This document shows positions 1-64,000 of a stretch of DNA of 64,000 nt, one piece after another. The position numbers and the translations under genes are program-made. Origin of the DNA: Terracoccus sp. 273MFTsu3.1 (GTDB lineage Bacteria; Actinomycetota; Actinomycetes; Actinomycetales; Dermatophilaceae). How positions within the stretch are numbered: the first letter of the stretch is position 1; each line of letters starts with the position of its first letter. The notes below the pieces were generated by a model, which saw nothing but the letters and a program-made list of their open reading frames with translations, was not told the DNA's origin and ran no database searches. The DNA lies in NCBI RefSeq assembly GCF_000383675.1, contig NZ_KB911827.1:124001-188000 (forward strand), in the 5' to 3' direction.

Positions 1-1
1 G

Positions 2-1660
2 CAGGCGGCCGTCAACCGAGGCCACCACGACGGCTGGGTGCCGGCCAAGGGCACGACGACGATGGCCTACCTCGAGCGCCAGGACGCGGCCTTCCACTAC
101 GCGCTGGCCGACGCCTTCACCGTGTGCGACGCCTACTACTGCTCGTTCATCGGCAACACCGACCCGAACCGCTACTACCTGTGGTCCGGATGGACGGGCA
201 ACGACGGCAAGGGTGGTGGCCCCGTGCTCTACAACGACGAGGTCGGCTACGACTGGCGGACCTATCCCGAGCGACTCGAGCAGGCGGGCGTGTCGTGGAA
301 GGTCTACCAGGACGAGGGCACCGGGCTCGACGCCGCCGGCTCCTGGGGCTGGACATCGGATCCCTACATCGGCAACTACGGCGACAACTCGCTGCTCTAC
401 TTCAACCGCTACCGAGATGCCAAGCCCGGAGACCCGTTGTACGAGAGGGCCCGTCGCGGCACGAGGGCGCGTGACGGGCAGGACTACTTCGAGCAGCTGC
501 GCCAGGACGTCGAGGCGGGCACCCTGCCGTCGGTCAGCTGGATCGCGGCGCCCGAGGCGTTCAGCGAGCACTCGAACTGGCCGACGAACTACGGAGCCTG
601 GTACATCTCCAAGGTCCTCGACACCCTGACCTCGAACCCCGAGGTGTGGGCCCGGACCGTCCTGCTCATCACCTACGACGAGAACGACGGCTTCTTCGAC
701 CACCTCGTGCCCCCGCACGCGAACTCGCCTGTCATCCCCGGCGCCTCGACCGTGTCGACCGCCGACGAGTTCTACGACGGCGAGCACGGTCCCGGCGCCT
801 ACGGCATGGGTCCGCGCGTGCCGATGTTCGTCGTGTCGCCGTGGAGCACGGGTGGCTGGGTCTCGTCGGAGACCTTCGACCACACGTCCGTCATCCGGCT
901 CATGGAGACGCGCTTCGGGGTCAAGGAGCCCAACATCACGCCGTGGCGGCGCACGGTCGCCGGCGACCTCACGTCGGCCTTCGACTTCTCGAAGACCGTC
1001 GAGAAGGTGCCCGCACTCCCGAGCACGACGAGCTGGAAGCCGTTCGACGACCAGCGGCACCCGTCGTACCGGCCCGCGCCACCGGCGCAGGGGTCCATGC
1101 CGTCGCAAGAGCCGGGGACGCGGCCGGCGCGGCCCACGCCCTACGACCTCGTCGTCCGCGAGCAGCAGACCCGGGGCGCGATCACCGTCGACCTCGACAA
1201 CCGCGGGCGACGCGGCGCGCACCTCCAGGCGCGGCTCGTCGAGCCGGCGGGGCCACCGCACAGCTACACGGTCGGCGCCGGCGACGAGCTGCGGGCGACG
1301 TGGCCCGTCAGCGGCGACTACGACATCCACGTGCACGGGCCGAACGGCTTCTTCCGCCGCTTCGCCGGTGACACGAGGACCGACCGCATCCGCGTCGAGG
1401 TGATCCGGGTCGGGCGCACCCAGCGCCTCTCGGTCACCGTCGAGGCACCGCGCGGCGTCCGCGTCGCGGTCGAGGACGCGTACGGCAGACGCACCACCGT
1501 CGGCCGGCGCCCCGTCGTCGTCGACACGTCGGCGAACGGCGGGTGGTACGACCTCACCGTCGTCGCCGAGGAGGGCCCCTTCCTCCGCGGCTTCGCGGGG
1601 CACCTGGGGACGGGTCGTCCGTCCATCAGCGAGCCGGCGCTGGGCCACGCCAACGGCTGA
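2..1660 (+). CDS. phosphocholine-specific-type phospholipase C, 3' part (5' end outside window)
   Basis: Secreted enzyme expected to hydrolyse the phosphodiester of phospholipids outside the cell. The reading frame is open from the first bases, and conserved family sequence (NRGHHDGW, then GTTTMAYLERQD) precedes the first possible internal start at 38, so the true start and signal peptide lie upstream. The phosphoesterase domain shows DAYYCSFIG and DPNRYYLWSGW, and VSWIAAPEAFSEH followed by TYDENDGFFDH, typical of the PLC/acid phosphatase superfamily. The last 170 or so residues look like two C-terminal beta-rich repeats (DUF756 type) found in bacterial PLCs. It converges on narK with a hairpin between them. 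Family assignment is firm; substrate preference is inferred. Confidence 0.9.
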   Translation, partial: QAAVNRGHHDGWVPAKGTTTMAYLERQDAAFHYALADAFTVCDAYYCSFIGNTDPNRYYLWSGWTGNDGKGGGPVLYNDEVGYDWRTYPERLEQAGVSWKVYQDEGTGLDAAGSWGWTSDPYIGNYGDNSLLYFNRYRDAKPGDPLYERARRGTRARDGQDYFEQLRQDVEAGTLPSVSWIAAPEAFSEHSNWPTNYGAWYISKVLDTLTSNPEVWARTVLLITYDENDGFFDHLVPPHANSPVIPGASTVSTADEFYDGEHGPGAYGMGPRVPMFVVSPWSTGGWVSSETFDHTSVIRLMETRFGVKEPNITPWRRTVAGDLTSAFDFSKTVEKVPALPSTTSWKPFDDQRHPSYRPAPPAQGSMPSQEPGTRPARPTPYDLVVREQQTRGAITVDLDNRGRRGAHLQARLVEPAGPPHSYTVGAGDELRATWPVSGDYDIHVHGPNGFFRRFAGDTRTDRIRVEVIRVGRTQRLSVTVEAPRGVRVAVEDAYGRRTTVGRRPVVVDTSANGGWYDLTVVAEEGPFLRGFAGHLGTGRPSISEPALGHANG

Positions 1661-1684
1661 CCCCCGACAGGCGTATGCGGCGCG

Positions 1685-1719
1685 CCGGGCACCCCGGGTC
1701 GAGCACCCCGGGTGCCCGG
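1685..1719. terminator. hairpin between convergent PLC and narK
   Basis: Fifteen-base arms (1685-1699 and 1705-1719) pair with one mismatch around a 5-nt loop. There is no T tract. Its position between two converging genes suggests a bidirectional terminator. Confidence 0.6.
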
Positions 1720-1755
1720 TGACGGCGCCGGCGTCGCCGGTGGACCTGCGTGCCG

Positions 1756-2994
1756 TCAGGCCGTGCGTCGACGGTCGTCGGACGAGCGGATACCGACCTG
1801 CGAGAAGACGAGGGCGCAGGCAGCGACGAGTGCGAGCAGGGCGAGCCCGAAGCCGTACTGCGGGAAGACCTTGTCGTAGGTGGCGCCGAGGACGAGGGGT
1901 GGGAAGTAGCCGCCGAGGCCGCCGGCGGCGCCGACGAGCCCCGTCACGCTGCCGACCCGCTCCGGCGGCGCGAGGCGCGCGACCCAGGCGAAGACGCCGC
2001 CCGTGCCGAGGCCGAGGAAGAAGGCCATCGCGACGAACGAGATGCCCGCCGGCAGCTCGAGCGGAGGCCGGAAGGCCAGGACGACCGCGAGGACCGTCAC
2101 GCCGGCGAGCGAGATGGCGAGGACCGCGCGCGGCCCGATGCGGTCGGACAGCACGCCACCGATGGGGCGCGCGACGACCGCCGCGATCGCGAAACCGGCC
2201 GTGCGCGTACCGGCTGCCGTGAGGTCGAAGGAGTAGACGTCCTTGAGGAAGGTCGGCAGATACGTCGAGAAGGCGACGAAGCCGCCGAACGCCACGGCGT
2301 AGAGGAACGACATCTGCCACGTCACGGGCAGCCTGATGGCGGCCGAGAGCTTGGGCACGACGGGGTCGGTGTTGGGCGTCCAGGCCGGCGAGTTGCGCAT
2401 GGCCGACCAGCACAGCGCGGCCGTCGCGACGAGGAGCACCGCGATGATGACGTGCGTCAGCGTGTAGCCGAACCACGTCACCATCCGCGGCGTCAGGGCC
2501 GACGACAGGGCCGTGCCCCCCATCCCGGCACCGAAGACGCCGGTGGCGAAGCCGCGCCGGTCGGCTTGGTACCACGCGTTGACGAAGGGCACGCCGACCG
2601 CGAAGGTCGTGCCCCCGATGCCGAGGAAGAAGCCGAAGAGGAGCATCAGCGGGAACGACTCGAGGTTGCCGGCCAGGGCGACGAGGAGCACGAAGGGCAC
2701 GGTGAGCAGCGTCAGCACCGGGAACATGACGCGACCGCCGTAGCGGTCGGTGAGCGCGCCCACGGGGATGCGCCCGAGCGAGCCGACGAGCACCGGTGTC
2801 GCGACGAGCAGCGCCTTCTGGCTGCTGCTGAGGTGCATCTGCTCGGTGTATCTCACCCCGAGCGGCCCGATGAGGTTCCACGCCCAGAAGGTCACCGCGA
2901 AGGCGAACGTCGCGAGGGCGAGGTTTCGGCCCTGGCCGCTCAGCTCCACGCGCGGCGTGGACGGCGTCGATGCGGTCGGTGCGCTGGTGCTCAT
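1756..2994 (-). CDS. narK: nitrate/nitrite transporter NarK (MFS)
   Basis: Inner-membrane carrier of the major facilitator superfamily, 412 aa with about 12 membrane segments. It is expected to import nitrate and/or export nitrite for the reductase encoded just upstream. The MFS loop motif GRIPVGALTDRYGGR follows TM2, and the glycine-rich FGFFLGIGGTTFAVGVPFVN stretch matches the nitrate-signature region of NarK/NasA proteins. The ATG follows a clear GAGGAG. It lies 30 nt after narI and is probably the last gene of the nar operon. Confidence 0.93.
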   Translation of the reverse strand: MSTSAPTASTPSTPRVELSGQGRNLALATFAFAVTFWAWNLIGPLGVRYTEQMHLSSSQKALLVATPVLVGSLGRIPVGALTDRYGGRVMFPVLTLLTVPFVLLVALAGNLESFPLMLLFGFFLGIGGTTFAVGVPFVNAWYQADRRGFATGVFGAGMGGTALSSALTPRMVTWFGYTLTHVIIAVLLVATAALCWSAMRNSPAWTPNTDPVVPKLSAAIRLPVTWQMSFLYAVAFGGFVAFSTYLPTFLKDVYSFDLTAAGTRTAGFAIAAVVARPIGGVLSDRIGPRAVLAISLAGVTVLAVVLAFRPPLELPAGISFVAMAFFLGLGTGGVFAWVARLAPPERVGSVTGLVGAAGGLGGYFPPLVLGATYDKVFPQYGFGLALLALVAACALVFSQVGIRSSDDRRRTA

Positions 2995-3024
2995 GGCTCT
3001 CCTCGGTGCAGGGTCGGTCGTCGG

Positions 3025-3774
3025 TCAGGGTCTGCGGTCGCGGTCGGAGGTGCCGACGCCGCTCCAGCCGGGCCGGCTGGAGCGGTTGCCGGAGGTCCGG
3101 CCGTCGCGCGACCGGTAGACGATGTAGGGCCGGAAGAGGTAGTGCAGCGGTGCCGTGAAGGCGTGGACGAGCCGCGTGAAGGGCCACAGCGCGAAGAGCA
3201 GCATCCCGACGATCGCGTGGACGTGGAACTGCACCGGGGCCGCCGCCATCGCCGTCACGTCCGGGCTGAGGAGCAGCACCGACCGGAACCACGGCGACAC
3301 GGTCTCGCGGTAGTTGTGCGCCTCGCTGCCCGCCCCGACGCTGACGAGCGTCGTCCAGAGGCCGAGGACGATGGCGCCGACGAGCAGGACGTACATCAGC
3401 TTGTCGTTCTTCGTCGTCGCCATGAAGACCGGCCCGGTCGTGCGGCGCCGGTAGACGAGGATGAGGATGCCGGCGAGTGTGCAGACTCCCGCGAGGCCCC
3501 CGAAGAGGAGTGCGTTGAAGTGGTAGAGGCCCTCGCTGACGCCGACGGCCTCGGTCCACTGCTCGGGGATGACGAGCCCACCGACGTGGCCGACGAAGAC
3601 GAGCAGGATGCCGAAGTGGAAGAGCGGCGAGCCGATGCGCAGCAGGCGAGACTCGTAGAGCTGGGACGAGCGGGTCGTCCAGCCGAACTTGTCGTAGCGA
3701 TAGCGCCAGACCGTCCCGCCGACGAGGCTCGCGATGCAGAGGTAGGGCAGGACGCCCCAGAGGAAGGTGCTCAC
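3025..3774 (-). CDS. narI: respiratory nitrate reductase gamma subunit (cytochrome b)
   Basis: Membrane-embedded dihaem cytochrome b (249 aa) that oxidises quinol and passes electrons to NarH. The GTG start at 3774 is chosen because it overlaps the narJ stop (GTGA) and gives the family N-terminus MSTFLWGVLPYLC; the frame stays open further upstream but only over narJ. Five hydrophobic helices are visible. H53 and H63 lie in HFGILLVFVGH, and further histidines in QFHVHAIVG and RLVH are the likely remaining haem ligands. The C-terminal tail is short and basic. Confidence 0.93.
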   Translation of the reverse strand: MSTFLWGVLPYLCIASLVGGTVWRYRYDKFGWTTRSSQLYESRLLRIGSPLFHFGILLVFVGHVGGLVIPEQWTEAVGVSEGLYHFNALLFGGLAGVCTLAGILILVYRRRTTGPVFMATTKNDKLMYVLLVGAIVLGLWTTLVSVGAGSEAHNYRETVSPWFRSVLLLSPDVTAMAAAPVQFHVHAIVGMLLFALWPFTRLVHAFTAPLHYLFRPYIVYRSRDGRTSGNRSSRPGWSGVGTSDRDRRP

Positions 3775-4457
3775 GAGCCCACTCCCGTCGGCGCGCCGGA
3801 CGAGACCGGTTGGAGCGGAAGGAGTCTCGGGTCGTAGGGCTCGAGCCCGACCGTCTCCGTCGGGTGCGGTCCGCTCAGCCCGACCATCTCCATGACCGCG
3901 GCGCGGTCGGGCGGGGACTCTCCGGGAAGGGTCGCGCACACGGCGACGACGGCGGCGACATACGCGCTCTCTTTCTCCTGCAACGCGATCCGCAGCAGCT
4001 CGAGGCTCGCGCGATACTCCTGGAGGAGTGCGGCGCCGGCCTCCGGGTCGATGCGTGCCGCGAACTCGAGCACCATCGGGAGGTAGTCGGGCAGCTCCCC
4101 GTGCGTGTCGACCACCGCGCCACTGCTGCGGTATGCCGTCTTGAACCGTCCCAGCACCTCGCCGCGTCGGCGGGTGTCGCCGTCGGTCCAGTACGACAGG
4201 TACAGCGCGTGCTTGCGACTGAGGTCGAAAGTGTCGACGTACGCGCGTTGGAGATCGGACAGAGCGGCTTCGCCGAGGTGGGCGACGAGACTCGCCAAGG
4301 CCGTGGCGGCGACCGAGTCGCGCTGCTCTGCAAGGGCATCGCGCATCGAGGGGAGGTCGGCGACGAGATCGGCGGACGGGTAGTCGAGGCAGCGTCCGGC
4401 CACGAGGTGCACGACGCGGTCGTCGCGTGGTGCAGCCCGCCGGCGCAGCCCGATCAC
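3771..4457 (-). CDS. narJ: nitrate reductase assembly chaperone NarJ
   Basis: Cytoplasmic chaperone (228 aa) that binds apo-NarG during cofactor insertion and membrane docking. The sequence is helical and acidic. The block DTFDLSRKHALYLSYWTDGDTRRRG is the hallmark of the NarJ/TorD-like family, followed by ELPDYLPMVLEFAA. The GTG start overlaps the narH stop by 4 nt and its own stop overlaps narI by 4 nt, so translation of the operon is probably coupled. Confidence 0.92.
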   Translation of the reverse strand: MIGLRRRAAPRDDRVVHLVAGRCLDYPSADLVADLPSMRDALAEQRDSVAATALASLVAHLGEAALSDLQRAYVDTFDLSRKHALYLSYWTDGDTRRRGEVLGRFKTAYRSSGAVVDTHGELPDYLPMVLEFAARIDPEAGAALLQEYRASLELLRIALQEKESAYVAAVVAVCATLPGESPPDRAAVMEMVGLSGPHPTETVGLEPYDPRLLPLQPVSSGAPTGVGS

Positions 4458-6145
4458 GGTGAATCCCCGTCCGAGCGGCCCGGGAAGAGCCCCGGGGGAG
4501 CGCCGTTGCCGTCCCAGTTGAGCAGGTTGACCCGCCCGGTCAGGGAGCCGGACTCGGTCGTCGCCATCGCCGTGTCGGACGTCTGCCGCTGCTTGAGCGC
4601 GTTGAACGTCTCGACGGCCACCGGTGCGGGCCGGCCGCTCGCCTCGCCGAACGGGCCGGACTCGTACATGCCCGGACCCTCGTCGAAGTCGAGCGAGCAG
4701 CCGATCTCCTCGAGCTCGTGGGCGCGCTCGACGTGGGCGGTCGGGATGACGTAGCGGTCGGCGTACTTCGCGATCGCCATGAGGCGGTACATCTCGTAGA
4801 GCGACTCCTCGCTCATGCCGACCGCCTCGGGGATGGCGGGGTCTCCGTCGCGGCCGAGCGACACGTCGCGCATGTAGGCGCGCATCGCGGCGAGCTTCTG
4901 GAGCACGCCCGTGATGATGTCCGTGCGCCCGGCGGTGAAGAGCTCGGCGAGGTAGTCGACGGGGATGCGCAGCGCCTCGATCGCTCCGAACAGGACGGTG
5001 CGGTCCTCGGCGTCGTGGCCCTGCGACGACAGCACGTCGACGATCGGCGAGAGCGGCGGGACGTACCAGACCATCGGCATCGTGCGGTACTCCGGGTGCA
5101 GGGGCAACGCCACCCGGTAGGTCTTGGCGAGCGCGTACACGGGTGAGCGCCGCGCCGCGTCCATCCAGTCGTCGGGTATGCCGTCGCGCCGGGCCGCGGC
5201 GACGACCTCGGGGTCGCTCGGGTCGAGCAGGAGGTCGAGCTGCGCCTCGTAGAGGTCACCCTCGTCAGGGGTCGCGGCGGCTGCCGTGACCCGGTCGGCG
5301 TCGTAGAGGAAGAGCCCGAGGTAGCGCAGCCGCCCGACGCACGTCTCGGAGCAGACGGTCGGCAGCCCCACCTCGACGCGGGGGTAGCAGAAGGTGCACT
5401 TCTCGGCCTTGCCGCTCTTGTGGTTGAAGTAGATCTTCTTGTACGGGCACCCGGTGATGCACTGTCGCCATCCGCGGCACCGGTCCTGGTCGACGAGGAC
5501 GATGCCGTCCTCCTCGCGCTTGTAGATCGCGCCGGAGGGGCACGAGGCCATGCACGACGGGTTGAGGCAGTGCTCGCAGATGCGCGGGAGGTAGAACATG
5601 AAGGTCTTCTCGAGCTCGAAGCGGACCTTCTCCTCCGACTCGCGCCGCACCGAGGCGTTGAGCTTGGCGACGATCGGGTCGAGGTGCCCCATCTCGCTCG
5701 CGCCGCCGAGGTTGTCGTCCCAGTTGGCCGACCACGTGATCTTCGTGTTCTCGCCGGTGATGAGCGACTTGGGCCGGGCGACCGGGAAGTCGTCACCGAG
5801 GGGTGCCTCGATGAGGGTCTGGTAGTCGTACGTCCAGGGCTCGTAGTAGTCGGCGAGCTTGGGCTGCACGGGGCTCGCGAAGATGCCGAGCAGCTTCTGC
5901 ACCCGGCCGCCCGCCTTGAGCTTGAGGCTGCCGCGGTGGGTGAGCGTCCAGCCGCCCTTCCACGTCTCCTGGTCCTCGTAGCGGCGCGGATACCCCTGAC
6001 CCGGACGCGTCTCCACGTTGTTGAACCAGACGTACTCGGTGCCCGCGCGGTTGGTCCACGCCTGCTTGCACGTGACCGAGCACGTGTGGCACCCGATGCA
6101 CTTGTCGAGGTTCATCACCATGCCCATCTGGGCCATGACACGCAT
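4454..6145 (-). CDS. narH: nitrate reductase beta subunit (iron-sulfur)
   Basis: Electron-transfer subunit (563 aa) carrying three [4Fe-4S] clusters and one [3Fe-4S] cluster between NarI and NarG. The first Cys group is C16-I-G-C-H-T-C-S-V-T-C26. Later groups are CEHCLNPSCMASCP, CRGWRQCITGCP (Trp in place of Cys, the NarH [3Fe-4S] signature) and CTFCYPR...CSETC. The ATG at 6145 shares one base with the narG stop (TGATG); extending upstream would run over narG in another frame. Codon GGC-ATA within DGIPDD uses rare Ile ATA and coincides with a GTATGCCG octamer at 5176. Confidence 0.95.
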   Translation of the reverse strand: MRVMAQMGMVMNLDKCIGCHTCSVTCKQAWTNRAGTEYVWFNNVETRPGQGYPRRYEDQETWKGGWTLTHRGSLKLKAGGRVQKLLGIFASPVQPKLADYYEPWTYDYQTLIEAPLGDDFPVARPKSLITGENTKITWSANWDDNLGGASEMGHLDPIVAKLNASVRRESEEKVRFELEKTFMFYLPRICEHCLNPSCMASCPSGAIYKREEDGIVLVDQDRCRGWRQCITGCPYKKIYFNHKSGKAEKCTFCYPRVEVGLPTVCSETCVGRLRYLGLFLYDADRVTAAAATPDEGDLYEAQLDLLLDPSDPEVVAAARRDGIPDDWMDAARRSPVYALAKTYRVALPLHPEYRTMPMVWYVPPLSPIVDVLSSQGHDAEDRTVLFGAIEALRIPVDYLAELFTAGRTDIITGVLQKLAAMRAYMRDVSLGRDGDPAIPEAVGMSEESLYEMYRLMAIAKYADRYVIPTAHVERAHELEEIGCSLDFDEGPGMYESGPFGEASGRPAPVAVETFNALKQRQTSDTAMATTESGSLTGRVNLLNWDGNGAPPGLFPGRSDGDSP

Positions 6146-9100
6146 CAGTACGTCACCTCCTGCGAGCGCTTGCGCACCGTCGAGACCATGTCGCGTTGGT
6201 TGCCCGTCGGTCCGAGGTAGTTGAACGTGTAGGACAGCTGGGCGTAGCCGCCGATGAGGTGGGTCGGCTTGACGAGGAGCCGCGTCACCGAGTTGTGGAT
6301 GCCGCCGCGGCGACCGGTCGCCTCCGACTTCGGCACGTCGATGGTGCGCTCCTGCGCGTGGTGGACGTAGACCACGCCCTCCGGCATGCGGGGACTGACG
6401 ATCGCCCGACCGACGAGCACGCCGTTGGTGTTGAGGCACTCGACCCAGTCGTTGTCGGCGACGTCGATGGAGCCGGCGTCCTGCGGGCTCATCCACACGG
6501 TCGGGCCGCCGCGTGAGAGCGAGAGCATGAGGAGGTTGTCCTGGTACTCCGAGTGGATCGACCACTTCGAGTGCGGCGTGAGGTAGCGGACGGTCACCTG
6601 CTTCGACCCGTCGGGCCCGAGCTTCGGCTCTCCGAAGAGGCGGTGCATGTCGAGGGGTGGCCGGTAGATGGGCAGCGCCTCGCCGAGGTCCTGCATCCAG
6701 TCGTGGTCGAGGTAGAAGTGCATCCGACCGGTGAGGGTGTGGAAGGGCTTGAGGCGCTCGATGTTGACGGTGAAGGGTGCGTAGCGCCGTCCGCCGGTCT
6801 CGGAGCCCGACCACTCGGGCGACGTGATGACGGCCACCGGTGCGCTCTGCGTGTCGGCGAAGGTGACGTGCTTCTCCTCAGAGCCCTCGGCGAGGTCGAC
6901 GAGCTTTCTGCCGACCCGCTGCTCGAGGGTGCGGAAGCCCTGCACGGCGAGGTGGCCGTTGGTCGTGCCGGAGAAGGTGAGGATCGCCTCGGCCATCTTC
7001 GCGTCGGTGTCGATCGCCGGACGGCCGTCACCCGCGCCCCCGAGCATGACGCCGTTCTTCGCGGCGAGGCGGGCCACCTCCTCCTCGACCCGGTAGGTGA
7101 CGTTCTTGACCGTGAAGCCCAGGCTGTCGGCGAGCGGGCCCACGGTGGCGAGCTTCTCGCTGATCGCGGTGTAGTCGCGCTCGACGAGCTGGAAGACCGG
7201 CATCGTCCGGCCCGGCACACCGGGCTGCCCGGTGCCTCGCCAGTCCACCGCGCGCCCTCCGGGCTGGGCCGTCTCTCCGGGGGTGTCGTGCATGAGCGGC
7301 ACGCTGACGAGGTCCTTGCGGACTCCGAGGTGGGTGCGCGCGAGGTCCGAGAGCTTCTCCGCGAGGAGGTGGAAGAGCTCGAAGTCGCTCTTGGCCTCCC
7401 ACGGCGGGTCGATGGCGGGCGTGAAGGCGTGCACGAAGGGGTGCATGTCGGTCGAGCTGAGGTCGTGCTTCTCGTACCACGTCGCCGCGGGCAGGACGAT
7501 GTCGGAGAGCAGCGTCGTCGACGTCATGCGGAAGTCGGCCGAGAGCAGCAGGTCGAGCTTGCCCTCGGGCGCCTCGTCGTGCCATCTGACCTCGGACGGC
7601 CTTGGTGCCAGAGGGTTCTCGCTGCCGAGGACGTTGTGGTGCGTGCCGAGCAGGTTGCGGAGGAAGTACTCGTTGCCCTTGGCCGAGGACCCCATGAGGT
7701 TGCTCCGCCACAGCACGAGGGTGCGGGGCCAGTTCTGCGGGGCGTCGACGTCCTCGATCGCCGAGGTCAGGGTGCCGTCGTGCAGGGCGCCGGCCACGTA
7801 TGCCGCCGGGCTGGCGGCGGTGCCCGCGTCGACGGCGGCCTGGGCGTCCTCCGCCACCTGCAGCGGGTTGGTCCCGAACTGCGGGTAGAACGGCATCCAC
7901 CCCATCCGGGCGGACTGCGCGATGGTGTCGGCCGTGTGCTTGCCGGCCAGATGTCCCCTCGCCAGAGGCGAGTTCAGCGAGTCGGCGGAGTAGCCGTCGT
8001 TGCGCCACTGGTCGGTGTGCATGTACCAGTACGACGTGCCCGTCATGGTGCGTGGCGGTCGGCCCCAGTCGAGGGCGTTGGCCAGGGAGATCCAGCCCGT
8101 GATGGGCCGGCACTTCTCCTGGCCGACGTAGTGCGCCCACCCGCCGCCGTTGCGGCCCATGCAGCCGGTGAGGATCAGCAGCGAGAGGATCGCGCGGTAG
8201 GTCGCGTCGCCGTGGAACCACTGGCAGATGCCCGCGCCCATGATGATCATCGAGCGCCCCTGCGACTGTTCGGAGTTCGTCGCGAACTCGCGGGCGATGC
8301 GGATGCACTGCTCCGCCGGCACACCGGTGATCTCGGCCTGCCAGGCAGGCGTGTAGGGCGACTCGACGTCGTCGTAGCCGCTCGGCCACTGGCCCGGCAG
8401 GCCGTCACGTCCGACGCCGTACTGCGCGAGCATCAGGTCGAAGACCGTCGTCACGAGGTGCTCGCCGACCCGACGGGCCGGCACGCCGCGCCGCAGCACC
8501 GACCCGGTGCCGTCGGGCTCGACGAAGGCCGGCAGCAGGACCTCCACCGCCTGGGCGGCGCCTCCCGCCATGGTCAGGGCCGGGGTCACGCCGTCGAGGT
8601 CGAGGTTCCATCGACCCATGCCGGAGTCGGCGTAGCGGAAGCCCATCGAGCCGTTCGGCACGACCGGCTGACCGGTCACCTCGTCGAGCAGCACCGTCTT
8701 CCAGGCATCCTCGTCGGGAACGGCGGCCCCCTCAGCCGCGAGGTCGGCCGCGGTGAGGAACTTGCCGGGAACGAGGGGAGCGCCGGCCCCCTCACCCGAG
8801 GCGGCGGCATACGGCTCCTCGGGTGTCTCGAGGCGGACGAGGAAGGGAAGGTCGCTGTAGGTGCGCACGTAGTCGGTGAAGAAGGGGACCTCACGGTCGA
8901 CGAAGAACTCCTTGAGGAGCACGTGGCCCAGGGCCATCGCGAGCGCCGCGTCCGTGCCGGCCTGGGCCGGCATCCACTCGTCGGCGAACTTCGTGTTGTC
9001 GGCGTAGTCGGGGCTGACCGTGACGATCTTCGTGCCGCGGTAGCGCACTTCGGCCATCCAGTGCGCGTCGGGCGTGCGGGTCACGGGGACGTTGGAGCCC

Positions 9101-9912
9101 CACATCATGAGGTAGGTCGCGTCCCACCAGTCGCCCGACTCCGGCACGTCCGTCTGGTCGCCGAAGACCTGCGGGCTGGCGACGGGCAGGTCGGCGTACC
9201 AGTCGTAGAAGCTCGTCATGACGCCGCCGATGAGCTGGATGAAGCGGGTGCCGACGCAGTGCGACACCATCGACATCGCCGGGATGGGCGAGAAGCCCGC
9301 GACGCGGTCCGGGCCGTACTCCTTGATCGTGTGGACGTGGGCGGCAGCCGCGATCTCGACGGCCTCGCCCCACGACGCGCGCACGAGGCCGCCCTTGCCG
9401 CGGGCGCCCTGGTAGCGGCGTCGCTTGTCGGGATCGGTCGTGACCTCGTGCCAGGCCGCCACCGGGTCGCCGAGGCGGGCCTTGGCCTCGCGGTACATCT
9501 CGAGCAGGACGCCGCGCACGTAGGGGTAGCGCACGCGGGTGGGGGAGTAGGTGTACCAGGAGAAGGCCGCGCCGCGCGGGCAGCCGCGGGGCTCGTACTC
9601 CGGTCGGTCGGGGCCCACGGACGGGTAGTCGGTCTGCTGGGTCTCCCAGGTGATGATCCCGTCCTTGACGTAGACCTTCCACGAGCAGGAGCCGGTGCAG
9701 TTGACCCCGTGCGTCGAGCGGACGACCTTGTCGTGGCTCCATCGGTCGCGGTAGAAGACGTCACCCGCTCGCCCGCCCTGGCGGAAGACGGCACGGCCGT
9801 CGTCGGACTCCTCCCAGCGCGTGAAGAACCGGCCGGCCCGGAGCAGCGCGGCCGAGGCCGGACCGTCGACCCCACCGCTGTCCGTGTCGGTGCTGCGGAA
9901 CGCCGCGCTCAC
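6145..9912 (-). CDS. narG: respiratory nitrate reductase alpha subunit (molybdenum)
   Basis: Catalytic subunit (1255 aa; E. coli NarG is 1247) reducing nitrate to nitrite with a bis-MGD molybdenum cofactor and one [4Fe-4S] cluster. H68, C72 and C76 in HGVNCTGSC, plus the Cys of PRGCPRG, form the FS0 site. The QTDVPES segment near residue 220 is the region supplying the Mo-coordinating Asp in NarG. There is no twin-arginine signal, as expected for the cytoplasm-facing enzyme. The GTG at 9912 is preferred because it gives the right length and overlaps the stop of a short leader ORF. Its own Shine-Dalgarno sequence is weak. Confidence 0.95.
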   Translation of the reverse strand: MSAAFRSTDTDSGGVDGPASAALLRAGRFFTRWEESDDGRAVFRQGGRAGDVFYRDRWSHDKVVRSTHGVNCTGSCSWKVYVKDGIITWETQQTDYPSVGPDRPEYEPRGCPRGAAFSWYTYSPTRVRYPYVRGVLLEMYREAKARLGDPVAAWHEVTTDPDKRRRYQGARGKGGLVRASWGEAVEIAAAAHVHTIKEYGPDRVAGFSPIPAMSMVSHCVGTRFIQLIGGVMTSFYDWYADLPVASPQVFGDQTDVPESGDWWDATYLMMWGSNVPVTRTPDAHWMAEVRYRGTKIVTVSPDYADNTKFADEWMPAQAGTDAALAMALGHVLLKEFFVDREVPFFTDYVRTYSDLPFLVRLETPEEPYAAASGEGAGAPLVPGKFLTAADLAAEGAAVPDEDAWKTVLLDEVTGQPVVPNGSMGFRYADSGMGRWNLDLDGVTPALTMAGGAAQAVEVLLPAFVEPDGTGSVLRRGVPARRVGEHLVTTVFDLMLAQYGVGRDGLPGQWPSGYDDVESPYTPAWQAEITGVPAEQCIRIAREFATNSEQSQGRSMIIMGAGICQWFHGDATYRAILSLLILTGCMGRNGGGWAHYVGQEKCRPITGWISLANALDWGRPPRTMTGTSYWYMHTDQWRNDGYSADSLNSPLARGHLAGKHTADTIAQSARMGWMPFYPQFGTNPLQVAEDAQAAVDAGTAASPAAYVAGALHDGTLTSAIEDVDAPQNWPRTLVLWRSNLMGSSAKGNEYFLRNLLGTHHNVLGSENPLAPRPSEVRWHDEAPEGKLDLLLSADFRMTSTTLLSDIVLPAATWYEKHDLSSTDMHPFVHAFTPAIDPPWEAKSDFELFHLLAEKLSDLARTHLGVRKDLVSVPLMHDTPGETAQPGGRAVDWRGTGQPGVPGRTMPVFQLVERDYTAISEKLATVGPLADSLGFTVKNVTYRVEEEVARLAAKNGVMLGGAGDGRPAIDTDAKMAEAILTFSGTTNGHLAVQGFRTLEQRVGRKLVDLAEGSEEKHVTFADTQSAPVAVITSPEWSGSETGGRRYAPFTVNIERLKPFHTLTGRMHFYLDHDWMQDLGEALPIYRPPLDMHRLFGEPKLGPDGSKQVTVRYLTPHSKWSIHSEYQDNLLMLSLSRGGPTVWMSPQDAGSIDVADNDWVECLNTNGVLVGRAIVSPRMPEGVVYVHHAQERTIDVPKSEATGRRGGIHNSVTRLLVKPTHLIGGYAQLSYTFNYLGPTGNQRDMVSTVRKRSQEVTY

Positions 9913-9956
9913 GGGTGCCACCCCGGTCGGGCGACGGGGTGGGGCAGGAGAGGCAT
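9909..9956 (-). CDS. putative 15-residue nar leader peptide
   Basis: Reading on the minus strand, a strong GGAGG (complement of 9961-9965) sits 4 nt before an ATG at 9956. The frame encodes MPLLPHPVARPGWHP and ends in TGA that overlaps the narG GTG as GTGA, the same junction seen at narH/narJ and narJ/narI. narG itself has only a weak ribosome-binding site, so translation may enter through this leader. It is proline-rich (5 of 15). The function (coupling or attenuation) is inference. It may simply be a chance ORF. Confidence 0.5.
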   Translation of the reverse strand: MPLLPHPVARPGWHP

Positions 9957-9959
9957 GGG

Positions 9960-9975
9960 TCCTCCAAATCGACGA
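9960..9975. promoter_or_regulatory. 16-bp repeat, copy 1 (upstream of narG)
   Basis: TCCTCCAAATCGACGA. It is identical at 15 of 16 positions to 10148-10163. It overlaps the Shine-Dalgarno of the narG leader. Candidate operator for the divergent regulator. Confidence 0.5.
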
Positions 9976-10147
9976 TGGGGGTGCATCGAAACGATCGGCT
10001 GCGCGCGTTCGACGGCCCCCGTGGCGTGGCCCCGGTGTCCCCGAACTGAGCGCAACGCTACTGCTCCCAGCGGGTTCCGGCGCGGCAAACGCCCATCGGA
10101 CCGACGGCATTCTCGACCTGCAGCCCGCTGAGGCAGGGGCTGGCCTA

Positions 10148-10163
10148 TCCTCCAAATCAACGA
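10148..10163. promoter_or_regulatory. 16-bp repeat, copy 2 (regulator promoter)
   Basis: TCCTCCAAATCAACGA. It overlaps a possible -10 box (TATCCT, 10146-10151) and ends just before the AAGGAGG ribosome-binding site of the regulator. The position suits autoregulation. Confidence 0.5.
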
Positions 10164-10177
10164 AAAGGAGGATCGGC

Positions 10178-10945
10178 ATGCCACGTGTCATCCGCGGCGA
10201 CGTCCGGACGTCGCCCATGCGTCGGGCCGTCCTCGACCTCCTCGCGGACGTCGGCGACCCGGTCGCGACCAGCGACGCCTCCGTCGGGTCGCGCGGCCGC
10301 GAGGGACGAGGACTCGGCGCCTCCGAGGTCGGTGCCGCCCTCGGCCTCCACGTCACCACGGCCCGTTTCCACCTCGAGCGGCTCGTGGCCGCCGGGCTGG
10401 TCACGAGCGTGCAGCGGCGCGGAGCCGTGGGTCGTCCACGCAAGATCTACGTCGATGCCCGGAGCGCGCGGCCTGGCCTCGCGAGCCAGGAGTCGCTCCA
10501 TGCCTTCACCGAGCTGCTGACGAGCGCCTGGTCCGAGGCGGCGAACGGCTCGCCCGGCGACCCCGAGGGCGCCGGGGTGCGCTGGGTGCAGGGACGGCGC
10601 GAGGAGCCCGCCCCGCCGAGGGCCTCGACCCCGGGTGGCTGGCTCGGGAAGGTCGGCATGGCCGTCGACCTGCTCGACGAGTGGGGCTACCAGCCGGAGC
10701 TGGCCACGTCCGAGGGTGGTCGGACCGTCGAGCTGACCCTCCACGACTGTCCCTTCCTCGCGATGGCTAAGGCACATCCGGAGGTCGTGTGCGCCATCCA
10801 CCGGGGGCTGCTCCGCGGCACGATGACCGCCGTCGGCGAGGACGGCGCCCAGGTCGAGCTGCGGCCCTTCGTCACGGATCGCACGTGCTCGGCACGCCTC
10901 ACGACGTCAGCCACCTTCGGTCGCGAGCGACCGGCTCCGGACTGA
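10178..10945 (+). CDS. SufR-like winged-helix regulator with C-terminal cysteines
   Basis: Transcription factor of 255 aa. The N-terminal winged helix (about residues 12-95) contains GASEVGAALGLHVTTARFHLERLVAAGLV and a basic wing RRGAVGRPRKIY. The C-terminal half carries C191 (HDCPF), C205 (VVCAIH) and C237 (RTCSARL), arranged much like the Fe-S ligands of SufR-family repressors. ATG at 10178 is chosen because AAGGAGG lies 6 nt upstream; the frame is open further upstream but without a site. It is divergent from narG with a shared 16-bp repeat on each side. An O2, NO or redox-sensing regulator of nar is inferred, not shown. Confidence 0.8.
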   Translation: MPRVIRGDVRTSPMRRAVLDLLADVGDPVATSDASVGSRGREGRGLGASEVGAALGLHVTTARFHLERLVAAGLVTSVQRRGAVGRPRKIYVDARSARPGLASQESLHAFTELLTSAWSEAANGSPGDPEGAGVRWVQGRREEPAPPRASTPGGWLGKVGMAVDLLDEWGYQPELATSEGGRTVELTLHDCPFLAMAKAHPEVVCAIHRGLLRGTMTAVGEDGAQVELRPFVTDRTCSARLTTSATFGRERPAPD

Positions 10946-11016
10946 CGCCGAGGCGGCCGAATCCGACCGGCCGGCCGCGGTGAGAGGACCGGCCGGCCGC
11001 CGGGTATGGGAGCGGG

Positions 11017-11301
11017 GTGAGCACGTCGTCAGCGCCCGGAGCCTCGCGCGGCCGGTCGGAGGCCACCATCGACCGCAACGTCGACCGGAACGTCGACCGG
11101 TCCCCGGCGACCTCAGCAGGCCCGGGTCGGTCCGACGGCATCGACCTCGCGGTGGCCGTCGACCTCGTGGTGCTCCACCGAGGTCTGACCGCGGGCGAGG
11201 CCCACGAGCTGCTGTGCAGGCACGCCGAGGCGACCGGCCGCGACCTCGACGACGTGGCGAGCGACGTCATCGACCTCGGGACCTCGCGCCTGCCGCGCTG
11301 A
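11017..11301 (+). CDS. small ANTAR-like protein
   Basis: 94 aa from a GTG preceded by a GGGAG-type site. After a disordered N-terminus, residues 40-90 (IDLAVAVDLVVLHRGL, TAGEAHELLCRHAEATGRDL, DDVASDVIDL) fit the three-helix ANTAR fold that binds paired-hairpin antiterminator RNAs. ANTAR proteins often control nitrate or nitrite genes, and this one lies about 1.1 kb from narG on the opposite strand. No sensor domain is fused. The role is inferred. Confidence 0.65.
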   Translation: MSTSSAPGASRGRSEATIDRNVDRNVDRSPATSAGPGRSDGIDLAVAVDLVVLHRGLTAGEAHELLCRHAEATGRDLDDVASDVIDLGTSRLPR

Positions 11302-11353
11302 GGGGCAGCCGCGGAGCTCGCACCGTCGGCGGCGAGTGGCTCGCGGTCGGGGG

Positions 11354-11590
11354 CTAGGGCTCGGGAGGAGTCTCGCCGTTGGCCACGGTCTCGACCCAGT
11401 CGACGGCCGCGTCCGAGAGCTCCAGCCCGTCAGGCCCCTGGTGAGCGACCCACCAGGCGTCGGGGTCGACGGGACCGATGACTCGCGTGATGTCCGCGAC
11501 GACGTCGAGCGGCAGCGGTTCGCCGTTGTGGGCGACGATCCAGTCCCGGGTCTCCGGTCGCACCGCGGACCACCACGTCTCGAGTGACAT
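11354..11590 (-). CDS. hypothetical protein, 78 aa
   Basis: Small acidic, tryptophan-rich soluble protein with a repeating pattern: W-I-V-A-H-N-G-E near residue 17 and W-W-V-A-H-Q-G-P near residue 46, each followed by an L/hydrophobic-rich segment. This suggests two similar half-domains. The codon pattern is typical of the region. It converges with the ANTAR gene. Family not recognised. Confidence 0.6.
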   Translation of the reverse strand: MSLETWWSAVRPETRDWIVAHNGEPLPLDVVADITRVIGPVDPDAWWVAHQGPDGLELSDAAVDWVETVANGETPPEP

Positions 11591-11630
11591 GAGCCCACTG
11601 TCCCAGCCTCGCGCGCAGTCGTCGAGGGCG

Positions 11631-12077
11631 TCAGCCGGCCGGCCCCGGAACCCGTGGCACCGGGGCGAGCATCCGGCGTACGACGAGCCGGCTCACCAGG
11701 AGCGTGAGGATGAGCAGCGTCACGGACACGAACCCGCCGAGGCTGACACTGTCGCCGAAGACGAGGTCGGTGAGCTCGAGCACGACGAACTTGCTCCCGA
11801 CGAGGACGCCCCACAGGAGGAGCCCCGCGCCGACCTTGCCCACGGCGCCGCGCGCGGCGGTGAACCGGCCCCTCGCCCGCTTCTTCACCGCGAGGACGAC
11901 CTCCAGGACGCCCTTGAGCAGGACCGCCGTGAGCAGCGACAGCGTGAAGGTCTCGCTGATGACCGCCGGGACGTACTGGATGAAGAGATTGAGCACGACG
12001 ACGTAGACGAAGACGTCGACGACGTCCGCGGCGCGCCCGGTGCTCGCTCGGGGCGTCGGATCGACCTGAGAGGACAC
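11631..12077 (-). CDS. hypothetical four-helix membrane protein
   Basis: 148 aa with four hydrophobic helices (about residues 20-40, 45-65, 85-105 and 115-140) and a basic cytoplasmic loop (KKRARGR). GTG at 12077 is chosen because a TACAGT -10 box lies 7 nt upstream, indicating a leaderless transcript; longer starts upstream lack such support. No known function recognised. Confidence 0.65.
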   Translation of the reverse strand: MSSQVDPTPRASTGRAADVVDVFVYVVVLNLFIQYVPAVISETFTLSLLTAVLLKGVLEVVLAVKKRARGRFTAARGAVGKVGAGLLLWGVLVGSKFVVLELTDLVFGDSVSLGGFVSVTLLILTLLVSRLVVRRMLAPVPRVPGPAG

Positions 12078-12084
12078 GGAACTC

Positions 12085-12090
12085 ACTGTA
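12085..12090 (-). promoter_or_regulatory. -10 box (TACAGT) of leaderless membrane-protein gene
   Basis: TACAGT on the minus strand, 7 nt from the GTG at 12077. Confidence 0.5.
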
Positions 12091-12257
12091 GGGGGGTCAC
12101 GCCGCGGCGCCCGTGACATCGCGCCACCTCGGCTCGTTGGGGCAGGACGATCCGGATCCGCCCGTGCGGCGAACCACGGAGGCACCACCACGTGCGACCC
12201 GCCACCACCCCACGGCACCCCGGTCGCGCGTGCACGTTCCGAGAAGGGACCCAGTCA

Positions 12258-14600
12258 ATGACGACGCCCGACCACCCGCACGCCCAGAGCTCCGTCCGAG
12301 CCCATGGCTCACCACCCGACGGCGTCAGCCGACGGCGCTTCATCGGCTTCGTCGTCGCCGGGGCCACCCTCACCGTCGCGGCGGAGGTCGGCGGCGCCGC
12401 ACCTGCCTCGGCTGCGGTGCCGAGCGTGCCGCAGGTGCCGGAGCTCTACGACCTCGGCGACCTCCAGACCCACTCGGCGCTCCCGACGTCACAGCTGATC
12501 ACCATCACCGTCGACGACCACGGCGTGGCCCACTTCGCCATCCCGCGGATGGAGGTCGGGCAGGGCATCACGACGGCCGCGGCCATGATCATCGCCGACG
12601 AGCTCTCGATGCCCGTCGAGGACGTACGCGTGACGCTGGCTCCCGCGCGGCCCGAGCTCGTCTTCAACCAGCTCACCGGCGGGTCGAACACGATGCAGTC
12701 GATGTTCACCCCGATCCGGGTGGCCGCCGCGGTGGCCCGAGGCGCCCTCCTGCGGGCCGCCGCGACCGCGCTCGGCGCCACCGTGGATTCGCTCGTCGCG
12801 CAGGGCGGTGTCGTCACCGCCCCGGACGGCGGCAGGCGCACCTACGCCGAGCTGTCGGTCGCCGCCGCGAGCTCCTCGACGACCGCCGTCGACGTCGAGC
12901 TCACGCCGACGAGCTCGTTCGACGTGATCGGCACGCCCCACAACCGGGTCGACGCGCTCGACGCCGTGACGGGCCGCAAGCGCTTCACCATGGACCTCGA
13001 CGTGCCGGACGCCCTGCCGACCATGGTGTGCCGTCCGCCGACGCTCAACGGCTCGCCGCGCAGCGTCGACAACCTCGCGGCGGTCCGGGCACTGCCCGGT
13101 GTCACCGACGTCGTCGTCGTCGAGACGGGTGTCGCCGTGCGGGCCGATACGTTCGGCCAGTGCATCGACGCCGTTCGCGCCCTCCGCGTCACGTGGGCCG
13201 GCGGCCCGGTCGAGGGCGAGTCGGACGACTCGGTCCTGCGCCGGCTCAAGGCCGCCGAGCTGCCCATGAGCGTGCCCACGGTGCCGTTGCTGGCGCAGAC
13301 CGTCGACCTGCGCTTCGAGTTCATGTTCCGCAGCAGCGCCGCCCTCGAGCCCAACTGCGCCATCGCCGACGTGCGCGACGACCGAGCGACCGTCTGGGCC
13401 GGCCTCAAGGCTCCCATCGTCGCCCAGCGCAACATCGCCAAGGCCCTGGGTCTGCCGATCGCCCGTGTCGCCGTCAACGTCGTGACCGGCGGAGGGTCCT
13501 TCGGGCACAAGCTCTTCGGTGACGCGGCGATCGAGGCCGCGAAGATCTCCCGGGCCATGGGCAAGCCCGTCAAGCTGATGTGGCACCGGGCCGACGAGCC
13601 CCGGCAGGGGCGCACGCACCCGATGGCGACGTCGCGCATCCGCGCCACGCTGCTGGCGGGGGAGGTGCTCACCTTCGAGCAGCGGCACACGAGCATCAAG
13701 ACCGACTTCTCGCACGGTCTGGGCGAGCGTCTGACCGCCATGGCGTCAGAGCTCCCCGCCGGCCTGGGCAACCTCGGTCTGGCCGAGTCGATCTTCACGC
13801 TGACCCAGGAGCTGCCCTACGACTTCGGGGTCGTCACCCAGCTGCTCAACGAGGTCGACATGGGCTTCAACACCGGCAGCATGCGCAACATCTACTCGCC
13901 CGACGTCGCCTGCGCCAACGAGCTGTTCATCGACCAGCTCGCCAGGAAGCTGCGCAAGGACCCGCTCTCCTTCCGGCTGGCGTTCCTGCGCAACGAGCGC
14001 GTCAAGGCCTGTCTGCGCAAGGTCGCCGAGGTCGGACGGTGGGGACGGGCGATGCCTGCCGGCACGGCCCAGGGGATCGCCATCCACTCGGAGTACAAAG
14101 GTGCCACGGCGGTCCTCGTCGAGATCGACTGCCGCCCCGAGACGGTGAACCGGCAGGTCCGCGACGCCGTGACCGGTCCACGCGTCACCAAGGCCGTCAT
14201 CGCCATCGACGCCGGGCTCGTCGTCAACCCGCGCGGACTCGAGGCCCAGATGATGGGCGGCGTCTCCGACGGCATCGCCCTCGCCCTGACGAGCAGCAAC
14301 CACCTGCAGGACGGCCACTTCCTCGAGGCGAGCTGGGACAACTACTTCTACACGCGCCAGTGGAACGTGCCCCCGACCTTCGAGTGCATCGTCATGCCCT
14401 CGGACGCCGAGCTCCCCGGCGGCGCAGGTGAGGCGGGCGTCGCCGCCTCGGTCGCAGCCACGGCGTGTGCGTACGCCCGCGCGACCGGCACCGTCCCGAC
14501 GCGGTTCCCGGTCAACCACGGGACCGTGTCGTTCACCCCGAAGACCTTCGTCCCGCCGGTGCCGCCCTCGCCCACCGACGGCCTCGCCCACACCTACTGA
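12258..14600 (+). CDS. molybdenum hydroxylase large subunit (IorB type)
   Basis: Catalytic Moco subunit (780 aa) of an aldehyde or N-heterocycle dehydrogenase of the isoquinoline 1-oxidoreductase beta type. A twin-arginine signal (SRRRFIGFVVAGATL, about residues 28-42) with an ASA cleavage region suggests export folded with cofactor. Family motifs include MEVGQGI, TGGGSFGHK and the C-terminal GEAGVAA bearing the likely catalytic Glu. ATG at 12258 follows GAGAAGGGA by 8 nt. The small [2Fe-2S] subunit follows 11 nt after the stop. No XdhC-like insertase or cytochrome c partner is nearby. Substrate unknown. Confidence 0.88.
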   Translation: MTTPDHPHAQSSVRAHGSPPDGVSRRRFIGFVVAGATLTVAAEVGGAAPASAAVPSVPQVPELYDLGDLQTHSALPTSQLITITVDDHGVAHFAIPRMEVGQGITTAAAMIIADELSMPVEDVRVTLAPARPELVFNQLTGGSNTMQSMFTPIRVAAAVARGALLRAAATALGATVDSLVAQGGVVTAPDGGRRTYAELSVAAASSSTTAVDVELTPTSSFDVIGTPHNRVDALDAVTGRKRFTMDLDVPDALPTMVCRPPTLNGSPRSVDNLAAVRALPGVTDVVVVETGVAVRADTFGQCIDAVRALRVTWAGGPVEGESDDSVLRRLKAAELPMSVPTVPLLAQTVDLRFEFMFRSSAALEPNCAIADVRDDRATVWAGLKAPIVAQRNIAKALGLPIARVAVNVVTGGGSFGHKLFGDAAIEAAKISRAMGKPVKLMWHRADEPRQGRTHPMATSRIRATLLAGEVLTFEQRHTSIKTDFSHGLGERLTAMASELPAGLGNLGLAESIFTLTQELPYDFGVVTQLLNEVDMGFNTGSMRNIYSPDVACANELFIDQLARKLRKDPLSFRLAFLRNERVKACLRKVAEVGRWGRAMPAGTAQGIAIHSEYKGATAVLVEIDCRPETVNRQVRDAVTGPRVTKAVIAIDAGLVVNPRGLEAQMMGGVSDGIALALTSSNHLQDGHFLEASWDNYFYTRQWNVPPTFECIVMPSDAELPGGAGEAGVAASVAATACAYARATGTVPTRFPVNHGTVSFTPKTFVPPVPPSPTDGLAHTY

Positions 14601-14611
14601 GGAGCACCCCC

Positions 14612-15088
14612 ATGGCACAGCACACCTTCCGGGTGAACGGCGAGTCCGTCACCGTCGACGTGGCCGACGACGTCCGGCTCCTCTGGGTCCTGCGCGACGT
14701 CCTCGGCATCACCGGCCCCAAGTACGGGTGCGGGATCAACGTCTGCAAGGCCTGCACCTCGCACATCAACGGCAAGGCCTTCAACCCCTGCTCCGTGCAG
14801 GTCAAGGACGTCGGCCCCGACGACGAGATCACGACGATCGAGGGCCTACCCGACACGGTCGGAGCGGATCTGCACCCCATGCAGGAGGCATGGTTGCAGC
14901 GGGACGTCGCCCAGTGCGGCTACTGCCAGCCGGGGCAGATCATGGCCGCGGTGGCGCTCGTGCGCTCGGTGCGGGCCGAGGGCCGCGCCATCACCGACGA
15001 CGACCTCGACGGCATACGCAACGTCTGTCGGTGTGGCACGTACACCCGCATCCGCGAGGCCATCCGGGACGGCGCCGAGCGCATGTAG
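14612..15088 (+). CDS. molybdenum hydroxylase [2Fe-2S] small subunit (IorA type)
   Basis: 158-aa electron-transfer partner of the preceding gene. The N-terminal plant-type ferredoxin domain has CGINVCKAC and the later C of NPCSV. The C-terminal helical domain has CGYC and CRC, ligating two [2Fe-2S] clusters. ATG at 14612 uses the GAGGAGC that overlaps the upstream stop. The protein has no signal, so it would be exported piggyback on the Tat-bearing large subunit. In-frame DGIRN uses rare Ile ATA where a GTATGCCG octamer falls (15010). Confidence 0.92.
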   Translation: MAQHTFRVNGESVTVDVADDVRLLWVLRDVLGITGPKYGCGINVCKACTSHINGKAFNPCSVQVKDVGPDDEITTIEGLPDTVGADLHPMQEAWLQRDVAQCGYCQPGQIMAAVALVRSVRAEGRAITDDDLDGIRNVCRCGTYTRIREAIRDGAERM

Positions 15089-15098
15089 CTCCGGCGCC

Positions 15099-15125
15099 GG
15101 GCCGTCGCCCAGCGGTCGACGGCCC
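15099..15125 (+). terminator. hairpin after IorA-type gene
   Basis: Nine-base GC-rich arms (15099-15107 and 15117-15125) pair perfectly around a 9-nt loop, 10 nt after the stop. No T tract. Confidence 0.45.
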
Positions 15126-15180
15126 ACGGGCGGCCGCGCCTCCTTCGGGCCGCGGACGTCGGCTGACCATCCCTTGCACG

Positions 15181-15198
15181 TTTCTTGAGACTTTCTTG
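15181..15198. promoter_or_regulatory. TTTCTTG direct repeat with 11-bp spacing
   Basis: TTTCTTG occurs at 15181-15187 and 15192-15198, one helical turn apart, in an AT-richer patch upstream of a 60-codon ORF. The second copy continues into a TTTCT-TGC-AGAAA inverted repeat. Possible activator site. Confidence 0.35.
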
Positions 15199-15305
15199 CA
15201 GAAATACGGGCAATAGGGACGTATCCGCCCTTCCCGGCTGGTACACCTACTCCTGGGACACCGGCCACAGGGTAGAGCCGGCTGCCGCGACCAGGGAGAA
15301 CCACG

Positions 15306-15488
15306 ATGAGTGCAGTGACGGCGGCCGACGACGAGACGTTCGCGACCGTGATGACCGGCAGCGAGCGGGCAGCGATGCTCGAGCGTCTCGCGCAGGCCTG
15401 CACGACGAGCGTGGTGGCCCCGGTCGGCGCGGCGCGGAACCGAGCAGGGCACTCCGCACGTTCACTGGTCATGTGGCGTTGCCCCTGA
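15306..15488 (+). CDS. possible small protein, 60 aa
   Basis: ATG preceded by AGGGAG at good spacing and an AT-richer upstream patch. The first half (acidic, DDETFATVMTGSERAAMLERLAQ) looks helical; the end (SARSLVMWRCP) looks unstructured and may be out of frame. Not recognised. It could be a real small protein or the remnant of a longer gene. The rest of 15126-15627 holds no other convincing gene. Confidence 0.35.
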   Translation: MSAVTAADDETFATVMTGSERAAMLERLAQACTTSVVAPVGAARNRAGHSARSLVMWRCP

Positions 15489-15627
15489 CGGGATCTCCCG
15501 TCACCGTCGAGCCACACCCCGAGCACCCCGCCGTCCGCGGCGCCCCGCCCCAGATCTGAGGCACGGCCACCCGAACGCGGTCGGCGGGGGCTCGCACATC
15601 TCGGCGCGCGTCACCCAGCCGTTCCCG

Positions 15628-17424
15628 TCAGAGCTGGCGGCTGCTCAGCACCGACGAGCGGTCGATCTTGAGGATCCCGCCGTCGTCGACGAGGGAGTAT
15701 GCCGTCCGCTCCTCGAACCGACGCCCGTCGTCGAAGGCGTAGCGCAAGGTCGCGACGACCGACCCCGGCGCCGACCCCGTCGCCTGGCGGACGTCGACGG
15801 AGGAGACGGAACCCCAGAAGCGCTCGTAGGTCGCGCGGCTGCCGGACGTCGTCGACCGGTAGCGGTCGGTCAGGCGCGCCCACCCCGCGTCCGTGTCACC
15901 GGGGAGCAGCGCGTAGTAGTCCCGCACGGCACGGGCCAGCTCGGCGTCCGTAGGGCTCCCCGACACCGTCGTGGACGGAGCCGTCGAGGGAGCGGTGGAC
16001 GGCGGGTTGGACCGGGTCGCCGGGCGCGAGCTGGTCGGAGCGCTCGTCGGGGGTGAGGGTGTCTCGGCCCGCGATGTCGTCGGGGACGTCGGCGGCCGCG
16101 TCACGCTCGAGGTCCTCGGACTGCTCGATGCGGCGGGCGGCGCCGCCTGGCCGCCAGGGCCGGTGGAGTCGCGTTGCAGGCCCCAGATGGCCAGGCCGGC
16201 TCCGGCGAGCACGACGAGAGCCACGACGAGCAGCACGGCGGGGCGGCGGCGCCCCGGGGCCGCGCCGTGCCGGACCACGTCGGCGCCGCTGCCGTCATCG
16301 TCGTCGTCATCGTCGTCGCGGTCGCCGCCGCCCCCAGGCTTCGTCGGGTCGGACGGTCGAGGTGTGACGGCTCGGGCCGGCGTGTCGGTGCTGCCGGATG
16401 CCGCGGCCGCCGGCAGTGGGCTGGTGTCCGAGGTGTCGCCGCTGCGCTCGTCGCCGAGGGGGTCATCGCCGACGACCGCCGCTGCGCCGCCGGCGGCCGC
16501 TCCTCCCGCGGTCCCTGCCGTCCCACCGAGGGGGAGGACCCGCGTCCGGTCCGGCCGCAGGCCGGTGCCCGCACCGGGAGGGGGCACGGGGCCCCGGGGT
16601 GGACGTCCGGCCGCGATCTCAGCGAGGTCGGCCGAGACGTCCTCCATCGAGGGCCGGTCGTCGGGTGACGCGGCGAGCATCGCGAGCAGGACGGGGGCGA
16701 GCGGGCCGTCAGCGGGCGGGGTGATCGAGCCGGAGGCCACCCGGTGCAGCAGGGCCATCGGGTTGTCTCCGGTGCCGAACGGCGGCGAGCCCTCGGCGGC
16801 GGCATACAGGGTCGCCCCGAGGGAGAAGACGTCCGAGGCCGGGCTCGAGGGCGCCCCACGCGCGACCTCCGGAGCGAGGTAGGCCGGGGTTCCGGTCACC
16901 ATGCCGGTCGAGGTGAGGGACACGTCGCCGACGGCGTGCGAGATCCCGAAGTCGGTGATGCGGGCCGTGCCGTCCTCGGCGACGAGCACGTTGCCCGGCT
17001 TGACGTCGCGGTGCACGATGTCGGCGCGGTGCGCGGCAGCGAGGGCAGCGGCGAGCTCGGCGCCGAGCTTGGCCACCTCGCGCACCGGCAGGGGCCCGCG
17101 CTCGGCCAGCACGGCGTGCAGGCTGCGCGACGGGAGGTACTGCATGACGAGGCACGGCTGGCCGTCGTGGTCGACGACGTCGAAGACGGGCACCGCGTTG
17201 GGGTGGTGCAGACGGGCTGTGTTGCGGGCCTCCCGCATGGCGCGTGCGTGGGCGACCCGGGCATCGGCCTCGTCGAGGCCGACGGGGGAGTGCAGCTGCT
17301 TGACGGCCACGGCGCGGCTCAGTCGCTCGTCCCAGGCCAGCCACACGTGGCCCATGCCGCCGGAGCCGATCTGGTTCATGAGCCGGTAGCGCCCGGCGAT
17401 GAGGTCAGGCTGTACGTCCACCAT
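15628..17424 (-). CDS. transmembrane Ser/Thr protein kinase (PASTA-less PknB type)
   Basis: 598 aa. The cytoplasmic kinase domain (about residues 11-275) shows the glycine loop GSGGMGHVWLA, VAVK lysine, HRDVKPGN catalytic loop, DFG, and APE in the activation segment, so it should be active. A Pro/Gly/Asp-rich linker (poly-Asp D-D-D-D near residue 405) leads to one TM helix (VLLVVALVVLAGAGLAIWG). Outside lies a Ser/Thr-rich stalk and a compact domain of about 100 residues (DAELARAVRDYYALLPGDTDAGWARL) that resembles small SnoaL-like folds. The ATG at 17424 has GGAGGGG upstream. Substrates unknown. Confidence 0.9.
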   Translation of the reverse strand: MVDVQPDLIAGRYRLMNQIGSGGMGHVWLAWDERLSRAVAVKQLHSPVGLDEADARVAHARAMREARNTARLHHPNAVPVFDVVDHDGQPCLVMQYLPSRSLHAVLAERGPLPVREVAKLGAELAAALAAAHRADIVHRDVKPGNVLVAEDGTARITDFGISHAVGDVSLTSTGMVTGTPAYLAPEVARGAPSSPASDVFSLGATLYAAAEGSPPFGTGDNPMALLHRVASGSITPPADGPLAPVLLAMLAASPDDRPSMEDVSADLAEIAAGRPPRGPVPPPGAGTGLRPDRTRVLPLGGTAGTAGGAAAGGAAAVVGDDPLGDERSGDTSDTSPLPAAAASGSTDTPARAVTPRPSDPTKPGGGGDRDDDDDDDDGSGADVVRHGAAPGRRRPAVLLVVALVVLAGAGLAIWGLQRDSTGPGGQAAPPAASSSPRTSSVTRPPTSPTTSRAETPSPPTSAPTSSRPATRSNPPSTAPSTAPSTTVSGSPTDAELARAVRDYYALLPGDTDAGWARLTDRYRSTTSGSRATYERFWGSVSSVDVRQATGSAPGSVVATLRYAFDDGRRFEERTAYSLVDDGGILKIDRSSVLSSRQL

Positions 17425-17627
17425 GCGCGGCCCCTCCCTCCGGTTCGTGTCGGCCCGTGCCGACGTGCGATCGGTCGTGCCCGCCCTGACGGGGCGACCA
17501 CCAGCCCTTTCGGGCGACGCGTAGGGCTTCGTACCCACGGCAGCGCCCCATGCTGCCATTGCCCGACGACGACCCGGGACCGGCCCCGTCCCGTGTGGCC
17601 GTCGCGCCCGCTGGGTACGGGCAGTGA

Positions 17628-18650
17628 ATGGCACCAGCAAGCGACCCCTCACGCAGCAGCCGTGGCCAGGCGCGATCCGACACCCCCGACAGTCCGTCCG
17701 ACCTGCCCCGCTCCTCGCTCGTCGCCGCCGTCAAGCGTGCCCGGGTCGAGTTCAAGCGGGACAACCTCACCGACCTCGCCGCGTCGTTGACCTACTACGG
17801 CCTTCTCTCGATCGCCCCGGCTCTCGCCGTGCTCGTCGCGGCGCTCGGACTGATGGGCCGCGATGCCACGGCGCAGGTCGTCAGCCAGGTCCAGGCGATC
17901 GCGCCCGGGTCGAGCGCCGACTTCGTGCGCACGCTCATCGCCCAGGCGCAGGCGAACAGGACGAGCGCCGGCTTCGGAGCGGTCCTCGGCCTGCTCGTGG
18001 CGCTCTGGTCGGCCTCGGGCTACGTCTCGGCGTTCATGCGGGCCTCCAACGTCATCTACGACATCCCGGAGGGTCGCCCGATCTGGAAGACCGTCCCGAT
18101 CCGCGTCGGCGTGACCCTGTTCGCCGTCGTCGTCATGGTCGCCAGCGCGGTGATCGTCGTCGTCAGCGGGCCGGTGGCCGAGCAGGTCGGCAACCTCATC
18201 GGTGCGGGTGACACGGCCCTTCTCGTGTGGGGGGTGCTCAAGTGGCCCGTGCTGCTGGTCCTCGTGTCGGTGCTCTTCGCCGTGCTCTTCTGGGCCAGTC
18301 CCAACGCGAAGCAGGGAGGCGTCAAGTGGGTCAGCCCCGGAGGCGTCATCGCCGTCGTGATCTGGCTCTTCGTCTCGGGGCTCTTCGCGGTCTACGTCGC
18401 CCTCTTCTCGTCGTACAACAAGACCTACGGGTCCCTCGCCGGTGTCGTCATCTTCCTCGTCTGGCTGTGGCTGACGAACATCGCGATCCTGCTCGGCGCC
18501 GAGGTCAACGCCGAGCTGGACCGGAGCCGCGCGATCGCCGAGGGAGTCCCGGAGGACCTCGAGCCGTTCGCCGTGCCGCGGGACACCCGCGCCATGGACG
18601 ACATCGACAAGCGGGCCGTCGAAGAGGCGTCGGAGCGCAGGTCCTCGTGA
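17628..18650 (+). CDS. YihY/virulence factor BrkB family membrane protein
   Basis: 340 aa with six membrane helices and the family block LAASLTYYGLLSIAPALAVL near residue 50, plus YVSAFMRASNVIYDI and FLVWLWLTNIAILLGAEVNAE near the end. Once called RNase BN; the real function of the family is unsettled. The charged termini face the cytoplasm. A FUSC-like gene follows 82 nt later on the same strand. Confidence 0.88.
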   Translation: MAPASDPSRSSRGQARSDTPDSPSDLPRSSLVAAVKRARVEFKRDNLTDLAASLTYYGLLSIAPALAVLVAALGLMGRDATAQVVSQVQAIAPGSSADFVRTLIAQAQANRTSAGFGAVLGLLVALWSASGYVSAFMRASNVIYDIPEGRPIWKTVPIRVGVTLFAVVVMVASAVIVVVSGPVAEQVGNLIGAGDTALLVWGVLKWPVLLVLVSVLFAVLFWASPNAKQGGVKWVSPGGVIAVVIWLFVSGLFAVYVALFSSYNKTYGSLAGVVIFLVWLWLTNIAILLGAEVNAELDRSRAIAEGVPEDLEPFAVPRDTRAMDDIDKRAVEEASERRSS

Positions 18651-18732
18651 GCGCCTCCGCCTGGAGGCTGCGGGCGGGCGCGAGGGGGCCGGTGGTGTCC
18701 GGTCCTCCGGACGCGCCTGCAGGTGACCGCAC

Positions 18733-19947
18733 ATGAGCCAGTGGCGGGACGACGCCAACCAGCGGCTCCGAGCCCTGCGCCGGGCGCTGCACCAGCCCGG
18801 GCCGGAGCGCGACGCCCTGCTGCTCCTCGTCAAGGCGGCGGTCGCGACCGTGCTGGCGTGGCAGTTCGCGGTGCGGGTGCTCGACAGCCCGGTCCCGTTC
18901 TACGCGCCGATGGCCGCCCTGCTCGTCGTCGACAGCACGATGGTGCGTTCCCTGTCGGCCAGCGCCCAGCGGATCGCCGCCGTCGTGCTCGGGCTCAGTG
19001 TCGCCTGGGTCGTCGCCACGGTCTTCGGTGTCACGTGGTGGACGATGTTCGGGGTCATCCTCGTCGCGCTCGTCATCGGCCGGTGGTCGCGTCTGGGGGA
19101 GCACGGCATCCAGGTGCCGGCCATGGTGCTCCTGTCGCTCATCACCGTCGGTGGCACCGACGAGCAGTTCACCTACCTGACGATCGTCGAGACGGTGGCC
19201 GGTGGCGTCATCGGGGTGGCGACCAACGCGATCGTGCTGGCACCGCTGCACCTGACCAAGCCGCGTCAGCGGGTGTCGGCGCTCGCGCGGCAGGTGCGTG
19301 AGCTCCTCGACGAGATGGCCTCCGGGCTGCGCGGTGACTGGGACGTCCAGTCGGCGCGTCGGTGGTACCGACGTGGGACGGAGATCGGCGACAAGGCGCC
19401 GTACGTCGTCGACGACATCCGCACCGGACGCGAGAGCATGCGCTTCAACCTGCGTGACAACATCCGTCCCGCAGACGTCGACTGGGACGGCTACGAGCGC
19501 ACCGTCACGACGCTCCGTCGGACCGTCTGGGAGGTCACCGGCATCGGCCGCACCCTCGTCGACGCGGCGGACGAGCGACGTCGACGGCCGGGGCCCTCCG
19601 GCACGTTCCTCACGGAGTACGCCGACGCCCTCGACGGCATGGCGCAGGCCGTCTCTCAGCTGGGCCGACACGACGACGACGCGACCCGGAGGTTCGATGA
19701 GGGCACTGGGCGGGCTCGTGAGGTCCTCACCTCGCTGAGCGAGCAGGTGCGCACCACGCCCCTCGAGGACCCCGACCAGTGGCCCGTCTACGGATCGCTG
19801 ATCAGCGACTCGCTGCGGGCCGTTGCCGAGCTCGAGTCCGCGCGCGAGGCAGCGGTCGTCCCGGGTGACACCGGACCGCTGCGGCCCCCGCCTCCCACGG
19901 CGGGGCTGTGGTCCCGACTTCGACGCCACGGTCAGCCCCGTCACTGA
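18733..19947 (+). CDS. FUSC/aromatic acid exporter-like membrane protein
   Basis: 404 aa. Residues 25-165 hold about six helices in the FUSC (ArAE-like) arrangement, starting with LLVKAAVATVLAWQFA and the conserved FYAPMAALLVV. The remaining 230 residues are a soluble, helical, Arg/Asp-rich domain, likely coiled. Related proteins export aromatic acids or other anions; the substrate here is unknown. Confidence 0.78.
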   Translation: MSQWRDDANQRLRALRRALHQPGPERDALLLLVKAAVATVLAWQFAVRVLDSPVPFYAPMAALLVVDSTMVRSLSASAQRIAAVVLGLSVAWVVATVFGVTWWTMFGVILVALVIGRWSRLGEHGIQVPAMVLLSLITVGGTDEQFTYLTIVETVAGGVIGVATNAIVLAPLHLTKPRQRVSALARQVRELLDEMASGLRGDWDVQSARRWYRRGTEIGDKAPYVVDDIRTGRESMRFNLRDNIRPADVDWDGYERTVTTLRRTVWEVTGIGRTLVDAADERRRRPGPSGTFLTEYADALDGMAQAVSQLGRHDDDATRRFDEGTGRAREVLTSLSEQVRTTPLEDPDQWPVYGSLISDSLRAVAELESAREAAVVPGDTGPLRPPPPTAGLWSRLRRHGQPRH

Positions 19948-20024
19948 CGTCGGCGGGCTACCGACGCGTAACCCCCGGGGGTGTCACGTCGTTCCCACAG
20001 CACGCAGCCACGAGGTGCGCGTCC

Positions 20025-20125
20025 AGCGCAGCCGCTCCCCGGTTCCGGTGCAGTGGGCCGGGGGACCCACCCCGTCGGGTCGCCTGCCGAGGAGAGAGGA
20101 GCGAAGCGTGCCAGCACCCATCCCG
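20025..20125 (+). ncRNA. degenerate ydaO-like (c-di-AMP) riboswitch candidate
   Basis: The 5' half (GGTTCCGG, then GGGCCGGGGGACCCAC at 20056-20071) matches what I remember of actinobacterial c-di-AMP riboswitches. The 3' half is divergent: GGGTCGCC where GGGGTGAATC is expected, and GCGAAGCGTGCCAGCACCC where CCGAACCCGTCAGCTAACC is expected. No NlpC/P60 or Rpf gene follows, unlike normal copies. Probably decayed, or a variant class. Confidence 0.35.
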
Positions 20126-20408
20126 CCCGAGACCGACGTCCCGCCCGACGGCGCCGTGACCCGGGCACCCGCTCCACGCATACCGCCTCGTTCCCCAGTC
20201 GCGCTCCGCAGTGTGAGGGGCGCCGGATGAGCCACGACGAGTGCGCCGCGCACCCCACTCCCGTCTGGCAGTGCTGGACGTGGCCCGCAGCCCAGGAGCG
20301 ACGTCTCGCTCCCGCGCGCGGGGTCGGCCGACGTCGCCAACGTCTGCTCCGCGTCGCCGTGTGCCGGCCCGTGTCGGGTGGACGGGAGCACGGCAGTCTC
20401 CCTCCCGC

Positions 20409-20439
20409 TTGACTTCGAGTGCGCTCGAAGCGCCAGCAT
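20409..20439 (+). promoter_or_regulatory. MerR-type promoter/operator of the merR gene
   Basis: TTGACT (-35, 20409-20414) and CAGCAT (-10, 20434-20439) are separated by 19 bp, the long spacer of MerR-controlled promoters. The perfect inverted repeat CTTCGAG-TGCG-CTCGAAG lies between them. The predicted +1 falls on the GTG at 20446. Confidence 0.7.
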
Positions 20440-20445
20440 GGTCCG

Positions 20446-20841
20446 GTGACCGTCATCGCACCGCCCCAGGGCCTGACCATCGCCGAGGCCTCCGAGCGCA
20501 CCGGCCTGACCACGCACACGCTGCGCTACTACGAGCGCGACGGGCTGATGCTGCGCAGCGTCGGCCGCACGAGCTCGGGTCATCGCGTCTACACCGAGCG
20601 GGACCTCACGTGGGTCCGGATGCTGACGCGCCTGCGCGCCACGGGGATGCCGATCCGTGAGGTCAAGGCGTATGCCGCGCTGTGCCGTTCAGGGGACGGC
20701 AACGAGACCGAGCGGCTTGCGCTGCTCCAGAACCACCGGGCGCGGGTGCTGTCCCAGCTCGCCGAGGTCACCGAGCACCTCGGCGCCATCGACAACAAGA
20801 TCGGCATCTACCAGTCCGCGCTCGAGCGCGCCGACGCCTGA
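20446..20841 (+). CDS. MerR family transcriptional regulator
   Basis: 131-aa regulator. The N-terminal winged helix has LTIAEASERTGLTTHTLRYYERDGLM and the wing RVYTERDLTWVRML; a C-terminal coiled coil (residues 75-125) would dimerise. The only cysteine lies in AALCRSG, so it is not an obvious metal sensor. The GTG at 20446 is chosen because the -10 of a MerR-type promoter lies 6 nt before it (leaderless). The next gene has the same operator, so autoregulation plus control of the aldo/keto reductase is likely. Confidence 0.9.
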   Translation: MTVIAPPQGLTIAEASERTGLTTHTLRYYERDGLMLRSVGRTSSGHRVYTERDLTWVRMLTRLRATGMPIREVKAYAALCRSGDGNETERLALLQNHRARVLSQLAEVTEHLGAIDNKIGIYQSALERADA

Positions 20842-20875
20842 CGCGCCACGGCGCCGCCTGCCGCGGGCGGCCGGC

Positions 20876-20906
20876 TTGACTTCGAGCACGCTCGAAGGGC
20901 TTGACT
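20876..20906 (+). promoter_or_regulatory. MerR-type promoter/operator of the aldo/keto reductase
   Basis: TTGACT (20876-20881), 19-bp spacer containing CTTCGAG-CACG-CTCGAAG, then TTGACT as -10 (20901-20906), 7 nt before the ATG. Arms are identical to those of the merR promoter. Confidence 0.7.
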
Positions 20907-20913
20907 CGATCGC

Positions 20914-21951
20914 ATGACCCAGAACCCCGCGACCACCGCCCCCGCCGGAACGCCGGCACCGCTCGGCACGCGCACCCTCGGCACGGCGTCGCCACTGACC
21001 GTCTCGACGATCGGCCTCGGCTGCATGGGGATGTCCGAGTTCTACGGCACGGGTGACGAGGCCGCCGCCGTCGCGACGATCCACCGCGCCCTCGACCTCG
21101 GCGTCACCTTCCTCGACACGGCCGACATGTACGGGCCGTTCACCAACGAGAAGCTCGTCGGTCGGGCCCTCGGCGGTCGCCGTGAGGGCGTCGTCCTCGC
21201 CACGAAGTTCGGCAACGAGCGCGCCGAGGACGGCACCCGGCTCGGCATCAACGGCCGCCCCGACTACGTCCGTCGCGCGGCGGACGCCTCCCTCCAGCGG
21301 CTCGGCGTCGACCACATCGACCTCTACTACCAGCACCGCGTCGACCCGACGGTGCCGATCGAGGAGACCGTCGGCGCGATGGCCGAGCTCGTCGATGCCG
21401 GCAAGGTCGGCCACCTCGGTCTCTCGGAGGCCTCGACCTCGACCATCCGACGGGCCCACGCCGTCCACCCGATCACCGCGCTCCAGACCGAGTACTCGCT
21501 CTTCACCCGCGACGTCGAGGACGAGATCCTCCCGACACTGCGCGAGCTCGGGATCGGGCTCGTGCCGTACTCGCCCCTCGGACGTGGCATCCTCACCGGA
21601 GCCATCACCTCGCCCGACGACCTCGAGGACGGGGACTCCCGCCGCACCGCCTACTTCCCGCGCTTCCAGGGCCAGGCCCTCGAGTCGAACCTCGCCCTCG
21701 TGGCGCGGCTGCGCGAGATCGCCGAGTCGAAGGGAGCGACCGCCGGACAGCTCGCCCTCGCGTGGGTGCTCGCCCGGGGCGACGACGTCGCGCCGATCCC
21801 CGGCACGAAGCGGGTGCGCTACCTCGAGGAGAACGTCGGAGCCGCATCCGTGCAGCTCACCGCCGAGGACCTGGCCGCGATCGACGCAGCCGTGCCGAGG
21901 GCGGCGGTGCAGGGTGCCCGCTACGGGGACATGTCGAGCATCGACGCCTGA
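20914..21951 (+). CDS. aldo/keto reductase
   Basis: 345-aa NADPH-dependent TIM-barrel oxidoreductase. The catalytic tetrad is visible: D and Y in [10 protein letters not shown] in LATKFG, H in YYQHRVD. Late motifs [10 protein letters not shown] and [14 protein letters not shown] bind cofactor. The leaderless ATG lies 7 nt after a MerR-type -10, so expression should respond to the MerR protein encoded just upstream, plausibly in reactive aldehyde or oxidative stress. Substrate not deducible. Confidence 0.92.
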
Positions 21952-22002
21952 GCCTCCTTGCGGCGGCGGTAGATCTGGCGCGTCGGAGCTGCGGCGTCGG
22001 GA

Positions 22003-23781
22003 CTACCGTCGCAGGACGTCACGCAGGTTGACGACGAGCACGACGACGGCCACCGACACGAGCACCCAGTACGTCACGGGTTGCCAGTTGCCCGCGAACT
22101 CGGCCACGAGCGCGATCACGCCGACCACCGCGACGACGCGGACGGCATACGCCAGGAAGTAGCCGCGGGTGAAGGCCTCGACGCCGAGGACGAGCACGAG
22201 CAGCACCGCGGCACCGAGCGGCCGGTCGGTCACCTCGGGCTTGAAGAAGCCGGCGACGAGGTAGAGGACGAGGGGGGTGCTCACGACGGCCCAGATCGCG
22301 AGCAGGCGGTCCCGCGAGCGGTCGCTCGCGGTGATCGGCGTCCGGCGGTGGGACAGGTGGGCGTGGGGCGTTGCCGTGGGGAGCCCGTCGCGCAGGGCAC
22401 GCTCCATCCGGGACCGCTCGTCGCGCAGCCGCACGGCATCCATCCGCAGCGATGTCAGGTCCCGTTCGTCGGCCGTCAGCGCCCGCACGTCGGGGCTGTC
22501 GGGGCCGAGACCGGCGGCGCGCGTCGTCAGGGAGTGAACCCGGGCGTCGGACTGTTCGGTGAGGTCGGCGAGCTGCTGGTCGATCTCGTCGATGCGGTCG
22601 GCGACGAGGGCCGCCTCGGACTCGGGGCTCGGGGCGACCTTGGCGAGGGCGGCCCAGCCGACGGGGTCACCCCACGAGAGCCGGACGGTGGCGTTGCGCT
22701 CGTAGCGCGGGCCGGCGGGACCGCGCTCGCCCCCGAGACGGTCCTTCGTGTCGTGACCCCAGAGCCCGCGGTAGTCACGCACCCACGGGGTCCGGTCGTC
22801 GATCACGACAGGGCTCCACGCCAGCTCGGCCGACGGCCCGATGGCCGGGCCGTCCCCCCGGGCGTAGTCGATGTACGGGATGCCGAGCCCGGCGCCCTGG
22901 GCGGCCCGCGCCCACGGAGCGAAGAGCTTGGCGAGGCGACGCACGGCCGGGATGACACCTCCCCAGGACGGGGGTGCGACGGTGATGAGGTAGTCGCCGG
23001 GAAGGTAGGCGCCGGAATGGGATCCGGCTCCGGCGTAGACGACGGGATGGCGCCCGTCGACCGTTGCGAGGTCGGGGTCGTCCCAGCGGCGCCGCAGGTC
23101 GTCGCCCGTCTCGTCGTGGGCGCTGAAGACGACCCAGCGGGGTGGAGGCAGGCCGTCGTCGCCGCGCGAGCCGGTGCCGTCGAGGAAGACCGTCACCTGC
23201 TCCCAGTCCGCCTCGTGCTCGTTGACCCCGGAGAAGCCGGAGCGCCAGTTGTTGAACGCGTAGAAGAACCAGTACTGGCACACGACCCAGCCGTCGCTGC
23301 GCACGACGCGGCCGTAGTAGGTCGGGCGGTCGGGGGAGAGGTGCTGCTGCTGGGCGGCGTACGCGGTCGCGGCGCTGCCGCCGGGGACCGAGCCCCGGAG
23401 CAGGAGCGAGAGCCGGCTCAGGGTGTCGATGCTCCGCCCGAGCAGGCCGACCTGCGCGAGCCGGCTGCCGGGGCGGAAGCTCGGCCGGGCACCCGGGAGC
23501 ACACGCCGCAGGCGTCCGGCGAACGACCGCGGCTCGGTGAGGCCCGAGAGCGACAGGCCCGGCCCGTCGTGGTCCGCGCCGTGGGCGGCGAGCGAGTCGA
23601 GGTCGAGGGTGCCCGTCGGCGCGATGACCGTGGCCGACCCTGCCTCGTCGCGGATGAGGCTCGCGTGTGCCACGTAGGCGTCGACGGCGACCGGCAGGAA
23701 GTACTCGCCGCGGGTGAGGCGCACGACGGGCTCGTACGCCCGGAGCAGGCGGAGGTCGGCGTCGTGGGTCCCGGTGTCCAC
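22003..23781 (-). CDS. large unknown membrane-anchored protein
   Basis: 592 aa from GTG. The N-terminal 350 residues contain QYWFFYAFNNW and NEHEADWEQVTVFLD, then GAGSHSGAY, reminiscent of Vps62-related proteins. The second half has a coiled coil (about residues 385-450; IDEIDQQLADLTEQSD) and then four or so TM helices at the C-terminus. No signal peptide, so the large domain is probably cytoplasmic. Catalytic function unknown; the conserved His/Asp/Glu hint at metal binding. Confidence 0.7.
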   Translation of the reverse strand: MDTGTHDADLRLLRAYEPVVRLTRGEYFLPVAVDAYVAHASLIRDEAGSATVIAPTGTLDLDSLAAHGADHDGPGLSLSGLTEPRSFAGRLRRVLPGARPSFRPGSRLAQVGLLGRSIDTLSRLSLLLRGSVPGGSAATAYAAQQQHLSPDRPTYYGRVVRSDGWVVCQYWFFYAFNNWRSGFSGVNEHEADWEQVTVFLDGTGSRGDDGLPPPRWVVFSAHDETGDDLRRRWDDPDLATVDGRHPVVYAGAGSHSGAYLPGDYLITVAPPSWGGVIPAVRRLAKLFAPWARAAQGAGLGIPYIDYARGDGPAIGPSAELAWSPVVIDDRTPWVRDYRGLWGHDTKDRLGGERGPAGPRYERNATVRLSWGDPVGWAALAKVAPSPESEAALVADRIDEIDQQLADLTEQSDARVHSLTTRAAGLGPDSPDVRALTADERDLTSLRMDAVRLRDERSRMERALRDGLPTATPHAHLSHRRTPITASDRSRDRLLAIWAVVSTPLVLYLVAGFFKPEVTDRPLGAAVLLVLVLGVEAFTRGYFLAYAVRVVAVVGVIALVAEFAGNWQPVTYWVLVSVAVVVLVVNLRDVLRR

Positions 23782-23940
23782 CCGTCGTCACCCCGATCCG
23801 GCCGAGCCAGCACGCGCCGGTCCACGGCGACCGGTCCTGGGGCGAGTCTGGCACCCGGCAGCGACGCCTGCAGGACGTTGCGGCCGCGTGTGCGCTGTGT
23901 CTCGCGGTTCGGTCGAGGGGGCCCGTGATTAGGTGGTGGC

Positions 23941-24594
23941 ATGCGCGTGACTCACCTCGGACATGCCTGCCTCCTCGTCGAGGCCGCCGACCGCCGCATC
24001 CTCATCGACCCGGGCAGCTTCTCGACGGGTTTCGAGGACCTGACCGGCCTCGACGCGGTCCTCGTGACCCACAACCACGCCGACCACTTCGATCCGGAGC
24101 GGGTCGGTGCCCTCATCCGCGCCAACCCGGGTGCGACGGTGCACACCGACCCCCTGACGGCCGGGAAGCTGCGCGACGAGGGCCTGGCGGCGGTGCCGTC
24201 CCGGCAGGGCGAGGACTTCGCCATAGGCGACGTCACCGTCACCCCGGTCGGCGAGCTGCACGCCTTCAACCACGAGGCGATGCCGCGCATCCCCAACGTG
24301 GGTGTCGTCCTGCGGGCCGACGGCGAGCCCTCCCTCTTCCACCCGGGCGACGCCTACGACGGCGAACCCGGCCCGGTCGACGTCCTGGCCCACCCGCTCA
24401 ACGCCCCGTGGGCCGCGAGCCGGGACTCCATCGCCTTCGTCGGGCGCATCGCACCGAAGATCTTCATCCCCATCCACGACGCGCTGCTCAGCGACGTCGG
24501 GCACCGGATGTACTCCGGCCACATCGAACAGTTCTCCGGTGTCGACGGCCTCACGTACACCCCGCTGCGCGACGCCGAGTCGGCGACCTTCTGA
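23941..24594 (+). CDS. MBL-fold metal-dependent hydrolase (UlaG-like)
   Basis: 217 aa. Metallo-beta-lactamase fold with LGHACLLVE, the metal motif THNHADHFD, a later H in GELHAFNH and D in FHPGDAYDG. The compact size matches UlaG/RomA-like hydrolases. Neighbouring genes do not identify a substrate. The ABC exporter pair follows after 22 nt. Confidence 0.85.
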   Translation: MRVTHLGHACLLVEAADRRILIDPGSFSTGFEDLTGLDAVLVTHNHADHFDPERVGALIRANPGATVHTDPLTAGKLRDEGLAAVPSRQGEDFAIGDVTVTPVGELHAFNHEAMPRIPNVGVVLRADGEPSLFHPGDAYDGEPGPVDVLAHPLNAPWAASRDSIAFVGRIAPKIFIPIHDALLSDVGHRMYSGHIEQFSGVDGLTYTPLRDAESATF

Positions 24595-24616
24595 CGCTCG
24601 ATCTCGGGGGAGGGAC

Positions 24617-25423
24617 ATGAGCGACGTCACTGATCTGCCTGCACCACAGGGTGATCCGACCGAGGGACCGGCGATCGCGTTGCGCGGGCTGGGCAAGCGC
24701 TTCGGCGACCTCATCGCGGTCAAGGGGATCGACCTCGACGTGCCGCGGGGCTCGTTCTTCGGGCTCGTCGGGCCCAACGGTGCCGGCAAGACGACGACGC
24801 TGTCGATGGTGACGGGCCTGCTGCGTCCCGACGCCGGGCAGGCGTTCGTCCTGGGGCGTGACGTCTGGGCCGACCCCGTCGCCACCAAGCGGCTCATCGG
24901 CGTGCTCCCCGACGGGCTCAAGGTCTTCGACCGGCTCACCGGGCTCCAGCTGATCACGTATGCCGGCCTGCTCCGTGGGATGCCGCGCGAGCTCGCGGCC
25001 GAGCGGGCTGCGGAGCTCGTCGCCGCGCTCGGCCTCACCGAGGCGCAGGGCAAGCTCGTCGTCGACTACTCGGCCGGCATGACGAAGAAGGTCACGCTCG
25101 CCTCGGCGCTCGTCCACGGTCCCCGCGTCCTCGTGCTCGACGAGCCCTTCGAGGCGGTGGACCCGATCTCGGCCGCGACGATCCGGCGCATCCTCTCGGG
25201 CTTCGTCGAGTCCGGCGGCACCGTCGTCCTCTCGAGCCACGTCATGGACCTCGTCGAACGCATCTGCACGCACGTCGCCGTCATCTCCGACGGGCTCGTC
25301 CTCGCTGCGGGCGAGCTCGACGACGTCCGGGGTGACCGGTCCCTGGAGGAGCGGTTCGTCGACCTCGTCGGTGGGTCGACCGAGGTGGTGGGGCTCTCGT
25401 GGTTGCGCACCTCGTCCGACTGA
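24617..25423 (+). CDS. ABC transporter ATP-binding protein
   Basis: 268 aa. Walker A GPNGAGKTTT, signature YSAGMTKK (a known variant of LSGGQ in ABC-2 exporters), Walker B LVLDEPFE and switch H in SSHVMD. ATG has GGGGGAGGG upstream. It overlaps the permease gene by 25 nt. Substrate unknown. Confidence 0.92.
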   Translation: MSDVTDLPAPQGDPTEGPAIALRGLGKRFGDLIAVKGIDLDVPRGSFFGLVGPNGAGKTTTLSMVTGLLRPDAGQAFVLGRDVWADPVATKRLIGVLPDGLKVFDRLTGLQLITYAGLLRGMPRELAAERAAELVAALGLTEAQGKLVVDYSAGMTKKVTLASALVHGPRVLVLDEPFEAVDPISAATIRRILSGFVESGGTVVLSSHVMDLVERICTHVAVISDGLVLAAGELDDVRGDRSLEERFVDLVGGSTEVVGLSWLRTSSD

Positions 25424-26970
25424 AGCTCACCCTGCTGCGCAACATCTTCCGGCGCAGCCGGGCCCAGGCGATCGGGGCCGTCGTCGGCATCGTCTACTTC
25501 GCCGTCCTCGTGGCCGGGCTTACCGTCATCCTCGCCACCTTCCGCGGGTCGCTCGACGCGGGGCGCGTCGTCATCCCGCTCGCAGGCGCCGCCGGCATCG
25601 TGCTCTGGACGGTCGTGCCGCTCTTCTCCTTCGGCTCGGACCCGACCCTCGATCCGGGCCGCTTCGCCACCTTCGCCGTCCCACACCGCGACCTGACGAT
25701 CGGCCTCGTGGCCGCCGCGCTCGTCGGCCTGCCGGCGATCGCCTCGATGGTGCTGTCGGTCGGGGTGGTCGTCGCGTGGTCCCACACGCTCGCCTCGACC
25801 CTCGTGGCCGTCGTCGCGACGGCGATCGGTCTGCTGACGGCGATCACGACGAGCCGCTGGGTGTCCGCGGTGATGACCCAGGCGATCTCGAGCCGTCGCG
25901 GTCGTGACGTCATCGCGGTCCTGGGCCTGCTCCTGCTCGTCGTCATCGGTCCGGCGATCTCCGCCGTGGCCAACCTCGGAGCGAGCCTGCGTGACGTCGC
26001 CACGACGGCCGCCGTCATCGTCGGGTGGTCGCCTCTCGGCTGGGCCTGGGCCGCTCCGGGTGACGTGGCGGCGGGCGACCTCGGCACCGGGCTGGTGCGC
26101 CTGGTCCTGGCCGCGGGACTGCTCGTCGTCGTCTTCCTGCTGTGGTCCCGGGTGTTGCGTGACGAGGTCGACAACCCGCGCGCGGTCTCACGCTCCGACT
26201 CGGGCACCTCGTCCGGCGACGACCTCGGCCTGCTCGCCCGGCTGCCCGGTACGCCGCTCGGCGCCATCGCGGCGCGCGTGCTGACCTACTGGCGCCGTGA
26301 CCCCCGCTACCAGATCAGCATGGTCATGACCCCGATCGTCCCGCTCGCGCTGCTCATCCCGTTCGTCACGGGCGACGTGGCGTGGACTCCGCTGCTCATG
26401 GGTCCGCTCGTCGCGTTCCTCCTCGGCTGGAGCGAGCACAACGCCGTCGCCTACGAGTCCGACGCCCTGTGGCTGCACGTGGTGTCCGGCACGTCCGGCC
26501 GGGACGACCGTCGCGGGCGCCTCCTGCCCGACCTCCTCCTCGCCACCATCCTCGTCCCGGGCTACGTCGTCGTCGGGGTCGCGGTCGCCGACCGCTGGGA
26601 CCTGCTCCCGGCCGCCCTCGGACTCTCCGTGTCCCTGCTCGGAGCGGGGTATGCCGTGTCGAGCGTCATGAGCGTCGTGCTGCCCTATCCCGTGGCGGAG
26701 TCGGGCGAGAGTCCCTTCAACGCACCGCCTGGCGCCGCGGGGATCACCATCGCCGCGCAGTCGATGGCGAGTCTCGGCACGCTCGTGCTCGCCTCGCCGA
26801 CGATCCTGCTCGCCTGGTGGGCCTGGCAGGGTTCTGTGCGTGCCGACTGGGGCGCCGCCATCGTCGGGGTGCTGCTCGGCATCGTCGTCGGCATCGTCGG
26901 GGTGGGCGTCGGCGCCCGGCTCTACGAGCAGCGGGCACCTGAGCTGCTCTCGGCGCTGCGACGCTCGTAG
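25399..26970 (+). CDS. ABC-2-type permease
   Basis: 523 aa with about 12 hydrophobic helices, partner of the preceding ATPase. The GTG start overlaps the ATPase gene by 25 nt, indicating translational coupling. N-terminal LVRLKLTLLRNIFRRSRAQ is a typical cytoplasmic lead-in. The half-transporter pair probably exports a lipid, peptide or drug; nothing specifies which. Confidence 0.8.
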   Translation: MVAHLVRLKLTLLRNIFRRSRAQAIGAVVGIVYFAVLVAGLTVILATFRGSLDAGRVVIPLAGAAGIVLWTVVPLFSFGSDPTLDPGRFATFAVPHRDLTIGLVAAALVGLPAIASMVLSVGVVVAWSHTLASTLVAVVATAIGLLTAITTSRWVSAVMTQAISSRRGRDVIAVLGLLLLVVIGPAISAVANLGASLRDVATTAAVIVGWSPLGWAWAAPGDVAAGDLGTGLVRLVLAAGLLVVVFLLWSRVLRDEVDNPRAVSRSDSGTSSGDDLGLLARLPGTPLGAIAARVLTYWRRDPRYQISMVMTPIVPLALLIPFVTGDVAWTPLLMGPLVAFLLGWSEHNAVAYESDALWLHVVSGTSGRDDRRGRLLPDLLLATILVPGYVVVGVAVADRWDLLPAALGLSVSLLGAGYAVSSVMSVVLPYPVAESGESPFNAPPGAAGITIAAQSMASLGTLVLASPTILLAWWAWQGSVRADWGAAIVGVLLGIVVGIVGVGVGARLYEQRAPELLSALRRS

Positions 26971-27013
26971 GTCGGGGGGCGCCGAAGATCACATTCGGGC
27001 ACCGTCGCGAGAC

Positions 27014-27051
27014 GCGCAGATCTACTCTTACATGGTGTAGTAGATCTGCGC
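27014..27051. promoter_or_regulatory. 13-bp perfect inverted repeat upstream of cytochrome b operon
   Basis: Arms GCGCAGATCTACT (27014-27026) and AGTAGATCTGCGC (27039-27051) flank a 12-nt centre with CATG in the middle and TACA...TGTA around it. It is AT-richer than its surroundings, 43 nt after the permease stop and 42 nt before the operon ATG. Repressor operator most likely; a transcript hairpin is the alternative. Confidence 0.6.
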
Positions 27052-27093
27052 CGGGCAGGAGGACTCACGCTTCGCACTCCCCGGAGGCCAGAG

Positions 27094-27267
27094 ATGATCA
27101 CCCAGTTCCTCGCCGCGTCACAGCCGGTTCCTGCAGGTCCCGTCGTCCAGTGGGGATGGCTGACGATCACGGTCGCCAACCTCGTGGTCATCCTGCTCAT
27201 GGTCGTCGTCTTCGTGCTCGCGCTCCTGCTGCCCTTCCCTGCTCCCCGAGAGGACGAGGTCCAGTGA
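27094..27267 (+). CDS. 57-aa single-helix membrane protein of the cytochrome b cluster
   Basis: ATG after CGGAGG. One TM helix (about residues 20-48, LTITVANLVVILLMVVVFVLALLLP) with a short acidic tail. It overlaps the next gene by GTGA, so it is made with the cytochrome. By analogy with small subunits of oxidases and bc-type complexes it may stabilise the complex. Not recognised by name. Confidence 0.75.
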   Translation: MITQFLAASQPVPAGPVVQWGWLTITVANLVVILLMVVVFVLALLLPFPAPREDEVQ

Positions 27268-28019
27268 GCGGGGCCTCGACGTCCCTGCCGCCGGAACCGG
27301 CCGAGCCGCGGCCGCGCCCCGCGCACGACACGTGGACGGCCGCCCTCACTCGTTGGGTCGAGGGCCTGGTGCCCCGCGGGCAGTGGCTGCCCGACCGGCA
27401 GCCCGTCTACGTCGCCTCGTGGATCTACGTCTTCGGCGTCGCCTGCCTCGCCAGCCTCGTCGTCATCATCGTGTCGGGCCTCGTCCTGTCCCTCGGCGGG
27501 GTGGCCTGGTGGCACGCGAGCACGGTCGGCCACTTCGTCAACTCCGTGCACCTCTGGAGCGTCGAGCTCTTCTTCGCCACCATGGTCATCCACCTGTGGG
27601 GCAAGTTCTTCATGGCGTCGTGGCGAGGCAACCGCGGACTGACCTGGGCGACAGGCGCGCTCGCCTTCTTCGGGTCGCTGGGCACGGCCTTCACCGGCTA
27701 CCTCATCCAGACGAACTTCGACGCGCAGTGGATCTCGACGCAGGCCAAGGACGGGCTCAACGCCGCGGGCATCGGAGCGTGGTTCAACGTCATGGACCTC
27801 GGCCAGATGATGCTGTGGCACGTCTCGCTGCTCCCGCTCGTCGTCGGGGCGATCGTCGTCGTGCACATCGTCCTCGTGCGCCGACGCGGTGTCGCCCCTC
27901 CGATCGGCGCAACGGAACCTGCGGCCCTCGACGCGGACGCCGACGCGGACGCGGACGCGGACGCCGAGCAGACCGAGAGCCCCGCGACCCTCGTCACGCG
28001 CGCCGGGGTGGGGTCATGA
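27264..28019 (+). CDS. cytochrome b (b6-like, N-terminal-domain type)
   Basis: 251 aa with four or five helices. The pattern HLWSVELFFATMVIHLWGKF (His pair 14 apart) and HVSLLPLVVGAIVVVH (His pair), with GTAFTGYLIQ between, is that of the four-helix dihaem cytochrome b/b6 bundle. The PetD-like half, Rieske protein and cytochrome c1 are not encoded nearby. The GTG at 27264 overlaps the small gene. The C-terminal tail holds an Asp-Ala hexanucleotide repeat. Role: quinone-linked electron transfer, partner unknown. Confidence 0.82.
   Translation: MSGASTSLPPEPAEPRPRPAHDTWTAALTRWVEGLVPRGQWLPDRQPVYVASWIYVFGVACLASLVVIIVSGLVLSLGGVAWWHASTVGHFVNSVHLWSVELFFATMVIHLWGKFFMASWRGNRGLTWATGALAFFGSLGTAFTGYLIQTNFDAQWISTQAKDGLNAAGIGAWFNVMDLGQMMLWHVSLLPLVVGAIVVVHIVLVRRRGVAPPIGATEPAALDADADADADADAEQTESPATLVTRAGVGS
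27930..27965 (+). repeat. GACGCG/GACGCC hexanucleotide tract (six units)
   Basis: Six in-frame 6-nt units encode alternating Asp-Ala in the cytochrome b tail. The unit length preserves frame, so copy-number changes only lengthen the tail. Confidence 0.7.
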
Positions 28020-28948
28020 AGCGGGGGACGGGCGGCTGGGGACCCACGCCGGACGCGCACGCCTTTCCGACGCGCCGCTACGACCTCGTCAAGGAGTTCG
28101 TCATCGCGCTCGGTGTGGTCACGGTGCTCTCCGTCGTCGCCGCCCTCGTCTTCTCGTCTCCCGACGAGCCCGCGATCTCATTGCAGCAGTGGGCTCGTCA
28201 GGCGCCGGCGGACGTCGTCGCCACCGCCACCGGGGAGCTGGCCGGCACGACGACCAGCGCCGGCTACGGCCCGCCTTGCAACACCGCGGGCGAGGGGCAG
28301 AGCCTCGGGCCCGTCAACCTCCAGACGCTGCCCGGTGTCACCGTCCCCGTCGACTCCGCGAAGGACCTCGTCCTCGACCCCGTCCGCAGCCTCACGTCGG
28401 ACCCGGCTGTCGTCGCGGCGCTCCACGTCTGGGACGCGGCGTCGGCCGACCGGCAGCGGGCCTGGTCCGCGGCGTACGCCGACGCGCTGGCGGCCGCACC
28501 GGACGGGGACCCCGCCAAGGTCGCGACGGGTGACTACGGACCGGTCCCGATCATCGCAGCAGCCGAGCTGCGCCTCGCCGACGGGGATGCGCTCGAGGGT
28601 CTGCTCACCTCGCGCACGACCTTCTTCGGGGTCGACAGCACGCGGGCGCTGCTGCTGCTCGCCGACGGGACACACCTCGAGGACGCCGCCCGCGCCCAGA
28701 ACCTCGGGGGCGAACAGTGGGGGATCATGAACGAGACCGGCAACTACCCGGGTCAGCCGTGGCTCTGGCTGTACTCGCTGTGGTACCAGGCCCCGCCGTT
28801 CTCGACGTCGGAGAACGCCGACATCGCCGTCTGGTCCCTCATGGTCCTGCTCAGCATCGGCTTCATCTGCATCCCCTGGATCCCGGGCCTGCGCACGCTG
28901 CCGCGGCACCTCGGGGTGCACCGGCTCGTGTGGCGGACCCGACGCTGA
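28016..28948 (+). CDS. membrane protein of the cytochrome b cluster (function unknown)
   Basis: 310 aa; ATG overlaps the cytochrome b stop (ATGA). One TM helix near residue 35, an external domain of about 220 residues with STSAGYGPPCN-like start and QWGIMNETGNYPGQPWLW near its end, and a final TM helix (IAVWSLMVLLSIGFICIPWIP) before a basic tail. No CxxCH haem motif and no Rieske Cys/His. It may occupy the place of subunit IV and shape the quinone or partner site. No characterised homologue recognised. Confidence 0.7.
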   Translation: MKRGTGGWGPTPDAHAFPTRRYDLVKEFVIALGVVTVLSVVAALVFSSPDEPAISLQQWARQAPADVVATATGELAGTTTSAGYGPPCNTAGEGQSLGPVNLQTLPGVTVPVDSAKDLVLDPVRSLTSDPAVVAALHVWDAASADRQRAWSAAYADALAAAPDGDPAKVATGDYGPVPIIAAAELRLADGDALEGLLTSRTTFFGVDSTRALLLLADGTHLEDAARAQNLGGEQWGIMNETGNYPGQPWLWLYSLWYQAPPFSTSENADIAVWSLMVLLSIGFICIPWIPGLRTLPRHLGVHRLVWRTRR

Positions 28949-29026
28949 CGTGGGGCAGCAGGAGGGCCACCGGGCGGACGCCCGGCAGCCCCTCCCGCTG
29001 TCCTCACGGTGCGCTCGGACCGGTGG

Positions 29027-29785
<759 letters not shown>

Positions 29786-29902
29786 GGTCCGTACTTCCTT
29801 GTCGAGGACGTGGTCGTGGGGTGTCAGCTGGTGGTGCAGGGTGACGCGGGGGTGACGCTGGTGCCGCTGCGGTGAAGGGGCGACGTGGGTGGCCGGCCCG
29901 GC

Positions 29903-30781
29903 TCAGAGCGCGTCGGCCTCGGGGAGGGTGAGGATCTCGTGGCCGTCGTCGGTGATGAGGATCGTGTGCTCGAACTGGGCCGAGCGTCTGCGGTCACGGG
30001 TGACGACGGTCCACCGGTCGTCCCACATGTCCCACTCGGGGGTGCCGAGGTTGAGCATCGGCTCGATGGTGAAGGTCATGCCGGGCTCGATGACGGTCTC
30101 GTAGTGGGGAGCGGCGTCGTAGTGCGGCACGATGAGGCCGGAATGGAACTCCAGGCCGATGCCGTGTCCGGTGAAGTCGCGCACGACGCCGTAGCCGAAC
30201 CGCTTCGCGTAGCTCTCGATGACGCGGCCGATGACGTTGATCTCGCGACCCGGGCGGGCGGCCCGGATGCCACGCATCATCGCCTCGTGCGTGCGTTCGA
30301 CGAGCAGGCGGGACTCCTCGTCCACGTCACCGACGAGGTAGGTCGCGTCCGTGTCGCCGTGCACGCCGTGGATGTAGGCCGTGACGTCGATGTTGACGAT
30401 GTCGCCGTCCTCGAGCGGCCGCGCGTCGGGGATGCCGTGGCAGATGACCTCGTTGACGCTCGTGCACACCGACTTCGGGAAGCCCTTGTAGCCGAGCGGT
30501 GAGGGGTAGGCGCCGTGGTCGAGCAGGTACTCGTGGGCGACGGCGTCGAGCTCGTCGGTCGTGACACCGGGTGCGATCGCCTTCGAGGCCTCGACCATGG
30601 CCGTGGCCGCGATCCGCGACGCGATGCGCATCTTCTCGATGGTCTCGGGGTCCTTGATGCGCAGGTCGCCGTCCTCGCGCGGGTTGGCCACGTCGACGTA
30701 GTGCGGCCGATCGATCGAGGCGGGCACCGGTCGTCGCGGACTGAGGGGGTGTGCTGACACCCGCGGCTGGAGCAACGGCAT
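29903..30781 (-). CDS. map: methionine aminopeptidase type I
   Basis: 292-aa cytosolic enzyme removing N-terminal Met. The dimetal ligands are seen as D in NIDVTAY, D in HGDTDATY, H in [10 protein letters not shown] in FTIEPML and E in SAQFEHT. An N-terminal extension of about 35 residues ([17 protein letters not shown]) precedes the core, as in some actinobacterial MetAPs with an SH3-binding-like segment. ATG at 30781 has TAGACT 7 nt upstream, so it appears leaderless; a GTATGCCG octamer covers the start codon. Confidence 0.95.
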
Positions 30782-30788
30782 ACGGTGG

Positions 30789-30794
30789 AGTCTA
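30789..30794 (-). promoter_or_regulatory. -10 box (TAGACT) of leaderless map
   Basis: TAGACT on the minus strand, 7 nt before the ATG. Confidence 0.55.
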
Positions 30795-30893
30795 GGTCGT
30801 CAGCGGGTGCCGTCCACGAGGAGCGTTCACGACGCGGACCCGCTCGGGCCGGATGGCAGGTCGGAAGAGTCCGAAGAGAGAAGGAGTGCGCAC

Positions 30894-31103
30894 GTGAGCT
30901 TCTGGTACAACGTCGACACGGGTCAGGTCGAGACCGACGAGAACCGCAGCCGGGGTGAGCAGGTGCTCGGCCCGTACGCCACCGAGGCGGAGGCCCAGGC
31001 CGCCCTCGACACCGCCCACAAGAAGACCGAGCAGTGGGACTCCGAGGACCGCGACTGGAACGAGCGCGGCGGTTCGGCCGCGGCCGGCGACAGCGACGCC
31101 TGA
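30894..31103 (+). CDS. small conserved-looking protein, 69 aa (SPOR-like)
   Basis: GTG preceded by AAGGAG. The sequence MSFWYNVDTGQVET...GPYATEAEAQAALDTA resembles short actinobacterial proteins with a SPOR-like repeat, then an acidic Trp-containing tail (EQWDSEDRDWNERGG). Divergent from map. Function unknown. Confidence 0.7.
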   Translation: MSFWYNVDTGQVETDENRSRGEQVLGPYATEAEAQAALDTAHKKTEQWDSEDRDWNERGGSAAAGDSDA

Positions 31104-31130
31104 CCTCCGGCGACCCACGCCAGGCGCCGC

Positions 31131-31158
31131 CCCGACCGGTCGGTCCCGGCCGGTCGGG
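31131..31158. terminator. hairpin between small protein gene and panB
   Basis: CCCGACCGG (31131-31139) pairs with CCGGTCGGG (31150-31158). It lies between convergent genes. No T tract. Confidence 0.5.
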
Positions 31159-31216
31159 CTGCGGTGTCTCGAGACAGGCAGTCGGCCGGGTCTCCGGCCT
31201 GCGTCCGGCCTTGTCG

Positions 31217-32107
31217 TCAGGACTCGAAGGAGTGCTCGGCGTCGGGGAAGGCACCTGACTCGACGTCGGCGGCGTACGCCCGGGCGGCGTCGAGCAGCGT
31301 GCCGCGCAGGTCGGCGTACTTCTTGACGAAGCGCGGAGCCTTGCCGCTGCGCAGGCCCGCGAAGTCGCTCCACACGAGCACCTGGGCGTCGGTGCCGCTG
31401 CCGGCGCCGATGCCGATCGTCGGGATGCTCAGGACCTCGGTGACCCGCGCCGCGACGGGCGCCGGGACCATCTCGAGGACGACCGCGAAGGCGCCGGCGT
31501 CCTGCAGGGCTCGCGCCTCGTCGACGAGCGCGTCGGCGGCGTCGCCGCGACCCTGCACGCGGTAGCCGCCGAGCTGGTGCTCGCTCTGCGGCGTGAAGCC
31601 GACGTGCGCCATGACGGGGATGCCGGCGTCGGTGAGGGTCTTGACGAGCGGGACCATGGCCGTGCCGCCCTCGAGCTTGACGGCGTGGGCGAGCCCTTCC
31701 TTCATGAGCCGCACGGCACTCGCGAAGCCCTGCTCGACGGACCCGCCGTACGAGCCGAACGGCAGGTCGGCGACGACGAGCGCGCGGCGGGCGGCCGTCG
31801 ACACGGCCCGGACGAGCGGGATCATCTCGTCGAGCGTCACGGGCACGGTCGTCTCGTAGCCGTAGACGTTGTTGCCCGCCGAGTCGCCGACGAGCAGCAC
31901 GGGGATCCCGGCCTCGTCGAAGATCTGGGCGGCATACATGTCGTATGCCGTGAGCATCGCCCAGCGGCGCCCCTCCGCCTTGAGGGCGTGCAGGTGGGGG
32001 ATGCGCACCTTCCGTGGGGACGGCGCGGTGCTCGCGGCCGAGGGGGCGTCCTGGGCCCGGCTCCCGGATCCGTAGGGACTCTGCTCCTCGGGGGCGTCAG
32101 TGCTCAT
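31217..32107 (-). CDS. panB: ketopantoate hydroxymethyltransferase
   Basis: 296 aa. Transfers a hydroxymethyl group from methylene-THF to 2-ketoisovalerate, the first step to pantothenate. Family motifs: [35 protein letters not shown] (metal Asp), [19 protein letters not shown] and IGIGAG. A 30-residue Ala/Pro/Ser extension precedes the barrel. Appears leaderless (TATGCT 6 nt before ATG). Two GTATGCCG octamers lie within 21 bp in the AYDMYAA codons (31930 and 31943). Confidence 0.95.
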
Positions 32108-32113
32108 GGCCGG

Positions 32114-32119
32114 AGCATA
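32114..32119 (-). promoter_or_regulatory. -10 box (TATGCT) of leaderless panB
   Basis: TATGCT on the minus strand, 6 nt before the ATG at 32107. Confidence 0.55.
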
Positions 32120-32185
32120 TCGGCGCCTCGGGGTGGGCCATGGCTGGCCGGCGCCCGGCGTCGTGATACCTCTGTGACAGATGGG

Positions 32186-32345
32186 GTTCTATACCCGAGA
32201 GGGGGGCGGTCTGGGAAGGGTGCGGTGGGTTCTCTATACGAAGAATTTACGTTCTTTGCGATGAACTGCCTTGTGGCACAAGTTTTTTCGATTTGTCTGG
32301 TAGCAGACACCACATTGTCTGTGTTCTGTGTTCTTATACGCGAGG
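32186..32345 (+). promoter_or_regulatory. AT-rich control region with three GTTCT(N)TATAC repeats
   Basis: GTTCTATACCCGAGAG (32186-32201), GTTCTCTATACGAAG (32229-32243) and GTTCTTATACGCGAGG (32330-32345) share a core. Base composition drops sharply relative to the window across about 32165-32345. Each copy includes a TATAC that could serve as -10. Upstream of the secreted M6 protease. Confidence 0.5.
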
Positions 32346-32384
32346 TGCCGGATTGACGGCGCCTTGTGACCAGGAGGACAGATC

Positions 32385-34715
32385 GTGAACAAGCGCCATT
32401 GGAGTGCTGTCTCGGGATTGGCCGTGGGTGCGCTCGTCGTCACCGGCCTCACCGCCCCGATGCAGGCTCAGGCCACACCCGTCGCCAAGGCCCCGGTGAG
32501 CGGAGACCCCGCAGCCGCCCAGGCGTCGCAGCCCGACAACCTGCCCAACCCCCTTGCCGACGCCCAGGCGGCCGAGCGCAAGGACGCCGTCGCCAAGCTC
32601 CTCAAGGGCGAGGCCTCGACCAGGACCATCAACGGCAACCGTGTCATCGAGGTCAAGAGCAAGGGCAAGGGCAAGGACGGCAAGCCGGCCAAGTCCAAGT
32701 ACGTCAACTACCCCGTGAACCGTGAGGAGGACATCTTCACGATCCTCACGGACTTCGGCACGCAGACGAAGTCGCCGTTCGACACCGCCCCCGGACCGGT
32801 GCACAACCAGATCGTCGCGCCAGACCGCACGTGGGACGGCAACGCGACCGACGACAACTCGACGTACTGGGTCAAGGACTTCAACCGTGACCACTACCTC
32901 GAGATGATGTTCGGCACGGGTGAGTCGTTCAAGGACTTCTACCTCAAGCAGTCCAACGGCCGCTTCCTGGCCAAGGGTGACGTCTCCGACTGGGTGACCG
33001 TCCCGTACAACGAGGCCCGCTACGGCGCCAAGAACGACGCCGACGGCTACTGGAACTACATCAAGGACACCGCGACGGCCTGGTACAACGCCCAGAAGGC
33101 GGCCGGCAAGAGCGACGCCGACATCAAGACGTACCTCGCGCAGTTCGACAAGGTCGACCGCTACGACTACGACGGCGACGGCAACTTCAACGAGCCCGAC
33201 GGCTACATCGACCACTTCCAGGCGATCCACGCCGGCGAGGGCGAGGAGGCCGGCGGCGGTGCCCAGGGCACCAACGCGATCTGGTCGCACCGCTGGTACG
33301 CGTACTCCAACCAGGCCGGCGTCAACGGCCCGTCGTTCAACAAGCTCGGCGGCGTGCCGCTCGGCACCTCCGGCATGTGGATCGGCGACTACACGACCGA
33401 GCCCGAGAACGGCGGACTCGGTGTGTTCTCGCACGAGTTCGGCCACGACCTCGGTCTGCCCGACCTCTACGACACCAACGGTGGCGACAACAGCACCGCC
33501 TTCTGGACGCTCATGAGCGGTGGCTCGTGGCTCAACCACGGCACCGACTCGATCGGCACGACGCCCGGCTACATGGGCCCGTGGGAGAAGCTCCAGCTCG
33601 GCTGGCTCGACTACACCACCGTCCCCTTCGGTGAGGACACCTCGGTCAAGCTGAGCCAGGCCGACCTCTCCACGAAGAACGGTTCGGTGCAGGCCCTCGT
33701 GGTCCCGCTCCCCGAGCGCACGGTGACCTCCGACCGCAACACGCCGCACTCCGGCAAGGCGGAGTGGTGGAGCGGCTTCGGTGACAACCTCAACTCGACC
33801 CTGACCCGCACGGTCGACCTGACCGGTGCCAAGACCTCGGCCTCGATCAGCGCCTGGGTCCAGGGCAACCTCGAGAAGGACTACGACTACCTCTACGGCG
33901 AGGTCTCGACCGACAACGGCGCCACGTGGACGCAGGTCGGCACGCCCGTCAACGGTGTCTTCGCCTGGGCGCAGAAGTCGTTCGACCTCTCGGCCTACAA
34001 GGGCCAGAGCGTCCAGTTCCGCTTCCGCGTCGCCACCGACGGTGGTGTCTCGAGCGAGGCCTTCGTCGACGACGTCGCCGTCACGACCGACGGTGTCGCC
34101 GGCACGGTCGACGACGTCGAGTCGGGCGCCGGTGCCTGGGTCGCCAAGGGTGGGTTCTCCATCATCGACGGCACCACCTCGAAGCAGGTCCAGGACTTCT
34201 ACCTCGCCGAGAACCGCGTCTACAGCGGCTACGACGCGACGCTGAAGACCGGTCCGTACAACTTCGGCTGGGGCAACAGCAAGCCCGACTGGGTCGAGCG
34301 GTTCCCGTACCAGAACGGCATGCTCGTCTGGTTCGCCAACGGTGAGTACGGCGACAACAACACGATCGACCACCCCGGTGGCGGTCAGGTGCTGCCGGTC
34401 GACGCCCGTCCGGCGCCGGTCATGCTCAACAACGCCAACGGCACGCAGACGATGATGGGCAACCGTCGCCAGCCGTTCGACGCCACCTTCGGGCAGGAGG
34501 CCACCGACGCGGTGACCTTCCACCGCAACGGTGTCGCGACGACGGTCCCGTCGTCGCCGGCGATGCCGACGTTCGACGACTCGGACGTCAACCGCTACTG
34601 GTCCTCGGCGAACCCGCTCGGCTCCACCAAGGTGGCCGGCTCGGGCACGACGATGACCGTGACGAAGACGCGTGACGGCGGCAACGAGCTGCAGGTCAAG
34701 GTCGCCTTCAAGTGA
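32385..34715 (+). CDS. secreted M6 family metalloprotease (immune inhibitor A-like)
   Basis: 776 aa from GTG with AGGAGGA 6 nt upstream. Sec signal peptide (residues 1-30, ending AQA), propeptide rich in Ala/Lys, then the catalytic domain with the zinc motif HEFGHDLGLPD and the later MSGGSW Met-turn. The C-terminal half holds a jelly-roll-like domain with two FVDDVAV/VDDVESG segments. Strongly biased codons (AAC, AAG, TAC) suggest high expression. Degrades extracellular proteins. Confidence 0.93.
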   Translation: MNKRHWSAVSGLAVGALVVTGLTAPMQAQATPVAKAPVSGDPAAAQASQPDNLPNPLADAQAAERKDAVAKLLKGEASTRTINGNRVIEVKSKGKGKDGKPAKSKYVNYPVNREEDIFTILTDFGTQTKSPFDTAPGPVHNQIVAPDRTWDGNATDDNSTYWVKDFNRDHYLEMMFGTGESFKDFYLKQSNGRFLAKGDVSDWVTVPYNEARYGAKNDADGYWNYIKDTATAWYNAQKAAGKSDADIKTYLAQFDKVDRYDYDGDGNFNEPDGYIDHFQAIHAGEGEEAGGGAQGTNAIWSHRWYAYSNQAGVNGPSFNKLGGVPLGTSGMWIGDYTTEPENGGLGVFSHEFGHDLGLPDLYDTNGGDNSTAFWTLMSGGSWLNHGTDSIGTTPGYMGPWEKLQLGWLDYTTVPFGEDTSVKLSQADLSTKNGSVQALVVPLPERTVTSDRNTPHSGKAEWWSGFGDNLNSTLTRTVDLTGAKTSASISAWVQGNLEKDYDYLYGEVSTDNGATWTQVGTPVNGVFAWAQKSFDLSAYKGQSVQFRFRVATDGGVSSEAFVDDVAVTTDGVAGTVDDVESGAGAWVAKGGFSIIDGTTSKQVQDFYLAENRVYSGYDATLKTGPYNFGWGNSKPDWVERFPYQNGMLVWFANGEYGDNNTIDHPGGGQVLPVDARPAPVMLNNANGTQTMMGNRRQPFDATFGQEATDAVTFHRNGVATTVPSSPAMPTFDDSDVNRYWSSANPLGSTKVAGSGTTMTVTKTRDGGNELQVKVAFK

Positions 34716-34744
34716 CTCGTCCGATGACCGCGAGGTCATGAGTC

Positions 34745-34780
34745 CGAAGGGCCCCCGGGACACGTCCCGGGGGCCCTTCG
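34745..34780 (+). terminator. strong hairpin after M6 protease gene
   Basis: Perfect 17-bp stem (34745-34761 with 34764-34780) and a 2-nt nominal loop, 29 nt after the stop. Confidence 0.8.
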
Positions 34781-34832
34781 CATGCCCGCCCGGCGGCACA
34801 CGACAGGGCACTCGTCCCAAAGATCGTGTGTC

Positions 34833-34870
34833 GCAACATCCGTGAAACAGCCATGCGGCAGGATCGACAC
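34833..34870 (+). promoter_or_regulatory. degenerate GlnR-box-like array abutting glnA2
   Basis: GCAAC-n6-GAAAC-n6-GCGGC-n6-GACAC immediately before the ATG. The spacing equals the GlnR pattern GTNAC-n6-GAAAC repeated twice, but only the first pair matches well. Confidence 0.35.
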
Positions 34871-36208
34871 ATGAACCGTCAGGAAGAGTTCGTGCTGCGC
34901 ACGATCGAAGAGCGAGACATCCGGTTCGTCCGTCTGTGGTTCACGGACGTCCTCGGCACCCTCAAGTCGGTGGCGGTCGCGCCGGCCGAGCTCGAGGGGG
35001 CCTTTGCCGAGGGCATCGGCTTCGACGGTTCGGCGATCGAGGGTTTCGCTCGCGTCTACGAGGCCGACATGCTGGCCAAGCCCGACCCGTCGACGTTCCA
35101 GATCCTTCCCTGGCGCGGCGACCCGCCCGGCACGGCACGCATGTTCTGCGACCTCCAGCTGCCTGACGGCACACCGAGCTTCGCCGACCCGCGGCACGTG
35201 CTCCAGCGGGCCCTCGGCAAGGCGGCTGACCTCGGCTTCACCTTCTACACCCACCCCGAGATCGAGTTCTTCCTCCTCGAGCAGGGACGCGGTCCCGACG
35301 GTCGACCCGTCCCCGTCGACGATGCCGGCTACTTCGACCACGTGCCGCACGGCACCGGCCACGACTTCCGTCGCGCCGCCATCACGATGCTCGAGAACAT
35401 GGGCATCTCGGTCGAGTTCAGCCACCACGAGGGCGCGCCCGGCCAGAACGAGATCGACCTTCGCTATGCCGACGCGCTCAGCACGGCCGACAACATCCAG
35501 ACCTTCCGGACGGTCGTCAAGGAGGTCGCCCTGACGCAGGGGATCTACGCGACCTTCATGCCCAAGCCCTTCTCCGAGCACCCCGGGTCGGGGATGCACA
35601 CGCACCTCTCGCTCTTCGAGGGAGACTCCAACGCCTTCTTCGAGGCCGGCGCGCCGTACCAGCTGAGCAAGGTCGGTCGGCAGTTCATCGCGGGACTGCT
35701 GCGCCACGGCGCCGAGATCGCCGCCGTGACGAACCAGTGGGTCAACTCCTACAAGCGCCTCTGGGGCGGGGGAGAGGCCCCGGCCCACCTCACCTGGGGC
35801 CACAACAACCGCTCGGCTCTCGTCCGCGTGCCGATGCACAAGCCCAACAAGGGACAGTCGACGCGCGTCGAGGTCCGCTCGCTCGACGCGGCCTGCAACC
35901 CCTACCTCGCCTTCGCCGTCCTGCTCGGTGCCGGCCTCAAGGGCATCGAGGAGGGCTACGAGCTACCTCCCGAGACCGAGGACGACGTCTGGAGCCTGAC
36001 GGACTCCGAGCGCCGGGCCATGGGCATCAAGCCGCTCCCGTCCTCACTGGGCCGCGCCCTCGAGGTCATGGAGGAGAGCGAGCTCGTCGCCGACGTCCTC
36101 GGCGAGCACGTCTTCGACTTCTTCCTGCGCAACAAGCGCCAGGAGTGGCTCGACTACCGTCACGAGATCAGCCGCTTCGAGCTCGACCGCTACCTGCCGC
36201 GGCTCTGA
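34871..36208 (+). CDS. glnA2: glutamine synthetase type I, GlnA2 class
   Basis: 445 aa. ATP-dependent ligase of the GS-I fold: GFDGSAIEGFARVYEADM near residue 55, PEIEFFLLE, GSGMHTHLSLF and NNRSALVRVP. The N-terminus RQEEFVLRTIEERDIRFVRLWFTDVLG is the GlnA2 type. It is shorter than GlnA1 here (474 aa) and lacks its [10 protein letters not shown] adenylylation site, having GYELPPETED instead. Some actinobacterial GlnA2 enzymes act on polyamines rather than ammonia, so the substrate is not certain. ATG 34871 gives the conserved N-terminus; glnE follows after 50 nt. Confidence 0.88.
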   Translation: MNRQEEFVLRTIEERDIRFVRLWFTDVLGTLKSVAVAPAELEGAFAEGIGFDGSAIEGFARVYEADMLAKPDPSTFQILPWRGDPPGTARMFCDLQLPDGTPSFADPRHVLQRALGKAADLGFTFYTHPEIEFFLLEQGRGPDGRPVPVDDAGYFDHVPHGTGHDFRRAAITMLENMGISVEFSHHEGAPGQNEIDLRYADALSTADNIQTFRTVVKEVALTQGIYATFMPKPFSEHPGSGMHTHLSLFEGDSNAFFEAGAPYQLSKVGRQFIAGLLRHGAEIAAVTNQWVNSYKRLWGGGEAPAHLTWGHNNRSALVRVPMHKPNKGQSTRVEVRSLDAACNPYLAFAVLLGAGLKGIEEGYELPPETEDDVWSLTDSERRAMGIKPLPSSLGRALEVMEESELVADVLGEHVFDFFLRNKRQEWLDYRHEISRFELDRYLPRL

Positions 36209-36258
36209 CCGGACCTGCCCCTTCCCGGGGCCGACGACCACCGAGCGATTCGACACCG

Positions 36259-39200
36259 ATGTCATCACGCACCAGCACGACCGAGGGGGCCCTGGCCCGC
36301 CTCGGGTTCGCCGACCCCGACCGCGCCGTCGGGCTCATCGACGACCGCGCGCTGCTGCCTATCCGCGCGGCTGTCGAGGACGGCCAGCTCGACCCCCTGG
36401 CCGCCGTCATGGGTGAAACCGCCGACCCCGACCAGTGCCTGCTCGGGCTGGTGCGGGTCGCGGAGTCGCTCGCCCGTCTCGGGGACCCGCCCGACTGGGG
36501 CATCTCCGCCCTCGCCGCCGAGCTCGCGACCCCGGGCGTCGGGCGCGAGCGCGTCCTCGGGGTGCTCGGTGCCTCGACGGCCCTCGTCGACGAGCTGGTC
36601 CGGCACCCGGAGCACTGGGTCGACGCCGCCCGTGCCGAGCGACGCACCGGCGAACAGGTGCGCAGTGACCTCGTGCACGCGGTGAGCGACGAGCGGGGGG
36701 AGCACTCGCCGCTCGACGCCCTGCGCATCGCCTACCGCCGGGGCCTGTTGCGGATCGCCGCCCTCGACGTCACGGCCGCCGATCCGCTCGCCGAGATGCC
36801 AGCCGTGGGCGAGGCCCTTGCCGAGCTGGCGGAGGCGGCCCTCGAGGCCGCCCTCGTCATCGCTCGGGAGGAGTACGGCGAGGGCCACGAGGTATGCCGT
36901 CTCGCCGTCATCGGGATGGGCAAGACGGGCGGTGGCGAGCTCAACTACGTCAGCGACGTCGACGTCATCTTCGTCGCCGAGCCGGCCGACGGGGCCGACG
37001 AGGACCTCGCGCTGCGAGTGGGCACGGCGCTGGCGACGGCCGTCATGCGCGCGTGCTCGACCCCCACGCCCGAGGGCAGCTTGTGGCCCGTCGACGCCGC
37101 GCTGCGCCCCGAGGGCAAGCAGGGGCCGCTCGTGCGGACCATCAGCAGCCACAAGGCGTACTACGAGCGCTGGGCCAAGACGTGGGAGTTCCAGGCCCTG
37201 CTCAAGGCCTGGGTCTCGGCGGGGGACAAGGAGATCGGGCTGCGCTACAAGGCAGAGATCTCTCCCATGGTCTGGGAGGCGGCCGGTCGGGACAAGTTCG
37301 TCGAGGACGTCCAGGCGATGCGCCGTCGCGTCGAGCAGCACGTGCCCGCCAACGAGGCGGCGCGCCAGCTCAAGCTCGGGCCGGGAGGCCTGCGCGACGT
37401 CGAGTTCAGCGTCCAGCTGCTCCAGCTCGTGCACGGCCGCACCGACCCGAGCCTGCGGTCCGCGACGACGCTCGAGGCGCTGGCGGCGCTGGCGCGCGGT
37501 GGCTACGTCGGCCGCGACGACGCCGCCATCCTCGACCGGGCCTACCGCCATCTGCGCTGCCTCGAGCACCGCATCCAGCTGCACCGCCTCCGGCGCACGC
37601 ACCTCATGCCGGTGACCGAGGCGGACCTGCGCCGGCTGGGTCGCGCGATGGGACACCGGACGCACCCGGAGCAGGCCGTCGTTGCCGACCGCCAGGCTGC
37701 GGCCCGCGAGGTGCGCCGGCTCCACGAGCGACTCTTCTACCGGCCGCTGCTCGCGGCGGCCGCGAAGCTCAGCCCGACCGAGGCACGTCTCAGCCCCGAA
37801 GCGGCTCGTCAGCGCCTCCTCGCTCTCGGCTTCCGTGACCCGGCAGGCGCCCTGCGCCACATCGAGGCACTGACGACGGGTGTCAGCCGTCGTGCGGCGA
37901 TCCAGCGCACGCTGCTCCCGGTCATGCTCGGCTGGTTCGCCGACGAGGCCGACCCCGACGCCGGGCTCCTGTCCTTCCGCCGGGTCTCCGACGAGCTCGG
38001 CTCGACCCACTGGTACCTCAAGATGCTCCGCGACGAGGGCCGTGCCGCCGACCGCCTCGCGCACTGCCTGGCGCGCAGCCGGTACGCCGCCGACCTGCTC
38101 GTGCGCTCGCCCGAGAGCGTGTCGATCCTCGGCGACGACAACGGTCTGACGCCGCGCAAGCGTGAGGCGATCACGGCGACGATGCAGTCCGCGGCCGGGC
38201 GACGTGACTCGGCCGCCGACGCGGTGGCCGCGGTGCGCGCGATCCGCCGCCACGAGCTGCTGCGCATCGTCATGGGTGACCTCGTCGGCGTCATCGACCT
38301 TCCCGGCGTCGGGGTGGCCCTGACCGACCTCACCGGTTCGACCATCCAGGTCGCCCTCGAGGCGGCCATCCGCGAGGTCGAGCGGCGCGAGGGCGAGCCG
38401 GTCGGCGGCGACATCCTCGTCGTGGCGATGGGCAGTCTCGGTGGGCGGGAGCTCGGCTACGCCAGCGACGCCGACGTCATGTTCGTGCACCAACCGCATC
38501 CCGGCTCGTCCGAGAAGGACGTCCAGGCTCGCGCGACGATGGTCGTGCAGGAGCTGCGCAAGCTCCTGTCCGGCTCGGGTCCCGACCCGGGGCTCGGGCT
38601 CGACGCCGACCTGCGCCCCGAGGGCAAGGGCGGACCGCTCGTGCGCAGCGTCGACTCGTTCCGCACCTACTACGAGCGCTGGGCGCTCACGTGGGAGTTC
38701 CAGGCGCTGCTGCGGGCCACCCCGATCGCCGGCCCGTCGTCCCTCGCCGACGCCTTCCTCGAGCTCATCGACCCGCTGCGGTGGCCCGAGGGCGGCATCA
38801 GCGAGAGCCAGGTGCGCGACATCCGGACTCTCAAGGCGAGGGTCGAGAGCGAACGACTCCCGCGTGGTGCCGACCCGCGCACCCACATCAAGCTGGGCCG
38901 TGGTGGTCTGACCGACGTGGAGTGGGTCGTCCAGCTGCACCAGCTCGAGCACGCCCACGCGCACCCCTCACTGCGGGTCACCGGCACCATGGCGGGGCTG
39001 GCCGCGCTTGAGGCCGAGGGGCTCGTCGCGACCGACGACGTCAAGGCGCTGCGCGAGGCCTGGCGTCTCGGTGCGCTCCTGCGCAACGCCGGCGTCCTGT
39101 GGCGCGGAAGACCCATCGACAGCGTCCCGTCGGACCTGCGCGACCTCGACGGGATCGGCCGCATCATGGGTCGGTCCGCGGGCGAGGGAGCAGCGCTCGC

Positions 39201-39291
39201 CGAGCTGTGGCGCCGGGTCGCGCGACGCTCCAGGCACGCCACTGATTTCAACTTTTACGACACCCCACCTCGGGGTAGCGTCGTCACGTGA
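36259..39291 (+). CDS. glnE: bifunctional glutamine synthetase adenylyltransferase/deadenylase
   Basis: 1010 aa. Attaches AMP to, or removes it from, the Tyr of GlnA1. Two nucleotidyltransferase domains are evident, each with the G-S/G-D-x-D metal motif: GGGELNYVSDVDVIF near residue 225 and GGRELGYASDADVMF near 730, each followed by a LRPEGK block (DAALRPEGKQG, DADLRPEGKGG) and a helical domain. Lies downstream of glnA2, as in many Actinobacteria, with a transporter gene overlapping its stop. Confidence 0.95.
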   Translation: MSSRTSTTEGALARLGFADPDRAVGLIDDRALLPIRAAVEDGQLDPLAAVMGETADPDQCLLGLVRVAESLARLGDPPDWGISALAAELATPGVGRERVLGVLGASTALVDELVRHPEHWVDAARAERRTGEQVRSDLVHAVSDERGEHSPLDALRIAYRRGLLRIAALDVTAADPLAEMPAVGEALAELAEAALEAALVIAREEYGEGHEVCRLAVIGMGKTGGGELNYVSDVDVIFVAEPADGADEDLALRVGTALATAVMRACSTPTPEGSLWPVDAALRPEGKQGPLVRTISSHKAYYERWAKTWEFQALLKAWVSAGDKEIGLRYKAEISPMVWEAAGRDKFVEDVQAMRRRVEQHVPANEAARQLKLGPGGLRDVEFSVQLLQLVHGRTDPSLRSATTLEALAALARGGYVGRDDAAILDRAYRHLRCLEHRIQLHRLRRTHLMPVTEADLRRLGRAMGHRTHPEQAVVADRQAAAREVRRLHERLFYRPLLAAAAKLSPTEARLSPEAARQRLLALGFRDPAGALRHIEALTTGVSRRAAIQRTLLPVMLGWFADEADPDAGLLSFRRVSDELGSTHWYLKMLRDEGRAADRLAHCLARSRYAADLLVRSPESVSILGDDNGLTPRKREAITATMQSAAGRRDSAADAVAAVRAIRRHELLRIVMGDLVGVIDLPGVGVALTDLTGSTIQVALEAAIREVERREGEPVGGDILVVAMGSLGGRELGYASDADVMFVHQPHPGSSEKDVQARATMVVQELRKLLSGSGPDPGLGLDADLRPEGKGGPLVRSVDSFRTYYERWALTWEFQALLRATPIAGPSSLADAFLELIDPLRWPEGGISESQVRDIRTLKARVESERLPRGADPRTHIKLGRGGLTDVEWVVQLHQLEHAHAHPSLRVTGTMAGLAALEAEGLVATDDVKALREAWRLGALLRNAGVLWRGRPIDSVPSDLRDLDGIGRIMGRSAGEGAALAELWRRVARRSRHATDFNFYDTPPRGSVVT
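39276..39281 (+). promoter_or_regulatory. -10 box (TAGCGT) inside the end of glnE
   Basis: TAGCGT 6 nt before the GTG of the MFS gene, in an AT-richer patch (39242-39262). It could give the transporter its own leaderless transcript. Confidence 0.4.
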
Positions 39292-40556
39292 ATCCGAGCC
39301 AGGGGCAGGGCGAGAGCGCGCCGACGTACGCCGCCGTCCTCCGCGTTCCGCGGTACCTGCCGGTGTTCCTGGCCAACGCCCTGTCGATGTGGGGCGACTA
39401 CATCGCGCGCGTCACGATCGCTGCCGTCGTCTACGAGCGCACCCGGTCACCGCTCGCGACCGCCACGACGCTCGCGGTCAGCCTCGTGCCCACCTTCTTC
39501 GGACGCAGCCTCATCGGACCGGTCGTCGACCGGTTCCCCTACAAGTGGGTCCTCATCTGGTCGCACCTGCTGCGGGCCGCGTGCGTGCTGGGTCTGATGT
39601 GGCTCGTCCTCCAGGGGGCGAGCTACTGGCTGATGTTCCTCGTGCTCTTCGGGCTCGAGCTCGTCGGCGGGGCCTCGACCGCCTCCTACATGGTGCTCGT
39701 GACCGACCTCTTCGAGGACCGGCATCTCTACGCGCGTGCCGTGGGCCTGGGGGCGATGTCCGAGCAGTTCAACCAGGCGATCGGACTGGCCCTCGGCGGC
39801 GGCCTCATCGTGCTCGTCGGTCCCCAGACGGGGCTGCTCTTCGACCTGCTGACGTTCGTCGTCGCGGCACTGGTGACCCTCTTCGTCGTCGAGCTGCGAC
39901 CCGTCTCGGGCGAGCGAGGCCGCGGTCTGCGTGGCTTCGCGCGCGACCTGACGACCGCCGCGGGCGACCTGGCGCGGCACCCGGTCCTGGCCCGCCTCGT
40001 GACGCTGAGCGCGATCGCGTGCCTCGGCATCGTCGCGCCGGAGGCGCTGGCCCTGCCGATCGCCGGGCAGAACGGCTGGGGTGGCGTGCTCATGGCCTCA
40101 CCGATCGTGGGCGCCGTCGTCGGCATCATCCTCATCGGTCGCAGGGACGTCCACGAGCAGAACCGGTCGATCGTGCCGTTGGCCCTCGCCATGCCGATCC
40201 CGCTCCTGCTGACCGCCTTCGAGCCGCCGATCTGGCTCGTCGCGGCCCTGTTCTTCGTGTCCGGGATGATGCAGGCCTTCATGGTGCCGTTGCAGGCGAC
40301 CTTCGCCCTCGTCACCGAGCCGGCCCTGCGGGGCCGCATCTTCAGCCTGGCCGGGTCGGTCTCGATCGCCGCCGCAGGCCTGTCGTACCTCGCGGCCGGC
40401 TGGGTCGGCCAGCACTCGGGGCCCCATCTTGCCGTCACCATCTGCGCTGGCGTGTGTCTGGCACTGGTCGCGCTCATCGCCGCGACGTGGCCCCACAGCA
40501 GGGTCCGTTCGGCCGTCGACTCCGCCTACGCGACGACGTCCTCCCGCGCCGCCTGA
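39288..40556 (+). CDS. MFS transporter
   Basis: 422 aa, 12 TM helices; N-terminal FLANALSMWGDYIARVTIAAVVYERT and GRSLIGPVVDRFPYKWVL are typical of efflux MFS proteins with a compact loop motif. The GTG overlaps the glnE stop (GTGA). Substrate unknown. Confidence 0.82.
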   Translation: MNPSQGQGESAPTYAAVLRVPRYLPVFLANALSMWGDYIARVTIAAVVYERTRSPLATATTLAVSLVPTFFGRSLIGPVVDRFPYKWVLIWSHLLRAACVLGLMWLVLQGASYWLMFLVLFGLELVGGASTASYMVLVTDLFEDRHLYARAVGLGAMSEQFNQAIGLALGGGLIVLVGPQTGLLFDLLTFVVAALVTLFVVELRPVSGERGRGLRGFARDLTTAAGDLARHPVLARLVTLSAIACLGIVAPEALALPIAGQNGWGGVLMASPIVGAVVGIILIGRRDVHEQNRSIVPLALAMPIPLLLTAFEPPIWLVAALFFVSGMMQAFMVPLQATFALVTEPALRGRIFSLAGSVSIAAAGLSYLAAGWVGQHSGPHLAVTICAGVCLALVALIAATWPHSRVRSAVDSAYATTSSRAA

Positions 40557-40621
40557 GCGACGCGAGAGGACGTCCGTACCGGAACCGGTCCGACGAGCGG
40601 TCCGCTACCCGGGCCCGCGCG

Positions 40622-41614
40622 TCAGCGCATGCCGTTGGCGGCGAGCAGGGCGCGCCACGTCGACGGGTAGGCGATGCCCGTCGCCCCGAGTCCGTGCTTG
40701 GTCTGCCACGTCTTGAGGCGGCTCGTCGTCACGGAGGCGAAGGTGCCGGTCGCCGGAGTGACGCCGATGGCGTTCTGGAGCGTGGTCACGGCAGGTCCGG
40801 ACATGCCGGGACGCAGGACCATGCCCGAGCGGGGGACGAGCTGCTTGAGCAGGGTGCTCGCGCCGGCCGGAGCCTTGACGGCGGGGTAGCTCGGGCAGCG
40901 CGTCGCGTTGGGGGTCGCCTGCCCGGCGGACCAGTTGAGGTCGGCGGGGCGGCAGGGACCCCAGTCGACTGGGGCGACCGTCTTGGTCCAGAAGGAGGTC
41001 CGACCGTTCGCGCCCTCCCACGACAGGCTGAGGTGGATGTGGTTGCGGTGGCAGGCGGTGTCGTACGCCGAGGAGGGCGTGTCGGCGCAGGTGCTGTAGG
41101 GGCGCCATCCCTCCGCAGGGCGGTAGGAGCTCCACATCTTGTCGTTCCAGATGATGTACATGACGCCGAGGCGCCGTGCGTTGGCGTAGCGGTTGCCCGC
41201 CTTGTCGTACGCGAGCAGCCAGGTCAGCACGGCACTGGCCTCGGCGCGCTCGGTGGCGTTGCGCACGTTGAAGAAGGTGTCGATGGCGCGTCCGTCGAAG
41301 TGTTCCGACGAGGGCGTCGTCGCCGACGTGCAGGTGCGCGAGAGGCCGTACGTGTTGCCGTAGGTCGCCTGGATCAGCTTGGCGAGCTTCGCCGAGCCGG
41401 TGCGGGTGCGCAGGTCGCAGCCTGTCGGGGGGACGTAGGGGGACAGGCCCTCGATCGCGACGGGGAGGCCGGTCGGGGTCGGGGGCACCGCGACGGCGGC
41501 GCCGCCGCCGGCCGTGGCCGACGGGGCCACGGCGGACACGATGGCGAGCGACGCGACGGTTGCCAGGAGCAGACCGAACGTGCGCAGGCGTCGAGGAAGG
41601 ACGGGGTGGTTCAT
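40622..41614 (-). CDS. secreted protein with M15-like fold and peptidoglycan-binding domain
   Basis: 330 aa. Sec signal (residues 1-36, ending ATA), then a domain with SSEHFDGRAIDTFF and CHRNHIHLSL, whose His/Asp/His pattern resembles zinc D-Ala-D-Ala peptidases; paired cysteines suggest disulfides. The last 70 residues (VLRPGMSGPAVTTLQNAIGV) are a PG_binding_1 domain. Likely wall-associated, perhaps hydrolytic. GGAG precedes the ATG after a leader of some 100 nt. Confidence 0.75.
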   Translation of the reverse strand: MNHPVLPRRLRTFGLLLATVASLAIVSAVAPSATAGGGAAVAVPPTPTGLPVAIEGLSPYVPPTGCDLRTRTGSAKLAKLIQATYGNTYGLSRTCTSATTPSSEHFDGRAIDTFFNVRNATERAEASAVLTWLLAYDKAGNRYANARRLGVMYIIWNDKMWSSYRPAEGWRPYSTCADTPSSAYDTACHRNHIHLSLSWEGANGRTSFWTKTVAPVDWGPCRPADLNWSAGQATPNATRCPSYPAVKAPAGASTLLKQLVPRSGMVLRPGMSGPAVTTLQNAIGVTPATGTFASVTTSRLKTWQTKHGLGATGIAYPSTWRALLAANGMR

Positions 41615-41903
41615 GGTGGTTCTCCGAGACGGGGATCGGTGGGAGCCACCCGTGCCGAGGCAGGGTGGCAGGGCGCGAGGGGTGTTGGGTTGTGATCCCG
41701 TGCGCGTGGAGAGAGGCCGTCAGGGAACCTGCGAACGCGGGTGTGGCAATTTAACCCATTTGTCCGATTACTGCCCAGTCAACGTGAAAAGTCACTGACG
41801 CGACACGCCGTGCCGGTCACGCATCCGACGCTCGGCGTGCGATATGCGACGCCCGTTCGGGGTGGCCCGCGCGGCCTGGGCAGGGCCGGAGACCGAGACG
41901 GAT
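41615..41903 (-). promoter_or_regulatory. 289-nt gap upstream of the secreted wall protein
   Basis: Contains an AT-rich stretch at about 41748-41796 with TTGACT on the minus strand as a possible -35, followed by a C-rich leader. No riboswitch class recognised. The rest shows nothing definite. Confidence 0.35.
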
Positions 41904-43427
41904 CTAGCGCCCGGGGAGGGGCATCCCGCGTTCGCGTCGCCGACGCCCCCGCAGGTCGAGAGCGCTGGCGAGCAGCGCGACCGCGACGAGAGCAGCAGCG
42001 ACGCGGAGTGCGGTCGACGCGTCGAGCGCGCCACCGGCCGCGGCGTCCGAGTAGAAGACGGCGCCGACGAGGGCGATCCCGGCTGCGGTGCCGATGCGCT
42101 GGCCGGTCTGGAGCAGCCCTCCGGCGGTGCCGGCTCGCTCGACCGGCACCCGGGCGACCGTCAGCGTGATGTTGGGGGAGATGACCAGACCGCTGCCGAG
42201 ACCCGCGACGAGCAGGGGGCCGGCGAGCCACCAGCCGAGCGAGGCGTCGTGGACCGCAGCGATGACGACGTCCACCGCGACGAGACCCACGAGCACCACG
42301 GTGAGCCCACCGGTCACGAGCGAGCGCCCGAACCGGCTGACGAGGCGCCCGCCGATCGCGGACGTCAGGGCCGACCCGGCGGCGAAGGGTGTGACGGCCA
42401 GTCCGGCGAGCAGGGGAGAGTAGCCCAGCTCCTGCTGGAAGAAGATCGTCAGCACGAAGAAGATGCCGGTGAAGCCACCGAAGTAGATGCTGCCGACGGC
42501 GGCACCAGAGGCGTATCCGGGCACGTGGAAGAGCGCCAGGTCGACGAGGGGACTCCGGCCCCGCCGGGTGTACGTGCGCTCCCACCAAAGGAAGGCGACG
42601 AGCAGGGCCGCGCCCACGAGGGCCACCCACCCCGGGACGCCCGCTCCTCCGCGCCCCGTCTCGACGACGGGCAGCAGGACACCGAGCACGCCGGCCCCGA
42701 GCAGCACGACGCCGAGCGGGTCCGCGTCGACATGCCGGTTGGGGTCGCGAGGCGGGGGATCGGGCAGCCAGCGCAGGGCGAGCGCCACCGCTGCCACGGC
42801 GATCGGCAGGTTGACGAAGAAGATCCACCGCCAGCCGCGCTGCTCGCCCAGGCCGTCGAGGATGACCCCGCCGACAACGGGACCCACGGCCGTCGAGATG
42901 CCGATGGTCGCGCCGAGCAGACCGAAGGCCCGGCCACGCTCGTCACCACGGAACAGCTGCTGGATCAGACCCGAGACCTGCGGGTTGAGGATGCCGCCGG
43001 CGGCACCCTGGACCAGCCTGGCGACGATGAGCAGGGTGCTGTTCGGGGCGATCCCGCAGGCGAGGCTCGCGAGCCCGAAGAGGACGACGCCGACGACGAA
43101 CACGGTGCGACGGCCGAGGACGTCGCCGAGGCGTCCCGCCGGGACGAGCGTCAGGCCGAACGCGAGCGCGTAGCCCGAGACGACCCACTGCAGGTCGCTG
43201 GGCGTGGCCTGCACCCCGGTCTGGATCGAGGGGAGGGCCACGTTGACGATGCTGACGTCGAGCAGGGTCATGAACCCGGCCACGAGGCACACCCACAGGG
43301 CCCTCCAGCGCCGCGGGTCGGGCTCGGCGGCCGGTGCTCTCCCCGTAGCCTCGCCTGCCGGCACCCGGCCGCGGTCGTGCGTGGCGACGTGGGTCTCGGC
43401 GTGGGTCTCGGGGTGGTCGTCGTTCAC
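41904..43427 (-). CDS. MFS multidrug efflux transporter (DHA2, 14-TM)
   Basis: 507 aa. The 14-helix EmrB/QacA layout, with LDVSIVNVALPSIQ in TM1, WVVSGYALAFG, PAGRLGDVLGRR loop motif and GLLGATIGISTAVGPVVGG in TM5 (antiporter motif C). The GTG at 43427 overlaps the DUF1810 stop by 4 nt. Drug range unknown. Confidence 0.88.
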   Translation of the reverse strand: MNDDHPETHAETHVATHDRGRVPAGEATGRAPAAEPDPRRWRALWVCLVAGFMTLLDVSIVNVALPSIQTGVQATPSDLQWVVSGYALAFGLTLVPAGRLGDVLGRRTVFVVGVVLFGLASLACGIAPNSTLLIVARLVQGAAGGILNPQVSGLIQQLFRGDERGRAFGLLGATIGISTAVGPVVGGVILDGLGEQRGWRWIFFVNLPIAVAAVALALRWLPDPPPRDPNRHVDADPLGVVLLGAGVLGVLLPVVETGRGGAGVPGWVALVGAALLVAFLWWERTYTRRGRSPLVDLALFHVPGYASGAAVGSIYFGGFTGIFFVLTIFFQQELGYSPLLAGLAVTPFAAGSALTSAIGGRLVSRFGRSLVTGGLTVVLVGLVAVDVVIAAVHDASLGWWLAGPLLVAGLGSGLVISPNITLTVARVPVERAGTAGGLLQTGQRIGTAAGIALVGAVFYSDAAAGGALDASTALRVAAALVAVALLASALDLRGRRRRERGMPLPGR

Positions 43428-43867
43428 GCGCCGAGGATCCCCGTCGTCGCGTCGTCGCGGCGGCCGTCGAAGAAGTGCTCGAGCACGCGAGCGAAGGGCT
43501 CGGCGTCCACCGCGTCGCGTGCCGCCAGCTCGAAGAGGGTCATCGACGAACGGAGCTTGGTCGCGTCGACCGGACCCAGCACGCGCACCGGGTCGTCGGT
43601 GTCGAGGGCGTCGAGCGCTTCTGCGCACTCACGCAGCCGGGGTCCGAGGATCGGGTGGCGCAGGTAGGCGCGCGCCTCGCGAAGGCCGGACACGGCATAC
43701 GTACGGGCCGTCTCGCTCCGGCCGAGCCCGCTGACCTGGGGGAGGACGAACCACATCCAGTGCCCGCGCTTGAGGCCGGCCCGCAGCTCGGCCAGGGCGG
43801 CGGCGTAGGTGCCGCCCGCATCCTGGGCGCGGACGAAGCGCTCGAGGTCGGGAGAGTCGTCGGTCAT
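43424..43867 (-). CDS. DUF1810 family protein
   Basis: 147 aa. DLERFVRAQDAGGTYAAALAELRAGLKRGHWMWFVLPQ at the start and TARTYAVSGLREARAYLRHPILGPRL in the middle are diagnostic of DUF1810. Soluble; catalytic role unknown. Couples into the MFS gene. TACGAC 7 nt before the ATG may be a leaderless -10. Confidence 0.9.
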   Translation of the reverse strand: MTDDSPDLERFVRAQDAGGTYAAALAELRAGLKRGHWMWFVLPQVSGLGRSETARTYAVSGLREARAYLRHPILGPRLRECAEALDALDTDDPVRVLGPVDATKLRSSMTLFELAARDAVDAEPFARVLEHFFDGRRDDATTGILGA

Positions 43868-43971
43868 GTACAGGGTCGTACCCGTGCGGCCCACCCGACC
43901 CGACACCCTGTCCAGGGTCTGACCCGACGCGTACGCCCGGCTCGGTCTCCGTGTCGCCGGGCCCGCGCGCC

Positions 43972-43977
43972 TAGGGT
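43972..43977 (+). promoter_or_regulatory. -10 box (TAGGGT) before decayed LuxR gene
   Basis: TAGGGT 6 nt before the ATG at 43984; the promoter survives while the gene is damaged. Confidence 0.45.
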
Positions 43978-43983
43978 GGTGAC

Positions 43984-44655
43984 ATGCCGGTGCTGGGCAC
44001 GAAGCTGCACGTCCCGAGGGCCCGTCGGCCCCTCGTTCCGCGCCGACGCCTGACCGACCAGCTGGCCGCGCCCGGAGCATCTCTTCCGAGGCTCGTGCTC
44101 GTCTGTGCCCCAGCAGGATTCGGCAAGACCACCCTCATGGCGCAGTGGCTGGCCCATCAGGACACCGACGGCCCGGATGCATCGAGGGGTGGCTTCGCCG
44201 GGCGGGTCGCCTGGCGTGTCCGGCGACCTCGAACGTGCCGTGGCGGACCTCCACCGCGCCGTGGGCCACGGTGTCCCAGCCGGCTACGTCCGGCTCTTCC
44301 TCGACGAGGACCCGCGCTGCGGCAGCTGCTCCTGGCCACCCAGGCGGCTGCAGCCGACGCGTCGCCCGCACTGCTCGACCTGGTCCGCCTGGACGCGTCG
44401 GCGACCGACGGTGACACGCACGCACGCGCAGAGCCGGACGCCGGGTCGAGTCCCGGCCTGCGTTCGGGGCTCAGCAGCCGAGAGCTCGACGTGCTGCGCC
44501 TGCTCGCCACCGACCTCAGCGGCCCCGAGATCGCGGCGCGACTGTTCGTCTCGGTCAACACGCTGCGCACCCACACCAAGCACATCTTCAGCAAGCTCGA
44601 CGTCTCCACGCGGCGAGCGGCGGTGTCCCGGGCGCACGAGTCCGGCCTGCTGTAG
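43984..44655 (+). pseudogene. decayed LuxR/LAL-type (MalT-like) regulator
   Basis: Starts like a large ATP-binding LuxR regulator: LGTKLHVPRARRPLVPRRRL, then Walker A CAPAGFGKTTLMAQWLA. It ends with an intact LuxR helix-turn-helix (LSSRELDVLRLLATDLSGPEIAARLF). Normal members are about 900 aa, but only 223 codons remain. In another frame, 44217-44312 encodes the usual C-terminal SGDLERAVADLHRAVGHGVPAGYVRLFLDED, so an internal deletion and a frameshift near 44313 have both occurred. The merged frame is probably not functional. Confidence 0.75.
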
Positions 44656-44763
44656 ATCACCACTCCGGTCACCCGATGAGGTGATGTGCGCTCACCCTCG
44701 GCATCCCTAGCGTCGTGGACATCGCCGGACACGCCGTCCGGCCCCAGTCACCGGGAGCCCGAC

Positions 44764-45480
44764 ATGACCATCACGACCTCCAGCCTCACCCGTGCCGCCG
44801 GCGCTGCCGCTGCGGTTGCCGGACTCCTCTTCATCGGCGTCCAGGTCAACCATCCGGCCATGGACGTGTCGTCCGTCGAGAGCACCGAGTGGGTCCTGCG
44901 CAACACCGCGAAGGTGGTCCTCAGCGCCCTCGCGCTCGGCGGCGTCACCGGGATGTACCTGCGCCAGGTGCGGCAGACGGGCTGGCTCGGCCTCGTCGGC
45001 TGGGCCCTCTCGGCCGTCGGCTTCCTCGTCATGGGCAGCGTCGCGTTCGTGGCGGCATACGTCCTGCCGACGCTGGCGGACACGGCGCCCCGCTACGTCG
45101 ACGACCTGCTCGTCGCAGCCAGCGGAGGGCACCCGGTGGGCGACATCGGGCTCATGCAGGGCGTGCTCCTCGTCTCGGCCGTCGCGTACGTCGGCGGAGG
45201 CGTCACGCTCGGCGTCGCCATGTTCCGGGCCAGGGTCCTGGCTCGCTGGGCGGCCGCCCTGCTCGCCCTCGGCTGCGGTGCCACCGTGCTGCTGTCCGTC
45301 CTGCCCCACTCCTTCGAGCGGCCGATGGCCGTCCCGGCCGGGGTCGCCCTCATCGGCCTCGGAGTCTCCCTGTGGCGCAACGCGACCCAGACTTCCATCG
45401 CCGCTCCCGCCGACGTCAGCTCGCCCGACGCGAGCTCGCCCGACGCGAGCGTGCCCGCCGTCGCCAGGGCCGTGCGATGA
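44764..45480 (+). CDS. hypothetical membrane protein, 238 aa
   Basis: Six or so TM helices; N-terminal AAAVAGLLFIGVQVNHPAMD and VLRNTAKVVLSALALGGVTGMYLRQ resemble small integral membrane proteins often placed near DUF2306 genes. Stop overlaps the next ATG. The tail has repeated SSPDA units. Adjacent decayed LuxR gene was perhaps its regulator. Confidence 0.65.
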   Translation: MTITTSSLTRAAGAAAAVAGLLFIGVQVNHPAMDVSSVESTEWVLRNTAKVVLSALALGGVTGMYLRQVRQTGWLGLVGWALSAVGFLVMGSVAFVAAYVLPTLADTAPRYVDDLLVAASGGHPVGDIGLMQGVLLVSAVAYVGGGVTLGVAMFRARVLARWAAALLALGCGATVLLSVLPHSFERPMAVPAGVALIGLGVSLWRNATQTSIAAPADVSSPDASSPDASVPAVARAVR

Positions 45481-46205
45481 CCGACGACGTGGTGGACCGG
45501 CGCCGGATCGCCCGGCGCCGGTCCGGTCGACGGGGGCGGTCCGCCGGCTGGGGCGGTCCGGTGGCGATGATCGCCCTGTCGGCCGTCCCGCTCGCGGCCG
45601 GTGCGCTGCGGCTGGCCCAGATCGGGGGCGTCGCACAGGTCGTGCCGGCGGACCGCCGCTTCGCCGACGCGCCGGCGCCGCTGGTGCTCCACATCGTGGG
45701 AGCCGCCGTCTACGCCGTCATCGGGGCCCTTCAGCTCGTGCCCGCCCTCCGGCGCCGGCACCCCGTCTGGCACCGCCGCGCCGGTCGCGTCGTCACGGGC
45801 GTGGGTGTGCTCGTGGCCGGGTCGGCGTTGTGGATGACCCTGCTGTATGCCGCCAAGCCGGGCACGGGCGACCTGCTGTACGTCCTCCGGCTGGCCTTCG
45901 GGTCGGCCATGGTCGCCTGCCTCGTCCTCGGGATCACCGCCATCCGCCGGGGCGACGTGCCGCACCACCGGGCGTGGATGATCCGCGCGTACGCCATCGC
46001 GCTCGCCGCGGGGACGCAGATGTTCACCGAGGGCATCGGCGGCGCCCTGTTCGGCACCGGTGGGCTCAAGGGCGATCTCGCCAAGGCCGCCGGATGGGTC
46101 ATCAACCTCGCCGTGGCCGAGTGGGTCATCCGTCGTTCGGCTCCCGCCCCGACCGCCCGGCCGGGCCGAAACCCGTCCGTCGCAGCCACGGGCCTGTCGT
46201 CATGA
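45477..46205 (+). CDS. DUF2306 family membrane protein
   Basis: 242 aa with seven hydrophobic segments. HIVGAAVYAVIGALQLVPALRRRHPVWHRRAGRV is the family hallmark, with later GDVPHHRAWMIRAYA (His-rich). Overlaps neighbours on both sides by ATGA. Function unknown; the histidines may ligate metal or haem. Confidence 0.85.
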   Translation: MTDDVVDRRRIARRRSGRRGRSAGWGGPVAMIALSAVPLAAGALRLAQIGGVAQVVPADRRFADAPAPLVLHIVGAAVYAVIGALQLVPALRRRHPVWHRRAGRVVTGVGVLVAGSALWMTLLYAAKPGTGDLLYVLRLAFGSAMVACLVLGITAIRRGDVPHHRAWMIRAYAIALAAGTQMFTEGIGGALFGTGGLKGDLAKAAGWVINLAVAEWVIRRSAPAPTARPGRNPSVAATGLSS

Positions 46206-46483
46206 GCGACCGGACCGTCGTCTACGAGATCCGGGTCGAGGGGCACCTCGACGGGCACTGGTCGGCGTGGCTCGGCGGGCTGGCGCTCACCTGCCACGAC
46301 GACGGGACGACGCTCTGCGGTCCTGTCGTCGACCGCTCCCGCCTGTACGCCGTCCTGGCCCGACTGGGCGATCTCGACGTCACCCTCCTGTCCCTGTGCG
46401 CCTTGGGTCAGGAGCCGGGGAGCGTCGACCCTCGTGAAGCGGGCGACCCGAGGACGCGATACGCGAAACGCGGGTCCCCGTAG
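46202..46483 (+). CDS. small conserved-type protein of the DUF2306 cluster
   Basis: 93 aa. VVYEIRVEGHLDGHWSAWLGGLALTCHDDGTTLCGPVVDRSRLYAVLARLGDLDVTLLSL is a compact alpha/beta domain seen in many short actinobacterial proteins. The C-terminal codons form the left arm of a terminator. Function unknown. Confidence 0.75.
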   Translation: MSDRTVVYEIRVEGHLDGHWSAWLGGLALTCHDDGTTLCGPVVDRSRLYAVLARLGDLDVTLLSLCALGQEPGSVDPREAGDPRTRYAKRGSP

Positions 46484-46494
46484 GGACCCGCGTT
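46467..46494. terminator. hairpin overlapping the 3' end of the small gene
   Basis: AACGCGGGTCCC pairs with GGGACCCGCGTT around CGTA. It sits between convergent genes and includes the upstream stop codon, so gene and terminator share sequence. Confidence 0.7.
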
Positions 46495-46543
46495 CCGGGA
46501 TCGGCTCTCCCACGAGGGGATCGGCCGGTACTGCCGTGACGAC

Positions 46544-47968
46544 TCAGATGTCGAAGTACATCTCGAACTCGTGCGGGTGCGGACGGAAGCGGATCGGGTC
46601 CACCTCGTTCTTGCGCTTGTACTCGACCCAGGCCTCGATGAGGTCCTGCGTGAACACGTCACCCTCGAGGAGGTAGTCGTGGTCGGCCTCGAGCGCGTCG
46701 AGCACCTCGGGGAGCGAGCCGGGCACCTGCTGGATCGCGGCGTGCTCCTCGGGCGGCAGCTCGTAGAGGTCCTTGTCGACCGGCTCCGGCGGCTCGATGC
46801 GGTTCTTGATGCCGTCGAGACCGGCCATGAGCTGGGCGGCGAAGCAGAGGTACGGGTTCGCCGACGGGTCGGGAACGCGGAACTCGATGCGCTTGGCCTT
46901 CGGCGACGTGCCCGTGATCGGGATGCGGACGCAGGCCGAGCGGTTGCGGGCGGAGTAGACGAGGTTGACCGGGGCCTCGTAGCCGGGCACCAGGCGGTGG
47001 TAGGAGTTCACCGTCGGGTTCGTGAAGGCGAGCAGCGACGGGGCGTGCTTGAGCAGGCCGCCGATGTACCAGCGCGCGAGGTCGGACAGACCGCCGTAGC
47101 CGCGCTCGTCGTAGAAGAGGGGCTCGCCGTCCTTCCAGAGCGACTGGTGCGTGTGCATGCCGGAACCGTTGTCACCGAAGAGCGGCTTCGGCATGAAGGT
47201 CGCGGTGTGGCCCTGCTTCCACGCGGAGTTCTTGACGACGTACTTGAACTTCATGAGGTCGTCGCCGGAGTGCAGCAGCGTGTTGAAGCGGTAGTTGATC
47301 TCCATCTGGCCCGCGGTGCCGACCTCGTGGTGGCTGCGCTCGACGTTGAGACCGACCTCCTTGAGGTCGAGGCAGATCTTGTCGCGGAAGTCGGCGAAGT
47401 GGTCGACGGGCGAGACTGGGAAGTAGCCACCCTTGTAGCGGGTCTTGTAGCCCTTGTTGCCGCCCTCCTCGACGCGACCGGTGTTCCACGCGGCCTCGAT
47501 GGAGTCGAGGTAGTAGTACGACGCGTTCTGCTTCGTCTCGAAGCGGACGTCGTCGAAGATGTAGAACTCGGCCTCGGCACCGAAGTAGGCGGTGTCGGCG
47601 ATGCCGGTGGACTTGAGGTACTCCTCGGCCTTGCTCGCGATGTTGCGCGGGTCGCGGCTGTAGCGCTCGTCCGTGAAGGGGTCGAGGATCGAGAAGTTCA
47701 TGACCAGCGTCTTCTCGGCGCGGTACGGGTCGATGAAGGCCGTGGCGGGGTCCGGCACGAGCTTCATGTCGGACTCGTGGATCGCCTGGAAGCCGCGGAT
47801 CGAGGACCCGTCGAACATCTGACCAACGGTGAAGAAGTCCTCGTCGACCGACTCAGCCGGCACGTTGAAGTGCTGCATGACACCGGGCAGATCGCAGAAC
47901 CGAATGTCGACGAACTTGACGTCCTCGTCCTTGATGAACGTGAGGACCTCGTCAGCTGAGCTGAACAT
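46544..47968 (-). CDS. glnA: glutamine synthetase type I, main assimilatory enzyme
   Basis: 474 aa, full length for dodecameric [45 protein letters not shown] and the adenylylation loop [10 protein letters not shown] with the target Tyr near residue 405 are present. Regulated by GlnE (encoded 7 kb away). The ATG has AGGAGG 5 nt upstream. A near-consensus GlnR box and a TAGTGT -10 lie in the 5' region. Confidence 0.97.
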
Positions 47969-48059
47969 CCAACCTCCTGATGTGGGGCGAGGTCGTCGCC
48001 CGGTCCTGGGCTCCGCGGAGCATCAGGGATCGTGGGACGGCCTCGTGCTGTCGGTGTCG

Positions 48060-48087
48060 ACACTATCGACTGCCGATTTCTCGGCAA
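48060..48087 (-). promoter_or_regulatory. glnA promoter
   Basis: -35 TTGCCG (48082-48087) and -10 TAGTGT (48060-48065) on the minus strand with 16 bp between. The -35 overlaps the GlnR box, and GCCGA-GAAA-TCGGC forms a small inverted repeat in the spacer. Confidence 0.5.
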
Positions 48088-48113
48088 TGACCCTCATGTT
48101 TCACGGGTGTTAC
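48076..48113 (-). promoter_or_regulatory. GlnR box upstream of glnA
   Basis: Minus strand: GTAAC-n6-GAAAC-n6-GTCAT-n6-GAAAT, matching the GlnR consensus GTNAC-n6-GAAAC-n6-GTNAC-n6-GAAAC at all but two informative bases, with exact spacing. Confidence 0.75.
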
Positions 48114-48154
48114 GGATGGACAGGCCCGGGCAAAGGGCCCGAGCCGTGTCTCGT

Positions 48155-48160
48155 TACGCT
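48155..48160 (+). promoter_or_regulatory. -10 box (TACGCT) of leaderless RDD gene
   Basis: TACGCT 6 nt before the GTG at 48167. Confidence 0.5.
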
Positions 48161-48166
48161 GGACCC

Positions 48167-48649
48167 GTGGTGGACCGCAAGGATTTCGGCTCGTGGCTCG
48201 AGGGCCCGCGCGCGCGTACGAACGCCGAGGGGCAGTACCGAGGCCGCGACCTCGGCATGCCACCCCACGGACCCGGCTCCGTCGCCGGCTTCGGCATCCG
48301 TCTCGCGGGCGTGCTCGTCGACTGGACCATCGCCTCGTTCATCGCCCGAGGGCTCTTCGGGGTCCCGCTGCCGTTCTCGCAGCCGCCGGCGTCCGGTGCC
48401 CAGGGGTTCGTCGTGCTCGCCGTGTTCGGCGTCATGCACCTCGTGCTCGTCGGCACGGTCGGCTTCACGATCGGGCACCGGATCATGGGGCTGCAGGTGC
48501 GCTCGCTCGTCGGCGACCGCGTCCTGCCGCTCCAGGCGATCGCCCGCACCGTCCTGCTCTGCCTCTTCCTGCCCGCTGTCGTCTGGGACCGCGACGGTCG
48601 GGGCCTGCACGACAAGGTGCCCAACACCGTCATCGTCCGTACCCGCTGA
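48167..48649 (+). CDS. RDD family membrane protein
   Basis: 160 aa. Three TM helices; the RDD motif region is RLAGVLVDWTIASF near residue 50 and the C-terminus WDRDGRGLHDKVPNTVIV is characteristic. Start at GTG 48167 is supported by a -10 box; GTG 48170 is possible. Divergent from glnA. The family may carry small solutes or Na+; role here unknown. Confidence 0.85.
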   Translation: MVDRKDFGSWLEGPRARTNAEGQYRGRDLGMPPHGPGSVAGFGIRLAGVLVDWTIASFIARGLFGVPLPFSQPPASGAQGFVVLAVFGVMHLVLVGTVGFTIGHRIMGLQVRSLVGDRVLPLQAIARTVLLCLFLPAVVWDRDGRGLHDKVPNTVIVRTR

Positions 48650-48676
48650 CGCGGGTCGCCCGCGCGGACGGGGTAG

Positions 48677-48714
48677 GCGGAAGGGCCGGCTCCCCGGGGA
48701 ACCGGCCCTTCCGC
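48677..48714. terminator. hairpin between RDD and DUF4191 genes
   Basis: GCGGAAGGGCCGG (48677-48689) pairs perfectly with 48702-48714; the inner TCCCCGGGGA is itself palindromic. Convergent genes, so probably bidirectional. Confidence 0.75.
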
Positions 48715-48748
48715 ATACCTCTGGGTCGTGCCGCCGTGGCGGCCGGGA

Positions 48749-49483
48749 TCACTTGCCGCGCAGGGCCTTGCGGTCCATGCGGGCGCGCATGGGATCGACG
48801 CCGGGCGGGAGCGGGGCGCGCAGCCCACCGAGGGCCTTGAGGCGCTTGTTGACGAGCGCCATCTCGTCCTTGGTGATCTGCGGCTTGAGGCGCTGGACCT
48901 TGCTCGCGAGCTTGGGCAGGGGAACCTCGTTCTCGCCCGAGCCGACGCGCATCGTCGTGACGGGGACACCGGGGGCGACGCGCTCGACGCGCTTCTTCTC
49001 GGTGGCGAGCAGCTTCTGCACGCGGCTGGTGGGGCCCTCGCCGACGAGGACGACGCCGGGGCGGCCCAGCGCGCGGTAGACCATGGCGGCGGAGTTGATG
49101 TCGCCGGGACGCGCGACGTCGGCGGCGACGGGCTCACGGTCGGTGTACCAGCCGCGGCGGATCGAGGTGAGCGCGGCGCCCGCGGCACCGGCCTGGCCCT
49201 CGATCTGGCTGTAGGCGGCCCGCTCGGCGCGGCGGCTCATGATGATCGTCGCGGCGAGGACGCCGAAGAGCACCCCGAAGATGCCGAAGATCCACGGCAG
49301 CTTGACGAGGAAGCCGATGACGAGCAGCACCCCGAAGACGACGAGGAACGACAGCAGCATGAACCAGCCGATGAGCGGGTCAGCCTGCTTGGAGACCCGG
49401 TAGACGTCACGGATCTGGGACAGTCGTCCCTGCTTCTTCTCCTGGGGCGCGCTGCTCGCGTCGCCGTCCTTGTTGCGTGCCAT
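48749..49483 (-). CDS. DUF4191 family membrane protein
   Basis: 244 aa. Basic N-terminus, two TM helices (about 39-58 and 63-83), then a soluble domain with VVLVGEGPTSRVQKLLATEKKRVERVAPGVPV. The family is actinobacterial and habitually sits beside lipA. Appears leaderless (TATCCT 7 nt before the ATG at 49483) and starts only 5 nt after the lipA stop on the same strand. Confidence 0.88.
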   Translation of the reverse strand: MARNKDGDASSAPQEKKQGRLSQIRDVYRVSKQADPLIGWFMLLSFLVVFGVLLVIGFLVKLPWIFGIFGVLFGVLAATIIMSRRAERAAYSQIEGQAGAAGAALTSIRRGWYTDREPVAADVARPGDINSAAMVYRALGRPGVVLVGEGPTSRVQKLLATEKKRVERVAPGVPVTTMRVGSGENEVPLPKLASKVQRLKPQITKDEMALVNKRLKALGGLRAPLPPGVDPMRARMDRKALRGK

Positions 49484-49488
49484 GGTGC

Positions 49489-50514
49489 TCAGGATACGGC
49501 GCTCTGGGCGCGGGCCACCAACGACGCCGCCTCCTGGCGGGCGGGGGACCCGGCGGCCTCGGCCAGGTGCGAGAGGTGCGCGGGGATCTCGCGCCCCCAC
49601 TTGCGCATCGCGGTGGCCCAGAGACGGCCGGCGCGGTACGACGAGCGCACGAGCGGACCGGCCATGACGCCCTTGAAGCCCATCTCCTCGGCGACCTCCG
49701 ACCAGTGCACGAACTCCTCGGGCTTGACCCACCGGTCGATCGGGTGGTGCAGCTTCGAGGGCCGGAGGTACTGCGTGATCGTGAGGATGTCGCAGCCGGC
49801 GTCGTGCAGGTCGCGGATGGCCTCCTCGATCTCGGTGTCGGTCTCGCCCATGCCGAGGATGAGGTTGCTCTTCGTGACGAGCTCGGCCTCACGCGCCATG
49901 CTCAGCACGGCCAGCGACTTCTCGTAGGTGAAGGCGGGACGGATGCGCCTGAAGATGCGCGGCACCGTCTCGAGGTTGTGCGCGAAGACCTCGGGCCGGG
50001 CGTCGAAGACCTGGCCCACGAGCTCCGGCTTGGCGCCGAAGTCGGGCGGGAGGATCTCGACGCCGGTGTTGGGGTTGAGCAGGTGGATCTGGCGGATCGT
50101 CTCGGCGTAGAGGCCTGCGGCCCCGTCGGGCTGGTCGTCGCGGGCGACACCGGTCACCGTCGAGTAGCGCAGGCCCATCTGCGCGACCGACTCGGCCACG
50201 CGGCGCGGCTCGTCGAGGTCGAGGGTCGTCGGGCGACCCGTCGCGATGTCGCAGAAGTCGCAGCGCCGGGTGCAGACGTCACCTCCGATGAGGAAGGTGG
50301 CCTCCTTGTCCTCCCAGCACTCGAAGATGTTGGGACAGGCGGCTTCCTGGCACACCGTGTGCAGGCCCTCGGACTTCACCATCGAGTGCAGGGCGGTGTA
50401 CTCGGGCCCCATCTTCGCGGTGGTCCTGATCCAGGACGGCTTGCGCTCGATGGGGGTCTCGGCGTTGCGCGCCTCGACGCGCAGCAGACGACGGCCGTCG
50501 GGAACGACAGACAC
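49489..50514 (-). CDS. lipA: lipoyl synthase
   Basis: 341 aa. Radical-SAM enzyme inserting two sulfurs into protein-bound octanoate. The auxiliary cluster motif [12 protein letters not shown] and the SAM cluster motif CTRRCDFC are both present, plus the C-terminal RSSYRAG serine. GTG at 50514 has AAGGAG 5 nt upstream; earlier in-frame starts have none. Works with LipB, encoded 2.3 kb upstream, to lipoylate the E2 and GcvH proteins. Confidence 0.96.
49491..49496 (-). promoter_or_regulatory. -10 box (TATCCT) of leaderless DUF4191 gene, inside lipA end
   Basis: TATCCT on the minus strand, 7 nt before the ATG at 49483; it overlaps the last codons of lipA. Confidence 0.45.
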
Positions 50515-50639
50515 ACGGGCTCCTTGGTCGGGATTTGCTGCTCCGCACAGGTTACGCCTCCCCACGGACAGTTCCGGACCACCCTCGACGAGGGCCGTAT
50601 GCCGTCCGGTCCCGGTCCGGCCGAGCGGTGACGTGCGCG

Positions 50640-51689
50640 TCAGGTGACGTCGCGACGCCGGAAGGCGGCGACCCCCACGAGCACGACGGCCAGGGCGACG
50701 ACGAGCAGGAAGACCCAGCCGTGCGTGTAGCTGAGGGTCCGCTCGGTGTAGTCGCACGAGGAGGGTCCGCAGGACTCCGCGAAGTACGTGGTACCCCGTC
50801 CGATGAACGCCTCGATGTTCTTCAGGACCGACCACGGCTGGAGCCGGCCCTGGAGGAACGCCTGCATGACGATGCCCTCGACGACCACGGCGAAGCCGAG
50901 CACGGCCCCGATGATCGCGGCCGTGTGCCTCAGGAGCAGTCCGAGCGCCGCCCCGACGAGCCCGGCCCCGAGCGCCAGCGCGACGATGCGTAGCCCGAGC
51001 ACCGCGAGCGGCTCCTCGAGAGCGGGCGCCGGAGGCAGCTGGAGGTCCGATCCGGGACGGTTCACGACGGCGACCATGCGGGCGCCGAGGTTGGTCAGGA
51101 CGAGGCCCAGGACGGCGATGGCGACGCCGCCCGCGGCTGCCGCCGTGAGCTTGCTGGCGGCGACGCGCAGTCGCCGGGGCTGGAAGGTGAGCCACAGCCC
51201 CATCGAGCCGGTGGAGAACTCGGCCCCGACGAAGCTCGCTCCGAGGAGCAGCGCCACGAAGGCGAGCAGCAGGGCGATGGTCTTGGCGATGCCCTCGGTG
51301 ATCGTGTCGGCCAGGGGGAGCGCGAGCCCCATCTGCTCGAGCGTCGGAGCCTGGCCCTGCTGGTCGCACCCGAAGTCGAGCGTCGGGTCACCGCTGCGGT
51401 CGCGCTCGATGGCCTCCTGCTGGTGGCACTCCTCGACGATGCGTGGTGCCTCCTGCTGCATGATCCGGTAGCTGTCGAGCTGCTGGGCGATGCGCTCGGG
51501 CGAGCTCTCGTTGTAGGCGTTGTAGACGGTGGCGCCGATGAAGACGACGACGGCGGCGACGACCACCTTCGTCAGGCGGCGCCACCAGAGACGGCGCAGC
51601 TCGACGCCGACGAGCCCGGCGAACGACGTGCCCTTCGGCTGCCGGTCGGCGCGGGGCCGGGAGTCAGGCGAGACGAGGGTGCTGCTCAT
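50640..51689 (-). CDS. ABC-2 type permease
   Basis: 349 aa. One TM helix near residue 45, a loop of about 75 residues with two Cys, then five more helices. [24 protein letters not shown] is typical of ABC-2 permeases. The ATG overlaps the ATPase stop by 4 nt. It splits the lipB-lipA pair, unlike the usual adjacency. Substrate unknown. Confidence 0.85.
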
Positions 51690-52654
51690 GCGGCACCTCC
51701 GCCCCGTCGTCCACCCGCGGCCCGGTCGGCATCGGTGCCGAGGCCCTCGTCGGCGGTGAGGGCGAGGAAGGCCGACTCGAGGTCCGGGCGCACCGGCACG
51801 AGCTCGGCGACGTAGAGACCGTGTCCGGCGAGGGACCGGGTGACGGCCGACGGGTCGTCGGTGCCGACGACGAGGTAGGCGTCGTCGCGGGTCAGGGTGA
51901 AGCCGTCGGCGGTCAGCACCTCGGCGGCCCGGTCCGGGGAGGCGACACCGACACGTACCTGCGCGGTGCCGGCGCCTGCACCACCGAGGATGTCGCTGAC
52001 GCGGCCCTCGGCGAGCAGCGACCCGTGCCCGATGATCGACACCGTGTCAGCGACCTGCTCGACCTCGGCGAGGATGTGCGAGCTGACGAGCACCGTCTTG
52101 CCCTGCTCTCCGAGTGTCCGCATCGTGTCGCGCACCTCGCGGATCCCGGCGGGGTCGAGTCCGTTGGTGGGCTCGTCGAAGATGAGCAGCTCAGGGTCCT
52201 TGAGCAGCGTCGCGGCGATGGCGAGACGCTGCTTCATGCCGAGCGAGAAGCCGGCGTAGCGGTCGCGACCCCGGTCGCCGAGGTGGGTCGCCTCGAGGAC
52301 CTCGTCGACGCGGTGGCGTGGGCTGCCGATCGCGCTCGCGAGCAGGGTGAGGTTCTGACGGGCGGTGAACGCCGGGAAGAACTTCGGCGACTCGACGATC
52401 GCGCCGACCCGGTCGATGACGTGGGGCAGCCGCTTGGGCACCGCCTCGCCGAAGACCTCGGCGGTGCCGGAGTCGGCGCGCACGAGACCGAGCAGCATCC
52501 GGATCGTCGTCGTCTTCCCGGAGCCGTTCGGCCCGAGGAAGCCGTGCACGCCCCCGAGGGGGACCGCCATCGACAGGCCGGTGACGGCGACGCGTCTCGA
52601 CCCTCGGCTCAGGTACGTCTTGCGTAGGTTGACGGTGCGGACGGCGACGTCCAT
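51686..52654 (-). CDS. ABC transporter ATP-binding protein
   Basis: 322 aa. Walker A GPNGSGKTTT, signature FSLGMKQR, Walker B LLIFDEPTNGLDP, switch His in SSHILAEVE. A C-terminal regulatory domain of about 100 residues follows. AGGGGG lies 4 nt before the ATG. Partner of the following permease. Confidence 0.92.
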   Translation of the reverse strand: MDVAVRTVNLRKTYLSRGSRRVAVTGLSMAVPLGGVHGFLGPNGSGKTTTIRMLLGLVRADSGTAEVFGEAVPKRLPHVIDRVGAIVESPKFFPAFTARQNLTLLASAIGSPRHRVDEVLEATHLGDRGRDRYAGFSLGMKQRLAIAATLLKDPELLIFDEPTNGLDPAGIREVRDTMRTLGEQGKTVLVSSHILAEVEQVADTVSIIGHGSLLAEGRVSDILGGAGAGTAQVRVGVASPDRAAEVLTADGFTLTRDDAYLVVGTDDPSAVTRSLAGHGLYVAELVPVRPDLESAFLALTADEGLGTDADRAAGGRRGGGAA

Positions 52655-52769
52655 CGATCCCCCTGGTTCGACCGGTTGGTGGTCGACACCCTAGAGGGGG
52701 GCCCGACGGGCCGCGCGCGGACCCGCCGGGGCACGACACGGCATACGGCCCCGGGAAGGCCGGGACGGG

Positions 52770-53429
52770 TCAGGCGAGCGCGCGGCGGTTCGGCCGGAGC
52801 GTCGGGAGGATGTCGGCGAGGTGCTTCTCGACCCGGGGGAGCACCTCGGTGACCGGCACGTCCCGCCCGAGCTCGAACGACAGGGACGTGACCCCGGCAC
52901 CGACGATGCCGCACGGGATGATGACCTCGCCCCACGAGAGGTCGGGATTGCAGTTGAGGGCGAAGCCGTGCATGGCGACCTGACGGCTGACCCTGATGCC
53001 GATGGCACCGATCTTGCGGCGCGGGCCGCGCTCGTCGGCGGCGATCCACGTGCCGCTCTCGCCCTCGACGCGACCGGCCTCGACGCCGAAGTCGGCGCAG
53101 ACGCGGATCATCATCTCCTCGATGTGCCGGACGTAGCCGACGACGTCGATGGGCGCCGGGAGCCGGACGATGGGGTAGCCGGTGATCTGGCCGGGACCGT
53201 GCCAGGTGATCTTGCCGCCGCGGTCGACGTCGATGACGGGCGTGCCGTCGGTGGGCCGCTCCTGCGGCTCGGTGCGCTTGCCCGCGGTGTAGACGGCGCG
53301 GTGCTCGAGGAGGTAGACGGTGTCGGGCTCCTCACCCGCGACGACCTTCGCGTGGGTGTCGCGCTGGAGCTGCCACGCCTGCTCGTAGTCGACGAAGTCG
53401 GGGTCGAGACCGAGGTGGACGAAGCGCAT
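52770..53429 (-). CDS. lipB: octanoyltransferase
   Basis: 219 aa. Moves octanoyl from ACP to lipoyl domains. [19 protein letters not shown] binds the acyl chain; catalytic Lys is in [11 protein letters not shown] and catalytic Cys in IIPCGI. Start ATG 53429 lies 6 nt from a TAGGGT -10 on its strand, so it appears leaderless, back-to-back with the next gene. Confidence 0.95.
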
Positions 53430-53435
53430 GCGGCC

Positions 53436-53441
53436 ACCCTA
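53436..53441 (-). promoter_or_regulatory. -10 box (TAGGGT) of leaderless lipB
   Basis: 6 nt from the lipB ATG, in a 36-bp divergent gap. Confidence 0.6.
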
Positions 53442-53453
53442 CGCCGGGCGGCA

Positions 53454-53459
53454 TACGAT
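53454..53459 (+). promoter_or_regulatory. -10 box (TACGAT) of leaderless oxidoreductase gene
   Basis: 6 nt from the ATG at 53466. It overlaps a CGGCATAC octamer (53449-53456). Its -35 would fall over the start of lipB. Confidence 0.6.
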
Positions 53460-53465
53460 GCCGGA

Positions 53466-54533
53466 ATGCCTGCCACCGAGACGTCCTCGTCCACCCCGCT
53501 GCGTGTCGGACTCGTCGGTTACGGCTCGGCCGGTCGGGGCATCCACGCCCCGCTCATCGGGCGCGCCGGGCTCACGGTGGCCGCCGTCTCGACGTCGAAC
53601 GCGACCCGCGCCGAGGAGGTGCGGGCCGACCTCCCGACCGCCGAGGTCGTCCCCGACCTCGAGACGATCCTCGGGGTCGACGGCCTCGACCTCGTCGTCC
53701 TCGCGTCACCGAGCGGGGTGCACGCCGAGCAGGCCGAGCGCGTCATCGAGGCGGGCATCCCGCTCGTCGTCGACAAGCCGCTCGCCGTGGACGCGAGCCG
53801 TGCCCTCGACGTCGTCGACCTCGCCGCCCACCACGGCGTGCCCCTCACGGTCTTCAACAACCGGCGCTTCGACCCCGAGCTGGCGGCGCTGCGCATCGTG
53901 CGCGACGACGATCTCGTCGGCGACATCTGGCGGGCCGAATACCGTTGGGACCGTTGGCGTCCCGTGCCCAAGCAGCGGTGGCGCGAGCAGGTTTCCGCGG
54001 AGGAGGGCGGCGGTCTGCTCCTCGACCTGCAGACCCACCTCGTCGACCAGGCCGTGCTCCTCCACGGCGAGGTCGAGTCGGTCTATGCCGAGGTCGACTC
54101 CCGCACGACGGTCGCCGAGGACGACACCTTCCTCGCCTGCCGGCACACCTCGGGCGTCGTGAGCCACATCATGTCGAGCTCGGTCAACGGTGCCCCCGGA
54201 CCGCGCGCCCGCGTCAACGGCTCGGCGGGCTCCTTCGTCATCGGCCGCCAGGTCGACGACGTCAGCGCGTTCACCGAGTTCGAGAACGACGGGGACGCGA
54301 TCGGCTGGATCGTCCAGGGTGACGAGCGTGTGCGGGGGCCCGTCGTGACCGACGCGGACCAGGCGAACTTCTACCGGGCCGTGGCGGCCGCCCTCGTCTC
54401 GTCGGACCCGCAGGCGACGATGCCGGTCGACCCGCGCGACGCCGTGCACGTGCTCGCCGTCGTCGACGCCGCCAGGATCAGCGCCCGGGACCGCCGCGTC
54501 GTCGACGTCGTGACGCCCGGCCAGACCCCCTGA
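53466..54533 (+). CDS. Gfo/Idh/MocA family oxidoreductase
   Basis: 355 aa. Rossmann fold RVGLVGYGSAGRGIHAPLI, then the catalytic region VDKPLAVDASRA and LDLQTHLVDQAVLL with the family His. Uses NAD(P) on sugars or polyols; substrate not deducible. Leaderless ATG. Confidence 0.9.
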   Translation: MPATETSSSTPLRVGLVGYGSAGRGIHAPLIGRAGLTVAAVSTSNATRAEEVRADLPTAEVVPDLETILGVDGLDLVVLASPSGVHAEQAERVIEAGIPLVVDKPLAVDASRALDVVDLAAHHGVPLTVFNNRRFDPELAALRIVRDDDLVGDIWRAEYRWDRWRPVPKQRWREQVSAEEGGGLLLDLQTHLVDQAVLLHGEVESVYAEVDSRTTVAEDDTFLACRHTSGVVSHIMSSSVNGAPGPRARVNGSAGSFVIGRQVDDVSAFTEFENDGDAIGWIVQGDERVRGPVVTDADQANFYRAVAAALVSSDPQATMPVDPRDAVHVLAVVDAARISARDRRVVDVVTPGQTP

Positions 54534-54657
54534 CGGCGGTCCCGACACCGACCGCGGGCGTATGCCGGGTGGCCGGGTCCGTCGTCGGGCGCGGTCCCCG
54601 TCGCGCCCCTGTGGACGACGAGCCCCCGGCCCGGCGCGGCGCTGTTTGCATGGTCGG

Positions 54658-56256
54658 GTGACCGAGCACGAGCGAGAGAAGCGACCAGAGCAGCCGGCCG
54701 AGCGGCCCCACGTACCGGGGCACCGCGTCGATGCGGTCATCGGCACGGGCGCGTCGGCGGTCGTGTGGTCGGGGGCCGACGCGACGGGACGCCGGGTGGC
54801 GATCAAGGTGCCGCACCTCGTGCGCGACGAGCTCGACCGGCAGCAGTCCCTCGCCGAGCAGCAGGTCCTGCTCGCCGTGCAGCACGACCACCTCGTCCCG
54901 CTCCGGTCGGTCGTGCCCCTTGCCGACGGTCGCGAGGCGCTCGTCTTCGACCTCGTCACGGGAGCCCTGTTGTCCGCGATGGTGCGCAGTCGCGGCCACC
55001 TGCGCGCGGGCGAGGTCGTCACCGTCCTGACGCCGGTCTGCGAGGCCGTGGCCCACCTCCACGCGGCGGGCGGCGTGCACGCCGACATCTCCCCGTCCAA
55101 CGTCACCCTGACCTCGGAGGGACGCCCGGTCCTGCTCGACCTCGGCGCCGTGCGGGTGCCCGGTCGCGAGCCCGGGGCCGTGCACGGCACGACCGGATAC
55201 ATCGCTCCGGAGGTGCTCCTCGGCGCGGCGCCGGACGAGTCCTCCGACGTGTACGCCCTCGGTGCCGTCGCGTGGTTCTGTCTCACCGGCAACGGTGCGC
55301 CGGACACGATGGTGCGGCTCGACGAGGAGATCATCGTCAGCCACGTCGGGCCCGAGCTCGCGGCCGTCATCGCGTCGGCCATCGACCCCGAGCCGACCCG
55401 CCGTCCGGGCGCGGCCGAGCTGGCCGGCCTCTTCTTCGACGCCGTCCCGCCCGAGCCCGTCGAGGTCGTCGTCGGGGCCGACCAGGCTTCGGCGCTGACC
55501 CACCGGCTCCGGGCCGAGGCCGGGGTCGAGCCGTCACCCGCACAGCAGGACGGCCGTCGGTGGCCCCGCCGGGCCGCCACGGCGGCGCTCGTCGCGGTGC
55601 CGTTGGTGGCCGCCGCGGGGTGGGCGCGGGCGGTCCGGGATCCCGTGTCGACTCCGCCGCCGGGGGCGGTGACGACGGCGACGGGACGCCCCGCCCCGCG
55701 ACCGGCAGGCGCCGGGCCGACGAAGCCGACGCAGCCGACGGCGTCGACGCAGCCCGCGACCTCGTCGCCGGCGTCGGCGCGACCGACGCCGGCGGTTCCG
55801 ACGGTTCCCACTGCACCGGCTCCGGACGTCAGCGCGGTGGAGCGGGTGCTGCGCGACGCCCAGAGCCCCTCGGCCAGGCCGGAGGAGCTGCTGCAGGCCC
55901 TGAGCGACCGGCGGTCGGCCGCCCTCGTCGGGCGAGACCCGACGGCACTCGGAAGGGTCCACGCGACCGGCTCACCGAGCCTGTCGAGCGACCAGACCCT
56001 GGTCTCGGGGCTCGTCGACGCCCGGACGCGCTGGGAGGGGCTGCGGCTCGAGGTCGCCGAGGCGGCCTTCGTGACCGGGTCGCCGACGGAGGCGGTCGTG
56101 CGCGCCCGGGTCGACTGGACGGCATACGTCGTCGTCACGGGTGGTGGGGCGCGGCTCGCGCGACCGGCGGACGTCGGTCGTCAGCTCGACTTCCGGCTCA
56201 CGCGCGGGTCCGAGGGGTGGCGGATCAGCGCGATCAGCGCTTCACCAACCACCTGA
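54658..56256 (+). CDS. atypical Ser/Thr kinase-like membrane protein
   Basis: 532 aa from GTG. Kinase fold with IGTGASAVVWSG and VAIKVP, but the catalytic loop is HADISPSN (Lys missing, HAD for HRD) and DFG is DLG. Later, GTTGYIAPEV is normal. One TM helix (AALVAVPLVAAAGWA) leads to a Pro/Thr-rich stalk and an external domain of about 130 residues. Probably a low-activity or pseudokinase receptor. Its 3' end overlaps the convergent TIGR01777 gene by 23 nt. Confidence 0.85.
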   Translation: MTEHEREKRPEQPAERPHVPGHRVDAVIGTGASAVVWSGADATGRRVAIKVPHLVRDELDRQQSLAEQQVLLAVQHDHLVPLRSVVPLADGREALVFDLVTGALLSAMVRSRGHLRAGEVVTVLTPVCEAVAHLHAAGGVHADISPSNVTLTSEGRPVLLDLGAVRVPGREPGAVHGTTGYIAPEVLLGAAPDESSDVYALGAVAWFCLTGNGAPDTMVRLDEEIIVSHVGPELAAVIASAIDPEPTRRPGAAELAGLFFDAVPPEPVEVVVGADQASALTHRLRAEAGVEPSPAQQDGRRWPRRAATAALVAVPLVAAAGWARAVRDPVSTPPPGAVTTATGRPAPRPAGAGPTKPTQPTASTQPATSSPASARPTPAVPTVPTAPAPDVSAVERVLRDAQSPSARPEELLQALSDRRSAALVGRDPTALGRVHATGSPSLSSDQTLVSGLVDARTRWEGLRLEVAEAAFVTGSPTEAVVRARVDWTAYVVVTGGGARLARPADVGRQLDFRLTRGSEGWRISAISASPTT

Positions 56257-57142
56257 CGGCCCCGTCGAGGTCGGGGTGCTCGAAGGTGAAGCCCGCAGCG
56301 AGCAGGGCTTGGGGCTCGACCCGCTGGCTCGCGACGACGTAGTCGGCGAACTCGCCAATGACGGCGCGGAGGGCGAAGCGGGGTGCGGGGACGAAGGCCG
56401 GTCGTGACAGCGCCGAACCGATGGCCGAGGCGATCTCAGCCTGTCGGGCGACTCCCGGCGCGACGAGGTTGAACGGACCGACGAGCTCCGGGCGGTCGAC
56501 GAGGTGCAGGATCGCGCGGACCTCGTCGACGAGGGTGATCCAGGGCCACCACTCGCGTCCCGACCCCATCGGGCCGCCGAGACCGAGCCGGCCGAGCAGG
56601 ACGACCTGCTCGAAGGCGCCGCCCTGCGGAGCCATGACGAGCCCGGTGCGGGCGAAGGCGACGGGAAGGCCTGCCTGGACGGCGGGCTCGGCCGCGCCCT
56701 CCCACCGCACGACGACGCCGGAGAGGAAGTCCTGACCCGGCTCGCTCGTCTCGGGCAGGTGCTCCTCGCCGCGGTCACCGTAGTAGCCGACGGCCGAGGC
56801 GTTGACGAGACGGACGGTCTCGCCGGTGCGGTCGCGGTGGGCGACCAGGGCCTGCGCCACCGTGCCCGTCGCGTCCGTGCGCGAGCGCTCGACCTCACGC
56901 TTGTGCTCGGCGTTCCACCGCCGGTCGCCGATGCCGACGCCGGCGAGGTTGACGACCGCGTCGACCCCGTCGAGCGCCCCGTCCGCGAGGCGGCCGCGGC
57001 TGGGGTCCCACTGGACCTCGTCCGGGGCCGAGGGGGCGTGGCGCACGAGGCGCACGACCTCGTCGCCGCGCTCGGCGAGCGCACGACGAAGCGCGCCGCC
57101 GATCAGGCCGGACGAGCCGGTGACGGCGACGCGCTTCGTCAT
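56234..57142 (-). CDS. TIGR01777 family NAD-dependent epimerase-like protein
   Basis: 302 aa. Extended SDR: VAVTGSSGLIGGALRRAL, DAVVNLAGVGIGDRRW, NASAVGYYGDRG with the YYG tyrosine. C-terminal DUF1731-like domain (LLAAGFTFEHPDLDGAVRWL). GAGGAG precedes the ATG. Physiological role of the family is unknown; it follows the E2 gene on the same strand after 23 nt. Confidence 0.9.
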   Translation of the reverse strand: MTKRVAVTGSSGLIGGALRRALAERGDEVVRLVRHAPSAPDEVQWDPSRGRLADGALDGVDAVVNLAGVGIGDRRWNAEHKREVERSRTDATGTVAQALVAHRDRTGETVRLVNASAVGYYGDRGEEHLPETSEPGQDFLSGVVVRWEGAAEPAVQAGLPVAFARTGLVMAPQGGAFEQVVLLGRLGLGGPMGSGREWWPWITLVDEVRAILHLVDRPELVGPFNLVAPGVARQAEIASAIGSALSRPAFVPAPRFALRAVIGEFADYVVASQRVEPQALLAAGFTFEHPDLDGAVRWLVKR

Positions 57143-57165
57143 GGGGTGCTCCTCATGCAGGGACC

Positions 57166-59067
57166 TCAGGCCTCGAACTGGCCCTCTTCGAGCCGGGCCT
57201 TCATCGTGCCGAGGAACCGAGCGGCGTCGGCCCCGTCGACGATGCGGTGGTCGTAGGACAGCGCGAGGTACATCATCGAGCGGATCGCGATGGTCTCGCC
57301 GCCGTCGGCGTCCGTGACGACGACGGGCCGCTTGACGATCGCTCCGGTGCCGAGGATGGCGACCTGCGGCTGGTTGATGATCGGCGTGTCGAACAGCGCG
57401 CCACGGCTGCCGGTGTTGGTGATGGTGAACGTGCCACCGGCCAGGTCGTCAGGCGTGATCTTGTTGCTGCGCGTGCGCGCAGCGACGTCGGCGATCGCGC
57501 GGGCGAGGCCGGCGATGTTGAGGTCACCGGCGTTCTTGACGACCGGGACGATGAGGCCCTTCTCGGTGTCGACGGCGATCGAGAGGTTCTCGCTGCCGTG
57601 GTAAACGACCTCGTCGCCCTCGATGCTCGCGTTGACCATCGGGTGCGCCTTGAGCGCCTCGGTGGCGGCCAGGGCGAGGAACGGCAGGAAGCTGAGCTTC
57701 GTGCCCTCGCGGGCCTCGAAGTCGCTCTTGACCTTGGCGCGCAGGCGCGCCACCTTCGTGAGGTCGACCTCGACGACCGTCGTCAGCTGGGCCGAGACCT
57801 GGAGCGACTCGACCATGCGGGTCGCGATGACCTTGCGCAGCCGCGTCATCTTCTCGCGGGTGCCGCGCTTGGGCGAGACCGTCGCCGCAGCGGTCGAGGC
57901 ACCCGACGGGGCGGATGCCGCAGGGGCGGCCGGCGCGGCGGATGCCGCAGGGGCGGCCGGCGCGGCGGCGGGGGCCGCAGGGGCAGGAGCCGGGGCCTTG
58001 GCGGCCTCGGCGGCGTCGAGCACGTCCTGCTTGCGGATGCGACCGCCGACCCCCGTGCCGGTGATCGACCCGAGGTCGACACCGTGCTGGTTCGCGAGCT
58101 TGCGTACGAGCGGCGTGACGTAGGCGGCGGCGTCGTCGCGCGACGGCGTCTCGGCCGAGGCCGGGGCTGCCGGTGCGGCGGCCTCCGGGGACTGCTGGGC
58201 GGGGGCTCGCTCGGCGTCGGCCGGCTTGCCGGCCGCCTCCTGCGTCGCCTCCTCCGGCTGCTCCTGGGCCGGGGCCTTCGGGGCCTCGGCGGCGGGCTCC
58301 GGTGCCTTCTGCGGCTCGGGCTCCGGCTCGGGTGCCTTCGCGGGCTCGGGCTCGGGCGCCTTCGCGGGCTCGGCCGACGTGGCGGCATTGCCACCGCCGA
58401 TGACGGCGAGGTCGGCGCCGACGGGCACGGTGTCGTCCTCCTGGACGAGGATCTTCGTCAGGGTGCCGGCGACGGGCGAGGGGATCTCGGTGTCGACCTT
58501 GTCGGTCGAGACCTCGAGGAGCGGCTCGTCGACGGCGACCTCGTCGCCCTCCGACTTGAGCCAGCGCGTGACGGTGCCCTCGGTGACGGACTCGCCGAGG
58601 GCCGGCATCGTCACGGTCTGGCCCTCGCCGCCGCCGGAGGACGAGGCAGCAGCCTGGGGCGCCTCGGCCTGCTCGGCCTCGGGCTCGCTCGTGGCGGCCT
58701 GCGGCTCCTGCTCGGTGCTCGGTGCCTCGGGTGCGGGGGCCGCGTCGGGAGCCTGCTCGGGCTCCGGGGCCTGCTCGGGTGCGGGAGCCTGCTCGGCGGC
58801 AGGGGCGTCGCCACCGGACGCGGGAGCCGCGCCGTCGCCGATCACGGCGAGGTCGGCGCCGACGGGGACGGTGTCGTCCTCCTGGGCGAGGATCTCCTGG
58901 AGGGTGCCCGCCACGGGGGAGGGGATCTCGGTGTCGACCTTGTCGGTCGAGACCTCGAGCAGCGGCTCGTCGACCTCGACGCGGTCACCGACGTTCTTCA
59001 GCCAGCGGGTGACGGTCCCCTCGGTGACTGACTCACCCAGGGCCGGCATGGTCACGCGTTCTGACAT
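57166..59067 (-). CDS. sucB: dihydrolipoamide acyltransferase (E2), sucB-type
   Basis: 633 aa. Two lipoyl domains (residues 2-80 and about 150-228; lipoyl Lys in [12 protein letters not shown] in both), Ala/Pro/Glu-rich linkers, an E3-binding domain ([27 protein letters not shown]), then the catalytic acyltransferase with SYDHRIVDG. Annotated as the 2-oxoglutarate dehydrogenase-type E2, but in Actinobacteria this gene commonly serves as the pyruvate dehydrogenase E2 (acetyltransferase), so substrate is uncertain. lpdA lies just upstream. Confidence 0.93.
58396..58614 (-). repeat. duplicated lipoyl-domain segment, copy 2
   Basis: 219 bp, roughly 85-90% identical by eye to 58837-59055, equal length, no gaps. 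Encodes the second lipoyl domain. Confidence 0.85.
58837..59055 (-). repeat. duplicated lipoyl-domain segment, copy 1
   Basis: Encodes the first lipoyl domain; partner of 58396-58614, offset 441 nt. Confidence 0.85.
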
Positions 59068-59098
59068 GACGTGTTTTCTCCTCTTCCCAGTTTCTGGC

Positions 59099-60484
59099 TC
59101 AAGCGTGTGCGTGCAGGGGCTTCCCCGCCAAGGCCAAGTGTGCCTCGCCGAGCGCCTCGTTCTGTGTGGGGTGCGCGTGGATGAGACCGGCGACGTCCTC
59201 CGGGTGCGCCTCCCAGTTGACGATGAGCTGTGCCTCGCCGATCTGCTCGCCCATCCGGGCGCCGATCATGTGGACGCCGACGACGGGTCCGTCGACCTGG
59301 CGCACGAGCTTGACGAAGCCCTGGGTGCCAAGGATCTGGGACTTGCCGTTGCCGCCGAGGTTGTACTCGTACGTCGCGACGTCGCCGTGCTTCTCACGCG
59401 CCTGGGCCTCGGTGAGACCGACGCTCGCGATCTCGGGGTCGCAGTACGTGACGCGGGGGATGCCCGTCTCGTCGATGGCGGCCGGTGCGAGTCCGGCGAT
59501 CTCCTCGGCGACGAAGATGCCCTGGGCGAAGCCGCGGTGTGCGAGCTGGAGGCCGGGCACGATGTCACCGACGGCGTAGACGCCCGGGGCGCTGGTGCGC
59601 AGCCGCTCGTCGGTGGGCACGAATCCACGGTCGACGGTGACGCCGGCGGCTTCGTAGCCCAGACCCTCGGTGACCGGACCGCGCCCGACCGCCACGAGGA
59701 GCAGGTCGGCGTCGATGGTCTCGCCCGACTCGAGCGACACCGTGACGACGTCGCCCTGCTGGGTCGCGCCGGCGAAGCGCACGCCCGTCTTGAAGGCGAT
59801 CTTGCGCTTGCGGAAGGAGCGCTCGAGCTGCTTGCTGATGGCTTCGTCCTCGGCCGCGACGAGACGCGGGAGGGCCTCGACGATCGTCACCTCGGAGCCG
59901 AAGCTCTTGAAGACGGAGGCGAACTCGACGCCGATGACACCGCCGCCGAGCACGACGACCCGGGCCGGCACGTGGTCGATGGCGAGGGCCTGCTCGCTCG
60001 TCATGATGCGTCCGCCGATCTCGAGCCCGGGGAGCGACTTCGCGTAGCTGCCCGTGGCGAGCACGACGTTGCGACCCGTGATGCGACGGTCGCCGACGAC
60101 GACGGTGTGCGGCCCGTCGAGGACGCCCGCCCCTTCGACGTAGTCGATCTTCGCGGCCTTGACGAGGCCTTGCAGTCCCTTGTAGAGGCGGCTGATGACG
60201 CCGTCCTTGTAGGCGTTGACGCCGGACATGTCGACGGACTCGAAGGTCGTCTTCACTCCGAAGGACGCGCCCTCGCGGGCGACGTCGGCGACCTCGGCGG
60301 CGTGGAGCAGCGCCTTGGTCGGGATGCAGCCCTGGTGCAGGCACGTGCCGCCCAGACGCCCCTTCTCCACGAGCGCCACGGAGAGCCCCAGCTCTGCCGA
60401 CCGCAGGGCACAGGCGTAGCCGCCGGACCCTCCACCGAGAATGACGACGTCGTAGTCGCCTGCGGCACCAGCCGGCATGTGCAT
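59099..60484 (-). CDS. lpdA: dihydrolipoamide dehydrogenase (E3)
   Basis: 461 aa flavoprotein that reoxidises dihydrolipoamide with NAD+. FAD site [21 protein letters not shown], redox pair [20 protein letters not shown] site [17 protein letters not shown], and C-terminal [14 protein letters not shown] with the catalytic His-Glu. Two close ATGs: 60484 is 3 nt from GGAG, while 60478 has better spacing and may be the real start. Shares its transcript with the E2 gene (31 nt apart). Confidence 0.96.
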
Positions 60485-60667
60485 GTGCTCCTTCGGGTGA
60501 ATCGCCTGCTCCCGCCGTCGTGCAGCAGGAGTCCGCGGACGTTCTGGCGTACGCGTGGGTGGGCGTACGGGTGGGCGTGCAACAGCATCTTGTCATTGAT
60601 CGGATGAGACGTCACAGGCAGGTCACGCCTCCCGGCGCGCTGTGGTGGTGAGCACGGGTCGACCCCG

Positions 60668-60673
60668 TACAGT
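60668..60673 (+). promoter_or_regulatory. -10 box (TACAGT) of leaderless gene at 60680
   Basis: TACAGT 6 nt before the ATG. Confidence 0.55.
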
Positions 60674-60679
60674 GCGGCC

Positions 60680-61027
60680 ATGGGCTGGTTCTCACGACGC
60701 GGCAGCCGCAAGGGCAATCCCTTTCCCGGCCGGTCCGACGGGCCGCAGATGGAGATCGACCGGAAGGCGGTCGAGCAGCACCTGCGCGCGTTCGTCGAGT
60801 CCCGCCTCGGTGTCGAGGCCTACGTCGAGCCCGCCACGAGCGTCACCCCCACGACCATCGTGCTCATCGCGTGGGACGGGGAGTGGACGCGTCGCGCCGT
60901 GCCCTCTCCCAAGGACGGCTTCGAGATGAGCCAGAAGCTCGGCGTCCCCGTCTACGACGTCAACAAGACGGGCTATCCCAACCGGATGCGCGAGTGGAGC
61001 AAGCGCCGACGTCAGGGTGACGCCTGA
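60680..61027 (+). CDS. hypothetical protein, 115 aa
   Basis: Leaderless ATG. Basic N-terminus, then TIVLIAWDGEWTRRAVPSP and VPVYDVNKTGYPNRMREWSKRRRQ. Compact soluble alpha/beta domain; no cysteine. Divergent from lpdA. Family not identified. Confidence 0.75.
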   Translation: MGWFSRRGSRKGNPFPGRSDGPQMEIDRKAVEQHLRAFVESRLGVEAYVEPATSVTPTTIVLIAWDGEWTRRAVPSPKDGFEMSQKLGVPVYDVNKTGYPNRMREWSKRRRQGDA

Positions 61028-61160
61028 CCCGGCGACACGGCATACGACCTCGTGGTCGGTTGCCGGGCAAAAGGGGTGGACCGGGCCCCGGTTCGCTGAC
61101 AGGGTGAAAAGCGTTCAGTCCGTGCCGGATTCGGCGCCACAGCACACAGGAGGTTCTCGA

Positions 61161-61349
61161 ATGTCGAAGCAGGATGGCGAATCCAGCGGTCCGAGCGAGG
61201 AGATGAAGGCCAAGTTCCGTGCGGCGCTCGACAAGAAGCACGCCCACGGTGGCAAGGACGTCTCCGACGACCACGACCGCACCAAGGTGCACGGTGCACA
61301 CGGCCCCGCCAAGGCCCAGCAGATGTTCCGTCGCAAGTCCGGCGGCTGA
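61161..61349 (+). CDS. DUF5302 family small protein
   Basis: 62 aa with AGGAGG upstream. Lys/Asp/His-rich, EEMKAKFRAALDKKHAHGG and KVHGAHGPAKAQQMFRRKSGG match DUF5302, a short, probably disordered actinobacterial family of unknown function. Confidence 0.85.
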   Translation: MSKQDGESSGPSEEMKAKFRAALDKKHAHGGKDVSDDHDRTKVHGAHGPAKAQQMFRRKSGG

Positions 61350-61365
61350 CCTCAGCCGCACACGT

Positions 61366-61402
61366 GGAGAGGCCCCGTTCCGTCACGGAACGGGGCCTCT
61401 CC
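61366..61402. terminator. hairpin between DUF5302 gene and pepA
   Basis: Perfect 17-bp stem (61366-61382 with 61386-61402), 3-nt loop. Convergent genes, so likely bidirectional. Confidence 0.8.
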
Positions 61403-61412
61403 CACATCGGCG

Positions 61413-62882
61413 TCAGACGTAGGACTCGGCGAGCCCCACGAGGGTGCGCACACCGAAGCCGGTGCCGCCCTTGGGCCAGTAGCCCGTCGGCGCCTTGTCG
61501 TTGTAGGCCGGTCCCGCGATGTCGAGATGGCTCCACGGGATGCCCTCGCCGACGAACTCACCGAGGAAGATGCCGGCGGTCAGCATGCCGCCCTCGGCGC
61601 CGCCCTTGTGCGCGAGATCGGCGTTGATCGAGTCGAGGCCCGGACGCAGCTCGGTCGGCAGCGGCATCGGCCACATGGCCTCGCCGACCGCCGACGCCGC
61701 GTCGAGGACTCGCGTGCGGAAGTCGTCGTCGTTGCCCATGACGGCGGCCGTGTTGGCGAGCGCCACGACCTGCGCACCGGTGAGGGTCGCGATGTCGACG
61801 ATGGCGTCGGGCTTGGTCTCGGAGGCCAGGGCGATGCAGTCGCCGAGGACCATGCGGCCCTCGGCGTCGGTGTTGAGCACCTCGACGGTCGTCCCACCAC
61901 GCATCGTCACGACGTCGCTGGGACGCTGGGCCGTGGAGCTCGGCATGTTCTCGGCCAGGCCGAGGTAGCCGGTGACGGCGATCGGCAGACCGAGCTCGGC
62001 GATGGCGAGGACGGCACCGGCGACGGCGGCCGCGCCGGCCATGTCGCACTTCATCGTCAGCATCCCGTTGGCCGGCTTGATGCAGAGGCCGCCCGAGTCG
62101 AAGGTGATGCCCTTGCCGACGAAGGCGATGGACGCCTTGGGACGTGTCGGCGTGTAGCTGAGGACGGCGATGCGCGGCTCGTTGGCCGAGCCCTGGCCGA
62201 CCCCCACGGTGCCCCCGAAGCCGCCGGCCCGCAGCGCCTTCATGTCGTAGGACTTGAGCTTGACCTTGGTGCCCTTGACGCGGTCGGCGAGCGAGTCGAC
62301 GAAGGTCTCCGGGTAGAGCAGGTTCGGCGGGAGGTTGACGAGGTCGCGCGTGTACGCCACGGCCTCGCCGAGGGCGGCGGCGCGCTTCACCGCGCGACGC
62401 GAGGCGGCGTCGGCGGGGCCGACGAGGGCGACCGCGCCGACGGCGTCGGTGCTCCGCGTGCCCGCCTTGGACACGGCATACGCCCCGAGGGCCACGCCCT
62501 CGGCGACGGCGGAGACGAGCTCGACCGACGTGCCGGGCACGACGACCGCGACCTTCTTCTTGCGGCTCAGGCTGCGGATCGCGCCGCCGAAGCCCTTGCG
62601 GACGTCCTCGAGGGCGGACGGGTCGCCGGACAGCTGCCCGACACCGGCGAGCACGACGAGCTTGGCGGCGACCTCCGGCACGGACGCGAGGGTCGTGACC
62701 TCGCCGACCGTGCCGGCGAGCTCGAGGTCGGTGACGACGGACTTGAGGTGGGCGACGGTCTTGCGGGGGAGTCCGTGGCCCGGGGCCAGGGCGGCGCCGC
62801 CGTCACCGGGGACGAGCGCGACGACGAGCGCGTCGCCGGCCGTGTCGGCGGCCGAGCGGTTCGAGATGGTCAGGTTGGCCAC
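61413..62882 (-). CDS. pepA: leucyl aminopeptidase (M17)
   Basis: 489 aa. Cytosolic dimetal aminopeptidase. Catalytic domain has GKGITFDSGGLCIKP (Lys and Asp ligands), MKCDMAGAAA, NTDAEGRMVLGD (catalytic Arg and acidic ligands) and a C-terminal GGTGFGVRTLV. GTG at 62882 has AAAGGAG 6 nt upstream; the frame is open upstream without support. A TATCAT -10 at 63019-63024 would give a leader of about 130 nt. Confidence 0.95.
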   Translation of the reverse strand: MANLTISNRSAADTAGDALVVALVPGDGGAALAPGHGLPRKTVAHLKSVVTDLELAGTVGEVTTLASVPEVAAKLVVLAGVGQLSGDPSALEDVRKGFGGAIRSLSRKKKVAVVVPGTSVELVSAVAEGVALGAYAVSKAGTRSTDAVGAVALVGPADAASRRAVKRAAALGEAVAYTRDLVNLPPNLLYPETFVDSLADRVKGTKVKLKSYDMKALRAGGFGGTVGVGQGSANEPRIAVLSYTPTRPKASIAFVGKGITFDSGGLCIKPANGMLTMKCDMAGAAAVAGAVLAIAELGLPIAVTGYLGLAENMPSSTAQRPSDVVTMRGGTTVEVLNTDAEGRMVLGDCIALASETKPDAIVDIATLTGAQVVALANTAAVMGNDDDFRTRVLDAASAVGEAMWPMPLPTELRPGLDSINADLAHKGGAEGGMLTAGIFLGEFVGEGIPWSHLDIAGPAYNDKAPTGYWPKGGTGFGVRTLVGLAESYV

Positions 62883-63054
62883 GAAGGACTCCTTTGTCGA
62901 GGTGCTGACGGGCGCACGGTCAGAGCACGTCCTTGAGGGGTGCGTCGGTGGTGCGTCGCTGGTGCACGGTTTCGTGCGCCGGTCGGCCTCACGACACCGC
63001 CGCGGGTGGCGGCGTTCGATGATAACGAGCCGAGGCGGCACACCCGGCGGGCGG

Positions 63055-63060
63055 TAGGTT
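63055..63060 (+). promoter_or_regulatory. -10 box (TAGGTT) of leaderless gcvT
   Basis: TAGGTT 7 nt before the ATG at 63068. It leaves no room for a glycine riboswitch between promoter and gene. Confidence 0.55.
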
Positions 63061-63067
63061 GGCGCCC

Positions 63068-64000
63068 ATGACGACAGCGACGTCGGGGACGACCTCCCCG
63101 CTGACCTCACCCCTGCACGACCGCCACGTCGCCCTCGGCGCGAAGATGGCCGACTTCGGTGGCTGGGACATGCCGATCGAGTACCCCGGTGGCGGCGTCG
63201 TCGCCGAGCACACGGCGGTGCGCGAGCGCGTCGGCGTCTTCGACGTGAGCCACCTCGGCAAGGCCTCGGTGACGGGTCCCGGCGCGGCCGACTTCGTCAA
63301 CGCGTGCCTGACCAACGACGTGCGCCGCATCCAGCCGGGCTCGGCGCAGTACACCCTGTGCTGCGACGACGCGGGCGGCGTCGTCGACGACCTCATCGTC
63401 TACCTCAAGTCCGACGACGACGTCTTCCTCATCCCCAACGCGGCCAACACCGCCGAGGTCGTGCGGCGCCTGCAGGCCGCCGCGCCGGAGGGCATCACCG
63501 TCACGAACCTGCACCGCGACTACGGCGTCATCGCCGTCCAGGGCACGAAGAGCGACGAGGTGCTCGAGTCCCTGGGGCTGCCGACCGGGCACGACTACAT
63601 GTCCTTCGTCGAGGCGGACTGGCAGGGGCGGCCCGTCATCGTCTGCCGCACCGGCTACACCGGTGAGCGCGGCTACGAGCTCGTCCCGCTCTGGGACGAC
63701 GCCCCGGCGCTCTGGGACGCCCTCGTGGCAGCCCTCGAGCCCTTCGACGGCAAGCCGTGCGGCCTCGGCGCGCGCGACACCCTCCGCACCGAGATGGGCT
63801 ACCCGCTGCACGGACAGGACCTGTCGCTGCAGATCTCACCCGTTCAGGCACGCGCCGGCTGGGCCGTGGGCTGGAAGAAGGACGCCTTCTGGGGCAAGCA
63901 GGCCCTCGAGGCCGAGCGGGCCAACCCGACACGCCTCATGCGGGGTCTGCTCGTGACCGGCCGCGGCATCCCGCGTGCGCACTGCACCGTCTCGTGGAAC
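63068..64000 (+). CDS. gcvT: glycine cleavage system T protein, 5' part
   Basis: 311 codons, running off the window. Aminomethyltransferase that forms methylene-THF and ammonia from the GcvH-bound intermediate. [48 protein letters not shown] and [17 protein letters not shown] are diagnostic. Leaderless ATG. Consumes lipoyl-GcvH, linking it to lipA/lipB. Confidence 0.95.

What the first reader, a model, noticed from the sequence alone, without database searches (positions are those of the whole stretch)
1..64000. Octamer GTATGCCG is strongly over-represented
By eye I count 25 exact copies on the two strands. GTATGCCG starts at 4131, 5176, 7798, 15697, 20670, 24958, 26649, 31943, 36892, 45845, 50597 and 54560. 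CGGCATAC starts at 8805, 15010, 16800, 22143, 30776, 31930, 43693, 45053, 52739, 53449, 56120, 61038 and 62474. Assuming 72% GC, random expectation is about 2. Every GTATGCC I found is followed by G, and five copies extend to GTATGCCGTGTC. In genes the word forces rare codons (Ile ATA in narH and in the IorA-type gene; Tyr TAT elsewhere). Both orientations are about equal, so a replication-polar signal is less likely than an uptake-like, recombination, methylation or nucleoid-protein site.
Basis: partly seen in the sequence, partly recalled or inferred. Interest (0 to 1): 0.75.

Follow-up and report, generated by a model that had tools for sequence, protein, structure and literature searches.

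The report
Genome-wide sequence tag in soil actinobacteria
A short DNA word is scattered about 2,200 times through this soil bacterium's genome, varies by one letter between related genera, and looks like the self-recognition tags that some Gram-negative bacteria use when taking up DNA, although its function here is not yet shown.

Summary
The count is right: 25 exact copies (12 +, 13 -) at the listed places, 0.96 expected from dinucleotide shuffles. It is genome-wide: 2,244 copies in 4.94 Mb against 257 for the reversed word, the most over-represented octamer in a 464 kb sample. Codon usage and protein sequence do not explain it (207 coding copies against 19.5).

9 of 9 genomes of the genus and 13 of 27 other genera of the family carry 939-4,724 copies; 0 of 22 genomes of other families of the order do, nor 0 of 154 outside the family in a sample of the class. 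Several sister genera carry words one base away (GGATGCCG, GTACGCCG, GTATGCGG), clustered on a ComEC tree.

Sites show no replichore bias, are denser between genes in 4 of 5 genomes, and in one genome extend to about 26 bp and form inverted hairpin pairs. This is the genomic signature of DNA uptake sequences (DUS/USS). ComEC and TadE genes are present but do not discriminate carriers. Uptake is inferred, not shown. RecBCD-Chi, REP/RAYT, replication-polar and codon explanations fail.

The parts
4131..4138 (+). tag copy, in a gene
   Evidence: identical in G008 and G005
5176..5183 (+). tag copy, in a gene
   Evidence: identical in G008 and G005
7798..7805 (+). tag copy, in a gene
   Evidence: GTAGGCCG in G008, identical in G005
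8805..8812 (-). tag copy, in a gene
   Evidence: identical in G008, G005
15010..15017 (-). tag copy, in a gene
   Evidence: GGATGCCG (the other dialect) in G008, identical in G005
15697..15704 (+). tag copy, in a gene
   Evidence: identical in G008, G007, GTAGGACG in G006
16800..16807 (-). tag copy, in a gene; not found in any of 4 aligned relatives
   Evidence: CTACGCCG, CTATGCCG, GTATGCGG, CTATGCCG in relatives
20670..20677 (+). tag copy, in a gene
   Evidence: identical in G008, G007, G006
22143..22150 (-). tag copy, in a gene
   Evidence: identical in G008, G006
24958..24965 (+). tag copy, in a gene
   Evidence: identical in 4 of 4 aligned relatives
26649..26656 (+). tag copy, in a gene
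   Evidence: identical in 4 of 4 aligned relatives
30776..30783 (-). tag copy, intergenic
   Evidence: identical in 4 of 4 aligned relatives
31930..31937 (-). tag copy, left half of an inverted pair inside panB
   Evidence: panB; identical in 4 of 4 aligned relatives; hairpin z -3.08
31943..31950 (+). tag copy, right half of the inverted pair inside panB
   Evidence: identical in 3 of 4 aligned relatives
36892..36899 (+). tag copy, in a gene
   Evidence: identical in 2 of 4 aligned relatives
43693..43700 (-). tag copy, in a gene
   Evidence: identical in G008, G007
45053..45060 (-). tag copy, in a gene
   Evidence: identical in G008
45845..45852 (+). tag copy, in a gene
   Evidence: identical in G008
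50597..50604 (+). tag copy, intergenic
   Evidence: identical in 4 of 4 aligned relatives
52739..52746 (-). tag copy, intergenic
   Evidence: identical in G008, G006, G005, GTATGCGG in G007, gapped in G003
53449..53456 (-). tag copy, in a gene
   Evidence: identical in 6 of 7 aligned relatives
54560..54567 (+). tag copy, intergenic
   Evidence: identical in 4 of 4 aligned relatives
56120..56127 (-). tag copy, in a gene
   Evidence: identical in 4 of 7 aligned relatives
61038..61045 (-). tag copy, intergenic
   Evidence: identical in 4 relatives, changed in G005 and G001, insertion next to it in G004
62474..62481 (-). tag copy, in a gene
   Evidence: identical in 3 of 7 aligned relatives, GTACGCCG or CTACGCCG in 4

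Best explanation
GTATGCCG is the core of a self-recognition tag that accumulates in the chromosomes of Terrabacter and many sister genera through biased natural transformation, as DUS and USS do in Neisseriaceae and Pasteurellaceae. Shown here: the word is real, genome-wide, family-restricted, without replication-strand bias, conserved at orthologous sites between the closest species, has a longer soft consensus, and has one-base dialects in sister genera. Inferred: a surface receptor, probably part of a Flp/Tad pilus plus ComEA/ComEC machinery, binds tagged double-stranded DNA; tagged fragments of kin are taken up and recombined more often; repeated recombination spreads and repairs the tag wherever proteins tolerate it; and the receptor's preference drifts between genera, giving dialects that limit exchange. 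The receptor was not identified.
For: Greatest excess of any octamer with 15 or more copies: 240 against 12.2 under order 3 in 464 kb. Coding copies 207 against 19.5 +/- 4.3 after synonymous-codon shuffling; G034 281 against 56.6; G023 48 against 8.4. Distribution: 9 of 9 own genus, 13 of 27 other genera of the family at 939 copies or more, 3 of 27 at 196-293, 11 of 27 at 11-95; 0 of 22 in other families of the order. Dialects: GGATGCCG 3,816 and 3,949 copies in G024 and G034, 1,548 in G055; GTATGCGG 34 against 2.3 in G028, GTACGCCG 53 against 12.2 in G031, GGATGCCT 31 against 2.9 in G055, each at or near the top of its sample; weaker cases G032 (GTACGCCC 33 against 5.7) and G027 (GTACGCCG 23 against 5.4); GTACGCCG top in five named Nocardioides loci, 65 against 10.6. 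Dialect labels cluster on a ComEC tree: 6 changes over 17 labelled rows, shuffled mean 9.4, as low in 0 of 200. Conservation: identical in G008 at 36 of 40 sites against 0.69 for all octamers and 261 of 466 for octamers holding TAT/ATA. No replichore bias. Intergenic density 2.2 times coding in G000, 3.1 times in G034, 14 times in G023. G023: consensus to about 26 bp, 11 of 11 close pairs inverted and intergenic, three folded as strong hairpins. comEA (HHH_3, SLBB) and comEC (Competence, Lactamase_B) stand side by side in Terrabacter; TadE in 56 of 58 genomes. M. luteus transformation needs comEA, comEC and two tad clusters (PMC4322843, passages). Word density on two Nocardioidaceae plasmids 0.17 and 0.26 per kb against 0.64 per kb in named Nocardioides loci; observed/expected 2.1 and 3.5 against 6.1.
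Against: I found no report of competence in this family. ComEC (57 of 58) and TadE (56 of 58) are as common in genera without the word, so the machinery does not predict the tag. Type IV pilins of PF07963, the kind of protein to which the DUS receptor belongs, are absent in 9 of 9 Terrabacter. Some signature features are missing in some carriers: G055 has hardly any intergenic excess and more same-way (7) than inverted (4) close pairs; Terrabacter has 5 inverted to 3 same-way. Conservation is clear only in some pairs: against all octamers p 0.002, 0.02, 0.07, 0.01 for G008, G007, G006, G005; against TAT/ATA octamers p 7e-6, 0.09, 0.08, 0.007, and nothing in G003 (3 of 5), G004 (0 of 3), G001 (3 of 4); sites are shared between comparisons, so these are not independent. 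No word was found in several genera of the family nor in Aeromicrobium, a Nocardioides relative. The prophage test could not be run (portal gene in 1 of 36 family genomes). Plasmid depletion was tested mainly for the Nocardioides word, on partial plasmids, and the plasmids still show a mild excess.
Confidence: 0.5

Rival explanations
1. A Chi-like recombination hotspot read by the actinobacterial helicase-nuclease AdnAB, marking self DNA during break repair.
For: Chi sites are also short, over-represented and asymmetric (recalled); AdnAB was found exclusively in Actinobacteria (PMC6452273, passages) and an enzyme can drift in specificity. AdnAB itself was not searched for here.
Against: No leading-strand bias in two complete genomes (170:207; 63:59). 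RecC, needed for a RecBCD Chi, is in 19 of 58 genomes but in only 4 of 22 carriers of GTATGCCG (G001, G019, G033, G035). Inverted intergenic hairpin pairs and a 26 bp consensus in G023 are unlike a Chi site.
Confidence: 0.2
2. A binding site of a chromosome-organising or nucleoid protein, spread evenly to fold or protect the chromosome.
For: Even spread: 13 to 23 copies in each of 20 samples around the G034 chromosome; no strand bias; no trend with distance from dnaA (Spearman p 0.39 in both G034 and G023); conserved sites.
Against: The word is at background in 11 of 27 sister genera and replaced by a one-base variant in others; more copies than the architectural sites I can recall.
Confidence: 0.13
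3. A selfish or mutational product: a REP-like element, or a biased repair or deamination process that makes the word.
For: G023 copies are 62% intergenic (80 of 128) with hairpin pairs, like REP/BIME elements.
Against: Y1/RAYT transposase PF01797 in 0 of 36 family genomes. Alternatives at orthologous sites include single changes at five of the eight positions, so no single mutation route; the possible deamination sources GTACGCCG, GCATGCCG and GTGTGCCG are not depleted (61 against 29, 37 against 41, 30 against 31.5), though GTCTGCCG is (25 against 46.5). Most Terrabacter copies lie in genes (207 of 268).
Confidence: 0.07
4. A DNA methylation or restriction target kept at high density.
For: Mosaic distribution between genera resembles that of restriction-modification genes (recalled).
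Against: Restriction targets are usually avoided, not enriched (recalled); the asymmetric soft consensus of 10 to 26 bp is unlike a methylase site. No methylase search or methylome was done.
Confidence: 0.06

Closest known systems
DNA uptake sequence (DUS) dialects of Neisseriaceae
   Same: Thousands of copies per genome, usually one dominant word per species, dialects a few bases apart that follow phylogeny (PMC3630211, abstract and section 6); in ORFs and between genes, excess in non-coding DNA, about 10% inverted repeats, no orientation bias (PMC1939737, passages). GTATGCCGTC shares ATGCCGTC with the neisserial 12-mer ATGCCGTCTGAA as printed in PMC5031613 (passages).
   Different: Gram-positive high-GC hosts; no PF07963 type IV pilin in Terrabacter; the neisserial core CTG is not in the octamer (TCTG follows 2 of 267 copies); uptake not shown.
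Uptake signal sequence (USS) of Pasteurellaceae
   Same: Short core, no orientation bias, excess in non-coding DNA (PMC1939737, passages); long soft flank as here to +21 in G023 (the USS flank is recalled).
   Different: Unrelated sequence and hosts; receptor unknown here; uptake not shown.
Chi sites (recalled)
   Same: Over-represented, asymmetric word.
   Different: No leading-strand bias; RecC absent in 18 of 22 carriers; one-base dialects between sister genera.
HIP1 of cyanobacteria (recalled)
   Same: Highly iterated octamer, mosaic between genera.
   Different: HIP1 is a palindrome; this word is not and has a directional flank.

Membership tests
DUS/USS | short word in hundreds to thousands of copies, most over-represented of its genome | tested here: met
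   (464 kb sample)
DUS/USS | no replication-strand bias | tested here: met
   170:207 and 63:59
DUS/USS | excess in non-coding DNA | tested here: met
   clear in G000, G034, G023, G028; hardly any in G055
DUS/USS | a fraction of copies as close inverted pairs | tested here: inconclusive
   G023 11 of 11 and G034 18 of 22 close pairs inverted; G000 5 of 8; G055 4 of 11; none in G028
DUS/USS | dialects that follow phylogeny | tested here: met
   the tree is one gene with 4 of 17 inner branches well supported
DUS/USS | tagged DNA is taken up preferentially by competent cells | not testable with these tools
   needs experiment
DUS/USS | host has DNA uptake machinery | tested here: inconclusive
   comEA/comEC in Terrabacter, ComEC 57 of 58, TadE 56 of 58: present but not discriminating
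DUS (neisserial) | type IV minor pilin receptor of the ComP kind | tested here: not met
   PF07963 in 0 of 9 Terrabacter, 2 of 36 family genomes; ComP itself was not searched
RecBCD Chi | RecC in carriers | tested here: not met
   absent in 18 of 22 carriers, G000 among them
AdnAB hotspot | leading-strand bias as for Chi | tested here: not met
   the presence of AdnAB was not tested
KOPS-like polar motif | strong replichore polarity | tested here: not met
REP/RAYT | Y1 transposase in the genome; mostly extragenic palindromes | tested here: not met
   PF01797 in 0 of 36; 207 of 268 Terrabacter copies in genes
restriction-modification site | modified base at the word | not testable with these tools
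   no methylome held

The most novel reading that the evidence does not exclude
Gram-positive actinobacteria have independently evolved sequence-specific self-DNA uptake: a third, broad system of uptake-tag dialects, spanning Dermatophilaceae in the GTDB sense (GTATGCCG, GGATGCCG, GTATGCGG, GTACGCCG) and Nocardioides (GTACGCCG), read by a Flp/Tad-type rather than a type IV pilus.
Probability: 0.42. Interest if true: 0.92.

Novelty: new variant of a known kind. Interest (0 to 1): 0.78.

Why it matters
A 2016 review names sequence tags restricting DNA uptake in two families, Pasteurellaceae and Neisseriaceae (PMC5031613, passages). A tag system with phylogenetic dialects in high-GC Gram-positive soil bacteria would be a convergent third case, would imply that gene exchange in these Actinomycetota is filtered by self-recognition, and would give a route to the unknown receptor through the tad and com genes. 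Even if the function proves different, a word of this density across many genera needs a reader protein, and my searches turned up none (of the 643 papers holding the letters GTATGCCG only 20 were listed).

Tried and rejected
Codon usage and protein composition: rejected by synonymous-codon shuffling. RNA-level signal: copies occur sense and antisense in genes with opposite excess in two genera (Terrabacter 130 sense, 77 antisense; G034 110 and 171). Deamination: rejected, the source words are not depleted and other routes are as common. RecBCD-Chi, replication-polar motif and REP/RAYT: rejected. Type IV pilins, TadE or ComEC as predictor of the word: none discriminates. ComEA: of 20 loci a crude pattern gave 13 helix-hairpin-helix C-termini, in carriers and non-carriers alike, one spurious hit (G027) and 6 misses, among them G000, whose comEA was seen; no specificity domain was found. 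Prophage depletion: not testable, one portal gene in 36 family genomes. Core versus accessory DNA in Terrabacter: no unaligned stretch of 800 bases or more in the syntenic sample, so no answer. No clear word in samples of G018, G021, G016, G010, G022, G017 (21-60 kb each) and only a weak one in G009 (GGATGCCG 1,336 copies; not among its top four octamers). An error of mine: one search applied a spread filter that drops very dense words, so it left out GTACGCCG in the Nocardioides set and GAAGGGGG in Janibacter; one search repeats the counts without the filter. The set called Nocardioides held one unnamed actinobacterial assembly (L148) and, in 46 and 63, one Nocardioidaceae assembly (L134), and left out L159; one search counts the five named loci. 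Literature: nothing on this word or on uptake tags in Actinobacteria in the listings; subscription journals are not held.
Full report
WHAT IS THERE. Dinucleotide shuffles of the window give 0.96 +/- 0.93. The window is bases 124001-188000 of contig 8 of an 18-contig, 4.94 Mb genome that holds 1,133 + 1,111 copies, against 116 + 141 of the reversed word. In a 464 kb sample it has the greatest excess of all octamers with 15 or more copies, 240 against 12.2 under an order-3 model. The genus is taken as Terrabacter: a same-genus genome, G007, has a contig of 1,058,669 bases, the length of the named contig of Terrabacter sp. Ter38. The family is taken as Dermatophilaceae of GTDB (recalled; the tools give no family name).

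NOT CODON USAGE. Shuffling synonymous codons within genes keeps proteins and codon usage and leaves 19.5 +/- 4.3 coding copies where 207 are seen; likewise the window alone (20 against 1.55), G034 (281 against 56.6) and G023 (48 against 8.4). Genes were called with a simple codon-usage scorer of my own, so frame and intergenic figures are approximate.

DISTRIBUTION. Of 36 genomes of the family, 9 of 9 of the genus (1,423-2,358 copies) and 13 of 27 other genera (939-4,724) carry the word; 3 of 27 have 196-293 and 11 of 27 have 11-95. None of 22 genomes from other families of the order exceeds 167. In a sample of 158 genomes of the class, 154 lie outside the family and none exceeds 386 (a 7.5 Mb genome with 176 for the reversed word).

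DIALECTS. Genera without the word often have a neighbour of it. GGATGCCG occurs 3,816 and 3,949 times in G024 and G034 and 1,548 times in G055, of another family, where the fuller form is CGGATGCC[TG]C. In samples of 80-120 kb, G028 has GTATGCGG (34 against 2.3), G031 GTACGCCG (53 against 12.2), and, less strikingly, G032 CGTACGCC/GTACGCCC (56 against 11.8, 33 against 5.7) and G027 CGTACGCCG (GTACGCCG 23 against 5.4). Named loci show the Terrabacter word in one of two Humibacillus loci (L089, 14; the other, L090, has GGATGCCG 13), three of three Knoellia and two of two Flexivirga loci, while Janibacter and three of four Phycicoccus loci have none. Flexivirga also has GTATGACG (28 against 3.0). 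GTACGCCG is the top octamer of five named Nocardioides loci (65 against 10.6) but not of three Aeromicrobium loci (13 against 7.0). No clear word was found in G018, G021, G016, G010, G022 or G017 (small samples). On a ComEC tree of 20 genomes the labels of 17 rows need 6 changes against a shuffled mean of 9.4, as low in 0 of 200; only 4 of 17 inner branches are well supported, two rows are under half filled, and three rows (G009, G014, G028) were left out of the groups.

ANATOMY. In Terrabacter the consensus is C-GTATGCCG-[T/C]C with weak further signal, part of it due to reading frame. In G034 it is C-GGATGCCG-[G/T] with added positions +12 and +16. In G023 it runs from about -4 to +21, [GT]GCCGTATGCCGCTG[GA]GC[TC]CGCTCCC. 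Copies lie in genes in several frames on both strands; intergenic density exceeds coding density in G000 (0.99 against 0.45 per kb), G034 (2.31 against 0.76), G023 (1.78 against 0.13) and G028 (0.90 against 0.28) but hardly in G055 (1.33 against 1.21). Convergent gaps are richest in G023 (3.39 per kb against 1.16 in divergent gaps) and G034 (4.64 against 1.63), slightly so in G000 (1.27 against 0.82), not in G055 (1.29 against 1.18) or G028 (none). Pairs closer than 60 bases are inverted in 11 of 11 cases in G023 (all intergenic), 18 of 22 in G034, 5 of 8 in G000 and 4 of 11 in G055. Three of the 11 G023 pairs, picked for short spacing, and the pair inside panB in the window were folded: z -3.4, -7.8, -9.9 and -3.1. 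The window pair lies at 31930-31950.

EVOLUTION. At aligned sites the octamer is unchanged in 36 of 40 (G008), 17 of 19 (G007), 12 of 17 (G006), 13 of 18 (G005), 3 of 5 (G003), 0 of 3 (G004) and 3 of 4 (G001). Against all octamers Fisher p is 0.002, 0.02, 0.07 and 0.01 for the first four. Against octamers with TAT or ATA it is 7e-6, 0.09, 0.08 and 0.007, and not significant in the other three. The same Terrabacter sites recur in these comparisons. Where the word is changed, single changes fall at five of its eight positions, so it is not one mutation route. Parts of two Nocardioidaceae plasmids hold the Nocardioides word at 0.17 per kb (17 in 100 kb of pNOCA01) and 0.26 per kb (13 in 50 kb of a Pimelobacter plasmid) against 0.64 per kb in the named Nocardioides loci; observed over expected is 2.1 and 3.5 against 6.1. 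An Ornithinimicrobium plasmid has 4 copies of GTATGCCG in 50 kb against 8 in 44 kb of chromosomal loci.

STRAND. With dnaA placed and the terminus taken as opposite, the G034 samples give 170 leading and 207 lagging (p 0.06), and G023 63 and 59. Density shows no trend with distance from dnaA (Spearman p 0.39 in each).

HOW IT MOST LIKELY WORKS. These are the genomic hallmarks given for uptake sequences: 65% (H. influenzae) and 35% (N. gonorrhoeae) in ORFs, more in non-coding DNA than expected, about 10% as inverted repeats, no orientation bias (PMC1939737, passages), and dialects that follow phylogeny (PMC3630211, abstract and section 6). I therefore take it as an uptake-like self tag kept by biased transformation. 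The machinery known from the actinobacterium Micrococcus luteus (comEA, comEC, two tad clusters; PMC4322843, passages) is present: comEA and comEC adjacent in Terrabacter, three TadE matches in G000. But ComEC and TadE are as common in genera without the word, so this is permissive, not diagnostic. PF07963 pilins are missing in 9 of 9 Terrabacter, so a receptor of that family is unlikely. The receptor, competence and preference are inferences.

RIVALS. RecBCD-Chi fails for want of RecC in 18 of 22 carriers and for want of strand bias. AdnAB, found exclusively in Actinobacteria (PMC6452273, passages), remains open. REP/RAYT fails for want of the transposase. Methylation and nucleoid-protein roles need experiment.

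A CURIOSITY. GTATGCCGTC contains ATGCCGTC, the first eight bases of the neisserial DUS as printed in PMC5031613 (passages). TC follows 72 of 267 Terrabacter copies, but TCTG only 2, so the neisserial core is not there, and I treat the overlap as chance.

VERDICT. The uptake-tag reading is the best supported, at about even odds.

Noticed in passing
L092, L097, L100 (Janibacter): A different dense word, GAAGGGGG/CCCCCTTC, 52 copies against 4.5 expected in 59 kb, in loci without GTATGCCG; could be another tag or a G-run signal.
   Followed up: partly
G014 stretches L190, L025, L026, L210: GGAG[CGT]CGGT family of 9-mers in excess (23, 20 and 11 copies in 80 kb), GGAGCCGG the top octamer (62 against 16.6); perhaps a more distant dialect.
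   Followed up: partly
L102, L104 (Flexivirga): Two words at once, GTATGCCG (31) and GTATGACG (28) in 44 kb, like the genome with two DUS dialects described in PMC3630211 section 6.
   Followed up: no
L108, L117 (Ornithinimicrobium): Both GTATGCGG (9 against 1.0) and GTATGCCG (8) in 44 kb, a possible mixed dialect.
   Followed up: no
family f1 genomes G000-G035: Phage portal gene PF04860 found in 1 of 36 genomes, so few prophages of that portal type.
   Followed up: no
G031 stretches L036, L037, L175: Longer repeated units (CAGTTCGACGG, ACGGTCACG and others) at high copy number within 60 kb, probably a repetitive gene.
   Followed up: no
L234, L235, L237 (Nocardioidaceae plasmids): pNOCA01 and the Pimelobacter plasmid carry genes annotated as tad pilus parts and dprA.
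   Followed up: no
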